DNA of 64,000 bases from Erodium maritimum (Eukaryota > Streptophyta > Magnoliopsida > Geraniales > Geraniaceae): NCBI GenBank assembly GCA_963921825.1, contig OY997588.1:123748715-123812714 (forward strand). The letters are read 5' to 3'. Position numbers and translations under genes: made by a program. A model generated the notes under the pieces. That model was not told the origin of the DNA. It worked only from the letters and a program-made list of their open reading frames with translations, and searched no databases. Positions 1-64,000 of this stretch are shown here, in pieces. Every line of letters begins with the position of its first letter. Position 1 is the stretch's first letter.

Positions 1-757
1 TTCCACGAAGAAGCACGTGTCGGTTTCTGAGGCTTGGAATTGAGAAAGGTTGATGTTGGGCTATCCGAGGGAAAGGGAAGTGAGGTTCTCGATTGAGTTG
101 GAGAGGTTATTACATCTAGTCTCATTAGGGGTTGGTGTGTTGGTGTTTTTTCTGTGGTCTACATTTTGAGGACAACCGTCATTTATTGATCTTATGTGAT
201 TTTGTATGGCTCGATTGGTCTGGTGTTATGAGGTGGTAGGGTCTGCAGTTATGTCCCGCCAATGTGCGAGATTTGTTGGTCTATTGGAAAATTTTGATTA
301 TGAGGTAGTGTAAGCAGGTTAGGACCCCGTTATGTGGCCTTATTTTATGGGAAATCTGGTTGGCTAGGAATGCTTTGGTCTTTAGAGGTGAGACCCCGAA
401 GGTGGAGCAGATGATTCTAAGGGTGTAGTCGGAAGCTCTGGAAGTAGGACGTGTCTTGTATCCGGGTTTGTTGTCCGCTTCTCCTATGGAATGGCGTCGA
501 TTTGCGCTGTCGAGTTGTAGGAGCTCCATTCAATCAAAGGAGGGATATTGTGATGTTTTGGGTACTCTGCTTATTGTCTTGTTTGGTTTGATTTGTTGGA
601 TGTTCTGCTTTTTGTTGGGTTCCGTTGGTTTTGTTTTCGCAGTTTCTAGCCATGTTTTATGGCTAAACTCTTGTAGCTTGTTTTTAGTTTTTTTTTCTCA
701 CATTAAGATTAAAGTCTTTATAAAAACATCTGTAATAAATAAACACCTATCATAACT
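1..757 (+). mobile_element. L1-type LINE, 3' end of ORF2 plus 3' UTR
   Basis: The plus-strand frame around 320-410 reads LILWEIWLARNALVFRGE, the typical last block of plant L1 ORF2 proteins after the zf-RVT region. The frame is interrupted shortly afterwards and continues as open sequence towards 580, followed by a T-rich 3' UTR that ends near 757 in an AATAAA-like tail. The element enters from outside the window, so its 5' extent is unknown. No target duplication could be assigned. Confidence 0.65.
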
Positions 758-1182
758 TACAAGTATCAAGACTTGAGAAGCTTAAACTATGCATTAAGGA
801 TAATCCTTGATGTTGTCTTTTGAGAGGGAACCGAATCAGTCCACACTCCCAATCGTTTTGGGTTGTCGGAGTTCTTCACGTCGACACAAAGTCACGACCA
901 TGACAAGCACCGTGTTCATGAAATTGATTTCAAACAGTTGGGGTTTTCTGGGTTTTATTTGTTCTTTCCAAAGGTAATATGAACGGGTTTCATATTATTT
1001 AAAAGAGAAACAACTCTTTTAGGAATTACTTAGGTCTGATTTGTTAAAGACAAGATAAGACGTATCTTGCTTGTTGAAGACCAAATCTATTCGTTACTGG
1101 AGAAGATATCATAATTGATAAAATTAAGGAACAATGACAAATAGCTTGATTTAAATTTTTATTTCAAATATGTATTAAAAAA
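758..1182. other. Intergenic, 3' flank of the xylanase gene
   Basis: No gene or repeat was recognised here. The right part, next to 1183, is AT-rich and should hold the 3' UTR and polyadenylation signals of the minus-strand xylanase gene. Confidence 0.4.
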
Positions 1183-3423
1183 TTATAAAATATAAGGATA
1201 TAATAAGCATGTCACCAATAGAAAAGGACTATAAATAGTAATTAACCCTTGAAATAAAGATGCCGAGCCACTAGGAATAGTTCCATTATGAGGATTGGAG
1301 CCAGGATTAGCAGGAGAGCCAGGATTAGCAGCAGGATTAGCAGGAGAGCCACTAGCATCCGTAGCACCCGAAGAGCCTGGACCAAGACCCCATTCTTTCA
1401 AGAGCTTGTCCACAACATCTCCTGTAGGCAAGTTGTTGAAATCTCCATCAGTCAAGCACATCTTATAACATTTTCCCTCCGCATCCTTCCCCGCCCACAA
1501 CACGATTCCACCCACACTCGGATGAGCGTACACCTCCCTCATAATCTTCTCCAAGTACTCTGCCTGAAAATTTATTACTATTAGTATCACCAAAATCATA
1601 TATAGATGTGTAATTAATGTAAGTACCTGTTGTGGGCAGCTATCAACATCTAGCTCGGTGATCCAAATGGGCAATCCTGTGGCACCAAGTGTGTCAAGTG
1701 CAGATCTCACATAAGCTATATTTGGGTCGCGCCCACCAAAATGTGACTCTAGCCCAATCCCCATCCTCTGATTGTTGCCAGGTGCCTTCTGTATCTCCTT
1801 GAGCTTCTCCAAGTACTTTGCTGGAGTTGAAAGGCTATCCTCGCTGGACTCTAAAGTGTTGTACTCATTCATGAACATAATCGCTGTGTGATCAAGCTCG
1901 TGTGCTTTCGAATAGGCTCGTGCAGAGAAATCACGTCCGAGCTTGTCTTCGAAGAAGGAGAAGTGCAGGTTCTCGTTCACAACATCCCAGTGGATGACTT
2001 GTCCGTTGTACCTTGACATGACGGATTCTTGTCTTTTCTGCGCCGCCTCCCCGAGCTGTGCCGGGGACAGGTCTGGAACCCAAAAAGGTTGGTACTTGGG
2101 ATCGTCCCAGAAGACATTGTGACCTCGTACTGCAATGTTATGTTGCTTGAAGAAGGCGAGCATGGCGTCTGCGTCGGAGTAGTCCTCCATGTTCTGCCCC
2201 TTCCCTTCGGTGCCGTACCACTTCATCTCGTTTCCGAATGTTGTTACTGTGAATCTTTTGGTGAACCAGTTCTGGGCGGTTGTGCTGTCCAGGATGTTCT
2301 TGCTCACTGCACACCCTATCGGGAAATTCCTCTGTTGTGCTAAGGAGATTGTAGCATTTGGTATACTTTCATCAACAACTTTGATCCCAACGTTTCTCTT
2401 ACGTGTCTGCAACAATCATCAATGTGACCATGTTCAGTACCATTTGTTACCCTAAACATGCATAATTTGATTCATAACATTATACCTTTGCAATGGATTG
2501 GTCTTGGTGAGACCTCCACTCTTGTGGAGTAAACGGTTGTAGAGAAACACTATCAACGTGTATCTCAGTAGACGTGCTCTTGCTCTGAAATCATATCATA
2601 AATCAATCAGGAAAAGCCTTGTTAGAAATTCAAGTGCTGGGTTCGTTCAATAAGTACCTCGAAGTAGAACTCAGCAGGACCGGAGATATTAGGAGTAAGT
2701 CCACCTTTAAGCATAGACCAACAATTAGGCTGAGCAATAACATCACCAACAAACTCGAACCCGTTTCTTGTTTTGAAGTTAGCATTCACCTGGACACTTG
2801 CTTCACTCACCTTCACCCAAGCTGCACCACAAAAGTATTCTTAATGTTAATAACATACACATTGACATAGCGGAAATTCGACCGTGTTGCAGATTAACCT
2901 GAGAATGTGTATATCCTGTCTTTCTGCAAGTAAACCTTCTGTGACATGCTGGCATAAGATTGGTTTCTGCTATGCGCGACGATGAACTCATTGTCGTCTG
3001 AAACTCTATGCTGTAATGTTGCACCACCAAAGCTAGACCATCCTTCGAGCCCATGTTTCATCTCTGGGTTTCTAATAATTCCTCCTCCATACTGAGCCTT
3101 GTGAGGCTTCACCAAACACTGAAACAACACCAAGGAGCAAAAGGTTAACATCAAAAGATGAGTGTAGCTAAACTAAACCATAACCATAGGCTTTTACCTC
3201 AGTAGTTGCAGTGTGATCATAAGGTAAAGCATTAGCTCCGAAACCTACAAAACATAAGTGTTGTTGCAATTTATAAGGAATCAAAACATATAGAGTCACA
3301 GTGTAGACTCTAAATGTTGCATGAAGAACACAAGAGAAGTACAAGGATCAACAAACCTGTCAGTAGGACCAGAAACAAAACTTGCAGCAGCAGATGCACA
3401 TTACTGCCTTTGCTTCGACTCAT
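1183..3423 (-). CDS. GH10 endo-1,4-beta-xylanase, secreted, with CBM22-like domain
   Basis: Predicted secreted glycoside hydrolase family 10 enzyme that would cleave xylan in the cell wall. Coding exons (minus): 3423-3357, 3244-3198, 3118-2899, 2821-2658, 2584-2486, 2406-1627, 1563-1183. All borders are GT-AG and phases match, giving about 585 residues. Residues 1-28 form a signal peptide; about 45-195 is a CBM22/CBM4_9-like module (begins GGGIIRNPEM); about 225-500 is the GH10 barrel. Both catalytic glutamates are present: acid/base in HWDVVNEN (about residue 344) and nucleophile in WITELDV (about 450). The last 60 residues are unusual: a Pro/Asn/Gly/Ser-rich linker with repeated SPANP units, then a hydrophobic end resembling a GPI-attachment signal. 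An in-frame upstream ATG at 3498 would add 25 residues with a second hydrophobic stretch; I prefer 3423 because one signal peptide then directly precedes the conserved ALPYDHTATTE start. The last intron (1564-1626) is in frame without stops, so retention would still be translatable. Closest to the Arabidopsis At4g33840 group, from memory. Confidence 0.92.
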
Positions 3424-3499
3424 ATTACCTTCACAAACAAACATAATGGCAAGGAGAAGCAGAGGCAGAGGCAGGGATTTGCTAATATGGTGAATCAAA

Positions 3500-4176
3500 A
3501 TATTTCATTTATACATCACAAGTTTCTTTTTTTTTTACGTAATATATATACAGAATAATTTTCATTATGAGTACCTACCAAATATGAGTACTTACCAAAA
3601 AGACGGGTACATGAGGTTTTCTAAATTATGTACATAAATTACATGTAGGTTATCAATGTTTATTTCTTTTGTGGTTCAGAACTTGATCCGATATATTAAG
3701 GTTTCCATCTTCTTTTCCAATAAAATCATGTTTTAAATGAAGGTACAAATTCTATGAACAATTAATGGAAACATAAAAATGTTCTTAGTGGTGTCCATTA
3801 TTATATCTAATATATTAAAATCAATTAATTATACTCCTTTAAAATTTTAAATTGCGTCCCTCTCTAATTTCTTTTTTTATTCCTTAATCGTACCCTCCCT
3901 AATCTCTAAATTTCCTCTCTTTTTCTTTTTTCTTTTTTATGTTTTTTATTGTTTAAATTTCTCAATTATTTTATATTTCTTATTATTTCATTTTCTTAAT
4001 TGTTTTATGTTTCTTATTATTTAAATTTCTAATTGTTTTTGCTTTTTTATGTTTTATATTCTTAATTGTTGTATGTTTTTCATCATTTAAATTTATTTAC
4101 TTTTAACGTAAGAGAATTTTTGTTGATTAAAAAATGAAGCAGGATAACAGAAAAATAGTGGGGGAGTAGTCCCTCC
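3500..4176. other. AT-rich intergenic region, xylanase upstream flank
   Basis: Very AT-rich, with degenerate repeats of TTTTTATGTTT/TTAAATTTCT type between about 3900 and 4110. It should hold the promoter of the minus-strand xylanase gene; I could not choose a convincing TATA box. No coding frame was recognised. Confidence 0.4.
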
Positions 4177-4179
4177 TTC

Positions 4180-6124
4180 GAGCAGCTCCAACGGGGCGTG
4201 GCAGGCACAGACACGGCCCTGACACGACTCGCTGGCACGGCTCATCGTGTCACGCGGTCGTGTCAGGGGGGGGGGGGTGGCAGCTGGTCGTGGCTGGTTC
4301 CAGCAACGACGCGTCTCGTCGTGTCAGGCGTCAACTGCTAGTCGGATGGCCACTCACGCCCTGCCACATGTCGGCGACGACTTCCAAAGCCCCATTACTT
4401 TTCTATAAATTCAGAACAACCCCAAGGGAAATTTTACTCCTCCTCACTTGTTTCAAGCTTCTTCTTCCTCTATTCCTCTCCACATCCTCTAGTTTTTTTT
4501 CCTACTTCTATTTTTTTTCGATGGCGAATTTTCCAACGGAAGAGGAAATGAACCAAATGACAGAAGAAGAAATAGACTTCGTGATGGATAGGTTTGTGGA
4601 GGCAATGGAAAAAGCAATAGAGGATAAAAAAATGTCATCGATACAGCCAAGGGGTCGGGATGATGATGAGGCCGAGGGCTCAAGGTCGGCACAACGACCA
4701 AAGCGGAGAGTGATTGAGCGCAATCGAGAAGATGCACACGAAGGGTTGATCCGTGACTACTTCGCGCCTACAAAGGTGTTCATCGACCAACAATTTCGGC
4801 AACGGTTCCGGATGTCGAGAGACATATTTATACGGATCATTGATGGTTTGAGTGGCTGGTACGCCTACTTTGGTAACGGAAAGGATGCTACGAGGAGGGC
4901 CTTTTTCACTCCACACCAGAAGTGCACGGTAGCACTTCGTCGGCTCTGTTATGGAGGTCCAGCCGATGCTTGCAACGAGTATTTGTGAATGGCGGAGACC
5001 ACCGCGTTGGACTACCTGAAGAAGTTTTGCATTGGCGTCATCAAGGTTTACGAGCGGACCTATCTACGACGCTCGACCGTGGAAGATACAAGACGTTTGT
5101 TGCGAATCAATAAAGAGCGCGGCTTTCCGGGGATGATAGGGAGTCTTGACTGCATGCACTGGGATTCGAAGAACTGTCATGTGGCATGGTCTGCACAGTT
5201 CGCAAGTAGGGACCACGGGAACGTCCCCACAATCATGCTAGAAGCCGTTGCATCCCAAGACCTTTGGATCTGGCACTCTTTCTTCGGGACACCGGGCTCC
5301 AACAACGACATCAACATGCTCAATAGGTTTACCTTGTTCTCCCAGGCAGTAAAAGGCTTCGCCCCAGATGTGAAGTTCAAGATTAACGGTAGAGAATACG
5401 AAACCCCGTATTACTTGACAGATTGAATTTATCCTGCTTGGGCAACATTTGTGAAGTCAATACCTGCTCCATAAACGCCGAAGCAACGATGCTTTGCTAG
5501 ATACCAAGAGGTGTGTAGGAAAGACATCGAAAGAGCGTTTGGAGTTCTACAGGCCCTGTTTCACATCGTTACTCGCCCGGGCCGAATGTGGGATAGGGGC
5601 TCACTCTGAGTGATCACGACTGCTTGTGTTATCCTACACAACATGATCGTTGAGGATGAGCGGAGGTCGTGGCCCACTGATCCGTTTGCAGATATTGGTG
5701 TCCCGGACCCAACCGTCCGTAGAGGACCACCACCAAAGGTGACCAGGGAAAGTACCATGGCCATAGAACAAGGATTCGGGATCAGAATGTTCATCACCAA
5801 CTCCACGATGATCTCATCGAACACATTTGGGCTAAATATGGAGATGGCGGGCGCAATTAAATATTAATTATCAATATTAATGTATTTTATATGTGACTTT
5901 AAATAAAAAATAGTAGTTATGCAATTCATATTTGGTTTCAAATAAAAGTATTACAAATATTTGGGGTCCTTTTTTAATTATTGAAACTGTATTGACATGG
6001 CTCCTGACACTAGTAGTGTTAGAACATTGGAGGAGCAGTGTCAGGAAGCAGTGTCAGGGAGGTAAAAAGCAGTCCCTGACACTGCTTCTTGACACTACCT
6101 AGTGTCTAACCATTGGAGATTCTC
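4180..6124 (+). mobile_element. PIF/Harbinger DNA transposon, copy 1
   Basis: Terminal inverted repeats GAGCAGCTCCAACGG (left) and CCATTGGAGATTCTC (right) bound 1.95 kb; flanking trinucleotides are TTC and TTA, a slightly mutated TTA duplication. Inside is a DDE transposase pseudogene. The subterminal regions carry many GACAC motifs. It is the same family as the element at 53448-55369. The second Harbinger protein (Myb/SANT-like) is not encoded. Confidence 0.9.
4521..5860 (+). pseudogene. PIF/Harbinger transposase, decayed
   Basis: The ATG at 4521 opens MANFPTEEEMNQM, matching the start of the better copy at 53779. Recognisable blocks follow: the helix-turn-helix-like region (RFRMSRDIFIRII), first catalytic Asp in GSLDCMHW, second in NNDIN, and Glu in RKDIERAF. 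Four in-frame stops (near 4986, 5424, 5472 and 5607) and one 1-bp shift near the 3' end separate it from an open frame. Two of the stops are C-to-T changes, as expected from decay of methylated cytosines. Open frames upstream of 4521 lie in the GC-rich subterminal region and are not part of the protein. Confidence 0.9.
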
Positions 6125-6127
6125 TTA

Positions 6128-7081
6128 GATAGACTACAACTAATCCTAAAAAAGAGTCTGAGGGATAGACGGGCTTTTGAAGTGGGAACAATGACAATTA
6201 AACGAACTAAAACTTCAATTAAACCAAATAGGGAAGCTACTACAAGAACAAGAATGAAAACAAAGCTAGACCTAAAACCAAAACCAACTCCGGCTCAACT
6301 TGAGCTCGACCCCTATGACATGAAAGTCTATGGGTTTCCTAAAAGAAACTGTTTATCTGCAAAATACTGCGCCTGGTTCAGAGAGGGAGCGCATAAATGG
6401 TGGAGGAGGACGATCATCAGCACCCGATCGTGATGGGGGAGGAACACTTTTCCTCTCTAGCGTCTCGTTTCCCCGCATGTGCCTCATTGAACTTGGTGAG
6501 GCTGCATATAAGACCTCGCCTGATTTTTCTTAATTTTTAGGCCATCGACAACCCCTCCCATTGTGTTCGTGTGTTCGCTTTGGGTACGAGAGACTAACAC
6601 GGAGAGGGCGATCACCACCTCAACAGAGAGTTGCGGAACGTCGCAAAGTATGCACCATCCTTCAGATACAACAACGGTAAGGTGTGAAGGCGTAGAGAAA
6701 CACAACCGCGTCACAAAGAGGAAGAGAGCGACCCAAGTTCTAACATGAAAACCAAGATTAAACTTATTCTTATTTAGGTTATTGTTTAGGATTTGAAGTT
6801 ATCATGAATTTGATTTTAACTTTAGTTTTTTTACAAAATTAAATGATGTATTCGATAAAGTTAATACAAATTTTCGTTTATGCATAACATGCTTGCGTCT
6901 AGATGATTTTTTGGAGAGTAAAGATTGATCAAACCAGTTGGGTATTATCCTTCAGATTTTTATATACTAGATCTTACTACTTTTGAGACACATTTTGGCA
7001 TTTGCATTACAAATACGCGTTCAACACAAGGTTTTAAAATTTTGAAAGGTATCACTACTCTTTGTTAAAAAATGGAAGAGA
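6128..7081. other. Intergenic, nothing recognised
   Basis: Moderate-GC stretch to about 6750, then AT-rich. Short open frames exist (6113-6433, 6563-6748) but have low-complexity, Lys/Thr-rich translations and no recognisable domain. No repeat borders were found. Confidence 0.4.
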
Positions 7082-7090
7082 TAAAAAGAA

Positions 7091-8716
7091 GGGAAAACTA
7101 CAAATGCATATCCTTAAGTTGACACGATTAACTGATGTTTATCCTTAAGTTTTTTTTTAGCTGATGCATACCCTGAAGTTACAATTCATAACCAAAAACC
7201 CCTTTCGTCCAACTCTATCAGTCTATTTTTTTTAAATGACAAAAATACCCTTACATACCTTTCAATATTACACAACCACCTTATCAGCTCTAAACCTATT
7301 TTTTTCTTAAAATTTTTTATTTAAATCTAACACTAAATAAATTTTGTTTTTCAAAAATCAGTTTTATTTTTCAAAAATCATATTTTTATTTCAAATTTAA
7401 TATTTACTTTTAAAATATCATTTTTTATTTATAAAAATTGAATTTTACTTTTAAAAATTCAGATTTATTTTTAAAAATAAGTTTTTATTTTTTAAAAAAA
7501 TTTATTTTTAAAAAAATAAAAATTTATTTTGAAAAACAGTTTCATTGATTAATTTATATATAAGACATATTTTTTTATAATTTCTATAAAAAAAATATTT
7601 TCTTTCTCTTATTAATTATTTTGATAATTACATTATCTTCCACTGTTTTCTTCTTTCCCTTTCTTCTTCGTTGTGAAACTCCCAAACAAGAGTTCTGCGG
7701 ATTCTCCAAACCGCCACCACTAGGCCCGAGCTCGAGGGAGGAGAGGCCGCGACAGCGATGCCGCATCTGTGAAGTCGACGGTGTGAAGCCCAACACGCGG
7801 GGTGGAGCCCGACCAGGTTATTCTGGCGAGCTTCAGATGTGTGTGGAACCATGACCTCGTGTCTGTTCTTGTCAGATCTGAAATGGGGGAGGTGAGGAAC
7901 GACCATGGAACGCGCGAGGTTTCTGTTTTTTTATCCGATTGTCAGATTCAGACATCGTTGGACGAGTTCTTCATGTCTGAGTGTCTAACCTCACGTCGTT
8001 GCTGGCCGAGCTCATCGGGGCTAAATTTAGTTTGATTTGTGGCTGATTTTGGGGATGGAGTTGCTTATATGGTTTGATGAAATTGCTCAGTAACAGATTT
8101 GAAAGAGAAGTAGATTCAAATATGAATTTTAGAGCTGAATTTAGTTTTGATTTGGGGCTGATTTTGGGATGGATAAGGGAAGAACACAAATTTTAGGGCT
8201 GAAATTTATGAAAATGCATGAAAAAAAGAATAAAGTATAAACAAAATAAATTAATATATGTTAAATAAATGAAAAAATAATTGATAGATTTATTTTCAGA
8301 TAAGAATCGAATTTTAAAAAAATAAAGCTATTTTTTAAAATCAAACCTGAATTTGAAATAAAAATTGATTTAAAAAATAATTATTCATTTTTTTAATAAA
8401 TACGAATTTAAAAATAAAATTGTAATTAAAAATATATAAATAAGGTTGGATATAGGGTTGGAGATAGTTTTAGGGTTGGATATAGGGTTGGAGTTGAATT
8501 TAGGGTTGGATTTACGGTTGCAGTTGATTTTAGGGTTGGATAACTAAGGGCATTTTGGGTATTTTAGAAAAAACTAACAGAAAATGGATGGAACAATTGA
8601 CAGAAGGGGTTTTTGGTTACGAGATGTAACTTCAGGGTATGTATTAGTTAAAAAAAACTTAAGGGTAAACATCAGTTAATCGTGCCAACTTAAGGGTATG
8701 CATTTGTAGTTTTCCC
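7091..8716. mobile_element. Non-autonomous Mutator-like element (MULE), 1.6 kb
   Basis: Bounded by a perfect 9-bp duplication TAAAAAGAA (7082-7090 and 8717-8725). The inverted repeats are about 150 bp, starting GGGAAAACTACAAATG. Within them a TA(T/C)CC...AAGTT motif recurs three times at about 30-bp spacing. Between the repeats: AT-rich arms of alternating A and T runs, a GC-rich centre (about 7680-8030) with a pyrimidine-rich leader, and, at 8441-8545, repeated TTTAGGGTTGGA-like units. No transposase is encoded. The GC-rich centre may be captured gene sequence (Pack-MULE style), but no source protein was recognised. Confidence 0.9.
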
Positions 8717-8725
8717 TAAAAAGAA

Positions 8726-9365
8726 ACATTGTGTATCCTCTAGTTTATTTCTTGATTAATTACAATTGTGGATAAATTATTTTCTGTCATCGATATCATC
8801 AAGACTTAGTTGAAAAATCGAATATGAGAGGTCAATAGATGAGTGATAATATGATTGTATACATCGAGAAATATATTTTTTACCGTATCGCTAATGAAAG
8901 TGTTTTACAACATCTCTAAAATATGATATCTTAGCATCGTATACTGTAATGAGTAGTCATTTATTATTTTTTATGTGACAAATAATTTTATTATTAATTT
9001 AAATTATTTGAAATTTATATATTGTCACCAAAAAAAAAGTACCTCCCTCTCTTTAGAAAAGTTCTTTCGCTACTACTCAGGAATGTAAGACTAGTTTTTA
9101 GTTAGCCTTTGTTACGCAACTTTTAAGGTTAAATTAGTAGAGTGTGAACAAATAATCTTAACAGATTAGAGTTTTATAGTATTTCTTTGAACATGTGTTT
9201 TTCATGTAATAGCTAAAAGACAAAGCTAAATGTGAGCAATCTAAGGATGTCCCGGTGGGCCATACTATTGCGTTCAATATTTTCAATCAAAAGCACTTCT
9301 TGCATGTTTATTTTTTTACCATGTTTTACTATGTTATGTGTAACGGAAAACCCGTAAATTGGGTC
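8726..9365. other. AT-rich intergenic
   Basis: AT-rich sequence without coding frames or clear repeat ends. Confidence 0.35.
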
Positions 9366-9369
9366 ACAT

Positions 9370-10587
9370 GACTTTCCATTAATTTTTAAAAATACAAGTT
9401 TCTGTCTCCCGTCTCTAAATCTCTACGCCGCCAAAAACACACAACCACACCACCAAAACCAGCTTCCACCCGTACCATCTCCCCCCTACTATCCATATCT
9501 CTTTACCGTCTTCTCACACTACACCAGCCACAACCATGATCTGGAACGATTGGATATGGCGAGATTTGCGAACCTCACGCCAAATCACCACTCATGGCTG
9601 CTCCCCAGAAATTTCTCCCCTTCCTATACCACGAGTTTTATAGGGCTTCAAATACTATTGTTTTTACCGAGAAGGAGTCGACCTAAGTAAGGTAAGCCCA
9701 TATCTGTCCCCGGGAGGTTCGCCTCAAATCGTCCCTAGAGAATCCGCCCTGAGGCCAAGCTCCACAGTTATGTTGTTGAAAATATTCAGGTCGGTGAGAC
9801 GCTTGCCAGTGGACTTTCCGAGTACTCTCTGACTGGAGAAACTACCATTGGTGCTACTATTGTAGAAAGGCCAGCAGATGATGGTGTTGTCGCCATAGAA
9901 AACGAAACTCATGATGGTGGTGCTGGAGGATTGATGGTGGTAGTCGTCGAGACCCTAGGAACGCCACTTACGCATGAGTCACCTCTAAGTCTCTGAACTT
10001 CTGCTCCCACAGAGAAAGAGGCTATTCTCACTAGTCAAAATGATTGTACTAGAATAGGTGGCCGGAATTTGCCCTATTGGTCACCCGAAGCAATCGAGGG
10101 GTTTTAACAACCCGAATTTCTCAATTGGGGATTACGTAAAAAGATCAATCTCATCGATCATGATGAGAATATAGCAAGGGATGGAGGGACCTCGTCCCAT
10201 CTACCACCCAAAGAAATCTCAAAATTTCAACAGCTGAACTATCGGGGACCATGCACGCGAAGGATGAGCACCGGGGCGTGTATGGGGATACACACCCCAC
10301 CTTGCAAAGGTCGTACATTCACCGATATCCTGATTCCCCCATTCCCTAGAGTTCTCCATGGATGCATGCCCCCTTCACCCGATCCATATCAATCGAGGCA
10401 ACATTTTTAGGTCGAGTCGATAAATACATACAGTGAGTTGCACCTGAAGCGCCACACTTGTGGACCCTGTCCACCAATTTTCCTCTATGGAATAACAAGG
10501 ATTCTTGTTTTAAGGTTAACGCTTGGTACCTACGGGTCAAGACTTCTTGTTCTAGGGTTAGCGTTTGATACTTACGGGTTAAGACTC
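9370..10587 (+). other. Possible decayed retroposon coding sequence
   Basis: Higher GC than its flanks. A plus-strand frame is open from about 9745 to 9996 (about 80 codons, acidic, Gly/Val-rich), and the same frame continues with scattered stops to about 10620. The composition resembles the variable N-terminal part of the ORF1 proteins elsewhere in the window, but no DUF4283 or zinc knuckle is visible, so this is weak. At 10503-10586 a 42-bp unit is duplicated in tandem (CTTGTT...AAGACT). Confidence 0.25.
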
Positions 10588-10600
10588 AAGTTTTATCCTT

Positions 10601-12873
10601 TTTTAATAGGGGTATATGTGTTTGATTAATTAAGTCAGATAAAAAACATAAGACCAGTTCGAAAATAAGCAAACAGACACAAGGGGCATTTCTCGATAAA
10701 ATCCAAGTATAAGAGTGGATCCCCCTCCAGACATATTGGAAGGTGATCCGGTACACATGGATGCATAACCAAAGTATTACCAAACAAAGTGCATAAAAGA
10801 GAACCAACGCAACGTTGCTCTAGGGCACCAAAAGCAGGAGATTAAATCCCGGTAAAGGGGGTTGTCCTGCCTTGCGGGGGAATCAAGTGTACCTTCCCAG
10901 AGAAACAAGTTCGACCTAAAGGTATCCATGTTTCCTGGAGAGGAGAGTAATCCATAATCCCCGCTTTTTCTCCCGCCTATCATATCGACTGACGGGGTTG
11001 TTTTCCAGCCCGCGCTGAAAGCTTCGGTTGAGATTCCTGTAAGTGTTCCCCCCCTAGGCTTGGAGGGGAGAGTTGTTGGCTAGACCACTTTAACGACCGA
11101 GGTGAAGAGGACTTCCATGCATAGGCCGCTCCCCCGTAGTCCAAAGAGTCAGAGAAATAGTTGTGTCGTTCCTGCAACTCTCTGCTCGGGATTCTAGGGT
11201 AGAGGGGGTGGTAGACCTTCTGGCGTCCCTAACGAATTTGTCTGGCTCTGGCTTGAATTACTTCTCGGGGGAGTTGATGTGCTCGGGCCTTTGACGCTTC
11301 TTGTAGGAAGGTGGAGAGGAAATGACGCTGGTCAGGTGGTATGATAGGTGGAGTAGGATGGGCTGATACTGGACATACAACCGGTCCCTTCCTCCTAACC
11401 TATTCGGACTCGTTTCCTCCATTCTTGTGGATCTCCAAGTTAGAGATATTAGGCATAACTAGGAGGTTTAGGACAATTGTGGGTTCTCCGAAAGCGCTTG
11501 CGGCTTGACCTTGGATGTTGTCCCTCTTGTGAGTTGTACAAGGAGCCCTTTCACCTTCAAAAAAGGAGACAAAAGCGGCACTACAGGTGTATCAAGCAGA
11601 GGACCCAAGGACGAGGAAACTTGACAGGTAGCAAGACCCGAAGACGAAGACTCCTGCAGATGGGTCTATACCCGTAACTTCTTAGCTCTCAAATCCTCCT
11701 TGTATCTGATCGCCTGGAAACTTACCCCCGACAGGGAAGTAGTGCATGCAATAGCTTGATGATCGAGTCGCCCGCACTTGGCGCAGAATGGTGGGAGGTG
11801 GTCATATTCCTGCCTGGCCTTAAAAGGTGCATGGGAGGTGTCGAGTTGGAGCAGGAGGTGACACCTTATGGGTTGCATGGCATCAAGTTCAAGGCGTAAC
11901 CCCAAAAAAGGAAACCATCCATTCTCGAAACTAGCTGATGCAAGGTAAGAGGGAACGACGCCTCCAACTTCCTTCCCCAGTTGCGAAACTAAGAAGTCCC
12001 TCACCTCTTTAGTCCTCAGCGAAATGGGACATCGAATAAGCGGACGAGGAACGGAAGTTCCGAAAGACGAGGTCCTTTGGCTGGGCTCGAGGCGGTAGTG
12101 GGTTAGTAACAAGATAGTCCCAAACAGTCGTCATGGCTCCTGGTTCCAGATAGAGTCAAGGGAGGCTTGGGAAGGGAGGAAAAATGCTACCACATGCTCC
12201 GATAAGGGTTGGAAAGTGATATTTGGAAACCCATAATTATTTTTTACAACAAATCCCAATGCATACAGACCTATGTTCTTGGGAACGAGAAGACGAGCAG
12301 CAAGGGAATACCTAAAACGAAAGTCATCTATGCGGGGAATGACGCTATCAGGCACTTGGATAACAGTGTCGTCCTCGTCGAAAGCATCCCGGACCAAGCC
12401 ACTTGAGGGGATCGCATGGTTTGGCTCAATTTGAGATCCAACTCAACAGAACTGCGGTTCTGAGGGTGGTATGGTGAGTTACTTCCACCATTAAGCTTTT
12501 TCATGGCTTTCCACGGGGGCAAATTGTAGGAGATAGAGAGAGGCTTAGGCTTAGAGGGATGGGTGTGGGGAGTTTGGGGTTCATAAAAGCGCTGGGAGCG
12601 AGTTTTCGTTCGTCCAGCTATAAGGGAAGGCTTCCCGGGTCATTGATTCGGAGTAGGAATAGTGATGTCGGTTGAATAATCTAGACGATGAGGGGGAGAA
12701 TTATCATATGAGAAGACAGTTGGAGATGAGGATCGGTCACTCTTGACGGAGGAGGCTGAACAAGAGGAAGACGAAGCCATCAACTCCGGTTCTCGGGAAG
12801 GAGGAAGAAACGAAGAGACGGTTGATAGGGAGCGTATGCGTAGGGGGAGGGGCTCTGAATGTTCAAAGTAAAT
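10601..12873 (-). mobile_element. ORF1-only L1-like retroposon, copy C
   Basis: A perfect 13-bp duplication AAGTTTTATCCTT flanks the element (10588-10600 and 12874-12886). Reading on the minus strand: about 93 bp of leader, an ORF1-type gene from ATG 12780 to about 10980, roughly 380 bp of 3' UTR, and a short A-rich tail at 10601-10605. There is no ORF2 (endonuclease, reverse transcriptase). It is related to copies A and B in the DUF4283 part but has a different 3' UTR, so it is another subfamily. Confidence 0.8.
10980..12780 (-). pseudogene. LINE ORF1-type protein, decayed (DUF4283 + zinc knuckle)
   Basis: Starts MASSSSCSASSVKSDRSS at 12780. The DUF4283 region lies mainly at 12397-12131 (FRFRYSLAARLLVPKNI), continues at 12112-11666, and ends with an intact CX2CX4HX4C zinc knuckle (CAKCGRLDHQAIAC) near 11770. 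The protein is spread over several frames with internal stops. Such ORF1 proteins bind the retroposon RNA; here the product would be truncated. Confidence 0.75.
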
Positions 12874-13043
12874 AAGTTTTATCCTTCTAATTTGTTTACT
12901 TTTGTTGGCCCTCCATTTTCGGTCTTCCATTTGATGACGCGTCTGTGTTTTAAATAAACAAAAGTGAAAATTAAAATATTAAATTATGTTACTTTTATGG
13001 AGGTAAAACTCTCCTCGCTTCAAACCACAGTACCAAATTGTAA

Positions 13044-14793
13044 GAGCACGCACAACGGGCCGGTCCTCGGGTCGGCCCACTGTGGGCCGGATTTCACGCG
13101 GTCCGCGGCCCGGGCTTTGCCCCTCGCTCCTCGATCGCGGGCTGGGATCGCGCCCCTCGCCCCTGTCTGGCTCCCCTCCTCTCGTGTGCTGACACGTGGC
13201 AAGTCCGACCATTTTACAACAGTCGGCAACGGTTATTTTTTTTAATTAAATCAAAAACATTTTATACCCTATAAATATCACAACCCCAACCTAATTTTTT
13301 TCACACACATTCTCCAATTTCACTCTCTCATTCCCACATTCAAGTCTCTATAATTTCCAAAATGTCCGACGATGAGGTTATGTTCGACGTTGAGGTTCCG
13401 ACATACGAGGAGCTGGCTGCCCGAATGCTGACGTATGAGGAGATGGCAGTCCAACTGCCGACATATGAGGATATGGCAGCCTGAATGCGGCCAATTGAGC
13501 GACGACTCCGGCAGAGGATTGAGAGGAGAATGCAGAGAGCAATGCCAAGGATCGAGAGGGCCGTCTGTGGGGAACTAATGCGACGAGAAATTAACAGAGG
13601 TCGTGTTGAAGTCCACAACCAATTGATGAGGAACTATTTTTTCGATCAACCCGTATATGGCCCTGATATGTTTAGGCGTCGGTTCCGTATGTGCAGACCA
13701 CTTTTTCAACGGGTTATGAACGCGGTCAAGGAACATGAAAGGTAGTTCGTTCAGAAGCCCGGCGCGGCCTCACGGTCGGGCTTATCAACGGAACAGAAGT
13801 GCACCACCGCGATACGGATGTTTGCGTATGGGTCCTCGGCCGATTCAGTGGACGAAACTCTGCACATTGGGGTAAGCACTATACTTGAATGTTTACGTAA
13901 GTTTTGCAAGGCCTTCATTGAGGTATTCGGAGCCGAGTACGAGCGTACACCCACATCGGCTTGACTGCATGCATTGGAAGTGGAAGAACTACCCAACTGA
14001 AGACCAGGGAGCCCATAGATGGTGAAGTCACCACGGGGACAAGCCGGTTATGCTTGAAGCTGTAGCGTCCCGTGATTTATGGATTTGGCATGTGTTTTTC
14101 GGGATGGCTGGCTCGAACAACGACATCAACGTCCTTAACCACAACCACTTATTCCAAGACGCTTACTACGGCCGTGAGCTAGATGTGGAGTACGTTATCA
14201 ACGACCATCGGTACGACCGACCTTATTACTTGGTGGACGGCATTTACCCAACATGAGCACGGTTCGTGAAGACTATTCGGCATCCCTACGAGCTCAAAGA
14301 GAAATTGTTTGCTAAATGCCAAGAAGGTGCTCGGAAAGATATTGAAATGGCTTTTGGAGTACTTCAAGCAAGGTGCCACATCATTTCCCGTCCCGCTCGT
14401 TCTTGGAGCCCACACCTTTTGGCTGATATCATGCACACTTGCATCATTCTACACAACATGATTGTAGTCGTTTGTGCTCTTGGAGCTGGTTTTTTGTGGG
14501 TTGTATTACAAGAGGATCAATAAAAGTTCAAGTCACTTTTTATTCTTGTTCAATTTTTTTTTCACATTTGTTTAAATTATAAATAATTTAAACGGTTTCT
14601 GATAAGAATTAAATAAAACAGCAAAATATCAATTAATAACAACTCAACATCCAGTCAACACAGGGCTTCAGCTCCAGATCCTCACCATAGTCTCTCCATT
14701 GCAAAACACTCACTATTCTCAAGCCCCAGGGCCTCACTTTTGTCCAATCATCACAAGGGCCCCAGGGCCTGGGCCTTTCCATTGTACATGCTC
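13044..14793 (+). mobile_element. PIF/Harbinger DNA transposon, copy 2 (distinct family)
   Basis: TIRs GAGCACGCACAACGG and CCATTGTACATGCTC are flanked by TAA on both sides (13041-13043 and 14794-14796). The length is 1.75 kb. The left subterminal 180 bp is very GC-rich (GGCCCGGG-type). It holds a decayed transposase. The TIRs are related to, but distinct from, those of the other two Harbinger copies. Confidence 0.88.
13361..14523 (+). pseudogene. Harbinger transposase, decayed
   Basis: Begins MSDDEVMFDVEVPTYEEL at 13361, with a triplicated T(Y/P)EE-type acidic repeat. Conserved blocks: FRRRFRMCRPLFQRV, first Asp in LDCMHW (about 13963), second in NNDIN (about 14115), and Glu in RKDIEMAFGVLQAR (about 14340). 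There are several internal stops, and sequence is missing between about 13950 and 13960, where the region just before the first Asp is lost relative to the other copies. Confidence 0.85.
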
Positions 14794-15049
14794 TAAATGG
14801 TGTCAACCACGCAACCTTTTTCATTTTTCTCCACAATTATCGCTTCTCAAACACTACGGTAGAAATAGAACATCAAGAGGCTCATTAGCAACCCTGCCTA
14901 AAAGTAAACCAAAAATGGCATAGCAACCCTGCAACTTTAGAGGTTCCTGTTCATAACAATATCTTACAAATTACAATCTAATCTCAACTAAAAAACAATT
15001 CTCCAGCGCCTGTTACACCGCAACAATGGGAGAGAAGACGCAAGATGCA

Positions 15050-15487
15050 TCAAGCACTCCCATCTGCGGGGCCTACAAGGACTCCCTGAGACGAAGCCTC
15101 CTTGAGGTTGCTGTCATCCTTCACTGCACCATCGGATTTTCCGACCCTAATTTTGTACTTGGCCTCGAGCTCAGCAATTTCCTTTTTCTTCCTCTCCAAT
15201 GCCTCATTAAGCCTAGCAATCACTTCCTCAAGTCCCTCTTTGTTACGCTGGACGGCGGGTTGGACATCTTTGATGGTTCTCTCCACCAGGACCCCACCAA
15301 TCATTCGGTAGCATCGCCTGGATTGGTCCAGCGGCTGTATAGCATTAATCACCAAAGAATGCTCGCTCACTTCCATCTCTAGCTCTGTGATTTTCGAATA
15401 GATTTGGTTCAATTCAGACCTCAGAGCACCATACATGTTTGCAACTGCTTGTTCATCTACAGGTTCCCCTGTAGTTCTGCTGGCCAT
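15050..15487 (-). CDS. PFD2: Prefoldin subunit 2
   Basis: 145 residues in a single coding exon, matching the usual length of about 148. The beta-type prefoldin fold is clear: coiled coil (YGALRSELNQIYSKITELEMEV), central hairpin segment (MIGGVLVERTIKDV), second coiled coil (RLNEALERKKKEIAELEAKY), then a loose acidic tail. Prefoldin is a cytosolic hexamer that passes unfolded actin and tubulin to the CCT chaperonin. The ATG at 15487 lies 7 bases after a 3' splice site (AG at 15495-15494); a good donor at 16459 (ACAG/GTAAGC) gives a 966-bp intron inside the 5' UTR, with a first non-coding exon about 16460-16560. The 3' UTR runs towards about 14950. It is intact and surely functional. Confidence 0.95.
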   Translation of the reverse strand: MASRTTGEPVDEQAVANMYGALRSELNQIYSKITELEMEVSEHSLVINAIQPLDQSRRCYRMIGGVLVERTIKDVQPAVQRNKEGLEEVIARLNEALERKKKEIAELEAKYKIRVGKSDGAVKDDSNLKEASSQGVLVGPADGSA

Positions 15488-15493
15488 GATTCT

Positions 15494-16459
15494 CTGAAAG
15501 TAAAGAACAGCATCAATACAATACATATAATTATGCGTGACATTTATAATTTGACCAATTGAGTAATCACAATTCGAACAAGAACACATTTTCATGCACA
15601 AAGGGATGATTGGATTAACTATCCACATTACAGTGGCTACAGAACTAAAAGGAATCTATCACTGTGATTGAACTCCAACAAGGATAGTAAATGAAGCAGT
15701 AGCTATAGCACCAAGCCTAAGGGAACCCTTGTGGTGGGTTCACAAGTAAATACCAATATTTTGCAGAGTCAGACCTTACAGACATAGTTGTCTCGGAAAT
15801 GAACATGAGAAGGTTACAAACTCACTACAAAATGGCTACCCATTATTTACCTAAACCAAACTTATCTCTACAATGACCTAGTTCCTGAGACTAACAGTAT
15901 CAGGAGAACCTCCGCAGATAATACAAACTCAATTTTCTCCTCCAGTCTTACCCGCACAATCTCACATGTTTTAATTTTAACCCTTTGTCAGCTTACTACC
16001 TTTCCGAAGGACCCTAATACTTTTTTTTTCCTCTTCTTTGCATGTTGGTGTGACAAACCTTGCTGGGTTTTGACAGAAAATAAATGACACCATCATAGTT
16101 ACCGAACAGAGATGATAATAAGTCAGATTAATAAAACCCAGAAATATCTAGATTTTACATCCCATCAAACTGTTTCCTTGGTTCAGTTCCTTTTTCCAAA
16201 ATCAATTCTATATGTTGTACATTCAAAACCAACACTCTTTTTCTAGAGCTAAACAATAACCATGACTGTGATTCCAGACTTGTATGCTATATCTATGCTG
16301 ATCCAAAATTCTAGGTTAATTTCCTAAAATGATGATGAAAACCAGTTCAGAGAGTGGTTACTTGCATAAACATGGCAAAGGTACCATCAGATTACAAATC
16401 CACAGACCAAAGATGATATGGAGGCTTGTTGCTACAGAAAGAGAGAGGCTTTTGCTTAC
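15494..16459 (-). other. 5'-UTR intron of the prefoldin 2 gene
   Basis: GT at 16459-16458 and AG at 15495-15494. No coding sequence or transposon was recognised within this 966-bp stretch. Leader introns of this kind often raise expression of plant housekeeping genes (inference). Confidence 0.7.
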
Positions 16460-16736
16460 CTGTTTAAGGATTGACGGAGGCGGGGACGGCAAGAGACGCT
16501 GCGTTCCGGCTGTTGAAGAGAAGTGGAAGCCCGATGGACGATGACCGATGAATAGCACAAATAAATTAGGGGCTATAATGGGCCCTGTGGACCTCCAAAC
16601 CAGATTGTCTGTAAGGGCCATTACGCATCCATTCCACTTTATGCATACGACTATGATTGGCCATTGGATGCTTTGTTCATCACAGATTAAATGATGACGT
16701 TTTCAATTGTTCGTTAATTTTCATCCATAAAAAAAA

Positions 16737-17358
16737 AGGAAAACTCTAGGTCCTAACTTTCTTAAACGTTTCGTTTTAACGTCTTAACCCAGATCAACGT
16801 TTCGTTACAGTTCCATACACGAAAGGTTGGAACTTTTACAAAACAAGATATGAACCGTTCAAATTAACGATTTCGTTAACATAGGAAGTGAAAAGTCGAA
16901 ATTACACTTTTCATTCACGTTAACCTTTCAGCTTCTCTTTCCCAAAATAATGCATTATTTTAAAATTCAGTGTTGAAAATTGTTGGATATGTATACTAAG
17001 TGTTCTAATTGCATGTTTAACGGGCATGGGGAGCTGAAAGGTTAACGTGAATGGAGTTGTAGTTTCGACTTTTCACTTCCTATGTTAACGAAATCGTTAA
17101 TTTAAACGGTTCATATCAGGTTTTGTAAAAGTTCCAACCTTTCGTGTATGAAACTGTAACGAAACGTTGGTCTGGGTTAGGACGTCAAAACGAAGCGTTC
17201 AAGAAGGTTAGGACCCAGAGTTTTCCCTAATTTGAACGGTCCATATCAGGTTTTGTAAAAGTTTCAACCTTTCGTGTATGGAACTGTAACGAAACGTTGG
17301 TCTGGGTTAGGACGTTAAAACGAAACGTTTAAGAAAGTTAGGAACCAGAGTCATCTCT
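16737..17358. mobile_element. Fold-back Mutator-type MITE with a duplicated end
   Basis: Long inverted arms (about 16738-16935 and 17030-17229) start GGAAAACTCTAGGTCCTAAC and end GTTAGGACCCAGAGTTTTCC. A further copy of the terminal ~125 bp of the right arm follows in tandem (17230-17358). Flanks TAAAAAAAA on the left and TAAAAAAAT on the right fit a 9-bp duplication. It is non-coding. Confidence 0.75.
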
Positions 17359-17439
17359 AAAAAAATGTATTAATGACTTTTATTTATAGCCCTCCTTTTT
17401 TATCAACTAATAGAAGAAAAACTTGAATGAAATATTATA

Positions 17440-19082
17440 GGGTAAATTACATTGACATACCCCAAACTATACACGTTTAACGGTTTATTACCCCAAAGTT
17501 CATTCGTAACAATCGCCTACCCCGAACTAACCATTAATTACGACGTTACCCCCCCCCCCCCCATCCACTTTTTCCATCTGTTCACTGTTCATTTTCCCCA
17601 AAATTCCAAAATTGCCCTCAAAGATATTAAAATTTCAGAAATAGTTATTAAAATAAATAAAATGATTAATGTAATAATTAAAAAACAAATTAATCTAACT
17701 AAATCTAATTAGAACCTAATCTAACCTAATTATTCTAACTTAATAACAACCACACAACCTCATCTACCCTCATCCACACAACCTCATCTACCTATCTCTC
17801 CTCTCCAATTCTATCCAAACCGACCCCTATCTCCTCTGCCCTTCACTTCTTTCATCTCCTCTCATCACCAAATCCATGAAACCACCCTTTGTCTCTTGGT
17901 TCTTGTCTTGGCCGGAGCTGCGGCGGAGGGAAAGGGAGGGGGGTTTGGGGACCTCGGCGGCCGGAGTTGTGGCGAGGGATTTGGGGACCTTGGAGGTTCG
18001 TGGTGGGTTGTGGCCGGAATTTCGTGGTGAGTTGTGGCAGGAGCTTCGTGGTGGGGTTGTGGCCGGATATTCGTGGTGGTGGGTTGTGGGTGTCGTTGAA
18101 TCTCACATCTGTATTTTTTTTTGTTCTTCATTCCAAAGGGAATTTTTATCTAGGTCATGGATGTTTTGGAAAAGTTGGGTTGGTTAATTTTGTTGTTCAT
18201 GCATGTTCTTCATTTTGGATGTTCATGGATATCCGAAGGGAATTGTTCTGGTTCATTTTGTTCTTCGTGAATGGGTTTAAAATTAGGAGTATCATCATTA
18301 GAGAATATAAAACATACAATTACCGGTACCGATTGTATATGAAATAAAAACAACACACAGTGTAAATTTGTATGATTTAAATATACAAATTTGTATGTTA
18401 GAATTTATTTTAGTTAATAAATTGTTTAAAATAAATAGAATTATTTTAAGAAGATTACTAAAGTTTCTGAAAATTAATGAAATTAAATTATGAAAAGTAA
18501 TTTCATTTTTTAAATAATTAATAATAAAAATTTGAAGAAAAAACTGATTTTAAGAAATATTAATTGAAATATATAAAAACTGATTTGAAAAAAAAACTGA
18601 TTTGAAAAAAAAACTAATTTTTTTTAAATATATAAAAACTGATTTGAAAAAATATCTATTGAAATAAAATGTTATTTTAAAAAAATAGAACTAATTTTTA
18701 ATTAAAATATGAATTTTATAAAATAAAAACTGATTTTTTTTAAATAACACTGATTTTAAAATTTTAAATAAAATTTAAAATCAATTTATAAACATTTTAA
18801 TTTTTAAAATATTAAATTAAATAATATTTGAAAATAATTAATTCATTTATAGTTGATTTAATAGGAAAAACTAATTATAGGGTATGAATGGTATGAGATT
18901 GTAAATTCGAATAATAGTTAAGGGTAGTTCGGTCATTTTATAGAAAAATTAATAGAGATGGATGGAAAGGGGGTAACGTTGCAATTAATGGTTAGTTCGG
19001 GGTAGGCGATTGTTACGAATGAACTTCGGGGTAATAAACCGTTAAACGCGTATAGTTCGGGGTATGTAGATGTAATTTACCC
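17440..19082. mobile_element. Non-autonomous Mutator-like element (MULE), 1.64 kb
   Basis: A perfect 9-bp duplication AATATTATA lies at 17431-17439 and 19083-19091. The TIRs, about 130 bp, start GGGTAAATTACATTGACATACC and contain a TACCCC(A/G)AA motif repeated at about 30-bp spacing. The centre (about 17870-18200) is GC-rich with Gly/Trp-rich open frames on the plus strand; the right arm (18360-18850) is almost pure A/T with repeated CTGATTTGAAAA. There is no transposase. The architecture is the same as at 7091-8716 although the ends differ in sequence. A run of 14 C lies near 17549. Confidence 0.9.
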
Positions 19083-19203
19083 AATATTATACATACATAG
19101 AGCAATATTACAAAATTAGAAACTACAAAATCCTAGGCCTCCATTACAAGAGGCAGAGATGTGTAATTACAAGTGGGACAGGAAAACGGTGGCGTTTAAG
19201 GCA

Positions 19204-19581
19204 TCATCCGAGCAAAGGGAAGCAGGTTTCCCGGAAGTAGGATTGATAGGACAGCATGAAAAAGAGGAAAACAAGAAGAAAGCCAACTCCCCAGGTAGTG
19301 CCGCTGGCCCTGTGCAGCGAGTCTTTCTCCGGGAACGGAAGGTACGAGTAAAAGCTCTGGCCGTCGTCGAAGGCGGAGAGGAGGTGGAGGGCGAGGAGGA
19401 GGAGCAGAGGGGACACCATCAGGACCAGTTTCATCTGCTCCAACACGCTCTCCATGATGGGCTCGTAGTTCACGTACCACGATAAGCCAACGAACGTCAA
19501 CAGTACGAGGAGGAAGAAGCAGAGGTGCGGTGGCAGAGAAGCTTGTGAGTGCTCATTTGAGTAATGATCTCTTTCACCCAT
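19204..19581 (-). CDS. Small plant-conserved membrane protein, three TM segments
   Basis: 125 residues, intronless. Short hydrophilic N-terminus (MGERDHYSNEHSQASLPPH), then three hydrophobic segments at about residues 20-38, 52-70 and 95-112. The blocks SWYVNYEPIMES, FPEKDSLHRASGTTWG and SYQSYFRETCFPLLG recall an uncharacterised plant family of tiny membrane proteins I know only as unnamed; no function can be given. The ATG at 19581 is the first in frame and the stop precedes an AT-rich 3' flank. Short length and the conserved loop between TM2 and TM3 suggest a real gene and not a chance frame. It lies just beyond the 9-bp duplication of the adjacent Mutator element. Confidence 0.75.
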   Translation of the reverse strand: MGERDHYSNEHSQASLPPHLCFFLLVLLTFVGLSWYVNYEPIMESVLEQMKLVLMVSPLLLLLALHLLSAFDDGQSFYSYLPFPEKDSLHRASGTTWGVGFLLVFLFFMLSYQSYFRETCFPLLG

Positions 19582-19969
19582 GTTTCTACGCTGATAGATT
19601 TGTGTTTGTGTCGTTTGAAATATTCGGGAGGAAAATACGTATTTGCTTGAGAAGAAGACGATCTGTGTTCATATAGAGATGAGACGGAGGATGAGGGGAT
19701 GATCATATAGTGCTAATGATGTTGACATGTATAAACTTTGTGTAATGTGTGGTAAGTAACTCACACGCGCTTCATGTAAAGCTTTACTTTCATAATAATA
19801 TATTTCAAGCATTACATTAAAAGGGAAATACACGGGAGCAAGATGGTTAGAAATGGTTTAGGAGAGGTTTTTGGAGGGATGACTTGTTTTCAAGAGTTTT
19901 CTCCTCCCATTTTGTTAAGTGTTTAACATTAAAAGAGGGTCATGAACGGTCTTTAGAAAAGGAGTGGTA
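19582..19969. other. Upstream flank of the small membrane protein gene
   Basis: Moderately AT-rich. It should contain the 5' UTR and promoter of the minus-strand gene that ends at 19204. No other feature was recognised. Confidence 0.4.
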
Positions 19970-19984
19970 AGTTAGGGAAGTTGA

Positions 19985-20140
19985 TGGGTGATTCTGTTTT
20001 CCCTGTCGGTTTTGTGTTTCGGGAATTGTTCCTGCAGCTTCTTCTGAGAGCTCTTTTGTAATGGTTATATCTCGGTATGACCCTCCTTGGATCTTACCCT
20101 TCTTTCAAATAAAAATTTTCGAGTTTATCCAAAAAAAAAA
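19985..20140 (+). mobile_element. Short 5'-truncated LINE 3' tail
   Basis: About 155 bp ending in a run of A (20131-20140), flanked by the 15-bp duplication AGTTAGGGAAGTTGA (19970-19984; right copy from about 20140). The sequence before the poly(A), CAAATAAAAATTTTCGAG, is typical of plant L1 3' UTRs. Confidence 0.8.
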
Positions 20141-20293
20141 GTTAGGGAAGTTGAATTGGATGTTTTGAAAATAGTTTCGATGATTTGCAATTGATGATTT
20201 GATGTAGTAGAAAGACCTATTGGAGTGGACATTTGGTATTCTTCAATGTTTTAAGAGATATGGTTTTTTTTATCATTGTTGTAATGAGGTTGT

Positions 20294-20835
20294 TGTTGGA
20301 AGTAATTTCGCAAACTAGGAAAAGATTTGCAGAACAGAACACAGAAACAACAATAGCATGCAATAGAAACCGAAAAACTGGAAAGACCAACCGGTGTAAC
20401 GTGCAGAACAAGAGGAACAGCTGAGTCGTGGCACGGAGGTCCACTGACTTTGAAGCAAAAGTTCCGGCGTGCCCGAGGTGGCGAGCAGCAGCGATTGCTC
20501 CCCAAGGATCTCTCAGCTCTTATCCAACAGCGCGCCCACTCGCTCTGCCGGACGTGGAAACAGTAGAACAATAACCAGAACGGATGATCGAAAACGTTTG
20601 GGAGAGTGACTGAAAGGTGTATAGTATGGCTCTGGAAAGTTGAGTAAAACGTAATTGAAAAAGAGATCCAGAGCCAGGTATTTATAGATAAAAACGTAGG
20701 GGAAAAGAGGTAAAAACACAAGTGATTTTTTTGAATTAAATCTGCTTAACGTGCGTGTTTGACCCACTGAAAATCGGAGTCAATCGATCCACTCAACAAC
20801 ACGATCAAACTCGTTCAAACAGGTTTGAAATAGGT
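20294..20835 (-). repeat. Copia 3' LTR
   Basis: Partner of the repeat at 22527-23065. Its outer (minus-strand 3') end is TTCCAACA; the other end is less clear. Confidence 0.75.
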
Positions 20836-22526
20836 TTGTATGCCTTGTTGTGACTATTTGCAAGGTTTTTTAGCGAATTTTGCCTCTACGCAAACTTCAC
20901 ATTTCGAGAGTTCAGAGGTAGATAACGATGGTATAATAGACATGTCTCTAAGTTGTTTAATTGAAGAAACATTCACATGTCCTAATCTACCATGCCAAAG
21001 ATCAAGAGACTCAGCAATATAAGCGGAAGCGGAAATTTTATTATTGCTCAAGATTACATGATCGACATTAAACAGAAAGAGCCCCCCACAATAATACCCC
21101 TTCCCTAAAAAGTCTTCATTCTTGGAAAACACCACCGTGTCATTCTCTATGACGGTCTTCAAGCCAGCCTTCATCAGCAGCGGTCCAGAGACGAGGTTGC
21201 GTCGCAGGGTAGGGACACAAAGGGCATTACTGAGAACAAGCGTCTTCCCAGATGTCAACTTCAGCATAATCTTCCCACTTACAGCTATCACTGCAGTAGA
21301 GTCGTTTCCCATATGAACCACTTTACCAGGTGCAGTTGGTTCAAACTCATAGAAGAGCTCCCTCGAGTTGCAGAGATGACGGGTGGATGCGGAGTCCAAC
21401 ACCCAGTCAACGGTGTTGTGAACCAGCATAGCCTCAGCAACCACATCAGCTACAATGTTGTCATCTTCAGCAATGTAGGCCCTTGCACCATTCTTCTTGT
21501 GATCTTGACGACCGCCACAGTTCATGCACTGATAGACCTTGTGTCCAGCTTGACCGCATACATAGCACAACATGTTCTACTTCGACTTGTAGATAGCAGA
21601 GGAAGGCTTCACAAATTTGTTGCGGTTGTTGGGAGGTCTTCGCTTGGGAGCTTCCTTGGACTTCGGCTTTGGCTTGAACCTTGACGGACGAGACAGTCCA
21701 CCGGACTCCACTATGTTGGTCTTCACCGATGGAGGTGGTCAAGGTGGGATGAGACTCAGAGCGTCCTTCAGACGGTTCGCTTCCTCAATCTTCATGTGTC
21801 GAATGAGATCTTGAAGCGCCAGATCTTTCTCGATGTGCTTCACGTGGCATCGGTAGTCCTTCCACGACGGTGGAAACTTCTCCAGCAGCACATGAGCGAG
21901 GAATACCTCATTCATGTCCATCCCTTCTTTAACGATGGCCGCGGACAGATCCTCGTAGACGTGAACTTGGTCCATGATTGATCGGTTGTCAATCATCTGG
22001 AACGCAAGCCACTGGCTTACGACGTACTTCTTGTTCCCGGTGTCATCAGCCCCATACTTCTTCTCCAAAGTCTCCCAAATAAATTTGGCAGACTTGTGGC
22101 CAGCAAGCAGGTCAAACAGGGTATTGGATATAGAGTCCAATAGTTGACCACGGGCAACCTTGTTGTCCTTAGCATACTTAAGACGTTTGGCCTCATTGTC
22201 CCTAACAATTGAGGCCACTGAGGGGGTAGATTCACCAGTAACATTAACAGGTACGGGGGGGGGGGGGGGGGGGGGGGGTCCTCAAACATCACATAATCAA
22301 TTTCATGTTGCTCAAAAAAGATAATCAGTTTTTGAGACCAACGACGGTAATTGGTACCGTCGAGTGGCTCAACACGGGGATAAGTACGAGCAGCAACAGA
22401 GGATACGGAATTCATATTAGCATGCATATCAGAGTTCATATTGTTCATGTTCGTCATTACACACAGTTTACGAAATTAACAGGGATTAAAAACAGATTCT
22501 GTAATTAACTACTTTTGCTTCAAAAT

Positions 22527-23065
22527 TGTTGGAAGTAATTTCGTAAACAGGGAAAAGATTTGCAGAACAGAACACAGAAACAACAATAGCATGCAATAGA
22601 AACCGAAAAACTGGAAAGACCAACCGCTGTGACGTGCAGAACAAGAGGAACAGCTGAGTCGTGGCACGGAGGTCCACTGACTTTGAAGCAAAAGTTCCGG
22701 CGTGCCCGAGGTGGCGAGCAGCAGCGGTTGCTCCCCAAGGATCTCTCAGCTCTTATCCAACAGCACGCCCACTCGCTCTGCCGGACGTGGAAACAGTAGA
22801 ACAATAACCAGAACGGGTGATCGAAAACGTTTGGGAGAGTGACTGAAAGGTGTATAGTATGGCTCTGGAAAGTTGAGTAAAACGTAATTGAAAAAGAGAT
22901 CCAGAGCCAGGTATTTATAGATAAAAGCGTAGGGGCAAAGAGGTAAAAACACAAGTGATTTTTTTGAATTAACTCTGTTTAACGTGCGTGTTTGACCCAC
23001 TGAAAACCGAAGTCAATCGATCCACTCAACAACACGATCAAACAGGTTTGAAAAAGTCTGTAACA
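22527..23065 (-). repeat. Copia 5' LTR
   Basis: On the minus strand it begins TGTTACAGAC and ends TTCCAACA. It is nearly identical to the partner repeat at 20294-20835. Confidence 0.8.
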
Positions 23066-23451
23066 GAAAAACAAAAAATATTTTGTATAAAAAGATTGTT
23101 TTGCCCGCCCCGGACAGGCGGCGGCGGCGGTACACGCGAGGCCCATTCCGGCCCAACTAGCATAGGCTGGCCCAGCTAATGTTCTAAACAGGGATGAGAG
23201 TGGAGGCTATATCAACACATCAACACTCCAATGAGTTGTCGATGTGGGACTCTTGTTCTAGGCAAAAACAAAGGTAATGGCTTTTAAGCCAAATTTATCC
23301 AACGGTTGTCATAGCCTAACTCAATTTGGTTTCATAATTAGATGGTTTAAGAGTAGAATTTTTATGTCTCTCCTTCTATTGTTTAGTATAAAGTGTGATC
23401 TTTCTCCTTAATAAAGTTTGCATTTTCTTTCAAAGAAAAAGGAAAATAACA
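23066..23451. other. Unassigned repeat-like stretch
   Basis: It contains a GGCGGCGGCGGC run and, on the minus strand, GTCCCACATCGACAAC, a phrase common near the start of plant LTRs. I could not find its partner or borders. Confidence 0.3.
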
Positions 23452-23467
23452 AATACATACTAACATT

Positions 23468-25815
23468 TTTTTTTTGAGGAAATATTGCATTTTATATATT
23501 AAATCATAAGAAACGAGTTCGGTGGGTACCGAAAAGTATCCCATCTACATAACATCCAACTAACAAATTGAAATGTACTGAAAGCAATAAAAGTGGCTCC
23601 TGGTAATGGGTTTGGCGGACGAAGGGGAAATCTGCGGTAGCGTCTGGCGACACCGATACAGCAATCTTCTTCCAACATGGGACGAGGCGAGCCTACCAAG
23701 TTTTGGGGAATACTGGTGGACCTACATCTCCCCCGGGGTGTCACCGTGCGTCGTCCTCCCTTAAACGATAGTGGTAGGGCTCCTGAACGCGGGATTGCTG
23801 ACTCCGGACTGGCAAGGGAGACAAATATCAACTGCAGATGGTGCCATCTCCATCCATCCGCCGGGGAGGGGCCAAAGTTGACCCACCCCTCCCCGGGCTA
23901 CCTCGGACTCATTCCTTCAGGCGGGGGAGCTTGCCCCCCCCCCCCCCCCCCCCCCCGCCGCTACTGCATGTGACCCCCCATCAGACGCTGACGAGTCCTC
24001 TGACCCAATCTGATCTTCCTCCCTGGCCAGCCGCTTCTTCCCAGATAACGACGGACTTCCTTCCTTCCGCTTCAGAGACCTGGTCCCTAGCTGGGGCCCG
24101 GGAGAAGGCCCGAGCCGTAGGTCTGGCCTCCAGGTAGGACCAGTTCGTCCCCGGGATTGCCTTCCCGTGCTTAGCCCTTTCCAGAGCCGAGCGCGGGTCC
24201 GCCGGGGCCCGAAGTGAGTGGCCCCTCATACCACCCGCAACCGGGCAGGACGGGAACCGGTGTCTTGCACAACTGCATCCATAGCAGTGATCTGGTAAGT
24301 GCTCATACGACACAGAGAGTAGCGTTCGTACCTGGGATTCCGACAAGCGGAACCAGATCTGACTCTGTAGTGGGAGGCGGATGTCGGCCCGAATCCGGAC
24401 CCTCATGAAGTCTCCCCAGCACCGTCCAGCAGCATCCACATCCACCGCTTGGCACACTCCTAGAGCGCTCCCGATGCGAAAACCTACTGCCCTGTTCCAG
24501 GCCCCCACAGGCAGATTTGCGACCCTAGCCCAGACGGAAAAGTGGTGGAAACTCAGTTCCCCCACCTGCATATGGGCCCTCAGATCAGTAAACATGACTA
24601 GGGACTCCCAAAACGCCCAGGGTTCCCCCGCGAGCACTCTCTCCCGTTCGCGTGCCGTTCGGAAGAAGAAGCCTACCAGTCCCCCTTCCAGGGGTCTAGC
24701 CTCTACCTTCATTCCCCACAGGTCCTCCATCCTCTCGACCAAGGATCTCCAGAAAAACCGCTTCGACGTCAGCACTTTCGCTGCCAGCGCGAAACGGAAC
24801 TGCATCGTGTCCTGGCCCACGTCCCCAGATGGGACTACCACCTCCGCAATTCGCATCGAAGCCATCTGCTGCCCCAACTCGGGGACCACTCTCCCCTGAT
24901 CCCGACCAGTCTCGGGTTGTTCCCTGTTCAATGTCCGATCAGCACCTCCTGACCTACCCGAGCCATACCGGGCTGCCCAGGTAGCTACGTCTCCCTGCCC
25001 GGCCGGTCCGTCTCTGCCGCCCCGACCTGCCCTAGGGACCCAGTTGCCAGCCCCTCGGCCTCCACGGCGGGCATCTCCCATAAACGATCCCCCGCTTCCC
25101 AGTGCTCGTCCCCGCGCCTCCTCCGGGCCGGTGTCCTCAGGGTGGTGCCCGTCCGTCACCACCGCCTTGCCTTTCGCCCGACGGCGCTCCTGCGCTGCCT
25201 GGGACTCTGGGTACCCCTCCTCCGACTCCGACGGGATGACCACCGGAGCATTGACGTCCTCTCCACCGGTATGCAGCAGACCCGGGGGTCTATAGTGCGT
25301 GCCCCGACGAGCCCGGGACCACATGCCCCTTGCCGGATCTGGATCTCGTCCCGACCCCAGCCTCGTCCTCACGCTTCTGCCTCCACCAGCAGCATCAGGC
25401 CGCCGGGTTGCCGAGAACTCCATGGCCGGGGCCCCATACAGCGGAGCCTCCAGATCCCGTGCCTGGATCGGCACGGTGGTGTCCCTTCCCTCCTCGTCGT
25501 CCCGCTCTGGCCAGATCTCAGCCCTCCCCGCGGTCACGACCTGTCTCCGCCCGGTCTCGCCGGCGTCGACCTGCAGCACAGCCCCCGCCCTCAGGCTCCC
25601 ATCGGCCGCCTGAGACGCATCTGCCAAATTCCCTGATACCGGCATCAATCCCACACCATCTTCACCCCCAGCCGGCGACTCCTCCACCGGATCACGCCAC
25701 AGAGATGAATCACCCGATACACTGGACAACCTCGCCGCCGAGTTCACCATTGTGTCGCACTTTCCGAACCTAGGGTTTGCAGAGAGCAAAGCAGAGGCGG
25801 CACTAGATATTATTT
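23468..25815 (-). mobile_element. ORF1-only L1-like retroposon, copy A (intact)
   Basis: A perfect 16-bp duplication AATACATACTAACATT lies at 23452-23467 and 25816-25831. On the minus strand: a 65-bp leader, one long gene (25750-23981), about 510 bp of 3' UTR, then poly(A) (T run at 23468). No ORF2 is present although both ends are defined, so this is not 5' truncation. The last ~400 bp match copy B closely; for example AGTCAGCAATCCCGCGTTCA is identical in both. Confidence 0.9.
23981..25750 (-). CDS. LINE ORF1-type RNA-binding protein, uninterrupted
   Basis: An open frame of about 590 codons (602 if the upstream ATG at 25789 is used; I chose 25750, MVNSAARLSSVS). The N-terminal half is hydrophilic, Gly/Arg/Pro-rich and probably disordered. 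A DUF4283 domain spans about residues 310-455 (FALAAKVLTSKRFF ... FFFRTARERERVLAGEPW ... FHHFSVWARVANLPVGAWNR). It is followed by a linker and a complete CX2CX4HX4C zinc knuckle (CYGCSCARHRFPSC, about 485-500). DUF4283 plus zinc knuckle marks plant L1 ORF1 proteins, which bind element RNA. GC content is far above the flanks. The antisense strand shows long open frames that are only a by-product of the GC-rich codons. A host gene is possible in principle, but the target duplication and poly(A) argue for a mobile element. Confidence 0.85.
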   Translation of the reverse strand: MVNSAARLSSVSGDSSLWRDPVEESPAGGEDGVGLMPVSGNLADASQAADGSLRAGAVLQVDAGETGRRQVVTAGRAEIWPERDDEEGRDTTVPIQARDLEAPLYGAPAMEFSATRRPDAAGGGRSVRTRLGSGRDPDPARGMWSRARRGTHYRPPGLLHTGGEDVNAPVVIPSESEEGYPESQAAQERRRAKGKAVVTDGHHPEDTGPEEARGRALGSGGSFMGDARRGGRGAGNWVPRAGRGGRDGPAGQGDVATWAARYGSGRSGGADRTLNREQPETGRDQGRVVPELGQQMASMRIAEVVVPSGDVGQDTMQFRFALAAKVLTSKRFFWRSLVERMEDLWGMKVEARPLEGGLVGFFFRTARERERVLAGEPWAFWESLVMFTDLRAHMQVGELSFHHFSVWARVANLPVGAWNRAVGFRIGSALGVCQAVDVDAAGRCWGDFMRVRIRADIRLPLQSQIWFRLSESQVRTLLSVSYEHLPDHCYGCSCARHRFPSCPVAGGMRGHSLRAPADPRSALERAKHGKAIPGTNWSYLEARPTARAFSRAPARDQVSEAEGRKSVVIWEEAAGQGGRSDWVRGLVSV

Positions 25816-25831
25816 AATACATACTAACATT

Positions 25832-27178
25832 AATAAAAATAATCAATTAATTTTTAGTAACATGTTTATTGCTTAAGAAATCGAGAAAATAGTGAGGAGG
25901 AAGAGACACCATGATCGACACTCTTTATATGCCATTGCCCATTGGTGATGTCTTCAAGGTCTAGCTCGTCCCCAAACCGCCCTATGGCATCATCATGCTC
26001 TTTTATTTTGGGTAAGTAAAGTGTATTCTCCCAAAAACTCCATTGTTGTGATCCGTTGACACTTCGAAGAACAATTCAAATTTCAAAGATGCAATAACTC
26101 CGTCAAAATATCATCTTAGACACACAGCGATATGTGGCGCGCGTGAGAAAAATGTAGCCATCCAGGAAATTAAAGTGGGATTTTGAGGGCAACACATTAT
26201 AATACGAAGATTCTTTGTTTAAAAAGTCAACCAGGATGGATCCGAGGGACAGCCGGGAATCATTTTGGTAAAGCTGACTAGTCAGGAGCTGACACGTCCC
26301 GCCGACCATGGTCCAGAACCAGAGGTTTACTTCATCCTACTGTATTCATATAGAAAAAAGGCAAGACTAGACTAGATCTCTCATATTTAGCATCAACTAT
26401 TATATTCATATACAATAAAGACATAATTAGATTGGCCATCTCAATTTGCATTTGTATTTTATTCTGAAACTAAATAAAGAATATACATTACGGAAAATAA
26501 ATACATACTGGTCAAGCTTTTAACAATCTAGAAAAAATTATTAATTTCATATCGATTCTTTTATTTGTTTTTAACTAAAAATATAATAACAAAATATTTT
26601 GATTTTATGGAAGATTTTAACCGTAGTCTTAATGTTAGCTTGAGATTAATTTGTTTATCGACCGTGAGCTCGATTCTAACGAACTTAAATAATTAATGAA
26701 TCGAACTCATACCAACTTGCTTAACATCCTAACTGTCAATGATTTAAATCTAACAAAAAAATATTCATATTAACTTGAATTCAAAATACAAAATTATACG
26801 AAATGTTAATATTTTTTACAAAAACAAAACAAAATTACAACCTTATTCTTAAAACGCACGTTGTTTTCATCATTTCCCTCTTTTTCGACAATACCTTCTC
26901 TCACATTTTCTCGTTACTACTGAACATATGCATGCACCAGAATCTCACCATGTTGTGGAGAGATAAACGATCACTTGAGTTCCTGCTCATCAGATGTATG
27001 TGCCGGAATCTTACTTTGTTGGATTCAAATTCTATTATGGCACATGTATATGTAATTTTGATGTACATGTAAAATAAGATTTGATACAAATTAAAGTGAC
27101 CAATTTATATACTGTATCATAGGGATTATATATTGTCATGATATATAATGTGTAGATACTGGATTCATAATTTGGTAA
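25832..27178. other. AT-rich intergenic, nothing recognised
   Basis: No convincing gene. Short frames (26103-26309, 26803-27072) show no known domain. No clear repeat borders. Confidence 0.4.
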
Positions 27179-27179
27179 T

Positions 27180-27830
27180 TGTTGACAAGCCGAATAACAA
27201 ATTATGCACACTTGAAAACCTAATTAGGGTTGTAAGTAGTTATGGTCTCCAATAAATAGACATCATTCTCTCATTCTACTTCACCCCATCTGAGAGAATA
27301 CCCAAATTAGAGAGCGTCAATTTTATTGGAAGACCAAACTACAGCTTGGAGATCGTTCATTGTTCATCAATGACATCGGGGCTTCATGGTTGGTAAATTC
27401 AGGTTTTAGACCTCCTTTTGTTTTCCTTTTCTGTTTAGTGCTTGTTGCTTTGGTTTGTTTTTGTTGCTTCTCCCCTGATTGGGGCTTCTTATGGCAGTTC
27501 TGCTGTTGTTCAAAGTGTAAGTCTGTTGTTCTTCTCCCTTGGTAGGGTTTGGTGTTTATCTGGTTGTAATCTCTATGTGTAGACATATGTTGGTTGAGGA
27601 CCCCTCTCCCATTGGATTTTTCATTAGGTTGTATTTCACCTCTGTTCTTCTCTTCAAAGAACAGTTTTTTTTTAAATATGCTTTGCTGATAAAATAAAGT
27701 AAGTTACAATTATGTTGTTATTAATTTTATGGATTCCTTATAATTCAATAATTTTTATAAATATATAATTTAGGGTTTATAATTGTTTAATCCATAAATT
27801 CTAATAAGCGGTATCAGAGCCCTCTTTGTT
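27180..27830 (+). mobile_element. Possible LTR remnant with tRNA-Met primer site, carrying a LINE tail
   Basis: GGTATCAGAGCC at about 27809 matches the initiator-Met primer-binding site used by Copia elements, and the sequence before it down to TGTTGACAAG (about 27180) may be an LTR. Within it, about 27350-27680 looks like a plus-strand L1 3' UTR (T-rich, ending GCTGATAAAATAAAG). Borders are uncertain; no internal coding region follows. Confidence 0.35.
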
Positions 27831-28145
27831 GGATTAATTGTGAATGTGATGATTTATTTAAAAGGGAAAACCCCAAATCATAACTGTGTTGGAAATGTGT
27901 ATTTCACGTCCTAACTGAGGGTCTTTTGTTACATGTCCTATACCAAAGGTGGTTCTTTTTTACAAAACATGAAAAATGACACAAAAAAAGGGGTATAACG
28001 TTCGCATTCGATGGTTTTTCCCTCTTAATTTTTGTATAATTTACGTTTATCAGTGCACTACAAGAGGTAGGTGGTGTAAATTTACCAAAAAAAACACATT
28101 TTTTTGGTGTCATTTTTCATGTTTTGTAAAAAAAGTGACCTTGGG

Positions 28146-31008
28146 GTGTAAAACCCCACTATTCTAAAGGGTAATATTTTGAAATCTGAAACGTTTGGGT
28201 AAATTTTTGCTACAAGTATGTTTGATAGAAAAATCAAAAAATATATATATAAGAGCAGGTCTGGACCAGGCCCGGCACGCAGGCCAAGCCCAACCCAGCC
28301 CGTCTTTGGGCCGTGAAGCCCCTTTGTCTCGCGAGTCCCGTTTCACTTCCAGGCCCGAGCTATAAGATCCCAAATTTTAGGGTTACAGCTTACTTTCTGA
28401 GTTTCGTCTTCTTCACAACGCAGCCCCGACCCTCCATTTCCTCTCTCACCATCTCCGTCCAGACGCGCACCGCGCCGTCCCAACCCTCTCCGACCCCAAC
28501 CTCGTCGCCGCCCGCCTCTCTCTCACCGAGTTCTCGCCGGCCGTCCTCGCCCCTCACCCTCTCTCCGATCCCTCTCACTATCCCGACCTTCCTCTTTCTC
28601 TTCTCTTCGTCGTGCACAGACTCGCCGGCGACGGAGAAGACCCTCACGCCCCCAAGCTCGACGCCGAAGTCCTCGCCACCGTCCTCCTCATCGTCTCTGT
28701 CCCTCCTCTCCTCCCCGTCCAGACGAGCTCGCCGTCGCCGAGTCCTCGTCACCGAGCCGCCGTCTTTCGCCTGATCTGGGACGGGATCGCCGCGTCCGTC
28801 CAGATCAGAGACGGAGACTCGCCGTGCTCCACCACCGTCCAACGTCGTCCTCTTACCTAAGGTGAGGCCTCGACCGACGACATCTTGTCGTTGGTCGGCC
28901 GGATTCTGAAACCGAGCACTTCTCCCCTTTGTCTTTTTTCTCGAGAAAGTTCAGATCTGGACGAGTTTGAACGGGTTTTCTTTTAACGAAATTAAAATTG
29001 AAAACAGATTTAAAAACCTAACCGGATTGAAGAAAAAAATTGGGTTTTGAATCTGTTGTAATTTAAATTAAAAACAGTTTTAAATTCTGGATTGTGGAAC
29101 GAATTACAACGGATTTGGACTGTGGAACGAACCTGGAACACTGGATCGAATAAACTGGACTGTGAATCGGACCTAGAACGGGACAAAGCCGAACGCTGAA
29201 TCGGGTGTCTCAGGAATCGTGCCACGAAACCCGTGCATCAGGAACCGTGCTTCGGGAAATGTGCTCTGGGCTCGAGTACTCGAACCCGACTTGTCGTTTA
29301 ATCCCGCTTTGACCCGTTCGAGTTTAAAAGGCAACGTATTGAATTTACTTTGGATCGTACCTGATCGATTGTAAGTTTGATTTGTTAAAAATCAGACTTG
29401 GACTTTGCTCGAGAGCTTGGACTTCGCCCGAGAAGACAGAGTTGGCCCGGTCGTCAGCAGCTAGGAGTATTATTCGAGGAAGACCTTGAGGTAGGGAAAG
29501 TACTAAACTCCTCGTGCAGTTTAATACTTATTATGCCTATTAGGCTAATAAAATCGGAAAGATCCTAGAAATGCAAATAGGATGCGAATAACTAGAATAA
29601 TCGTCTTTCAATTACTAATAACCGGACGTGTCTAGTATGCATGCGTAGGATGTGAATAACTACCTTAAATCGCTTTCAATACTTGGGAATTATCGTGTTG
29701 GTAGATGGCCGTGATGAGCCCTAGGATTGTTTGTGTTTGCCTCACATGCTTGGTTGCCTAGCTTTGGATAAGATAAGAGTATAATACAACTAGCTGATTT
29801 GAATGTTGAATTATGAATGGTTGATTGGTTATTTGAATGAATGTTTGAATGATTGAATGAAGGCTTGAATGAATGAATGATTGAGTGTAATTGATTGTGC
29901 AAAATGGTACGATCAGGTGAGTGGTAGACCGATGGATCGCGATTGGAAAGTATTACGGTAAGCGTAAAGGTATATGGATCTCTTGGGTGTGTTATAATGG
30001 AATTGTGATGTGCTAAGCTTTGGTTGTATGATGTATTGGCATAATAGTCTCTCGTGTGAGTTTTGAAAACATTGGTTAGTTGATCCTGCGGGATATTGGT
30101 TATGGACCCTACGGGGCATTGATTGGTTGATCCTGCGGGACATTGGTTATTGGACCCTACGGGGCATTGGTTATTGGACCCTGCGGGGCAATTGGATAGT
30201 TTACCCTGCGGGGAATGGTTACTTGATGATTCACCCGAGTGTATGCGTCCTGTGGGAGCATTACCTTGGTTCCTGATGACATATGGTCCTTTGGGGGCAT
30301 TTCCGAGAATCCCGACGATATGTGTCCCTCAGGTATATTACCGGTAGCCCGATGTATGTGCCTCCTCTGGATCGAGGAAAAATCTGACATGACATGAGTA
30401 CTCTTGTGGATCGGAGTATGGGATCTGATATGACACAAGAACCTATTCGTGGATCGGAGTATTAAGGATTCGAGTCGTTGGTGTGATATTTATTTACTCC
30501 CATTTTAGTAGTTTTCAACTATTTACAATAATTTTCATTTATTCTCTCATAAGTTACCGCTACCTTTACGAATGTGATATTGTTCTTATCTTTACTCGTT
30601 TACAGCATCTTGTTGATTAAAAGTATTAATTGCTAAATGTGTCGTTGTGCTAAGGCAGTTTTATTACTAAATTAGAGGTTAAATTGTTTATGATTTTTCC
30701 TACTGAGCGTAAGCTCATCCCTGTTTGTTTGCTTATTGTTTTGAACATGCTTGCTTGATGAGTAGTGGACTCGAGGCTCGGGAGCTTCTGTGGGTCCGGG
30801 TGCTTTGTCATTAGAGACGTTTTTTGTTTTTATTTTGTTATGAATCTTATGTTTAAAGGAATTCTTGTGGAACGTATTTACTTGAGATTTTCATCTTGAA
30901 GCTAAACTTAGAGTTTTATAACTTATTTGAGACACCCTCGTGGTTTTATTTATTATTGGCTTTAAGTCACGTCTCGAGTTCGATCAATGCCGGATTTGGG
31001 GCGTGACA
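28146..31008 (+). mobile_element. Giant TG...CA element, probable solo LTR (copy 1)
   Basis: LTR-type fossil. It begins (G)TGTAAAACCCC and ends GGGGCGTGACA, flanked by TTGGG (28141-28145 and 31009-31013). Layout: a TATA-like box near 28361, a GC-rich segment to about 28860, the shared box CTTGAGGTAGGGAAAG near 29485, a minisatellite at 30074-30205, and the palindromic box ACTGAGCGTAAGCTCA near 30705. No internal retroelement genes are attached, which fits a solo LTR of a Ty3/Gypsy-type element with very long LTRs (inference). Confidence 0.7.
30074..30205. repeat. Minisatellite inside giant LTR copy 1
   Basis: Imperfect units of about 25-29 bp built on TTGGACCCTGCGGGGCA. A relative of this array lies in giant LTR copy 4 at 56462-56645. 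Confidence 0.85.
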
Positions 31009-31199
31009 TTGGGTATAGGACATGTAACAAAATGTGACCCTCAGTTAGGACGTGAAAAACATCTTTCCAACACAGTTAGGATCCGATGTTATCCTTATTT
31101 AAAATTTAAATCTATCGGATTGGTTGGATTTGAATTTATGTATGGATGTATGGTGTCAGTTGGTATTTGTATGATCGTTTGTTGTTTAAAGTATGAACG

Positions 31200-31469
31200 C
31201 TGATTTCCGTTCTTTTGGTTATGGTGTGCTTCTTGTTGGTTTCATTTTGGTGATAGACCAGTTCTCCCATTATTGGGTTTGGTTGATTACCCTTTTTGGG
31301 TTCTGTTAGGTTGCTTCATGACCGAAAAATTTGGGTGTAAGACCTTTATAATCCCTTTGTTGGGTTTAGTTTGTTTGGTACTCGGTTGTTTGGTGAGGGC
31401 TTAGACCCTTGTCCTTTTCCTTTATTTCAAAGGATAAGGATTTTAATATATTTAGCTGATAAAAAAAAG
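31200..31469 (+). mobile_element. 5'-truncated LINE 3' tail
   Basis: A 270-bp T-rich 3' UTR ending AGCTGATAAAAAAAA, flanked by GTATGAACG (31191-31199 and 31470-31478). The ending resembles the tail near 27680. Confidence 0.75.
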
Positions 31470-31478
31470 GTATGAACG

Positions 31479-31765
31479 TTAATGTACATATGCTTTGGCT
31501 TGTTGTGGTGGTTTATATACATATCATATATCTTGTTTTGACTTATGCACTAGAATTAGATAGTATTTTGGAATTGAGTGAACGATGATTCATCCACTTG
31601 AGTTCGTCTTATTGGTGTTGATTAATCAAATGTTTTGTGGAGTGGATTTGGAGGATAGTGTTTTCTGGATTTTATTGTGTTTAAATATACATGAAAATAC
31701 TATGGTATTACTAAAAGGGAAAGGAACTTATGCAACGACCTTATGGTGTCGTAGAGGTTCAACAT
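31479..31765. other. Short intergenic stretch
   Basis: AT-rich sequence between two retroelements; nothing recognised. Confidence 0.35.
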
Positions 31766-32104
31766 TGTTGGGGTATAACAACGTGGAACAATATTCAAGC
31801 AAGAAGAAACCAATGGAAAATAAGCAATCACACAAGAACACAAGAATTTACGTGGTTCGGCAAGTTGCCTACGTCCACGGTCTCACTACTCTCTTCTTAT
31901 TGCTCTCACAATGAATGAATATTTTGGGTTTACAAGTACATGGTATTTATAGGAGAAGACAATGGGTAAAATAAGGTAGGAATTAGGTTTCCTAATCATA
32001 ATAGGAAATATCCTCTAATTGCCTACTCAAGTCTCTTACCTAAATCTATTAGGAAGACTAGACCTTTCCTAAATAAAATAGGAAGTCTCCACACAGCCCT
32101 AACA
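31766..32104 (-). repeat. Copia 3' LTR (complete)
   Basis: 339 bp, reading TGTTAGGGCT ... CCCCAACA on the minus strand. Confidence 0.9.
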
Positions 32105-35100
32105 ATCTCCCACTTGGAGACTGTCCATGAATGTCTTCACTTCACTCCTACTCATGTAACTCCAATAACACCCCAATGCACCATCAATAAGCTTCTGAGG
32201 TAGTGAGACATCTTCCTTCAACTAACCATGAAGGCCAGCTGAAGTTATGCATAACTTCAGCTTCTCCGTTGTAACAACCTTGGTCAACATATCTGCAGGA
32301 TTCTTTGACCCAAGGATTTTCTTCAAGGACAAAGTACCATCATTCATTAATCCTCTAATGAAATGATATCTCAACTGGATATGCTTCATCCTAGCATGAA
32401 ACACAGGATTCTTGGCGAGATGAATGGCGCTCTGACTATCGCTATACAAAAGACTGTCTGCCTGTTTCTTCCCTAACTCCTCCAAGAAATTCTTCAACCA
32501 TATCATTTCCTTTCCAACTTCTGAAATAGCCATGTACTCAGCTTCAGTGGTTGAAAGAGCAACACTCTTCTGCAGTCGAGACATCCAACTAACTACTGTG
32601 CCACCCAAGGTAAAGACGTACCCTGTAGTACTCTTCCTTGTGTCCAAACATCCACCTAAGTCTGCATCAGAAAACCCTTCTAAGATTACATCCTTCTTCT
32701 TGAAATGTAGTGCAACCTTTGAAGTGCCTTTCAAGTAGCGAAACAACCACTTGACTGCTTCCCAATGCTCTCTCCCAGGATTAGACATGAATCTACTAAC
32801 AACTCCCACTGCATGTGCAATGTCTGGCCTTGTGCAAACCATTGCGTACATCAAACTGCCCACTGCTGATGCGTACGGGACTTTAGCCATTTCTTCCTTG
32901 TCTTTATCCGTCTTAGGTGACTGTTCTCGAGTGAGTTTGAAGTGACCTCCCAACGGCGTACTTCTTGTCTTATCATCTTGGAGACTGAACTTGTTCAAGA
33001 TCTTCTCAATATACTTCTCTTGAGATAACTTTAAACTTCCATCAGATCGATCCCTACTGATGCTCATTCCGAGTATTTGCTTCGTTGCGCCTAAGTCCTT
33101 CATCTCAAACTCTTCAGACATATGTCTCTTCAACTTGTTGATTTCTACCATGTTGGATCCTGCAATCAACATGTCATCAACGTATAACAATAATATGATG
33201 TAGGATGCATTGAAATGCTTGACATAACAACAATGATCCATGACACATCTTGAGTATCCACTCCTCATCATAAAATCGTCAAACTTCAAGTACCATTGTC
33301 TTGGTGCTTGTTTCAGACCATACAAACTTTTCTGCAATTTGCAAACTAGGTCTTCACTCCCAGCTCTCTGGAAACCCTCTGGCTGTACCATATAAATATC
33401 TTCGTCAAGATCACCATGTAAGAACGCGGTCTTCACATCTAGTTGCTCTAGATGAAGATCCTCTGCAGCCACGATACCTAACACAAGCCTGATAGTAGTC
33501 ATCTTGACTACTGGAGAGAATATCTCGTTGTAGTCAATCCCCTTCTTCTGTTGAAAGCCTTTGACTACTAACCTTGCCTTGTGCCTCTTGCTACCATCAT
33601 GTTCTTCCTTGACCCTGAACACCCATTTATTTTGTAGAGCCTTTTTCCCAGCCGGTAACTTAGTCAATGACCAAGTTTCATTCTTTTCAAGAGATTTCAT
33701 CTCTTCATCCATGGCTGACTCCCACTTAATCGAATCATCCATTTGAACTGCCTCTGTATAACACTGAGGCTCTCCATTCTCAGTCAACAATAGATAATGT
33801 AGTGATGGAGAGAACCGTTCTGGAGGTCTTGAAACTCTGCTCGATCTCCTCACTTCAGCTACTGGGGTAGCCGGTACTATCTCCTCATTATTTTCTTATA
33901 GTTGACTCTCACTGCCGCCTGTAACATCTTCTATTGTAATATCTTCCAACATTGCTTCTTCCTTGCCTTCGGGTTCTTTAGTGATATCTTGCTCCACACT
34001 CAAGCGATCCTTGTACATAGTGCTTTCACAGAATGTGACATCCCTGCTTCTGATGACTTTCATCTTTGACTCATCCCAGAATCTATACCTCATGTCATCA
34101 GATCCATAGCCAATGAATGCACACTTCTTTGCTTTTGGATCAAGCTTGTCTCTGTCGGAATCCTTTACTCTCACATAAGAAACACAACCAAAAACTCGCA
34201 AATGTTGAAGATTTACCTCTTTTCCACGCCATTCTTCTTCAGGAATCTTGAATCCCAAAGGAACTGAGGGTCCACGATTGATGAGGTATGCTGTTGTGCT
34301 CACTATGTTTGCCCAAAACCTTTTAGGCAATCCTGCTTGAATCCTCATACTCTTCGCCCTCTCGTTCAGCGTTCTGTTCATCCTCTCAGCAACACCATTA
34401 TGTTGGGGCGTCTCAGGCTCAGTCTTTAGCATCCTTATACCATGCTCAGCACAATAATCAATAAACTCATCACTACTATACTCACCACCATTGTCAGACT
34501 TTAAACACTTCACTTTTAAGTCAGTTTCATTCTCAACAGCAGCTTTCCACTTCTTAAAGGTATTAAAAACTTCATCCTTGTGCTTTAGAAAGTAAACCCA
34601 TACCTTTCTTGTGGAGTCATCAATGAAGGTGACATAGTAGCGAGATCCTCCAATGGATGGAACTTTTGTAGGTCCATACACGTCTGAATGCACCATTTCC
34701 AGCTTCTTTGCCTTAGGAGGTTTCCCTGACTTTGCAAAGCTAACTCGTTTCTGCTTTCCGAACACACATGGTTCGCAAAAACTAACCTTCACATTCTTCA
34801 GTTCTGGAATCTTCCCCTTTGAAGCTAATATCTTCATTCCTTTCTCACTCATATGCCCAAGTCGTTGGTGCCATAGAGTTGAAGGATCAGGCCCATCAGT
34901 AACTGCATTAACCTCTTCCACTGGCATCTCTGCCATGTACAAAGTTCCTCTCTTCCATCCTCGAGCAATAATCAAATTCCCTTTTGATACCTTCCATTGG
35001 CCGTTCTTAAAGGTTATACCGTATCCCAAACTGTCCAGATGACTTACATAGATCAACATTCTCCTTATGGTAGGGATATACCTTACATCTTTTAACGTCC

Positions 35101-36137
35101 AAATTGTACCCATGGGAGTTTTGAGATTCACATCTCCTATGCCCGCAATTTCTTCCGTCTCATCATTGGCTAGATGAACTATACCTTTTATAGGTCTAAA
35201 ATTCACTAGCATATTTTTATAATGGGTAGTATGGAAAGAAGCACCTGAATCCATGATCCATGACTCAACCGGGCTTTCTACACAATCAATCAAAGCATCA
35301 TCTTCAAATTCTTCTGTCGCATTCACCGAGTTGTTCTCCTTTCTTTCCTTCTTTGGGTTCGGGCATTGACTCTTGAAGTGGCCAGTTTGTTGACAATTAT
35401 AGCAAGTCACGTCTGCTTTGCTCTTAGATTGTCCTCTCCTTCTGGACTTCGATCTGCCTCGCCCTTTGTTCTTACCCCTTTCATAATTCCTACCTCTTCC
35501 GTCCACGTTCAACACGGAGCCTGACGATTCTCCAGAATTCCTTCTATGAATATCTTCCCCAAGAATCAAGTCTCTTATCCCCTCGAACGACAATTTAGTA
35601 GATCCAGACGAACTACTAACTGCTGTGACGGTTCCTGACCAACTATCAGGTAACGAAGACAGCAACAATAGGGCTTGTACCTCATCATCGAATTTAATAT
35701 CCACTGACACTAATCTGGATAGTATCGTATTAAATTCGTTCACATGATCGGTAACATTAACACCTTCCCTCATCTTCGTATTAACTAATAGACGAATCAA
35801 ATATACCTTGTTTGATGCAGACGGCTTTTCGTACATATTTGATAGCGCCTTTATTAGTCCGTAGGTAGTTGTCTCCTTCATTACGTTGTAGGCAACGTTC
35901 CTTGTTAGTGTCAACCTCACCGCACCAAGTGCTTGTCGATCTAGCAACTGTCAATCGGCCGAACTTAGCTTCTCTGGTTTGATCTCTGACAACGGTTCAT
36001 GTAGCTTCTTCTGGTACAGATAATCCTCAATCTGCATCTTCCAGAATCCAAAATCTTTCCCATCGAACTTGTCGATTCGAACTTTCCCATCTTCTACCAT
36101 TGCTCCCACTTGCCACGAACCTGGCTCTGATACCAGT

Positions 36138-36406
36138 TGTTGGGGTATAACAACGTGGAACAATATTCAAGCAAGAAGAAACCAAGGGAAAATAAGCAAT
36201 CACACAAGAACACAAGAATTTACGTGGTTCGGCAAGTTGCCTACGTCCACGGTCTCACTACTCTCTTCTTATTGCTCCCACAATGAATGAATATTTTGGG
36301 TTTACAAGTACATGGTATTTATAGGAGAAGACAATGGGTAAAATAAGGTAGGAATTAGGTTTCCTAATCATAATAGGAAATATCCTCTAATTGCCTACTC
36401 AAGTCT
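36138..36406 (-). repeat. Copia 5' LTR (partial)
   Basis: The inner 269 bp of the LTR; the outer part is missing where the giant TG...CA element begins. Confidence 0.9.
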
Positions 36407-38948
36407 TGTAAAACCCGCTTCGTTTAAAAGTGTAGTAAAGTGCAATTTGGAAACGTCGAGGTGTGACTTTGTAACAAATAAATTTTTGAAGGAAAAATCA
36501 AAAAAAAAAAGAGAAAAGAGAGAGTGGCAGCAGTGTGGGCCGAGCTCGGATTTGGGCCAGCTCTGGCCCATTCGCATGACCTGCGCGGCCCGGACCACAA
36601 GCCCAACCCAGAACCACGCAGCTCCTCTATAAATAGGGGTCGAAACCCTAAAATGGGTACTGTTCACACCAGCTCCCTCGCCCCTTCGTCTTCCCTCCCT
36701 CCAGATCGGCGCCGGCGACCTGTGAGCTCGCCCTCCCTCTCCGGCCACGCCATCGACCGCGCCGAGCCCTCACCTCTTCCCTCCGAGCTTCAAGCGAACC
36801 TCCCACGGCCAGAATCAGAGCGAGCCCGCCGGAGAACGTGCGACATCTCCGAGCTCGATCTCGCCCGATACCCTCGCCGTCCTCCTCTTCTCCGTGAGCC
36901 ACCGCCGGACAGCCGGCCTAGCGAGCTGGGTAAGGACGAACACCGCCGTCAGAAACCCGAGCTCCGTCGAACTCCACTCGCCGGAGAAGACGAGCCCTCG
37001 CCAGATCCGAACGAGAAACGAGCGTGGGTTCTCACCGGAGCCACCGCCGCCACGACCTCGGGTTCGCCGTGGATCTGCCGCCCTCCTCCACCTCATTCCC
37101 TCGTCAGAGTACCTCACCCGCCGCCGTGGAAGACCGCCGGAGCAACCCTTGCTCGCCGGCGTCATGCCAAGTTCAGGCCATCCTCACCAGGCCAGTTCGG
37201 GCTGGACAGAACCGGGCCCTGGGCCAGAAAGGAAATGGGCCGAGAAGGCCTTGGGCCTGTAAGAAGAATCGGGCCAGCCAGACCAGAAGACGGGCCTTGG
37301 CCCATTGTGGACTCGGGCTTTGGGCCCAGTTGGACTTCAAGACCGGGTCTGGACCAGGTTCGTGTTCGGATCCGGGTCTTCCGGACTGTTAAGGAAACCG
37401 TTTTAATAATCAGACTTAATTAACCGGTTTAACGAATTCAAGGTGAGACTTTGAACTGGAAATTCTTGGTTAAATCAAAGGATCTTTGGACTTTTACCGT
37501 TTGTTTGACTGGGCTTTTCTTTGTCAAAATCTAGACGGGACTTCGCCCGAGATCGAGGGCTTGGACCCGAGCTAGAAGAGCAAAGATCACGCCGGGACCC
37601 GAGTGAAGAACGGAGTAGTGACCACCGGGCTTCATCAAAGCGTTGAGAGGAAGACCTCGAGGTAGGGAAAGCCTTAACCTCTCGTTATGACGCTTAGTAT
37701 GCATGTTAGGTTAATAAAATTGGAAAAGGTCCTAGAAATGCCTATAGGATGCGAATAACTAGCATAATCGTCTTTCAATTCCTAATAACCGGAAGTGTCT
37801 AGTGGTGACCGATTAGGATGCCATTCACTAGTGTAATTCGCTTTCAATACTTGGGATTTGATTGTCTGGTAGAGGAGCCTTGGCAAAGCCCTCGGATTAG
37901 TTGCGTGTTAGGATCACATGCTTGGTCGTTTGATTGCTTAGTGGATAGGCTAAAGAGTCTAATGAAACTAGTGGATTTGCATGTGAAAATGCTCTCTTGA
38001 AGGTTTTTATGATTAGTGGATTATACTCGTACTTGCTCGTTGATTACATTCGAATGATTACTTGATTTACTTGAATGGTTGTTTGGAGCATCGAGTATGA
38101 CTGGTTGTACCGAGCGGTGCAATCAGGTGATCGATGCCCTGGTGGTTCGAAACTGGTAAGTGAACGGTAAGTTGGGATTGTGTGATTGGTGTGCTATGTT
38201 TGCGTGATACGTGTACTGCTCGTTGTGGTGAATTGGTGATGTGTGAGCCATGTGTGGAATTGATTTGGTGGTTGTTGAGCTTATAGTACTTCGTGTTCGG
38301 TTGAGTGCGTATTCAATTATTAACTGCTTATTATTAAACTGTCCAAGTGTATGCTCCCTATGGGAGTAATACCTTGGTTCCCGAGGACATAAAATCCCTT
38401 GGAGACGTTTTTGAGAATCCCGATGATAAGCGCCCCGAAGGGTTGTTTCCGGTCGCCTCAATGTTATGCGTCTACTCTGGATTTGAGGGAAAATCCGAGA
38501 GGACACATTATGTGGATCGGAGGGTGGAGACTTCATGTGCCACGGCATTGGGTGATTTATCTATTACCTATGTTTGTCATGATGTTTTTGGTTGACTTTA
38601 TTGTTGATCTTATTGAGTTGAAGGTCCATCTTGTTATGTGTTTTCCCTACTGAGCGCAAGCTCACCCCTACGAGTTTATTGTTGTGTTTACAGGCTTGAT
38701 AGAGGAGTAGAGGCTCGGGAGCTCTCGGTGTGGGTGTCCTTAGAGACTTCGTTTTTATCTTTATTTCTGTCGAACCAGATTTTGTGGAGATATATTATTA
38801 CACCCCTGGAGGGTTATTCTTGTTTAAACTAGATCATGTGGATTGGAGCTTTTCTATTGGAGGTTTTCAGGATTTAAATGTTGTTTTATTATTTTATTGT
38901 CTTCTATTACTCGTCATGCCTCGAGTCCGGGCGATAACCGGATTTGGG
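36407..38948 (+). mobile_element. Giant TG...CA element, probable solo LTR (copy 2)
   Basis: LTR-type fossil inserted in the Copia 5' LTR. It begins TGTAAAACCCGC; TATA box TATAAATA at 36628-36635 is followed by a GC-rich segment with a long arginine/proline-rich open frame that is probably not a gene. It shares CTCGAGGTAGGGAAAG near 37655 and the palindromic box near 38647 with the other copies. The last bases of the family (GGCGTGACA) are missing at the right, and the remaining part of the Copia LTR does not follow, so a deletion has removed this junction. Confidence 0.7.
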
Positions 38949-39474
38949 TTGGTTCGAGTATCTTTCCGGTTGTAACCACCGAGGGGGTATGACCAGGCCT
39001 ACGGAGGTAGTTGTAACCACTGAGTTCGGACATGACTAGATCCCCTGTGCGAGAAATCGTCCAGGTCGAGGTTCGTGGGATGAGCACAATAAGGATACCG
39101 GAAATGGTCGGAGAGAGAGAGGAGGTTGTCGATTTCTTCCTAGGTTGGAAGGGCTTTATAAAGTCATAAGAGGAGCCAGGGGCATGCACCAAGGTGGCAT
39201 CAGTGGCGGTTTCACAGAGGGGATAATAACATATCTAGGTAGTTCGTCACATGGATAAGGGAAAAACCGAAAATGATTTTTGGGCGAGTGAAGGAGGTAT
39301 GGGTCATTGATAAAGATCGGGGTGTTGTGATTAGTATGAAGAACGACACATGAGAAGGAAACACGATTGAGGAGTCTCCAGAAAAGAAGAATAAGAAAAG
39401 TGGAAACCTAAAAATTAATTTGATGATAATAAATAAATAAAATTGAAGTACCCTAATCGAGTGAACAATGTCAA
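38949..39474. other. Unassigned stretch between two retroelements
   Basis: Moderate GC. It contains a near-repeat of GGTTGTAACCACCGAG / AGTTGTAACCACTGAG at about 38968 and 39009. No protein domain or borders were recognised. Confidence 0.3.
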
Positions 39475-41976
39475 ACCTTAATACTACCTAACTAAGTCGA
39501 AGCTCTCTCTTTCTCTCTCTTCTGGGTGCTAGGGTTAGGGTTTTGCGTGAACTTCTTCCATTTCAATGGCTTTCACGAGTGATATAGAGGGTGGGGAGGA
39601 GTCCTTCGACGGCGTGCAATTCCAGGGATCGCGTCTGTCGGAGGCGGTTGAGCAGGTAACGGAAAACGAGACGGAGTCGGGGACGGTGGCATTAGGGGCT
39701 GCCGTGGGGGACGATCTCGTGATCTCCGATGGTGTTTTGACGGCGCGGGATGAGAACATATCACCGATGCGTTTCTCGGCCCATCGAACGGAGGAGGAAG
39801 GTTGGGTCGTAGGGGGACGGATCCAACCGGTGCCGAGTTGTGTTCGCCGAACTTCGGCGAGAGGCCCACGTCCACGGCGTCTGGGGAGTGGCTCGGGCCG
39901 GAGAGTGCAGGATATCGATGGCGACTGGGGGGCTCTACAGACAGCCGGAGTCGGGGAAGAGAGTTCTCCGTCGTTGCCGAAGTCGGGGAGGGTGGCCCAA
40001 GAGGGTGAGGAAGGAGTCCCGATCCTGGTGTCCTCGGACACGGCAATCACGCCGGAGGAGTCGGTGACGACTGTTGCGTGGAGGAGAAGCAAAGGGAAAG
40101 GACTAGCGGCGCGGGAAGACGCTAGGGTTTTGGTAGAGGACTTGGGTCGGACTGAGGAGCACGTGGGCTTGGGCCGAGGATTAATGGTGGATGCTCGGCG
40201 GGCTGTGAGACAGAGTCTGGGTTGGACCCCGTGGCCTGGATTGGGCCAGAGGCCGTGATGGTCTCGGGTGGGTGGGGATGACGTAGCCCGGTGGGCGGCC
40301 AGGTTTGGAGCAGGTCGGGTCCACGGACCGGGTGAAGAGCAGAATGGGTCGGGGCTGCCCGGATATGGAGCCGGGTCGGGACAGGGTCCGCGAGTGGTGA
40401 AAGGACACAGATCGAACCCGGTTCGTCACCCAACCCAGGCAGATCGACCGGATCTGATGCAGAATGACAACCCGTTTGGACCACAGGGGAGAGATTGGCC
40501 TTCCTCGGGAGAACAAGTCGGGGACTTGGGATCCCAAATGGTCGCCATGAGGATCAAGGAGGTCGTGGTACCGGTTCAGGAGGTCACTGGACGTGGAAAT
40601 CTGTATAGATTCGTGCTGGCAGCTAAGGTCCTAACATCCAAGAAGATTTTCTGAAAGTCAGTGGTAGCGCGAATAGAAGATGTATGGGGAATGAAGGTCG
40701 AGGCAAAACCCTTGGAGGGGGATTTGGTCGCTTTTTTCTTCAAGACAGCTAAGGAAAGGGAAAGAGTGTTGTTTGGTGAACCGTGGTCCTTATGGGACTC
40801 CTTTGTTCTATTTACGGATCTGAGGGCCCATATGCAAGTAAAGGATCTGGAGTTTCATTATTTCTCAGTCTGGGCACGGGTATCGAACTTACCTATGGGG
40901 GCATGGACGAGAGTTGTGGGGTTCAGAGTGGGGAACACGCTGGGGGTCTGCCAAGGTGTGGATGTGGACAAGGAGGGTCTCTGCTGGGGGGACTTTATGA
41001 AGATCAGAATCAGGGCGGATATAATAGTACCTCTACAGAGTCAACTATGGTTTCGACTATCTGTATCCCAGGTACAAACTCGGCTGGTTATTTCTTATGA
41101 ACATTTACCTTAGCACTGTTTTGGTTGTTGCTGTGCGGATCATCTGTTTCCGGTTTTTCCGGTGGTTGGGGGAGTTCGGGGATCATCGTTGAAGGCGCCG
41201 GTGGACCTGAGATCGGCCTGGAGAAGGCAAAACATGGGAAGGCTACCCCAGGGACGAATTGGACATATATGGGAGGTAAGGGAAGAGGGGGCCCCAATCA
41301 GGTGGATCCAAGGACGCCTCCACGGCATCAGGAAATGGGGAGGTATGGTGGCCAGAGGGAAAGGGATGAGGAGATACCGGTAGGATGGCTACCCCGTAAA
41401 CCTTCACCGTCGTTGTTTGGAAAGAAGAGGGCGGAGAGGGATGAGGACCCTGAGGAGGAGGAAGGATCATCGGCGTCTGATGGGGCGTCACAAGTAGCGG
41501 CGGGGGGCTTCAAGCACCCCCGCCTCCAGGAATGAGTGCTGGGGGGCCCAGGGAGGGGTTGGTCGATTGTACCTCCTCCCTGGCAGATAGGTGGCATTGG
41601 TACTGCCAACAGTCGATAAGTTACTTCCCTACCATTTCGGAGTCAGCAATCCCGCGTTCAGGAGCCCTACCACTATCAGTCAAGGTAGGACGACGTACGC
41701 TGACTTACCGGGGAAGTAATCGGTCCACCACTGCAAAGTTATCATTTGATCTGCTCGATCAGTTTCTTATGGTTGGAGCATACTGTATCGGTGTCTCTGG
41801 ATGCTACCATAGTCCCACCCCTCCGACCGCCCTTATGCCCATGAGCAACATTTACTATTCATCAATTGTCTTTCAGTTTTATGTTAGTTTCTTGGTTTGT
41901 ATGGTGCTATTCGTATTAGCGGTCACCAGAATGCTTTAATTTATAATATCATATTTCTGCCTCAAAAAAAAAATTA
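39475..41976 (+). mobile_element. ORF1-only L1-like retroposon, copy B
   Basis: The 11-bp duplication AACAATGTCAA (39464-39474 and 41977-41987) bounds a 2.5-kb element. There is about 90 bp of pyrimidine-rich leader (CTCTCTCTTTCTCTC), an ORF1-type gene, a 440-bp 3' UTR homologous to copy A, and poly(A) at 41964-41973. No ORF2. Confidence 0.85.
39566..41535 (+). pseudogene. LINE ORF1-type protein, decayed
   Basis: Starts MAFTSDIEGGEESFDGV. DUF4283 is at about 40560-41000 (FVLAAKVLTSKKIF, FFFKTAKERERVLFGEPW, FHYFSVWARVSNLPMGAW), followed by a zinc-knuckle region at about 41115-41150 that has lost its last Cys compared with copy A. Three in-frame stops (near 40256, 40652 and 41111) and a frameshift after 41113 break it. 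The stop at 40652 replaces a Trp of copy A. Otherwise the frame is conserved along its whole length. Confidence 0.85.
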
Positions 41977-41987
41977 AACAATGTCAA

Positions 41988-42520
41988 TATCTTGTCAAAT
42001 AGAAAATAAATAACTAATTATAAAATGCACTAAAATGTTATTCGGATAATCATGTTAAAAATAATTTGGATAAACATATAATTGTGCATAAAACAAAACC
42101 AAACATGACCGGAGTTCGATGGGTCTAGTATCAATTATCATCATCATTGCTGTGTTGGGTGGGTTATTAGGTGAAGTGACCCACTTTCGTATTGCCAATT
42201 CTCGAGCTCACCAACATTGCCTTTTTTACTTCCTTAATCATCCTCACCAACAATCCTACTTAAACAACGAAATTATTAAAAGCTAGATGATTGACAATGT
42301 CATGTAAGCCTCTTTCAACCTTGTTAAAATCGTGACTTGTTTTCTCATTCAGGTATATTCATAGAACAAACAGTTAGTGTTACTGATATTCTGAAGCAAA
42401 AACATGACCATTCCTATAAGAACTTGCAACAAATGTAATTAAAAAGGAAGTTCCAACATTAGCACCGACATGATTAATGGCTGTAATAATCAAAGACAAT
42501 GAGTGCAGTGCAGAGACTTG
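41988..42520. other. Upstream region of the lipid-transfer protein gene
   Basis: AT-rich, no coding frame. It should contain the distal promoter of the gene starting at 42624. Confidence 0.4.
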
Positions 42521-42574
42521 GGCACCACCACTCCCACTATGGCACCGTTCTTTTCACACAACCTTTTTAGCTTC

Positions 42575-42582
42575 TTTAAATA
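42575..42582 (+). promoter_or_regulatory. Candidate TATA box of the LTP-like gene
   Basis: TTTAAATA lies 41 bp before the ATG at 42624. If used, the 5' UTR would be very short (about 10-20 nt), so this is tentative. Confidence 0.3.
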
Positions 42583-42623
42583 CCCAAAAGCATCATGTTA
42601 TTGTTCCACTGTGAATTTCAGAC

Positions 42624-43375
42624 ATGGAGCTCACTGCATTCAAGCTTCCATTTATGGTAGTGTTAATGTTGTCAATGTTGGTGAGGTTCGGAGCTCCAGA
42701 TGCAGCCCAAGACAGGGAGGAGTGTGGGGAGCAACTGGCGGGCCTGGCCACGTGTCTGCCTTACGTCGGGGAAGAGGCCAAGGCTCCAACCCCAGATTGC
42801 TGCAATGGCCTCAAGACACTGTTGAAGAGCAGCAAGAAATGTTTGTGTGTGATCGTAAGAGACAGGAACGATCCTGATTTGGGTCTCACCATCAATGCCA
42901 CTCTTGCTCTCGGCCTCCCTTCCGTGTGCCATGCCTCAGCTAATGTTTCAGAGTGTCCTGGTACACATGACTCACACTACATGGTACATGTTTTAATTGA
43001 TTGATTGATTGTTTGTCTAGTCTGTAATGGGGTTTGTCTTTTGTGCAGCTCTTCTTCACTTGGCTCCAAACTCAACAGAAGCTCAAGTTTTCTATGAGTT
43101 TGCTCACACCAGCTCTAACAACACTGCAACTAGCCCCACTCCTACTGGTATTTAAACAACATGCCTCAAAACAGATATGTTTTTATTTGGTACAAGAGTT
43201 GATTCGATTTTTTTTTATGTTTATGTGATCAGCTGCAGCAAATTCGACGAGTGGTAAAAGCGAGGGAACGAGTTCTAGTGATGGTTGCAGCAGCAGGAAG
43301 AGAAGGCTGAGTGTAGAGATTGTTGCTGCAGCACTTGTCTTGTTTTGGTCTGTTGCTTCATATTCAATCATGTGA
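42624..43375 (+). CDS. YLS3-like GPI-anchored non-specific lipid-transfer protein
   Basis: Three coding exons: 42624-42960, 43049-43147, 43233-43375, phases consistent, 192 residues. Residues 1-28 form a signal peptide. The eight-cysteine motif follows (C..C..CC..C-L-C..C..C, from [16 protein letters not shown] to VSECPALLHL), holding a hydrophobic pocket for lipids. Then comes a Ser/Thr/Asn-rich stretch with N-glycosylation-type sites and a C-terminal hydrophobic tail ([18 protein letters not shown]) expected to be replaced by a GPI anchor, placing the protein on the outer plasma membrane. The blocks [14 protein letters not shown] and RNDPDLGL are those of the Arabidopsis YLS3 (At2g44290) group. 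The intron positions, one just before the last part of the domain and one in the linker, are typical of LTPG genes. Lipid export to the cuticle or defence are plausible roles; the ligand is unknown. Confidence 0.92.
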
Positions 43376-43767
43376 GGCACATTTGTGTCATGTTCCTAAT
43401 AACATTGTTCATGGCTTTGTCCATGTGGTCTCTCCCCTTTTATCCCTCTCATTGTACATTACTGTTATTGACAGTTGCATTCATTTGTTTAAGATTGAAG
43501 GTTTCTCACACTTATCAATATGGCTGATGATAAGAAAAGGAAAAGTAAACTGTACTAAATGAGTTAATGAAGGGGGCTTCTTTGATCTCTCTGCTCCATT
43601 GCTTATGTTGTAGCCCGAAATTTCTCATCTGGAACGCACAGCAAAATCCGGAGATGGTTTGACTAAGTAGATAATGATTTTTTTTCCACTTCAAATATTG
43701 ATTAATTTGAAATTTTAAAAAAAATGGACCGAACCTTATCCGTCGATCAATCACCCTTAGAATATTT
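43376..43767. other. 3' UTR and flank of the LTP-like gene
   Basis: T-rich sequence expected to hold the 3' UTR. No further gene. Confidence 0.4.
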
Positions 43768-44830
43768 TTTTGATAAAGGATGATAATTTATTCAAAATAA
43801 TTGAGAAAAGTACAATAAAAGCAGGTGACTAAAAGTTCGACCTGATAAATCAAACAACAAAGAACTTTGTTTCTTTATTTGATAAGCAAATATAGATAGA
43901 TCAAGCCTGAATTAACAGGGTAAGATCAAGGGACAAAATCCTCATACACAGGAGGAGAGCGATTCAAGCCATAAGTGCTAAAGTAAAAGACCCTGAACAT
44001 ATAACGGTTTATTGCACACATGACTAAGGGCTTGATTGTCATTCCAAGAAAGAAGCATAAGGGCGAAGAACCCTTGTAGAACGCGCTAGTCCAAAGGAGT
44101 AAATTGCAGCTTAACAAAGGTGGCCTCAACCGAGTCAAAAAAACCTATTAAAAATCGACCCAATTATACGGATCCACAAATGTCATAGGGTCAAATATGC
44201 AAGCTTAACGTACTCCTCTTCAGATGTACCAGACCCTCCCAGAAGAAAACAAGGTTAAAAACAGAGCCCGACATGACAATAAAATCCCCACACCAAGTTT
44301 GAACCCGAGACCACAATAACCAAGCGAAGGGACAATGTATGAAAAGGTGGTTTGAGTCTTCAAACTCCAATTTACAATTCGGACAGAGCATGTCAACTAA
44401 AGATATTCGACAACCTTACCCCTCCTAAAACACTAGAGATGGAATAGCATTATGTATTATCAACAACAAAAGAAGGTGGCCAATTCTTAGTCCAAATAAA
44501 CCTAGACCAAGAAGGATTAGACGATGGAGGAGCCTCCAAAAGATTATAAATTGTGGCAGTCTTGAAACGAGGATATTTTGTCCAGACAATAAATCAACCC
44601 CGTCAAACATGAGGGTTAGAGGTATCTAACTTTCTCCCATAGCACCAAACCAAATGATGACATTCTTAAGTATCACGATGTGAATCATTTGAAAAGAGGA
44701 AATCTTTCACAAAGTTATTAAACCACCAGATGCTTCAGAAGAGAGTATGAAACCCCAATCATCCAAAAATACATTAACTCTTGATATTCCCAAGAAAAAA
44801 ATTATATACCTTTGATTCCTACAAAAACAC
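43768..44830 (-). mobile_element. L1-type LINE, 3' part of ORF2
   Basis: Minus-strand frames show the zf-RVT signature (LCPNCKLEFEDSNHLFIHCPFAWLLW, at 44391-44300, shown in two overlapping parts: CPNCKLEFEDSNHLFIHC then PFAWLLW) and, upstream, an IIHNAIPSL block. Several stops and shifts are present. A T run at about 43768-43775 is the poly(A) end. The 5' end is ragged near 44830; the rest of ORF2 is missing. Confidence 0.75.
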
Positions 44831-45562
44831 AAAAATTAGGTCGTACCTTAAAAATAATACCTTTAATACTCCACCTCTTGTGAGAGGAATTGGTTCCTCT
44901 CATACTCCAAGAGAGGAACCTCATTGGTTTTACTAATGAGAAAGAGGAGGAAAGGATAAATCGTTATCCAAATCCTCGTCTAAACAAACGTTCTCGTAGC
45001 AGTCCTCTTCATCTTCTTTTCTGAAGTCTAACTTCTCAGGAATTCTAAGGTCCAAATTTTCAAATTAATCAACAGAAAATTCGCTTGTATTTAGGCTTTA
45101 ATACCGACTTGTTTGACGTAATCGCATGAAGCTTTCCTTTGGTCATGTCCTGCGCCTTTGGTGTAGCTTTTTAATGGCGCTTGATAAATAAAAATTGTTG
45201 AAGACTTTCCTTTATGAGATCCCCTTTTTGTTACAGCACCAGTGTGCACTAGCTGTACTTTTAGTGTGCACGTTTATGTTGCACTTTTGTCGTGCACTAT
45301 TGTTGCACGTTCCGGGACGCACTTTGTTGCGCTGTTTTCTTCGATCAGGAGTCGGTAATATTAGAGTCTACCTAGTCTGGAGTCTGTAATATTTATCGTT
45401 TCAGCTTGGATGTTTTCATCGGATTACATGTTATCTTCAATACTTGATATATAAACCAGATCCTCTGCAGACGATGAGATTGGTTGCCGTGAGAGAGTTT
45501 TCTCCGGCTCCGATCCTATCAAAACCAGACCAAGAGGAATTGTCTAGCTCCTCCTCATGGCC
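44831..45562. other. Intergenic, nothing coding
   Basis: Includes a small hairpin near 44880-44930 (GAGAGGAATTGGTTCCTCTC ... AGAGAGGAACC). No gene or element border recognised. Confidence 0.35.
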
Positions 45563-45567
45563 TGCCT

Positions 45568-48500
45568 TGTGAAGACCGCCTCAATTTAAAAAGAATTTAA
45601 TTATTTAAAAGTGTACGTCGGAACGCCTAGGTTGAAAATCGGGTCGGTTGTCGGCAACGTCGTGACGGGAAGAATTCGGATTGAATTTTGTTTCTAAGAG
45701 CTTTCAAAAAAAAGAAAAGAAAAACAAAAAAAAATGGAAAAGGGCTGGACCAGACCCGGGCCGAGCGAACTGCCCCGACCCAGCTCTCGCCTTGGGTCGT
45801 GCGGCCCAAAGCCAGCCAAGGCCCGTTTAAGTTCTGGCCCGCGTACTTAACGCATTTAGGGTTCAGACTTTCTTCATTTCGTGTCCTCTCTTTCACGCAG
45901 ACGACCTCACCTTCTCTCTCTCTCCGTCCAGCCCCGACCGCCACCACCTCTCTTCCTCTTCTCCCCGACCTCACGGACCCCCCTTTTTCCGCCGTCATCG
46001 TGCGCGAGAGGAGCTCGCCGGCGCTCGCCAGATCCGGCGAGTTCTAACCGGACTCGTCCACACCTCGTCGCGCCTCACCTTTTTCCTCTTCGTCCTCACG
46101 GCAGTCCTCGTCCCGAGCTGTCTAGCTCACGCTCGAGCCGTCGCCCTCTCCCTCGCCGGAGCTCGCCGGCGCTCGCCAGATCTGGTGAGTGTCCCGTCCG
46201 GATCTGAGGCGGTTCTTCGCCGTACTCCGCCGTTCCCTCACCTGCAACCCCACCCGTCCGTCACCTCTGTTTCCTAAGGTGAGAATCGAGACCGTGAGAC
46301 TCCGGCTGGCAACGTCGCCGCCGGTGGTCGGTCGGAGTCAAATAGAACCTTCTTTCCTTGCTTCTTCCCTTATTGTTTTCCGAGCTGTTTTGGATCTGAT
46401 CAAGCGTGGTTTAAAAAAAAGGAGAACTTTGTCATTTCAGAAAAGAAATTAAATCGAGTTTTAATCTAAAAGTTGATCCATGTTAATTTGGGATTGGAAT
46501 TTTGAAACGAAGAACGGTTTTAAATAAAAAAAAAGGGGGAAGGAATTTAAACTAAAATCAGTTTAATTGAAAAGGGATTAAAATCAGATTTACTATTTTG
46601 GGATTGTGAACGTTTTTGGAACCCGGACTGTGAAGTCGAACTTTGAACGGGACGAAAAGCGGAACGCTGAATCGGTACCTCGGGATCCGTGCCTCGGGAA
46701 GCGTGCACCGGGTTCTGAGTTTGGTGCGCGGGTGCTCGAACCCGATTCGTCGTAATTTCCGCTTTTAGTCGTTCGAGTTAAAAGACAAAGTGTTGTTTTA
46801 TGTTGGACTGTACCGGTTCTGAGTGTAAGTTTTATCTGTTAACCCAGACTCGGAGTTCGTGAACTACGCCCTAGAAGACGGTGTTGGCCCGGTCTTCAAC
46901 AGCTAGGAGATGCTGCGGTGGTATCGCCTTGAGGTAGGGAAAGTAGCGGATACCGCTTTATTTACGGAAAGTTACTAGCGTGCATGATTAGGGTTTAATA
47001 ATAAAACCAGAAAGATCATAACTTGACATGTAGGATGTGAACAACTAGCGTAGACGTGTGAACTATGAACATTTACGTTTTCTGTCCTGGGAATTGCGTA
47101 CTGGTAGATTCGGGCCATGTCGTGTCGTAGGGTTGTTTGCTGTGTGTATCTGCTTGGTGTGCCTTGTGTTGTTGAACGGATAATAAATAACGAACATGAA
47201 AAAGAGTAGAATTGAACTAGCGATGCATGTTGATGACATGTGTGGTTATTTTCTGTTCATTCGATATGTTGAACTGTGGGATGGTTGGGGATTTGATATC
47301 GGTTAAGCCGGTGGGGTTACCATGCTGATTGTGGTGTCGGTAAGTGATGGTAAGTACGTGACAGTTATGAGTGTGATTATGAGTCTAATGAGATTTTACT
47401 CGGTGTTGCATGATGTGACTGTGTGGGCAAGTGTGCCATGTTTGATAATGTGAACCCTTGTTTGTGAAATGACCGGGTGAGTGATAGACCGAGTTTATGC
47501 TAAGATGGTTCGGCTGGTATACCGAGACCATCAGTGAGTGTGCTGTGTGCGAAACCCTGTGTGTGTTTAAGAGACGGCGTAGCCGGATGGATAATCATAT
47601 CGAGACCAAGGATGGCGTGTTCAGATGACTCATAATCCGGGATGGGATTGATCGAGGAGTGTGCCGGTTTTATATTTACGTTGAGTAGAGCCCTTCATCT
47701 GTGTGAGGAGGAAGATATCGTGACTGACGCTGTGTGTTCTAGTGCGATATAAGCGGCTGTGTGCAAATAGATGGAGTCCCAGTTCGGTACATATGAGAGT
47801 AGCGCCCTTCATCTGTGTGAGGAGGAAGATATCGTGACTGACGCTGTGTGTTCCGGTACGATATAATCAGCTGTGTGCAAATCGATGGAGTTGACTCCCG
47901 CAATTTACGACATCTGTGTGCGTTTCGTCCGGACCCTTCCCCGTTATTTGCTGTGTGCCGTCCTATGGACTCTATGTGTGTTCTGTTGTGTGCCTTTCTC
48001 TCTGGGTTGGTCTGTGTGTGCGTTGTGCGTGTGGTTGGGCTTTGGGCGCTTTCTACTGTGTGTGTCGTGCGGGCAATCTGGCTTGTGCCTTGGGTTAAGT
48101 GTGACTTGGGTCTTGTGAGAGCCTGTGGTGACTTGAGATGGTTATACCTAATTTCGGCGTTGCAGTGCGAGTTCGCACGCGTGGTCGGTTGTGAGATAAC
48201 CGTAGTTGTTGTTCATAGAGAATTGTTAGGTGATGGGTGTCAAGAGCTGGTTGTGGAAAGTGGTATTGAGTTCGGTTTGATGTGAGTTGTTGTGCGGGTT
48301 GTGCCTGAGTGAAGGCCAAGTGTTGTATGAGAGTATGGTTTATTGTTTCGAATAGTGGTGCGTTACGAGCATGCCCTAATTGGACGGTCACCCGTGGTGA
48401 TGAACTGTGGTTTAGAACCTTAACTACTTTTCCTACTGAGCGTAAGCTCACCCCCTTACTTTGTTGTGTTTCAGGTGTTGAGCGGGATCTGTACTAGCAG

Positions 48501-48724
48501 GACTCTCGGAGCTTGGGAGCTAGCGAGGGTTTAGCTAGTGTCTAGCGACGTACTGTTAATTGTTGAACTATTTTACTATTGTTTTATTGAGCTACGATTT
48601 GCGACATTGTTTAAAGTTTTAAAAAAACTGTGAATCGAGGCTTGTTGGTTTTATTTTCGACGAAAATCATTATTGTTTTAGCTCACGTCTCGAATTCGGT
48701 CAAAACCGGATTTGGGGCGTGACA
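45568..48724 (+). mobile_element. Giant TG...CA element, probable solo LTR (copy 3)
   Basis: LTR-type fossil, 3157 bp, with the best borders of the set: begins TGTGAAGACCGCC, ends GGGGCGTGACA, flanked by a perfect 5-bp duplication TGCCT (45563-45567 and 48725-48729). It has a GC-rich segment 45770-46340, CTTGAGGTAGGGAAAG near 46930, a 114-bp tandem duplication at 47683-47910, and the palindromic box near 48436. No retroelement genes. Confidence 0.8.
47683..47910. repeat. 114-bp tandem duplication inside giant LTR copy 3
   Basis: Two near-identical units start at 47683 and 47797 (GAGTAG(A/C)GCCCTTCATC...). The second is slightly diverged towards its end. Confidence 0.85.
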
Positions 48725-48729
48725 TGCCT

Positions 48730-49550
48730 CGCCTCCATCTTTTCCTCCTATGAACATCGGTGTTTCGTCGGAGAAGATGAGAGACTAATCGCAAAAAACC
48801 AAACCTCAAACCCTAGGGTTTAGAGAGAACTTTGGCTCTGCCCTAAAAAAATGTTATAAGATAAATTATAAACTTATCAAATAGTGTTAAAACATAATTG
48901 AATAAAAAATATACTGATAAGATAATGTAACCATTTAAATGCTAAGTTTGCGCAACAATGTTATTCTACAAAAGAAAATATATACGTTATGATGGCATTG
49001 AATAGCATACTAAAAGCTTAATCACGATATGAATCATAGCCTAACCATTAAACAAAAGTTGTGAAATTGATACGGTGGGGTGGATGATTCATGATGGAGA
49101 CGAGACTTTTGTTCTTGTTAGGTAACTTTGAAATTATGCATATTATTGTATTTGCATACATAACCACTACAACTACGAAGACCCATTTATTTACATTCAT
49201 TAAGACCATTTCTGCCTGGCTGCGATTTTGTTTAAGGTGGGAATAAAACATATTTATGTTGATGATTTCGAATATTAATGAGGAAGAGAAAGGATTGGTC
49301 GTTGAAGGCGGTTTTGGGATGTGGGCCCTTCTCCTCAGAGACACAAGCCTCAGATTAACATCCACATCTTTTGGAAAAATACAAATGTACAGACTGAGAG
49401 GTAGAGAGCCCATCCCTTACATCATCTCAAATTTGGCTGCAGCAAGGGTAGAAACGTCTTTTCTACCGCCGCCCGCTTCTAATCAGTAAGTCCTTCCAAT
49501 GACTTCAAATCCCCATAAATACGGAATTAGCATTTGTAGATAATTTCCCT
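48730..49550. other. Intergenic, upstream of the MFS gene
   Basis: AT-rich. It starts with a short CT-rich piece ending CTGCCCTAAAAAAA near 48850 that could be a retroposon scrap. Otherwise nothing recognised; it contains the distal promoter of the MFS gene. Confidence 0.35.
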
Positions 49551-49554
49551 TTAA

Positions 49555-49570
49555 TATAAATATAAATATG
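49555..49570 (+). promoter_or_regulatory. Candidate TATA box of the MFSD12-like gene
   Basis: TATAAATATAAATATG would put transcription start near 49595-49600. A possible 5'-UTR intron follows (GTATGT at 49713 to ATATAG at 49962), leaving the ATG at 50009 in the second exon. This is inferred from splice-site consensus only. Confidence 0.4.
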
Positions 49571-50008
49571 CGCCTCTAGCTACTTAGTACTTACACCACC
49601 AGGCACCAACCAACCTATTACCTTGCTATTTCTATACATGAGTTTATTGATGTTGCTGTAGAGATATTCTGGTTTTCTTGTCTCCGGCACCAACCACTCC
49701 TTTCGTTCCTCTGTATGTACAATTAATACATGTCTTTTGTTGATTTTCATTTGGGTATTTTGAGGATGTTTTTGGGTTTTGCACTTGATTTGGGGCTTTC
49801 TGGTTTTACCTAAATGTTGTCAGTTTACACTCCATTTTGCTGTTGCGTATCAGATTTCCATTCATTAGGCAGCGTGTGTGAGATGAACTCTATTGTTGGA
49901 TTATCTGAAATTCTGTGTTCTAAATTTCTAATCTCGTTGATGTTCATGGTATACATATATAGGTTGTTGGTTGATCAGAAGCTAAAGTGAGGGACAAGTT
50001 TATTTACA

Positions 50009-52848
50009 ATGGAAGATTATGATTCATTAACCAAACCCCTGAGTAGATGGCCTGTCTTGTATTATGGAGTGGGTCACATGCTTAATGACATCACTGCTTC
50101 TTGTTGGTTTACTTATCTCCTAGTCTTCTTGACAGACATCGGACTCACTCCAAGGTTTAATACTATTAATCCATTTACCATCAATTTGTGACTATATAAG
50201 ATCTGTGTTTTATTGGTGTTCCTGTTTATCACAGGGATGCTGCTATTGTTATGCTATCTGGGCAATTAGCAGATGCATTTGGTGTCATGTTCGTTGGTGA
50301 ACTGGTAAAATATCAATAATTAGTCATTTCCTATCTTCAAAGCACTTTAATCAGATCTATAATCCCTTTGCACATTGTTATTTGCTTAATTGGTCTAGTC
50401 TTCAAACAAATCATATTTTGTATTTTATTAGGTCTTCAAATCAAGGACATGTTTGTTATCCACATGGTGTTGCCCAATATGTTGTCATCATTATTGTTGA
50501 TATGTTTTTAGTGTTATACATGACAGATAGACCGGTTTGGGCGTTTTAAAGTGTGGCATGCCGGAGGATCCATTTTGGTGGCCGTTTCATTCTCTTCTGT
50601 TTTCGGTGGTTGCATGCCTTGTAAAGTCTTTGGTTCATCTTCATTAGCATTGGAAACCGTCGGGTACAGCACATTTGCTGCAATCTTCAACCTGGGTTGG
50701 GCTGCTACTCAAGTTTCACACATGTAATTACCTCAACTTAAAACCGCATTACTGAAACAAATAAACCATTAGGTATTTATTCATAGAGTATTGTTTTTAT
50801 TGAAGGTCTATGCTGAACTGCATCACTCTGAACTCAACAAGCAGAGTAGTGCTGGCTAGCTGTCGGAATGCATTTACTATGGTGTGTTCCCTGATTATTG
50901 TTTAATGTGTTGTTTTTCTTTATAAGTTTACACATGATTACTGAATATAGTTTTTAATCCTCTTATTGATGTTAATATGTTTAAGGTTGCCAACCTCAGC
51001 CTATATGCGATTGCTTTTGTAGTTTTTGAAGCTCTTAAAGCAAACACTCATGATGATATTCAGGATCAGGTATGTTCGTTTGAAATAAATATAATTATTT
51101 TCTTACTGTCCTTTTGGGTCTTGACTCTTATTATTGTCCAACAACAGTACCGGTGGATAGCATATTTGTCCATTTTTGTTGGATGCTGCTTTGTGATCAT
51201 ATTTCATCTCGGAACCAAAGAGCCAGGGTATGCTGCATAAGCTCAAGTTTCTCTTCTTAGCTTTTAATTAAGGCATCCAAAAAGAGTAGTTAATTTTTTC
51301 ATAAATTTGTAGTTTGGTAACTTACAACTTCAGGTAGTTGATCAATATATATTTCTTATGCAGATCAAAGAAAGATGTACACGGCAATTGTCAGGCACGG
51401 ATTCCATGGAGTTACTGGTTCAAGAAAGTATTATACTATCAAGTTGCTATAGCTTATGTGCTCAACAGAATAATAACCAATGTTTCACAGGTCAGTATAC
51501 ATTTCCTTTCTTGCTTAGCTGAATTTTATTGTAGCTCTGCTTAGTAATTGCCTTGTTCGTGTTGGATGAAACTTTGGCATATCTTATGTAAACGTGATTT
51601 TGTTGTCCTCAGGCATATCTTGCATTCTATGTTATTGATGAAATGCGAATGGCAATGACAGCTAAAGCTTTGGTGCGTCCCCAACCTTGTCTTGAACATA
51701 TTTCATTTTCCTTCATTTTGGAAGGCTGATTATTTCGTCTAAATTGGCTTGGGTGTAGGTTCCTGGCATCATTTACATTTTGAGCTTCATTGTATCCGTC
51801 ATCTTACAGGTATCCCATCTAAAAATCAATTCACTAGCCGGAAATGTTTGGTTTATTGTTGTATATACAAATGATAACATATGCACATTGTAGGAAATTG
51901 CATGGACTGGGCAGCGCCTCAAGTTCTACTATTCTGCTGGATGCATTCTTTGGATGTTCTGTGGTGCAGGGATCCTTGTGTTACCAACAAGCATGAATGG
52001 TTTCGTGTACATCATATCAATATTTATTGGTATAGCAAATGCTTTAATGACGGTATGCTATTAAACTCTTGCTTTAATGGTTTCACGTACTCTAATTTGT
52101 GTTTCAGATTCTGCATTTTAGTTTTGATGTAACTATTTCCTCCACCCTTTTCTCTTTCTGACTTTTCTAGAGTTCAAAACACCCAATTGTTGACAAATTT
52201 TAGCAAAAGAATGCTGATAGTTAAATATTAGTTTAGACTTTCAGGGCTACACCCAGAATCATCCAACTTAAAATTTAAAACACTATAAAAAACGACACTA
52301 AGTTTAGACTTGAATAATAAACAATGCTCTTCAAATAACCCCTTTGTTAACAAATGATTGTGTTCTGCACAATGTATACAGAACTTACATTACTCTTGAT
52401 ACCATTCTTATATCTCTGATATGAATTTCCACCTGTAATGGTTTTTTGGATACTTTATTATTAACAGGTGACGGGAGTAAGTATGCAAAGTGTTCTTGTT
52501 GGCACAGACCTGAATGGGTGTGCATTTGTTTGTGGGTCATTGAGCTTCATGGATAAGCTGTCATGTGGGATTGCAGTGTATGTTCTTCAGTCATATCAAA
52601 GTAAGTTTCTTATTTTGTGTCTGATTCCAATTTCTCATCCTAGGTATTCACTTGACACCGTAACTTGCATTGCAGGTACCTCACCGATGCTCCTGGGAAG
52701 CCATTCGTTACATGTCTACATGTCGGTCACTAGATTTGGATTGGGTCTGCTACCGGCCTTGTGCTCGCTTGTTGGGTTGGTTGTGACATACTCCATGAAA
52801 CTTGATGCTCCATATTCAAAACCTTACACAGAGCCCCTGTTGGGATAG
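50009..52848 (+). CDS. MFSD12-like major facilitator superfamily transporter
   Basis: Twelve coding exons with consistent phases: 50009-50154, 50235-50304, 50527-50723, 50806-50881, 50986-51069, 51148-51227, 51364-51490, 51613-51672, 51759-51809, 51894-52052, 52468-52600, 52676-52848; 451 residues, about 12 membrane segments. The N-terminus VGHMLNDITASCWFTYLLVF is the hallmark of the MFSD12/GPH-like family; the loop after TM3 has the DRFGRFKVWH element typical of MFS A-motifs, and the end ...KPYTEPLLG is hydrophilic and cytosolic. In animals MFSD12 moves cysteine into lysosomes and melanosomes; the plant proteins have no proven substrate, so a role in vacuolar cysteine or amino-acid transport is only an analogy. 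A polyadenylation-like AATAAA lies near 53021. The gene looks intact. One long intron (52053-52467) shows no insertion. Confidence 0.93.
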
Positions 52849-53040
52849 AGCAAAACAAAGACAACTAACATGTAAACGTATTGGTGCGACTGTGGGGCAA
52901 GAGCAATGGAGCCAAGTTGAGAATGATCGACCATACTCATACCAGCAGCAATTACCAATATCCCAACTTAAATTTCATTGCATTGTTCCGCTATATGGGA
53001 TACAATACAAGTTGTATCGAATAAAATGCACGTAATAAAA

Positions 53041-53444
53041 AAAATGTCCTTTTAGTTTGGCAATTTTATTTGTAAAGTAGAGATATCCCAATGGGTAATT
53101 ACAGACTTAATTGTCTGCTACATAACAAGGCTTAAAGCTTATCAAGGATTCTTCGGTGAAGGTTGAAGTTTTGTATCTACATTGCTACTCGAATGCATGA
53201 AAATGAAAGAGGTGTTACCCGATTGTTAAAATGACCAAGCCACAAGCTCACTGGTAGTATGTGGGCTTTAAATCTGCTTGGAGCGGTTTGATGGATCCAT
53301 GGGCCCTAGAATCAGTCATTACTGAGGAACGTGAAAACACGAACTGGCCCAATTAGATTTACAATATTGATTGGTTTTTGCTCTATCGTATTATATTATG
53401 GATGGTTGGTTAGTGCTAGTCGATATTGCAAGTTTCACTGTCAT
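53041..53444. other. Intergenic between MFS gene and Harbinger copy 3
   Basis: Nothing coding recognised. Confidence 0.35.
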
Positions 53445-53447
53445 TTA

Positions 53448-55369
53448 GAGCACCTCCAACGGTCGTGTCTACGCGTCGTGTCTAGCGTAGACACGATCGT
53501 GTAGACACGACTTGTCGTGTCTACGAGGCGTGTCTGCAGGGTTGTTGCTGCGCGTCGTTGCTAGTTCTGGCAACGACGCTGCTGGTCGTGTCTGGCGCCA
53601 ACGGCTAGTCGGCTGGCCAGTCACGACCCGCCACGTGGCGACGCCGACCCCCCCAAAGCCCAACAGTTTTCTATAAATTCAGATCTGCCCCAATTGAAAT
53701 CTCACTTCTCCTCTCTTCTTTCGAGCTTCTATTCATCTATTCTCTCCAAATCCTATAGTGTTTCATATTTTTTTTCCGATGGCTAGTCTTCCGACGCTAG
53801 ACGAGATGAAGCAAATGACGGAAAAACAAATAGACACCGCGGTGGATAGGTATCTGGAGGCAACACAACAAGCATTGGAGGATCAACTGATGGCAGCCAT
53901 ACAGCCAATGAGTGATGATGATGATGAGGCCGAGAGCTCATTGTCGGCGCCGAGACCCAAGCGGAGAGTGACTGAGCGCAACCGCGAAGATGCACACGAA
54001 GGGCTGATCCGTGACTATTTCGCGCCTCAACCGGTGTACAGAGAGCAACAAGTTCGGCGACGGTTCCGGATGTCGAGGGACATGTTCATCCGGATCATGA
54101 ATGGTTTGAGTGGCCGGTACGCCTACTTCCGTAACGGAAAGGACGCTACGGGGAGGGCCTCTTTCACTCCACACCAGAAGTGCACGGTAGCACTTCGTCA
54201 GCTCTGTTATGGAAGTCCAGCCGATGCTTGCGACGAGTATTTGCGAATGGCGGAGACCACTGCGCTGGACTGCCTGAAGAAGTTTTGCATTGGCGTCATC
54301 AAGGTGTACGGACGGACCTATCTACGACGCCCGACCGTGGACGATACAAAACGGTTGTTGCGAATCAACGAAGACCGCGGCTTTCCGGGGATGTTAGGGA
54401 GCCTGGACTGCATGCATTGGGATTGGAAGAACTGTCCTGTGGCATAGGCTGCACAGTTCGCAAGTAGGGACCACGAGAACGTCCCCACAATCATGCTCGA
54501 AGCCGTAGCATCCCAAGACCTTTGGATCTGGCACGCTTTCTTCGGGACACCGGGCTCCAACAACGACATCAATGTACTCAATAGGTCTACACTATTCTTC
54601 CAAGTAGTAAAAGGCTTCGCCCCAGATGTGAAGTTCAAGATCGGCGGTAGAGAGTACGAAACCCCGTACTACTTGACAGATGGAATCTATCCTGCTTGGG
54701 CAACATTTGTGAAGTCCATACCTGCTCCACAAACGCCGAAACAACGATGCTTTGCTAGATACCAAGAGGCGCGTAGGAAGGACATCGAACGGGCGTTTGG
54801 AGTTCTACAGGCCCGGTTTCACATCGTTACTCGCCCGGGTCGAATGTGGGATAGGGGCTCACTCGCAATTATCATGACTGCTTGTGTGATCCTACACAAC
54901 ATGATCGTAGAGGATGAGCGTAGGCCGTGGCCCACTGATCCGCTTGCAGATCTTGTTGTCCCGGACCACACCGTACGTAGAGGACCACCCCCAGCGGTGA
55001 CCAACGAAAGTATCTTGGGCCATAGAGCAAGGATTCGGGATCGGAATGTGCATCACCAACTCCACGATGATCTCATCGAACACATTTGGTCAAAATTTGG
55101 AGATGGTGGCCACAATTAAATATTAATCAGCAACGTTAATGTAATTTCTATTTTGTTTGTAATAAAATAATAGTTATGCAATTCGTATTTGGGTTTAATT
55201 AAAAGTGTCACAAATATTTGAGTGCTTTTTTTAATTTCCTGAAAATGTGTAGACACTGCTCCAGACACTGCGTAGACACTACCATTGGAGGAGCAGTGTC
55301 TGGAAGCCAAAAACAGTGGTTAGACACTGCGCATAGACACTGTGCAGTGTCTAACCATTGGAGATGCTC
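53448..55369 (+). mobile_element. PIF/Harbinger DNA transposon, copy 3 (nearly intact)
   Basis: TIRs GAGCACCTCCAACGGT and ACCATTGGAGATGCTC with a perfect TTA duplication (53445-53447 and 55370-55372). The subterminal regions carry repeated TAGACACGA (left) and TAGACACTG (right). It encodes only the transposase; the accessory Myb-like gene is absent. Confidence 0.93.
53779..55119 (+). pseudogene. Harbinger transposase, one internal stop
   Basis: The frame from ATG 53779 (MASLPTLDEMKQM) to TAA 55117-55119 is 446 sense codons long except for a single TAG at 54445-54447, where copy 1 has TGG (Trp). All three catalytic residues are present: Asp in GSLDCMHW, Asp in NNDIN, Glu in RKDIERAF. The N-terminal 100 residues are acidic with a Lys/Arg patch (PKRRVTERNR), then comes the helix-turn-helix-like DNA-binding region. 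The family's endonuclease cuts and pastes at TTA/TAA. This stop is recent, since nothing else in the frame is damaged. Confidence 0.93.
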
Positions 55370-55372
55370 TTA

Positions 55373-55692
55373 GTGTCCCACAAAAGCAATACCAAACCCA
55401 CAACCTCATCTTCTTAATCACCCTTCTTTTTCTTTTTAATTACCACTCAGATCTTTTCTCAGCCATTTCTGGACTAACACATGATCTGTAATTATAAAGT
55501 GTATCTTATCTACTCTCTGGTTTTTCACATGCCTGTTTAACCAATTTTCGCATCCAATCTTCATATTATACACTAACAATGTTTTGTGCTCAGTCACATT
55601 AAATTATTGCACAGGAAATTTACAAAATTCCAACGTCGTGCAACTCATTCCAGATGTTATCCTATGGTTATTGTTTTTTAGAAAGTACTAGG
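55373..55692. other. Short intergenic stretch
   Basis: AT-rich; nothing recognised. Confidence 0.35.
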
Positions 55693-58523
55693 TGTCACGC
55701 CCCAAATCCGGTTTTGACCGGACTCGAGACGTGACCTGAGTTGAAATACTTAAGAAATGTGAACGATAGATAAAGGTTCCAAAGTCTCATACCAACTTCG
55801 TCAAAACGACATATCAGTAAATAGTTTAAAACATCGTGAGTCACAGCTCAACATAAATAGTCAAATAAGGTATGTCCAACACAAAAGACCAACATAACTC
55901 TAGTGCGAACCCGAAGAGTCCCAAAGCTCCCTAGCCTCGGCCTCTCTAGACATCCGGTACTCCTGTAAAACAGTTAGAAACCAAAGGGGGTGAGCTGACG
56001 CTCAGTAGGAAAAACCTTAATGATTCAACCCTTAAGTTAAAGATGAACTGTCTACGAATGTAACCCGAACGACAGGACGATATAATAAATAAGGAAGTGA
56101 TAAGAATAAGAAATAATTGCAACAACGTAATAGTATCCAATTAACAGTGACATAAATAAATTCATAATAAATAATTTAAAGGACGAATAATAATAAACTG
56201 GGAAATATTAGTATCTTGCCAACCACTTGCTTTCTCAAGCCTCCGATCCGTGAATAGATTCTGGGATCACCTCGGTTCCCATAACCCGATCCACCAGAGT
56301 ATCCACATCACATCAGATTTTCCCTCGGTCCTTAGGAGGTACATGCACCGGGGCACCGAAACTAGTTCGGAAATGCCACCTAAGGACCATATGTCATAGG
56401 GGACCAAGTAGTGCACCCACTGGGATGCAGTTCCTCGGGGTGAAACTATAAGTAATCCTTTCCCTGCAGGGTAAAAATGTCCAGTTGCCCGCAGGCCCAA
56501 TGATCCATGCCCCGCAGGGTCCCATAACCAATTGCCCGCAGGCCCAATAATCAATGCCCCGCAGGGTCCCATAGTTAATTGCCCGCAGACCCGATAATCA
56601 ATGCCCCGCAGGGTCCCATAACCAATTAACATCCCGCAGGATCTGCCAACACTCAACTCTCATAATATCCAGTAACCAATACTCTCACACTCTAAAACGC
56701 GGTCAATAACTCACTGTAACTGTCCAACTCCAACCACCTCATCGGCACCGGATTACCCCCCCGGTGTAGTACCGAACCAAGCAAGCAAGCAGACAAACGA
56801 ACGAACAAGCATACATTTCACGAATAAGAACAAAGGATACAAGCATTATCATTCATCCATCAATCAACACACATCGGAACACACTTTCATCACTACGAAG
56901 ACATCTAACACCATTCCATACTTACCGTATACTTACCTGTCACGAACCATCGGTACATCGATCACCTGATTGTACCCCTTTGGCACAACCAGTCATACTC
57001 GATCATCCGTTCAACCAACAATTATATCAACATAAATAGTCAATCAACCAAGTATGCATTCGACCAATCAAACATCAAGTGATCGAACAGATAGGCATTC
57101 GATAAGACAAGTTAATCTAGTTTCATTAGACTCTTAAGTTCACCCGACAACAACCAATCAAGCATGTGAACCTAGCACACAACTAATCCGAGAGCTCTTC
57201 CCAGCCTCTCTACCAGTCAATCAATTTCCCAAGTATTGAAAGCACACTTCACTAATTGTCATTGTCCTAAACATGCATACTAGACTCATCCATTTATTAG
57301 TAATTGAAATACGATTATTCTAGTTATTCGCATCTTATAGGCAACTCTAGGACCTTTCCGATTTCATTATCCTAATCATGCATACTAAGCGTTAATTAAG
57401 AAATTAAGACTTTCCCTACCTCAAGGTCTTGCTCTCAACGCTTTGATGAAGCCCGGTGGTCACCACTCCGCTCTTCACTCGGGTCCCGGCGTGATCTTTG
57501 CTCTTCTAGCTCGGGTCCAACATCTTCGCTCTCGGGCGAAGTCCCGTCTAGGTTGACACATAAAATGTCCAAATCAATAAGGATAAAAGTCCCAAGTTCC
57601 TCTGATTTAATCACAAGTTACCCGTTCCAAAATCTCACCTTGAGTTCGTTAAACCGGTTTATTAAATCTGATTTTAAAACGGTTTCCATTAAAGTCCGGT
57701 TGACCCGGGTCCGAACCCGAACTGGTCCAGACCTGGTCCTGAAGTCCAACTGGGTCCAACTGGGCTGAAGGTTGACCTGGGCTGAAGGTCCATCAAATCA
57801 CAATCGGGCCCAGGGCCCAAATGCTGTTGAGCCCAACTGGCCACAGGGCCCAGTATGCTCACCGACCCAAGGCCCGTTTGTTCTGCCCATTTTGGTCCGA
57901 TGAGGTCGGCCGGAGCTGGACGTGACGCCGACGAGAAAAGGTGCTCCGGCGGTCTCCCACAGTGGCAGGTGCGGTGTGATGACGACGAGAGAGAGGCGGA
58001 GGACGGCGGCGGGTCTACGGCGAACCCGAGGTCGTGGCGGTGGTGGTTCAGGCGAGAACCAAGGCTCGTCCGTCGTCCAGATCTGACGACGGCTCATCTT
58101 CTCCGGCGAGTGTAGTTCGACGGAGCTCGGGTTTTCGACGACGTGTTCGTCCTTACGCAGCTCGTCCGGCCGGCTGTCTGGCGGTGGCTCATGGAGTAGA
58201 GGAGGACGGCGAGGGTGTCGGACGAGTTCGAGCTCGGAGACGTCACACGTTCTCCGGCAAGCTCGCTCTGATTCCGGTCGTGGGAGGTGCGATGGAAGCT
58301 CGGAGGTGACGGGGGAAGACTCTGCGCGTCCGGTGGCGTGGCCGGAGAGGGAGGGCGAGCTCAAGGGTCGCCGGCGCCGATCTGGAGAGAGGGGAGACGA
58401 AGGGTCGAGGAGGCAGGTGTGAACAGTATCGAAATTAGGGTTTGGCCCCTATTTATAGAGGAGCTTCGGTTCTGGGTTGGGCTTGTAAGCTGGGCTGCTC
58501 AACTGAAGCGAATGGGCCAGAGA
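55693..58523 (-). mobile_element. Giant TG...CA element, probable solo LTR (copy 4)
   Basis: LTR-type fossil in minus orientation. Its 3' end (GGGGCGTGACA on the minus strand) is at 55693; TATA box TATAAATA at 58457-58450, GC-rich segment 57890-58440, CTTGAGGTAGGGAAAG box near 57410-57425, minisatellite 56462-56645, palindromic box near 55990-56010. The first ~120 bp of the family are missing at the right edge, where other sequence begins. It is closest to copy 2. Confidence 0.7.
56462..56645. repeat. Minisatellite inside giant LTR copy 4
   Basis: Alternating units TGCCCCGCAGGGTCCCATA and TTGCCCGCAGGCCCAATAA form a composite period of about 47 bp, about four times. It is the complement-strand relative of the array at 30074-30205. 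Confidence 0.88.
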
Positions 58524-58631
58524 TTTTATTTTAGTACCCCATCGAAGATAGATTTTTTTTCTTGTATCAACAAAAATATTATTAGCGACCCCGTCTTTCA
58601 AGGTGGAAAACAAAGATAGAATGATACAACC

Positions 58632-59470
58632 ATGGAGCACAAGTTTCTTCTTCTCCGAAGAAACATGTAAAGAGGCAAAAGAAACCGAAGGTTGCAGTGA
58701 TTTATCAGACACCGATTCTCCCTCAGTCAAGTCCTCGTAGGCTAGACAGGGACATTGGGATTATGTAAAGCAGGTTGGAATCAAAGCTCTGAAGTTGGAT
58801 GAATATGCCATAGATCAGTTCAATAATTTGGATCTGGAAGTGTCTGAACGTTTAGACTTGGAAGGGGATGAGGACGACATGTATGAAGATGTGTGTGATG
58901 ATGAGGAACTGGAAGCTTTTGGGTCTATTCCTCTTTCTCTGACTTTACATTGACAGCACAAAGATTGTGCCAATATGATGTTTTATTACACCTTGAAGAA
59001 CGTCATGTTGTGGCTTGGTTTGTGGCTTGGACCTCAATATTCCTCACTCTTAAGAATTGTTTCAGTTTCTGTTTAGTGAGGAGGGTTTATGGTCCCGGAG
59101 TGAGCACTTGTGTTGACTGAGTTTATCTTATGTGGCTCTATGTTTTGCGATTGTCGTTGTGCTTTGAAGCTGAGAAGTTTGTTTGCAGTTATTGTGTTTC
59201 TTTCTGCTTAGAGCTACAGGCCTGCTGAAATGCGGGGTTTCTTGGTGGAGTGACAAGCTTGTCGGGCAGCTTGTTTGGTTTGAAGATGTTTACTGCAAAT
59301 TTTGTTTTCTGCTGGTTTTTTAGTGTTTTTGCTTAGTTTCTTGTGTGACAAGCACGTTTATTTACTATTTATGTTTTTTCTCAGAATCGGCCTTTTAGGT
59401 CTTGAATTATGCTTTTCATTGTACTACCTTTTAGTATAATGAAAGTTCCCCTCGCTTATCAAAAAAAAAA
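58632..59470 (+). mobile_element. Retroposon 3' end with acidic ORF tail
   Basis: The 14-bp duplication AGAATGATACAACC (58618-58631 and 59471-59484) and a poly(A) at 59460-59470 define an 839-bp insertion. The first ~320 bp hold a plus-strand frame with one stop, ending at about 58954 in an acidic C-terminus (LEGDEDDMYEDVCDDEELEA). This is not a zf-RVT or RNase H ending, so the gene before the 3' UTR may be of ORF1 type. Confidence 0.75.
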
Positions 59471-59788
59471 AGAATGATACAACCCTAGAACGAGGATCAA
59501 ACAAAAACCTTCTCAAAATATCAAAACACGAGCAAAAGAAAAAACACAAAAACAGACCATGCAATAGAAAAAAACGAAAATAACATCGTCCGAGTCTGGT
59601 CACCAACTCGCCTCGCCACCAAGAACAGAAGCTAAGTCATGTTCCGCGAGTTTCCTACACAAGTGCCTGGGAAGGCACACCAATCCACATACATGCAACC
59701 GGAACCAAGTCTCCTACCAGATGCAGGACATTAAAATAACGAGCATGCAACTTCCTCAACCCTTCATCAAAGAGCTCCACCAGACCAT

Positions 59789-60195
59789 AATATCGGAATT
59801 TTATATCGGTACGTGTAAGTCAAGGAATCGCTCTTTGGATCGAGAAAGAGTTGTCCGGCCCATCGATATTGGGAAACAGGTTGAGCAAGACCGATATAGA
59901 AATAATCAACTTGCAGCCTCGCCTCACGGGACAGACGCATGGACTAAAGTTCGTGAGTTGGTTTCTAAGAAGAAAGATGTGATTGTTCGTCTATGACTTC
60001 GGAAAGCGAGGGTTGGAAGGGTTCTCTATTTTGGTTTTGTTCCTTGTTTCGTGTTAGGAAAAGGCTTGGCCTTTTAGCTCCTCCTTATTGGAGCTCCTTT
60101 GTAATCGTTGTCTTGTTCCCTGTTCTGCTTGAACAGGGCATTCCAGTCATTTGGATTCGGCCTTATTAATATTTTCGAGCTTATAAAAAAAATAG
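59789..60195 (+). mobile_element. 5'-truncated LINE 3' end
   Basis: Flanked by the 17-bp duplication GAGCTCCACCAGACCAT (59772-59788 and 60196-60212). The coding end (KVRELVSKKKDVIVRL, stop about 59996) is followed by a 3' UTR ending TTCGAGCTTATAAAAAAA. Confidence 0.85.
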
Positions 60196-61856
60196 GAGCT
60201 CCACCAGACCATTAAAGACTGCCCCATTCCTTTGTAACCAAATATACCATCAGGCTATATAACCAAGTTTGAGCCACACCTTATTGTGCCTCAAAACTCA
60301 CATATCATTCTAACCCACCAATACAATAAAAAAAAGTCAGCTGGTATAATCCAGAACAACGACCACCAACCATAAACCCTGGTCCATAAGACAAAGGCAT
60401 ATTCACAATGTAGTAACATATGCACTATGTCCTCAACAACAAGTTTGCATAAGTTGCACAACATAGCATTTAATGCGATCGTACAACCACTTGCCTCCAA
60501 GAAAACCAAAGTGGGTAACGCGTTATGCATTATTAGCCACATAAAGATACTATATTTTGGAGACAGTCCTTTTAGCCAAAGAAAGGAAGTCCAAAAAATA
60601 ATGTCAGATTGAGGCGCTAACAATTTGTAAACCACATCTTTGGAGAAACGAGGACTCTTGACCCATACCACTTTATCTTCAGGATCAGATAATCGAACGG
60701 GTCGGAGTAGATTTTTAAGATCTGTTTCTTCCCCCTACTCCCACAAATACAAATTTCGGCGAAAAATGACTGAAAAACCTTTGTTCTTCCAATACTCACA
60801 CACTGCTCCATTTTATAGAGCTACAGCCGCATATAATTGAGGAAATTTCTCCCAAAATGGCCTATCACCAATCCACGTGTTGTCCCAAAACCGGATCCTT
60901 TTACCATTCCCCACTTTCAATGCAAACATTGGTTGCCAAAGAGTCCTTGGAATCGATCATCAGATGCAAGATTCATCAAATGACCAAACAAAAAAGAGCT
61001 ACCCGACTTATCTAATTTTGTGAGACCCCATTCCCACTTATTCCACTTAATTTTTTCACAAATCAATTCGTTCCACAAATAGTTCTCCTCTTCAACAAAA
61101 CGCCAAAACCACTTAGCTAATAACAGGCTCATATTTACCTCTTCTAGTCTACGAATACCAAGCCCTCCAGCTGATTTAGGTTTACACACCTTCTCCCATT
61201 TCACTTTACGCAACACCCTCCTAGTCACACTATGTGACCATAAGAAACTTCTCTGCCAATTCTCAAGGATTCTGATCACAGCCTTCGAAGCCTGAAACTG
61301 ACTCATATAGAAAACAGGGAGAGATGCCAAAGTAGATTTAATTAACACCACACAACCAGCTAAGTTCAGATTGTTGGCCTTTCAGCCATTTAGGAACGCC
61401 TTCAGCTTTGCAATAACAAGCTCCCAAAACACAACCCGCCTTGGGTTTAAACCCACCTGAAACACTAAGTATGGTATCGGTAAGGAGCAAACTTCACAAC
61501 CCAGGTGAACTCCTAGCTGGCCAGATGTGAGTACACAGCCATTGAAGAGAATCGCTTTAGATTTTGAAAAATTAATCTTTAGCCCCAATATCTCTTGGAA
61601 CAAAGTTCGCAGATATGTGAGCTTAATAACTTCGTTAGCCACGATAATATGGTATCGTCTGCAAATTGGAGGTGAGACACAACAGTACCATTCCGCCCCG
61701 CCTACACACCCTTAAAATCACCCCCACATATCTCATCCTCCAACATCTGATGTAATCCCTCTGCCACAATCAAGAACAAAAGGGAGGCAAGAGAAAAACC
61801 TTGATGAATACTGTTTTCAGTTTTAAAATCCTTGCTTCCAGAACCATTTATTAGAA

Positions 61857-62244
61857 GGGATAACTTTGTTTCCTAACCTTTACAAACGTTTCATTATCAG
61901 ATCCTAACTCAGGCCAACGTTTGGTCTCAATTCCTAACATAATAGGTTTGGAATTTCTCAGAAACTATAAAAAGCCGTCTAAACTCACGATTCCGTCAAC
62001 TCATCCAAGCGTTGTCGTTGTTGGCGTACATTACCCATGGTGCCTTCCTCGACGTTGAACTTATCCTCGTTCTCAAGCAACCGAACCCAATGCTCGACGA
62101 GTTGACGGGCTCGTGAGTTTGGACGGCTTTTTATAGTTTCTGAGAAATTCCAAACCTATTATGTTAGGAATTGAGACCAAACGTTGGTCTGGGTTAGGAT
62201 CTGATAATGAAACGTTTGTAAAGGTTAGGAAACAGAGTATTCCC
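61857..62244. mobile_element. Fold-back Mutator-type MITE, 388 bp
   Basis: A perfect 9-bp duplication TTATTAGAA lies at 61848-61856 and 62245-62253. TIRs of about 130 bp start GGGATAACTTTGTTTCCTAACC, with TCCTAAC repeated three times at about 31-bp spacing. It is inserted in LINE ORF2. Non-coding. Confidence 0.9.
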
Positions 62245-62789
62245 TTATTAGAATAGATAAATAAGCTTCAAAGCAACTCCCCATCCACCACCTCCATTTC
62301 ACCCCGAAGCCCATAATCCTCAAAACATCATAAATATAAGACCAACTAGCCTTTTCGAAGTCCAATTTAAGGATCACAACTTCGAAAGCTATCAAAAAAC
62401 CGCCTACCAGTTGTCACCCCGCCACAAACCCATTTTGGGTGTCATTAATTTAATCTGAGATGATTGTTTTCAGTCTATTTGCCAAAAGCTTTGCCAAGAT
62501 TTTGTAATGGACATAATTTAAACTTATAGGACGAAATTCATCAAAGGATTCGGGATTTACCACTTTAGGGATCAAAACCATAACCGAGGAGCTTATTCCC
62601 TTACCAAACTTGGTCTAGTGATGATTGTCTGACGCAAACTGAAGCAAATCTACCTCAATAATGTCCCAACAAACTTTGTAGAAAAGCATGAAGAAACCGT
62701 CCGGACCCGGGGATTTATCACTCCAACAATCTAAAACAGCTCGAAATATCTCTTCTTCGCCAAAATTAGCTTCCTATTCTGAAGCTTGT

Positions 62790-63006
62790 AATACGGAAAG
62801 ATGAGCAAACTAAAACAGTGGTATATGAAGGGGAGTTACCTGAGGCTTCGAGAACCGAAGTTTAAAGTGATCAAATTGGGTTTCAGACCTCAAGTTGTAT
62901 TTTTTTAACTTATGGGGAGTGTTTTTTCTGTGTTCTTAGTTTCTTTTCTTTATGTTTTTTTTTCGTGAGAGGTTTAGTTTATATCTGTCTTACCGATCAA
63001 AAAAGA
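62790..63006 (+). mobile_element. Possible LINE 3' UTR tail
   Basis: T-rich sequence ending TTACCGATCAAAAAAG resembles other L1 tails in the window; no target duplication was identified. Confidence 0.35.
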
Positions 63007-63900
63007 ATAAGGTGTGCCATCGATCATGAAACCAACAATATACACAAGACCAAAGAACCAGACATACATGAAACTGATGCATACCTACACAATTTAAATA
63101 ACATATCATTTCTAATTTAACGTCATTTGATGTAATGTTATACATATTTCCTCGAAATAATTACCTCCCAACACACCCAACATTGTAGAGGACCACACTA
63201 TATAGAGCTACTAGTTGAATTCATTTGTAACCTGTAAACCTTTTTGTTTGCAGGTACGCATACATATGAATGTGGGCGTATAATATAGAAGCCCCAAAAT
63301 GAGCACACACATGGCAATGGCATGATGTAAAAAGGAAGGCGAAGGACAAGGTTAGCAGTAGCACAACTATATATATGACCAACAGACACAACAGCTACGC
63401 AACTGGATCTCGAATTGGGTGGCTTTGTCCGAGTGGGGATGTCATGTGGTTGGTGTTGGTCCTAAGCCTAGCTAGTAGCTACTACCTTCCTAGCTGCTAC
63501 TCTACTATGTGTCTTACTCCATAGAGTGGTCCCAAATCTGACTATACTATGTATCTACACCTACCATACATTAACTGCTCCAAAACCCTAATTATTATCA
63601 TTGTTTAAAGTAAAACAAAGGATGCTACTTCATTATGCCTCTGGATATGATACGATTATCCAAGTAGAGCATGAGAGCCAAGTCCTTTTTTCTTTCCTTA
63701 ATAAAAAATAAAACTTGAAACTCAGAGGATGTATATCAATATCAACAGATCATGTGTGGCAGTGGTGGAACAGAAAAAAAATTACAGATCGTCAAGATAA
63801 GAAACAAAAAGGAAAACGTTCCCGTCAGTAAATTCAAACTCAAGTTCTCTTGTAAATATTCAAGAGTCTTATACAATTAAACCAAATTGTCATATGTTAG
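63007..63900. other. Intergenic, nothing coding
   Basis: AT-rich; no gene or clear element. Confidence 0.35.
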
Positions 63901-63903
63901 GAT

Positions 63904-63961
63904 GTTCCATAGAACACCTTAAGTATAAGGTGGTTCCATGGAACACCTTAAGTATAAGGTG
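63904..63961. repeat. 29-bp palindromic tandem duplication
   Basis: Two units (63904-63932 and 63933-63961) differ at one base. Each contains GGTTCCATGGAACC-like and CACCTTAAGTATAAGGTG palindromes. It may be the end of a transposon that continues outside the window. Confidence 0.7.
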
Positions 63962-64000
63962 CGTAGGAATTGTCCTCGGTCGATCCCGGTTGAACCGGAG

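Follow-up and report, generated by a model that had tools for sequence, protein, structure and literature searches.

Elements B and C, two insertions in a 64,000-nucleotide stretch of the Erodium maritimum genome (GCA_963921825.1, contig OY997588.1, positions 123,748,715 to 123,812,714; hereafter the window), belong to two related multi-copy families of ORF1-only LINEs whose ends coincide among copies. ORF2 with endonuclease (EN) and reverse transcriptase (RT), the mark of an autonomous L1-clade plant LINE, is absent from both families, which have probably been mobilised in trans by the L1-type EN/RT of another element. Candidates for this helper are not limited to ordinary two-ORF LINEs: chimeric insertions tie an ORF2-only LINE lineage to the B-type tail. 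A sequence-only reading of the window had proposed a plant ORF1-only lineage resembling mammalian HAL1. For B and C this holds, as they have no ORF2 and target-site duplications (TSDs) recur at other copies of B, whereas element A and the proposed grouping into subfamilies do not fit.

Structure and kinship of the insertions

All three insertions of the sequence-only reading were found where it had placed them (Table 1), flanked by exact TSDs of 13, 16 and 11 bp in A, B and C, respectively. In up to 200 controls with shifted flanks the longest duplication was 11 bp, short of the 16 bp of B; the TSDs of A and C were established by reading. Comparison with other copies placed the canonical 5' starts of B and C inside the ends first claimed, and the bases outside these starts vary among copies. 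As had been described, ORF1 starts near the 5' junction, about 65 bp away in B, 91 bp in C and 93 bp in A, and inspection of the open reading frames revealed no EN or RT in any of the three insertions.

Table 1. Positions of elements A, B and C and their parts in the window.
Feature	Position	Strand	Details
Element A	10601..12873	-	decayed ORF1-only LINE insertion; DUF4283 similarity by tblastn
Element A TSD	10588-10600 / 12874-12886		AAGTTTTATCCTT, 13 bp
Element B	23468..25815	-	ORF1-only LINE, multi-copy family; canonical 5' start ~25803
Element B TSD	23452-23467 / 25816-25831		AATACATACTAACATT, 16 bp
DUF4283 + zinc-knuckle region, B ORF1	24242..24730	-	ATG 25750; DUF4283 E 8e-15
B 3' tail, downstream of ORF1 stop to poly(A)	23468..23911	-	
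Element C	39475..41976	+	ORF1-only LINE, multi-copy family; canonical 5' start ~39494
Element C TSD	39464-39474 / 41977-41987		AACAATGTCAA, 11 bp
DUF4283 of C ORF1	40679..41011	+	ATG 39566; window copy has stops
C 3' tail, poly(A) at end	41536..41968	+	

ORF1 had been read as a DUF4283 protein with a zinc knuckle, and Pfam supported the first part in both B (E 8e-15) and C (E 4e-14). The knuckle fared less well: that of B (zf-CCHC_4) scored 17.8 bits against the Pfam cut-off of 27 bits, and that of C lay outside the Pfam run because the C reading frame breaks upstream of it. In A, DUF4283 was detected by tblastn only, at 22-27% identity and with stops and frame breaks. A structure prediction of DUF4283 from two window sequences gave a mean pLDDT of 36.6 and was set aside, and a PDB sequence search with DUF4283 returned no relative (best E 0.87).

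B and C are homologous over ORF1 and the tail, with 69-72% nucleotide identity. Since this match continues past the ORF1 stop into the tail, ORF2 was already missing before B and C split. The earlier grouping, in which A and B share their 3' UTR and C differs, is wrong, as it is B and C that share the tail; blastn gave no match between A and B, which excludes their kinship through the 3' UTR. The 3' end of A had only two other genomic matches, one of 77% over most of the query and one short fragment. A is a decayed, nearly single-copy relative, and multi-copy families are shown for B and C.

Genome-wide copies of families B and C

A first look yielded 119 candidate 5' ends for B and 277 for C. 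In the genome search, paired 5' and 3' hits spanned 2.3-2.5 kb, one short element, in 24/25 cases for B and 15/21 for C. Six of the 21 C pairs, from 5 loci, exceed one element by their coordinates (3.9-7.3 kb) and count against our explanation; an intact ORF1-tail junction is present at 4 of these 5 loci. All 40 C copies scored, with genomic spans no more than 20 bp off the length of the query part matched, were unbroken across the ORF1 stop into the tail. Fifteen of 20 fetched B-tail loci were whole copies, 14 of which begin about 10 bp or less from B base 28. The sequence-only reading had named ORF2 between ORF1 and the shared tail as the observation that would speak against it, and this was absent in the B and C copies. 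Its expectation that further copies would have target duplications was confirmed at 11 of 16 B copies, each beyond every control, while the 5 copies with no convincing TSD count against the best explanation.

ORF2 might instead have been lost copy by copy, with two-ORF LINEs undergoing separate internal deletions or their RNAs being spliced, and no ORF1-only lineage involved. The composites L020, L022, L025 and L028 are evidence that deletions or template jumps do happen. However, in dozens of copies the junction and the ends fall at the same place, and the junction is common to B and C. Moreover, ORF2 sequence was seen at none of the 40 scored C junctions and, among the 20 B-tail loci, only in L020, as a 5' fragment. 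Repeated independent loss is contradicted by these results and extremely improbable. It is also very unlikely that these elements arose as LINE-made processed copies of a domesticated ORF1, a DUF4283 gene of the host. TSDs and poly(A) are compatible with such an origin, and the nearly single-copy A could be one such copy, but B copies cluster in groups in which nearest pairs reach 97.5% identity, against a divergence of 7-17% from B, the pattern expected if copies give rise to further copies. No intron-bearing source gene came up in searches aimed at the elements themselves.

Selection on ORF1

Over 249 codons of ORF1, B and C differ at 65, 58 and 147 sites by codon position (pN 0.22, pS 0.80). 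Within 16 B copies the differences by codon position were 0.043/0.030/0.145 in the DUF block and 0.043/0.049/0.032 in the tail; these figures are pairwise counts that are not independent and include no CpG-decay model. The codon-position pattern indicates that ORF1 is under purifying selection, both between B and C and inside family B, with ORF2 already absent. An in-frame stop was present in 12/16 B copies, which leaves present activity in doubt.

The tail was also considered as a second gene, since B and C both contain a reading frame, open over about 137 codons, that starts from an ATGA overlapping the ORF1 stop. This candidate was rejected. The copy in B itself has a stop at codon 5, substitutions between B and C number 44/48/49 by position, dN/dS is 0.75-0.89 in the three frames, and codon periodicity is likewise absent within family B.

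ORF2-only LINEs and chimeric insertions

In an L1-type lineage that includes L031, L033, L036, L037 and others, ORF2 directly follows a leader of about 0.4-0.65 kb, without ORF1, and has the domain order EN-RT-zf-RVT-RNase H. By coordinates, the 5' start is present at 25 loci; at 6 others, for which the query began inside the leader, a portion of the leader was matched. L033 has an open frame of 1373 codons that covers all four ORF2 domains but lacks DUF4283, and DUF4283 was absent from 4/4 further upstream regions of the lineage. Of the two loci examined for a TSD, L031 has one of 13 bp and L033 one of just 9 bp, and ORF1 is missing between the defined ends. ORF2 of this lineage showed a pN of 0.15 and a pS of 0.80. 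Two-ORF LINEs exist as well: L034, the single one read, combines a DUF4283 ORF1 with a full ORF2 in one element, and at least three co-located DUF4283/zf-RVT pairs were noted by eye.

The B tail is also present in composite elements. L020 joins the 5' part of a LINE (89% to L029) to the B tail inside a single 13-bp TSD, and L039 and L040 consist of the 5' head of an ORF2-LINE and a B-like tail, with a TSD of 17 bp in L040. Both kinds of LINE chimera found link the ORF2-only lineage, not the L034-type LINE, to the B-type tail. The ORF2-only lineage is the most likely helper, given that its 5' end and this tail occur joined within single TSD-flanked insertions. The chimeras could also stem from a two-ORF enzyme switching between RNAs, and two-ORF LINEs (L034 and others) could also serve as helper.

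If B and C were HAL1-like parasites, the ORF2 protein of an L034-type LINE would copy their RNA in trans and the ORF2-only lineage would be unrelated. The existence of two-ORF LINEs agrees with this, as does the description of mammalian HAL1 as an ORF1-only derivative of L1 (PMC5753468). The B tail also scores about equally against the tail of L034 and those of L031 or L033; tails of B, C and L039 compared with L031, L033 and L034 against shuffles gave z values of 0.2-3.7, and the candidates were not separated. However, the LINE chimeras (L020; L039/L040) involve the ORF2-only lineage, and the DUF4283 block of B is only about 34% identical to that of L034. Parasitism on the L034 type is rather unlikely.

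Possible mechanism of trans mobilisation

RNA would be transcribed from the B or C element itself and translated into an ORF1 protein with DUF4283 and a zinc knuckle, which may bind RNA. The RNA would then be packaged and inserted at new sites by target-primed reverse transcription, probably with the L1-type EN and RT of another element acting in trans, as the chimeras suggest. Reverse transcription would begin at the poly(A) end of the conserved tail of about 430 bp.

That a LINE has been split into two elements here is a plausible hypothesis. In its full form, a bipartite LINE would have ORF1 (B, C) and ORF2 (L031/L033) on separate elements, each selected and each sustained by the protein of the other, with composites of the L039/L040 type exploiting both; we put this forward tentatively. 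Since composites lacking DUF4283 have also moved, mobilisation does not strictly depend on ORF1 in cis. An equally tentative reading is that the ORF2-only LINE is independent of any ORF1 and is borrowed by B and C, whose ORF1 is selected since its product favours its own RNA. The movement of those composites is in line with such independence, as is Alu, which is said to depend on ORF2p (PMC2666806). On its own, however, this reading does not account for ORF1-only and ORF2-only families having persisted side by side (pS about 0.8 in each).

Comparison with known elements

SINEs and SVA-like composites are non-autonomous, have a common 3' tail and are mobilised by LINEs. L022, L025, L028, L039 and L040 resemble them, whereas B and C differ in encoding a protein under selection. 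HAL1 coexists with two-ORF L1, while the possible helper of B and C is itself without ORF1. HAL1 is a non-autonomous L1 derivative with ORF1p only and several independent origins (PMC5753468). B and C are similarly non-autonomous and multi-copy, with ORF1 only, coinciding ends, TSDs and poly(A), but they represent a plant lineage with DUF4283 and a zinc knuckle in ORF1. As this ORF1 is not of the mammalian ORF1p type, B and C are a HAL1 analogue, not a member. The poplar L1-type LINE Celine is described as having a DUF4283 ORF1, EN and RT in ORF2, poly(A) and TSDs of 10-30 bp (PMC11288735). Both ORFs of Celine thus lie in one element, while B and C have ORF1 only and the L031/L033 lineage ORF2 only. 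Among the titles and abstract openings listed from the open-licence PMC literature, none dealt with plant ORF1-only or ORF2-only L1 elements.

It has long been asked why LINEs keep ORF1 and ORF2 together on a single RNA and whether ORF1p has to work in cis. Copies with ORF1 alone, numbering in the dozens and with that gene under selection, would together with a long-lived ORF2-only lineage offer a natural experiment on this point. For annotation, the families are a warning that some plant 'DUF4283 proteins' may stem from half-LINE copies and not from genes of the host.

ORF1-only insertions in the window

The genome searched, a plant's to judge by its elements, comprises 763 Mb in 40 contigs, and the window corresponds to C1:123748715-123812714 of G000. 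The sequence-only reading had described three insertions with target duplications (TSDs), each with a DUF4283 gene and without endonuclease or reverse transcriptase. Exact flanking repeats were found for all three (A, B, and C), and none of them showed an ORF for endonuclease or reverse transcriptase. The DUF4283 gene stood for B and C; A has only a decayed version.

Insertions, composites and neighboring features (window positions unless a locus or contig is named)
Feature	Position	Strand	TSD	Content
Element A	10601-12873	minus	13 bp, exact	decayed DUF4283
Element B	23468-25815	minus	16 bp, exact	DUF4283 present
Element C	39475-41976	plus	11 bp, exact	DUF4283 present
Third family, 1.57 kb, L039	L039:94-1670 (G000 C2:6190050)		none found	ORF2-LINE head and B-like tail
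Third family, 1.57 kb, L040	L040:93-1670 (G000 C2:44621330)		17 bp	ORF2-LINE head and B-like tail
Long G-run	23934-23957	element strand of B		near the 3' end of B ORF1; length differs among copies read
Copia-like ORFs	32222-35947 and 20854-22218			resemble Ty1/copia polyprotein (by eye, from translation)
Transposase, two copies	4260-4988 and 53758-55119			presumably PIF/Harbinger-like
DUF4283 fragment	L031:7555-7716	antisense		outside L031 (an ORF2-only LINE), some 0.9 kb downstream; E 2e-5 with the domain of L034
B-like tail fragment	L033:7009-7272	antisense		directly downstream of L033, an ORF2-only LINE

B and C as multi-copy families

With the 3' 501 bases of B as a genome query, 2895 first-look candidates were obtained, and the 40 scored matches were 91-100% identical. 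Of the 39 loci other than B itself, 20 were extended with their upstream DNA, and 15 of these 20 are whole copies of B with a common 3' end. In 14 of the 15, the 5' start falls no more than about 10 bp from B base 28 (GTGCCGCCTCTGCTTTGCTC or a near variant); that of L026 is at base 48. Among the remaining loci, L012 matches only from B base 1205, its 5' part apparently lying upstream (pair span 13.6 kb), and L020, L022, L025, and L028 have only the last 480-670 bp in common with B.

Element spans were measured by pairing matches of 5'-end queries with 3' matches by coordinates. The proposal that copies share both ends and lack ORF2 was supported, as 24 of 25 B pairs (2.29-2.50 kb) and 15 of 21 C pairs (2.31-2.49 kb), window B and C included, form one short element; these and the copy counts are lower bounds, since only the best candidates are scored. 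By coordinates, the six longer C pairs trace to five loci and span 3.9-7.3 kb. At four of them (contig positions C4:6912901, C8:39853503, C4:28910715, and a locus at 49.34 Mb of C9) the stretch from ORF1 to the tail, the sequence between the ORF1 stop and poly(A), is unbroken, so the added DNA belongs to the 5' half; at the fifth (C3:15249944) the surplus is about 1.7 kb, less than a whole ORF2 needs. A query across the C ORF1 stop gave 40 scored copies, all of which run through the stop, contradicting the case in which most copies have ORF2 between ORF1 and the tail.

TSDs were compared with shifted-flank controls in 16 B copies (window B and 15 others). The duplications were reproduced in 11 of these 16, as correctly placed TSDs of 8-16 bp unmatched by any control; that of L017 consists of AT repeats. 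No such TSD was found at L019, L021, L023, L026, and L027, and L019 gave a 13-bp match in a wider search. Between the TSD and the canonical start, B copies have 4-26 copy-specific extra bases. The corresponding numbers are about 19 in C (judged from the start of the best 5' matches), about 37 in L031, about 63 in the chimera L020, and 18 in the composite L040.

Selection on ORF1

An ungapped comparison of 249 codons shows 65 first-position, 58 second-position, and 147 third-position differences between B and C (pN 0.22, pS 0.80). Within family B (16 copies), pairwise comparison gave rates by codon position of 0.043/0.030/0.145 for the DUF4283 block, 0.103/0.123/0.190 for the N-terminal half, and 0.043/0.049/0.032 for the tail; these pairwise counts are non-independent and take no account of CpG decay. 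In one frame of the tail (125 codons), B and C differ at 44, 48, and 49 positions. The tail is thus kept, though not as protein, its substitutions being free of codon-position bias. A second gene in the tail, beginning at an ATGA that overlaps the ORF1 stop (window 23912 and 41532) and open for about 137 codons, was rejected, being without codon-level constraint.

The match between B and C continues past the ORF1 stop into the tail, so their ancestor was already without ORF2, and the ORF1 constraint acted within ORF1-only elements. This constraint without ORF2 is the strongest evidence that B and C are a lineage and not debris. An in-frame stop lies within the 530 codons examined in 12 of the 16 B copies.

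ORF2-only and two-ORF LINEs

The LINE part of L020, used as a query, led to the LINEs L029-L032. L031 has a 13-bp TSD, a leader of about 0.5 kb, an ORF2 reaching the RNase H end, and a 3' UTR of about 60 bp; its ORF2 copy carries frame breaks. In L033, 69% identical to L031 in DNA, the domains EN, RVT_1, zf-RVT, and RVT_3 lie in an ORF2 of 1373 open codons, no DUF4283 was found, and the TSD is just 9 bp long. The two ORF2s differ at 192, 109, and 497 positions over 891 codons (pN 0.15, pS 0.80), so the ORF2-only form is both old and under selection.

A 5' start about 0.4-0.65 kb before ORF2 was found at 12 loci (40 matches scored) and, with a second query, at 13 further loci (40 scored). A third query (40 scored), starting within the leader and leaving the 5' ends of its loci unfixed, added six loci that have at least the greater part of 0.36 kb of leader before ORF2. 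The other scored matches cover one side only and are uninformative, save seven head-only matches of the second query. Among the scored matches, no spacing between 5' start and ORF2 wide enough for ORF1 was seen. DUF4283 was absent from all four upstream regions picked for lack of the L031 leader (L035-L038); the usual GGCCCTAG start is present at L036 and L037 and absent at L035 and L038. By eye, a splice-donor-like GGTAAG lies about 100-250 bases into the leaders of L029-L032, L035-L038, and the composites L039/L040, and the leader may possibly be spliced or a retained intron.

LINEs with both ORFs also occur. L034 has DUF4283 and a zinc knuckle followed by a full ORF2, and at least three such pairs, L034 included, were seen by eye when the 150 best DUF4283 places were set against the 150 best zf-RVT places.

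Chimeras and the putative helper

L020 joins LINE 5' sequence, including the endonuclease start, to a B tail inside a single 13-bp TSD. The composites L039 and L040 are 97% identical over 1579 bp. Their 5' head resembles the ORF2-only LINEs (72-80% to L036/L037), their tail is 76% identical to the last 250 bp of B, and neither gave a match of substance to DUF4283 or ORF2. They are two of the seven head-only matches, and the head ends at the same position in four matches of the second query. L020 and L039/L040 suggest that, in the course of reverse transcription, RNAs ending in a B-type tail came together with those of the ORF2-only lineage. L022, L025, and L028 are also TSD-flanked (TSDs of 17, 14, and 16 bp among the three); L025 and L028 have a short stretch like the N-terminal part of C (76-79% over 71-80 bp), and the L022 head matched neither B, C, nor the LINEs compared.

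The zinc knuckle and the role of LINE ORF1 suggest that the protein translated from B/C RNA would bind RNA, and the TSDs and poly(A) are consistent with an L1-type ORF2 protein that would nick the target and copy this RNA from its poly(A) tail. Tail comparison does not discriminate among the helper candidates; the chimeras make the ORF2-only lineage the most likely helper. A bipartite system, in which the ORF2-only LINEs need ORF1 protein, is a tentative reading that we consider somewhat less probable than its opposite. If these LINEs are independent of ORF1 protein, B and C would be HAL1-like passengers whose ORF1 aids their own RNA.

Comparison with known systems

HAL1 is a non-autonomous L1 derivative with ORF1p only and several origins in mammals (PMC5753468), and Celine of poplar has a DUF4283 ORF1 and an ORF2 within one element (PMC11288735). 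Searches of open-licence PMC papers turned up no description of plant L1 lineages limited to ORF1 or to ORF2. The anticipated HAL1-like ORF1-only lineage in a plant is borne out for B and C by shared ends, the lack of ORF2, and a selected ORF1. By analogy, B and C would act like HAL1 in their ORF1-only working mode, yet are not HAL1, because they are of plant L1 type with a DUF4283 ORF1.
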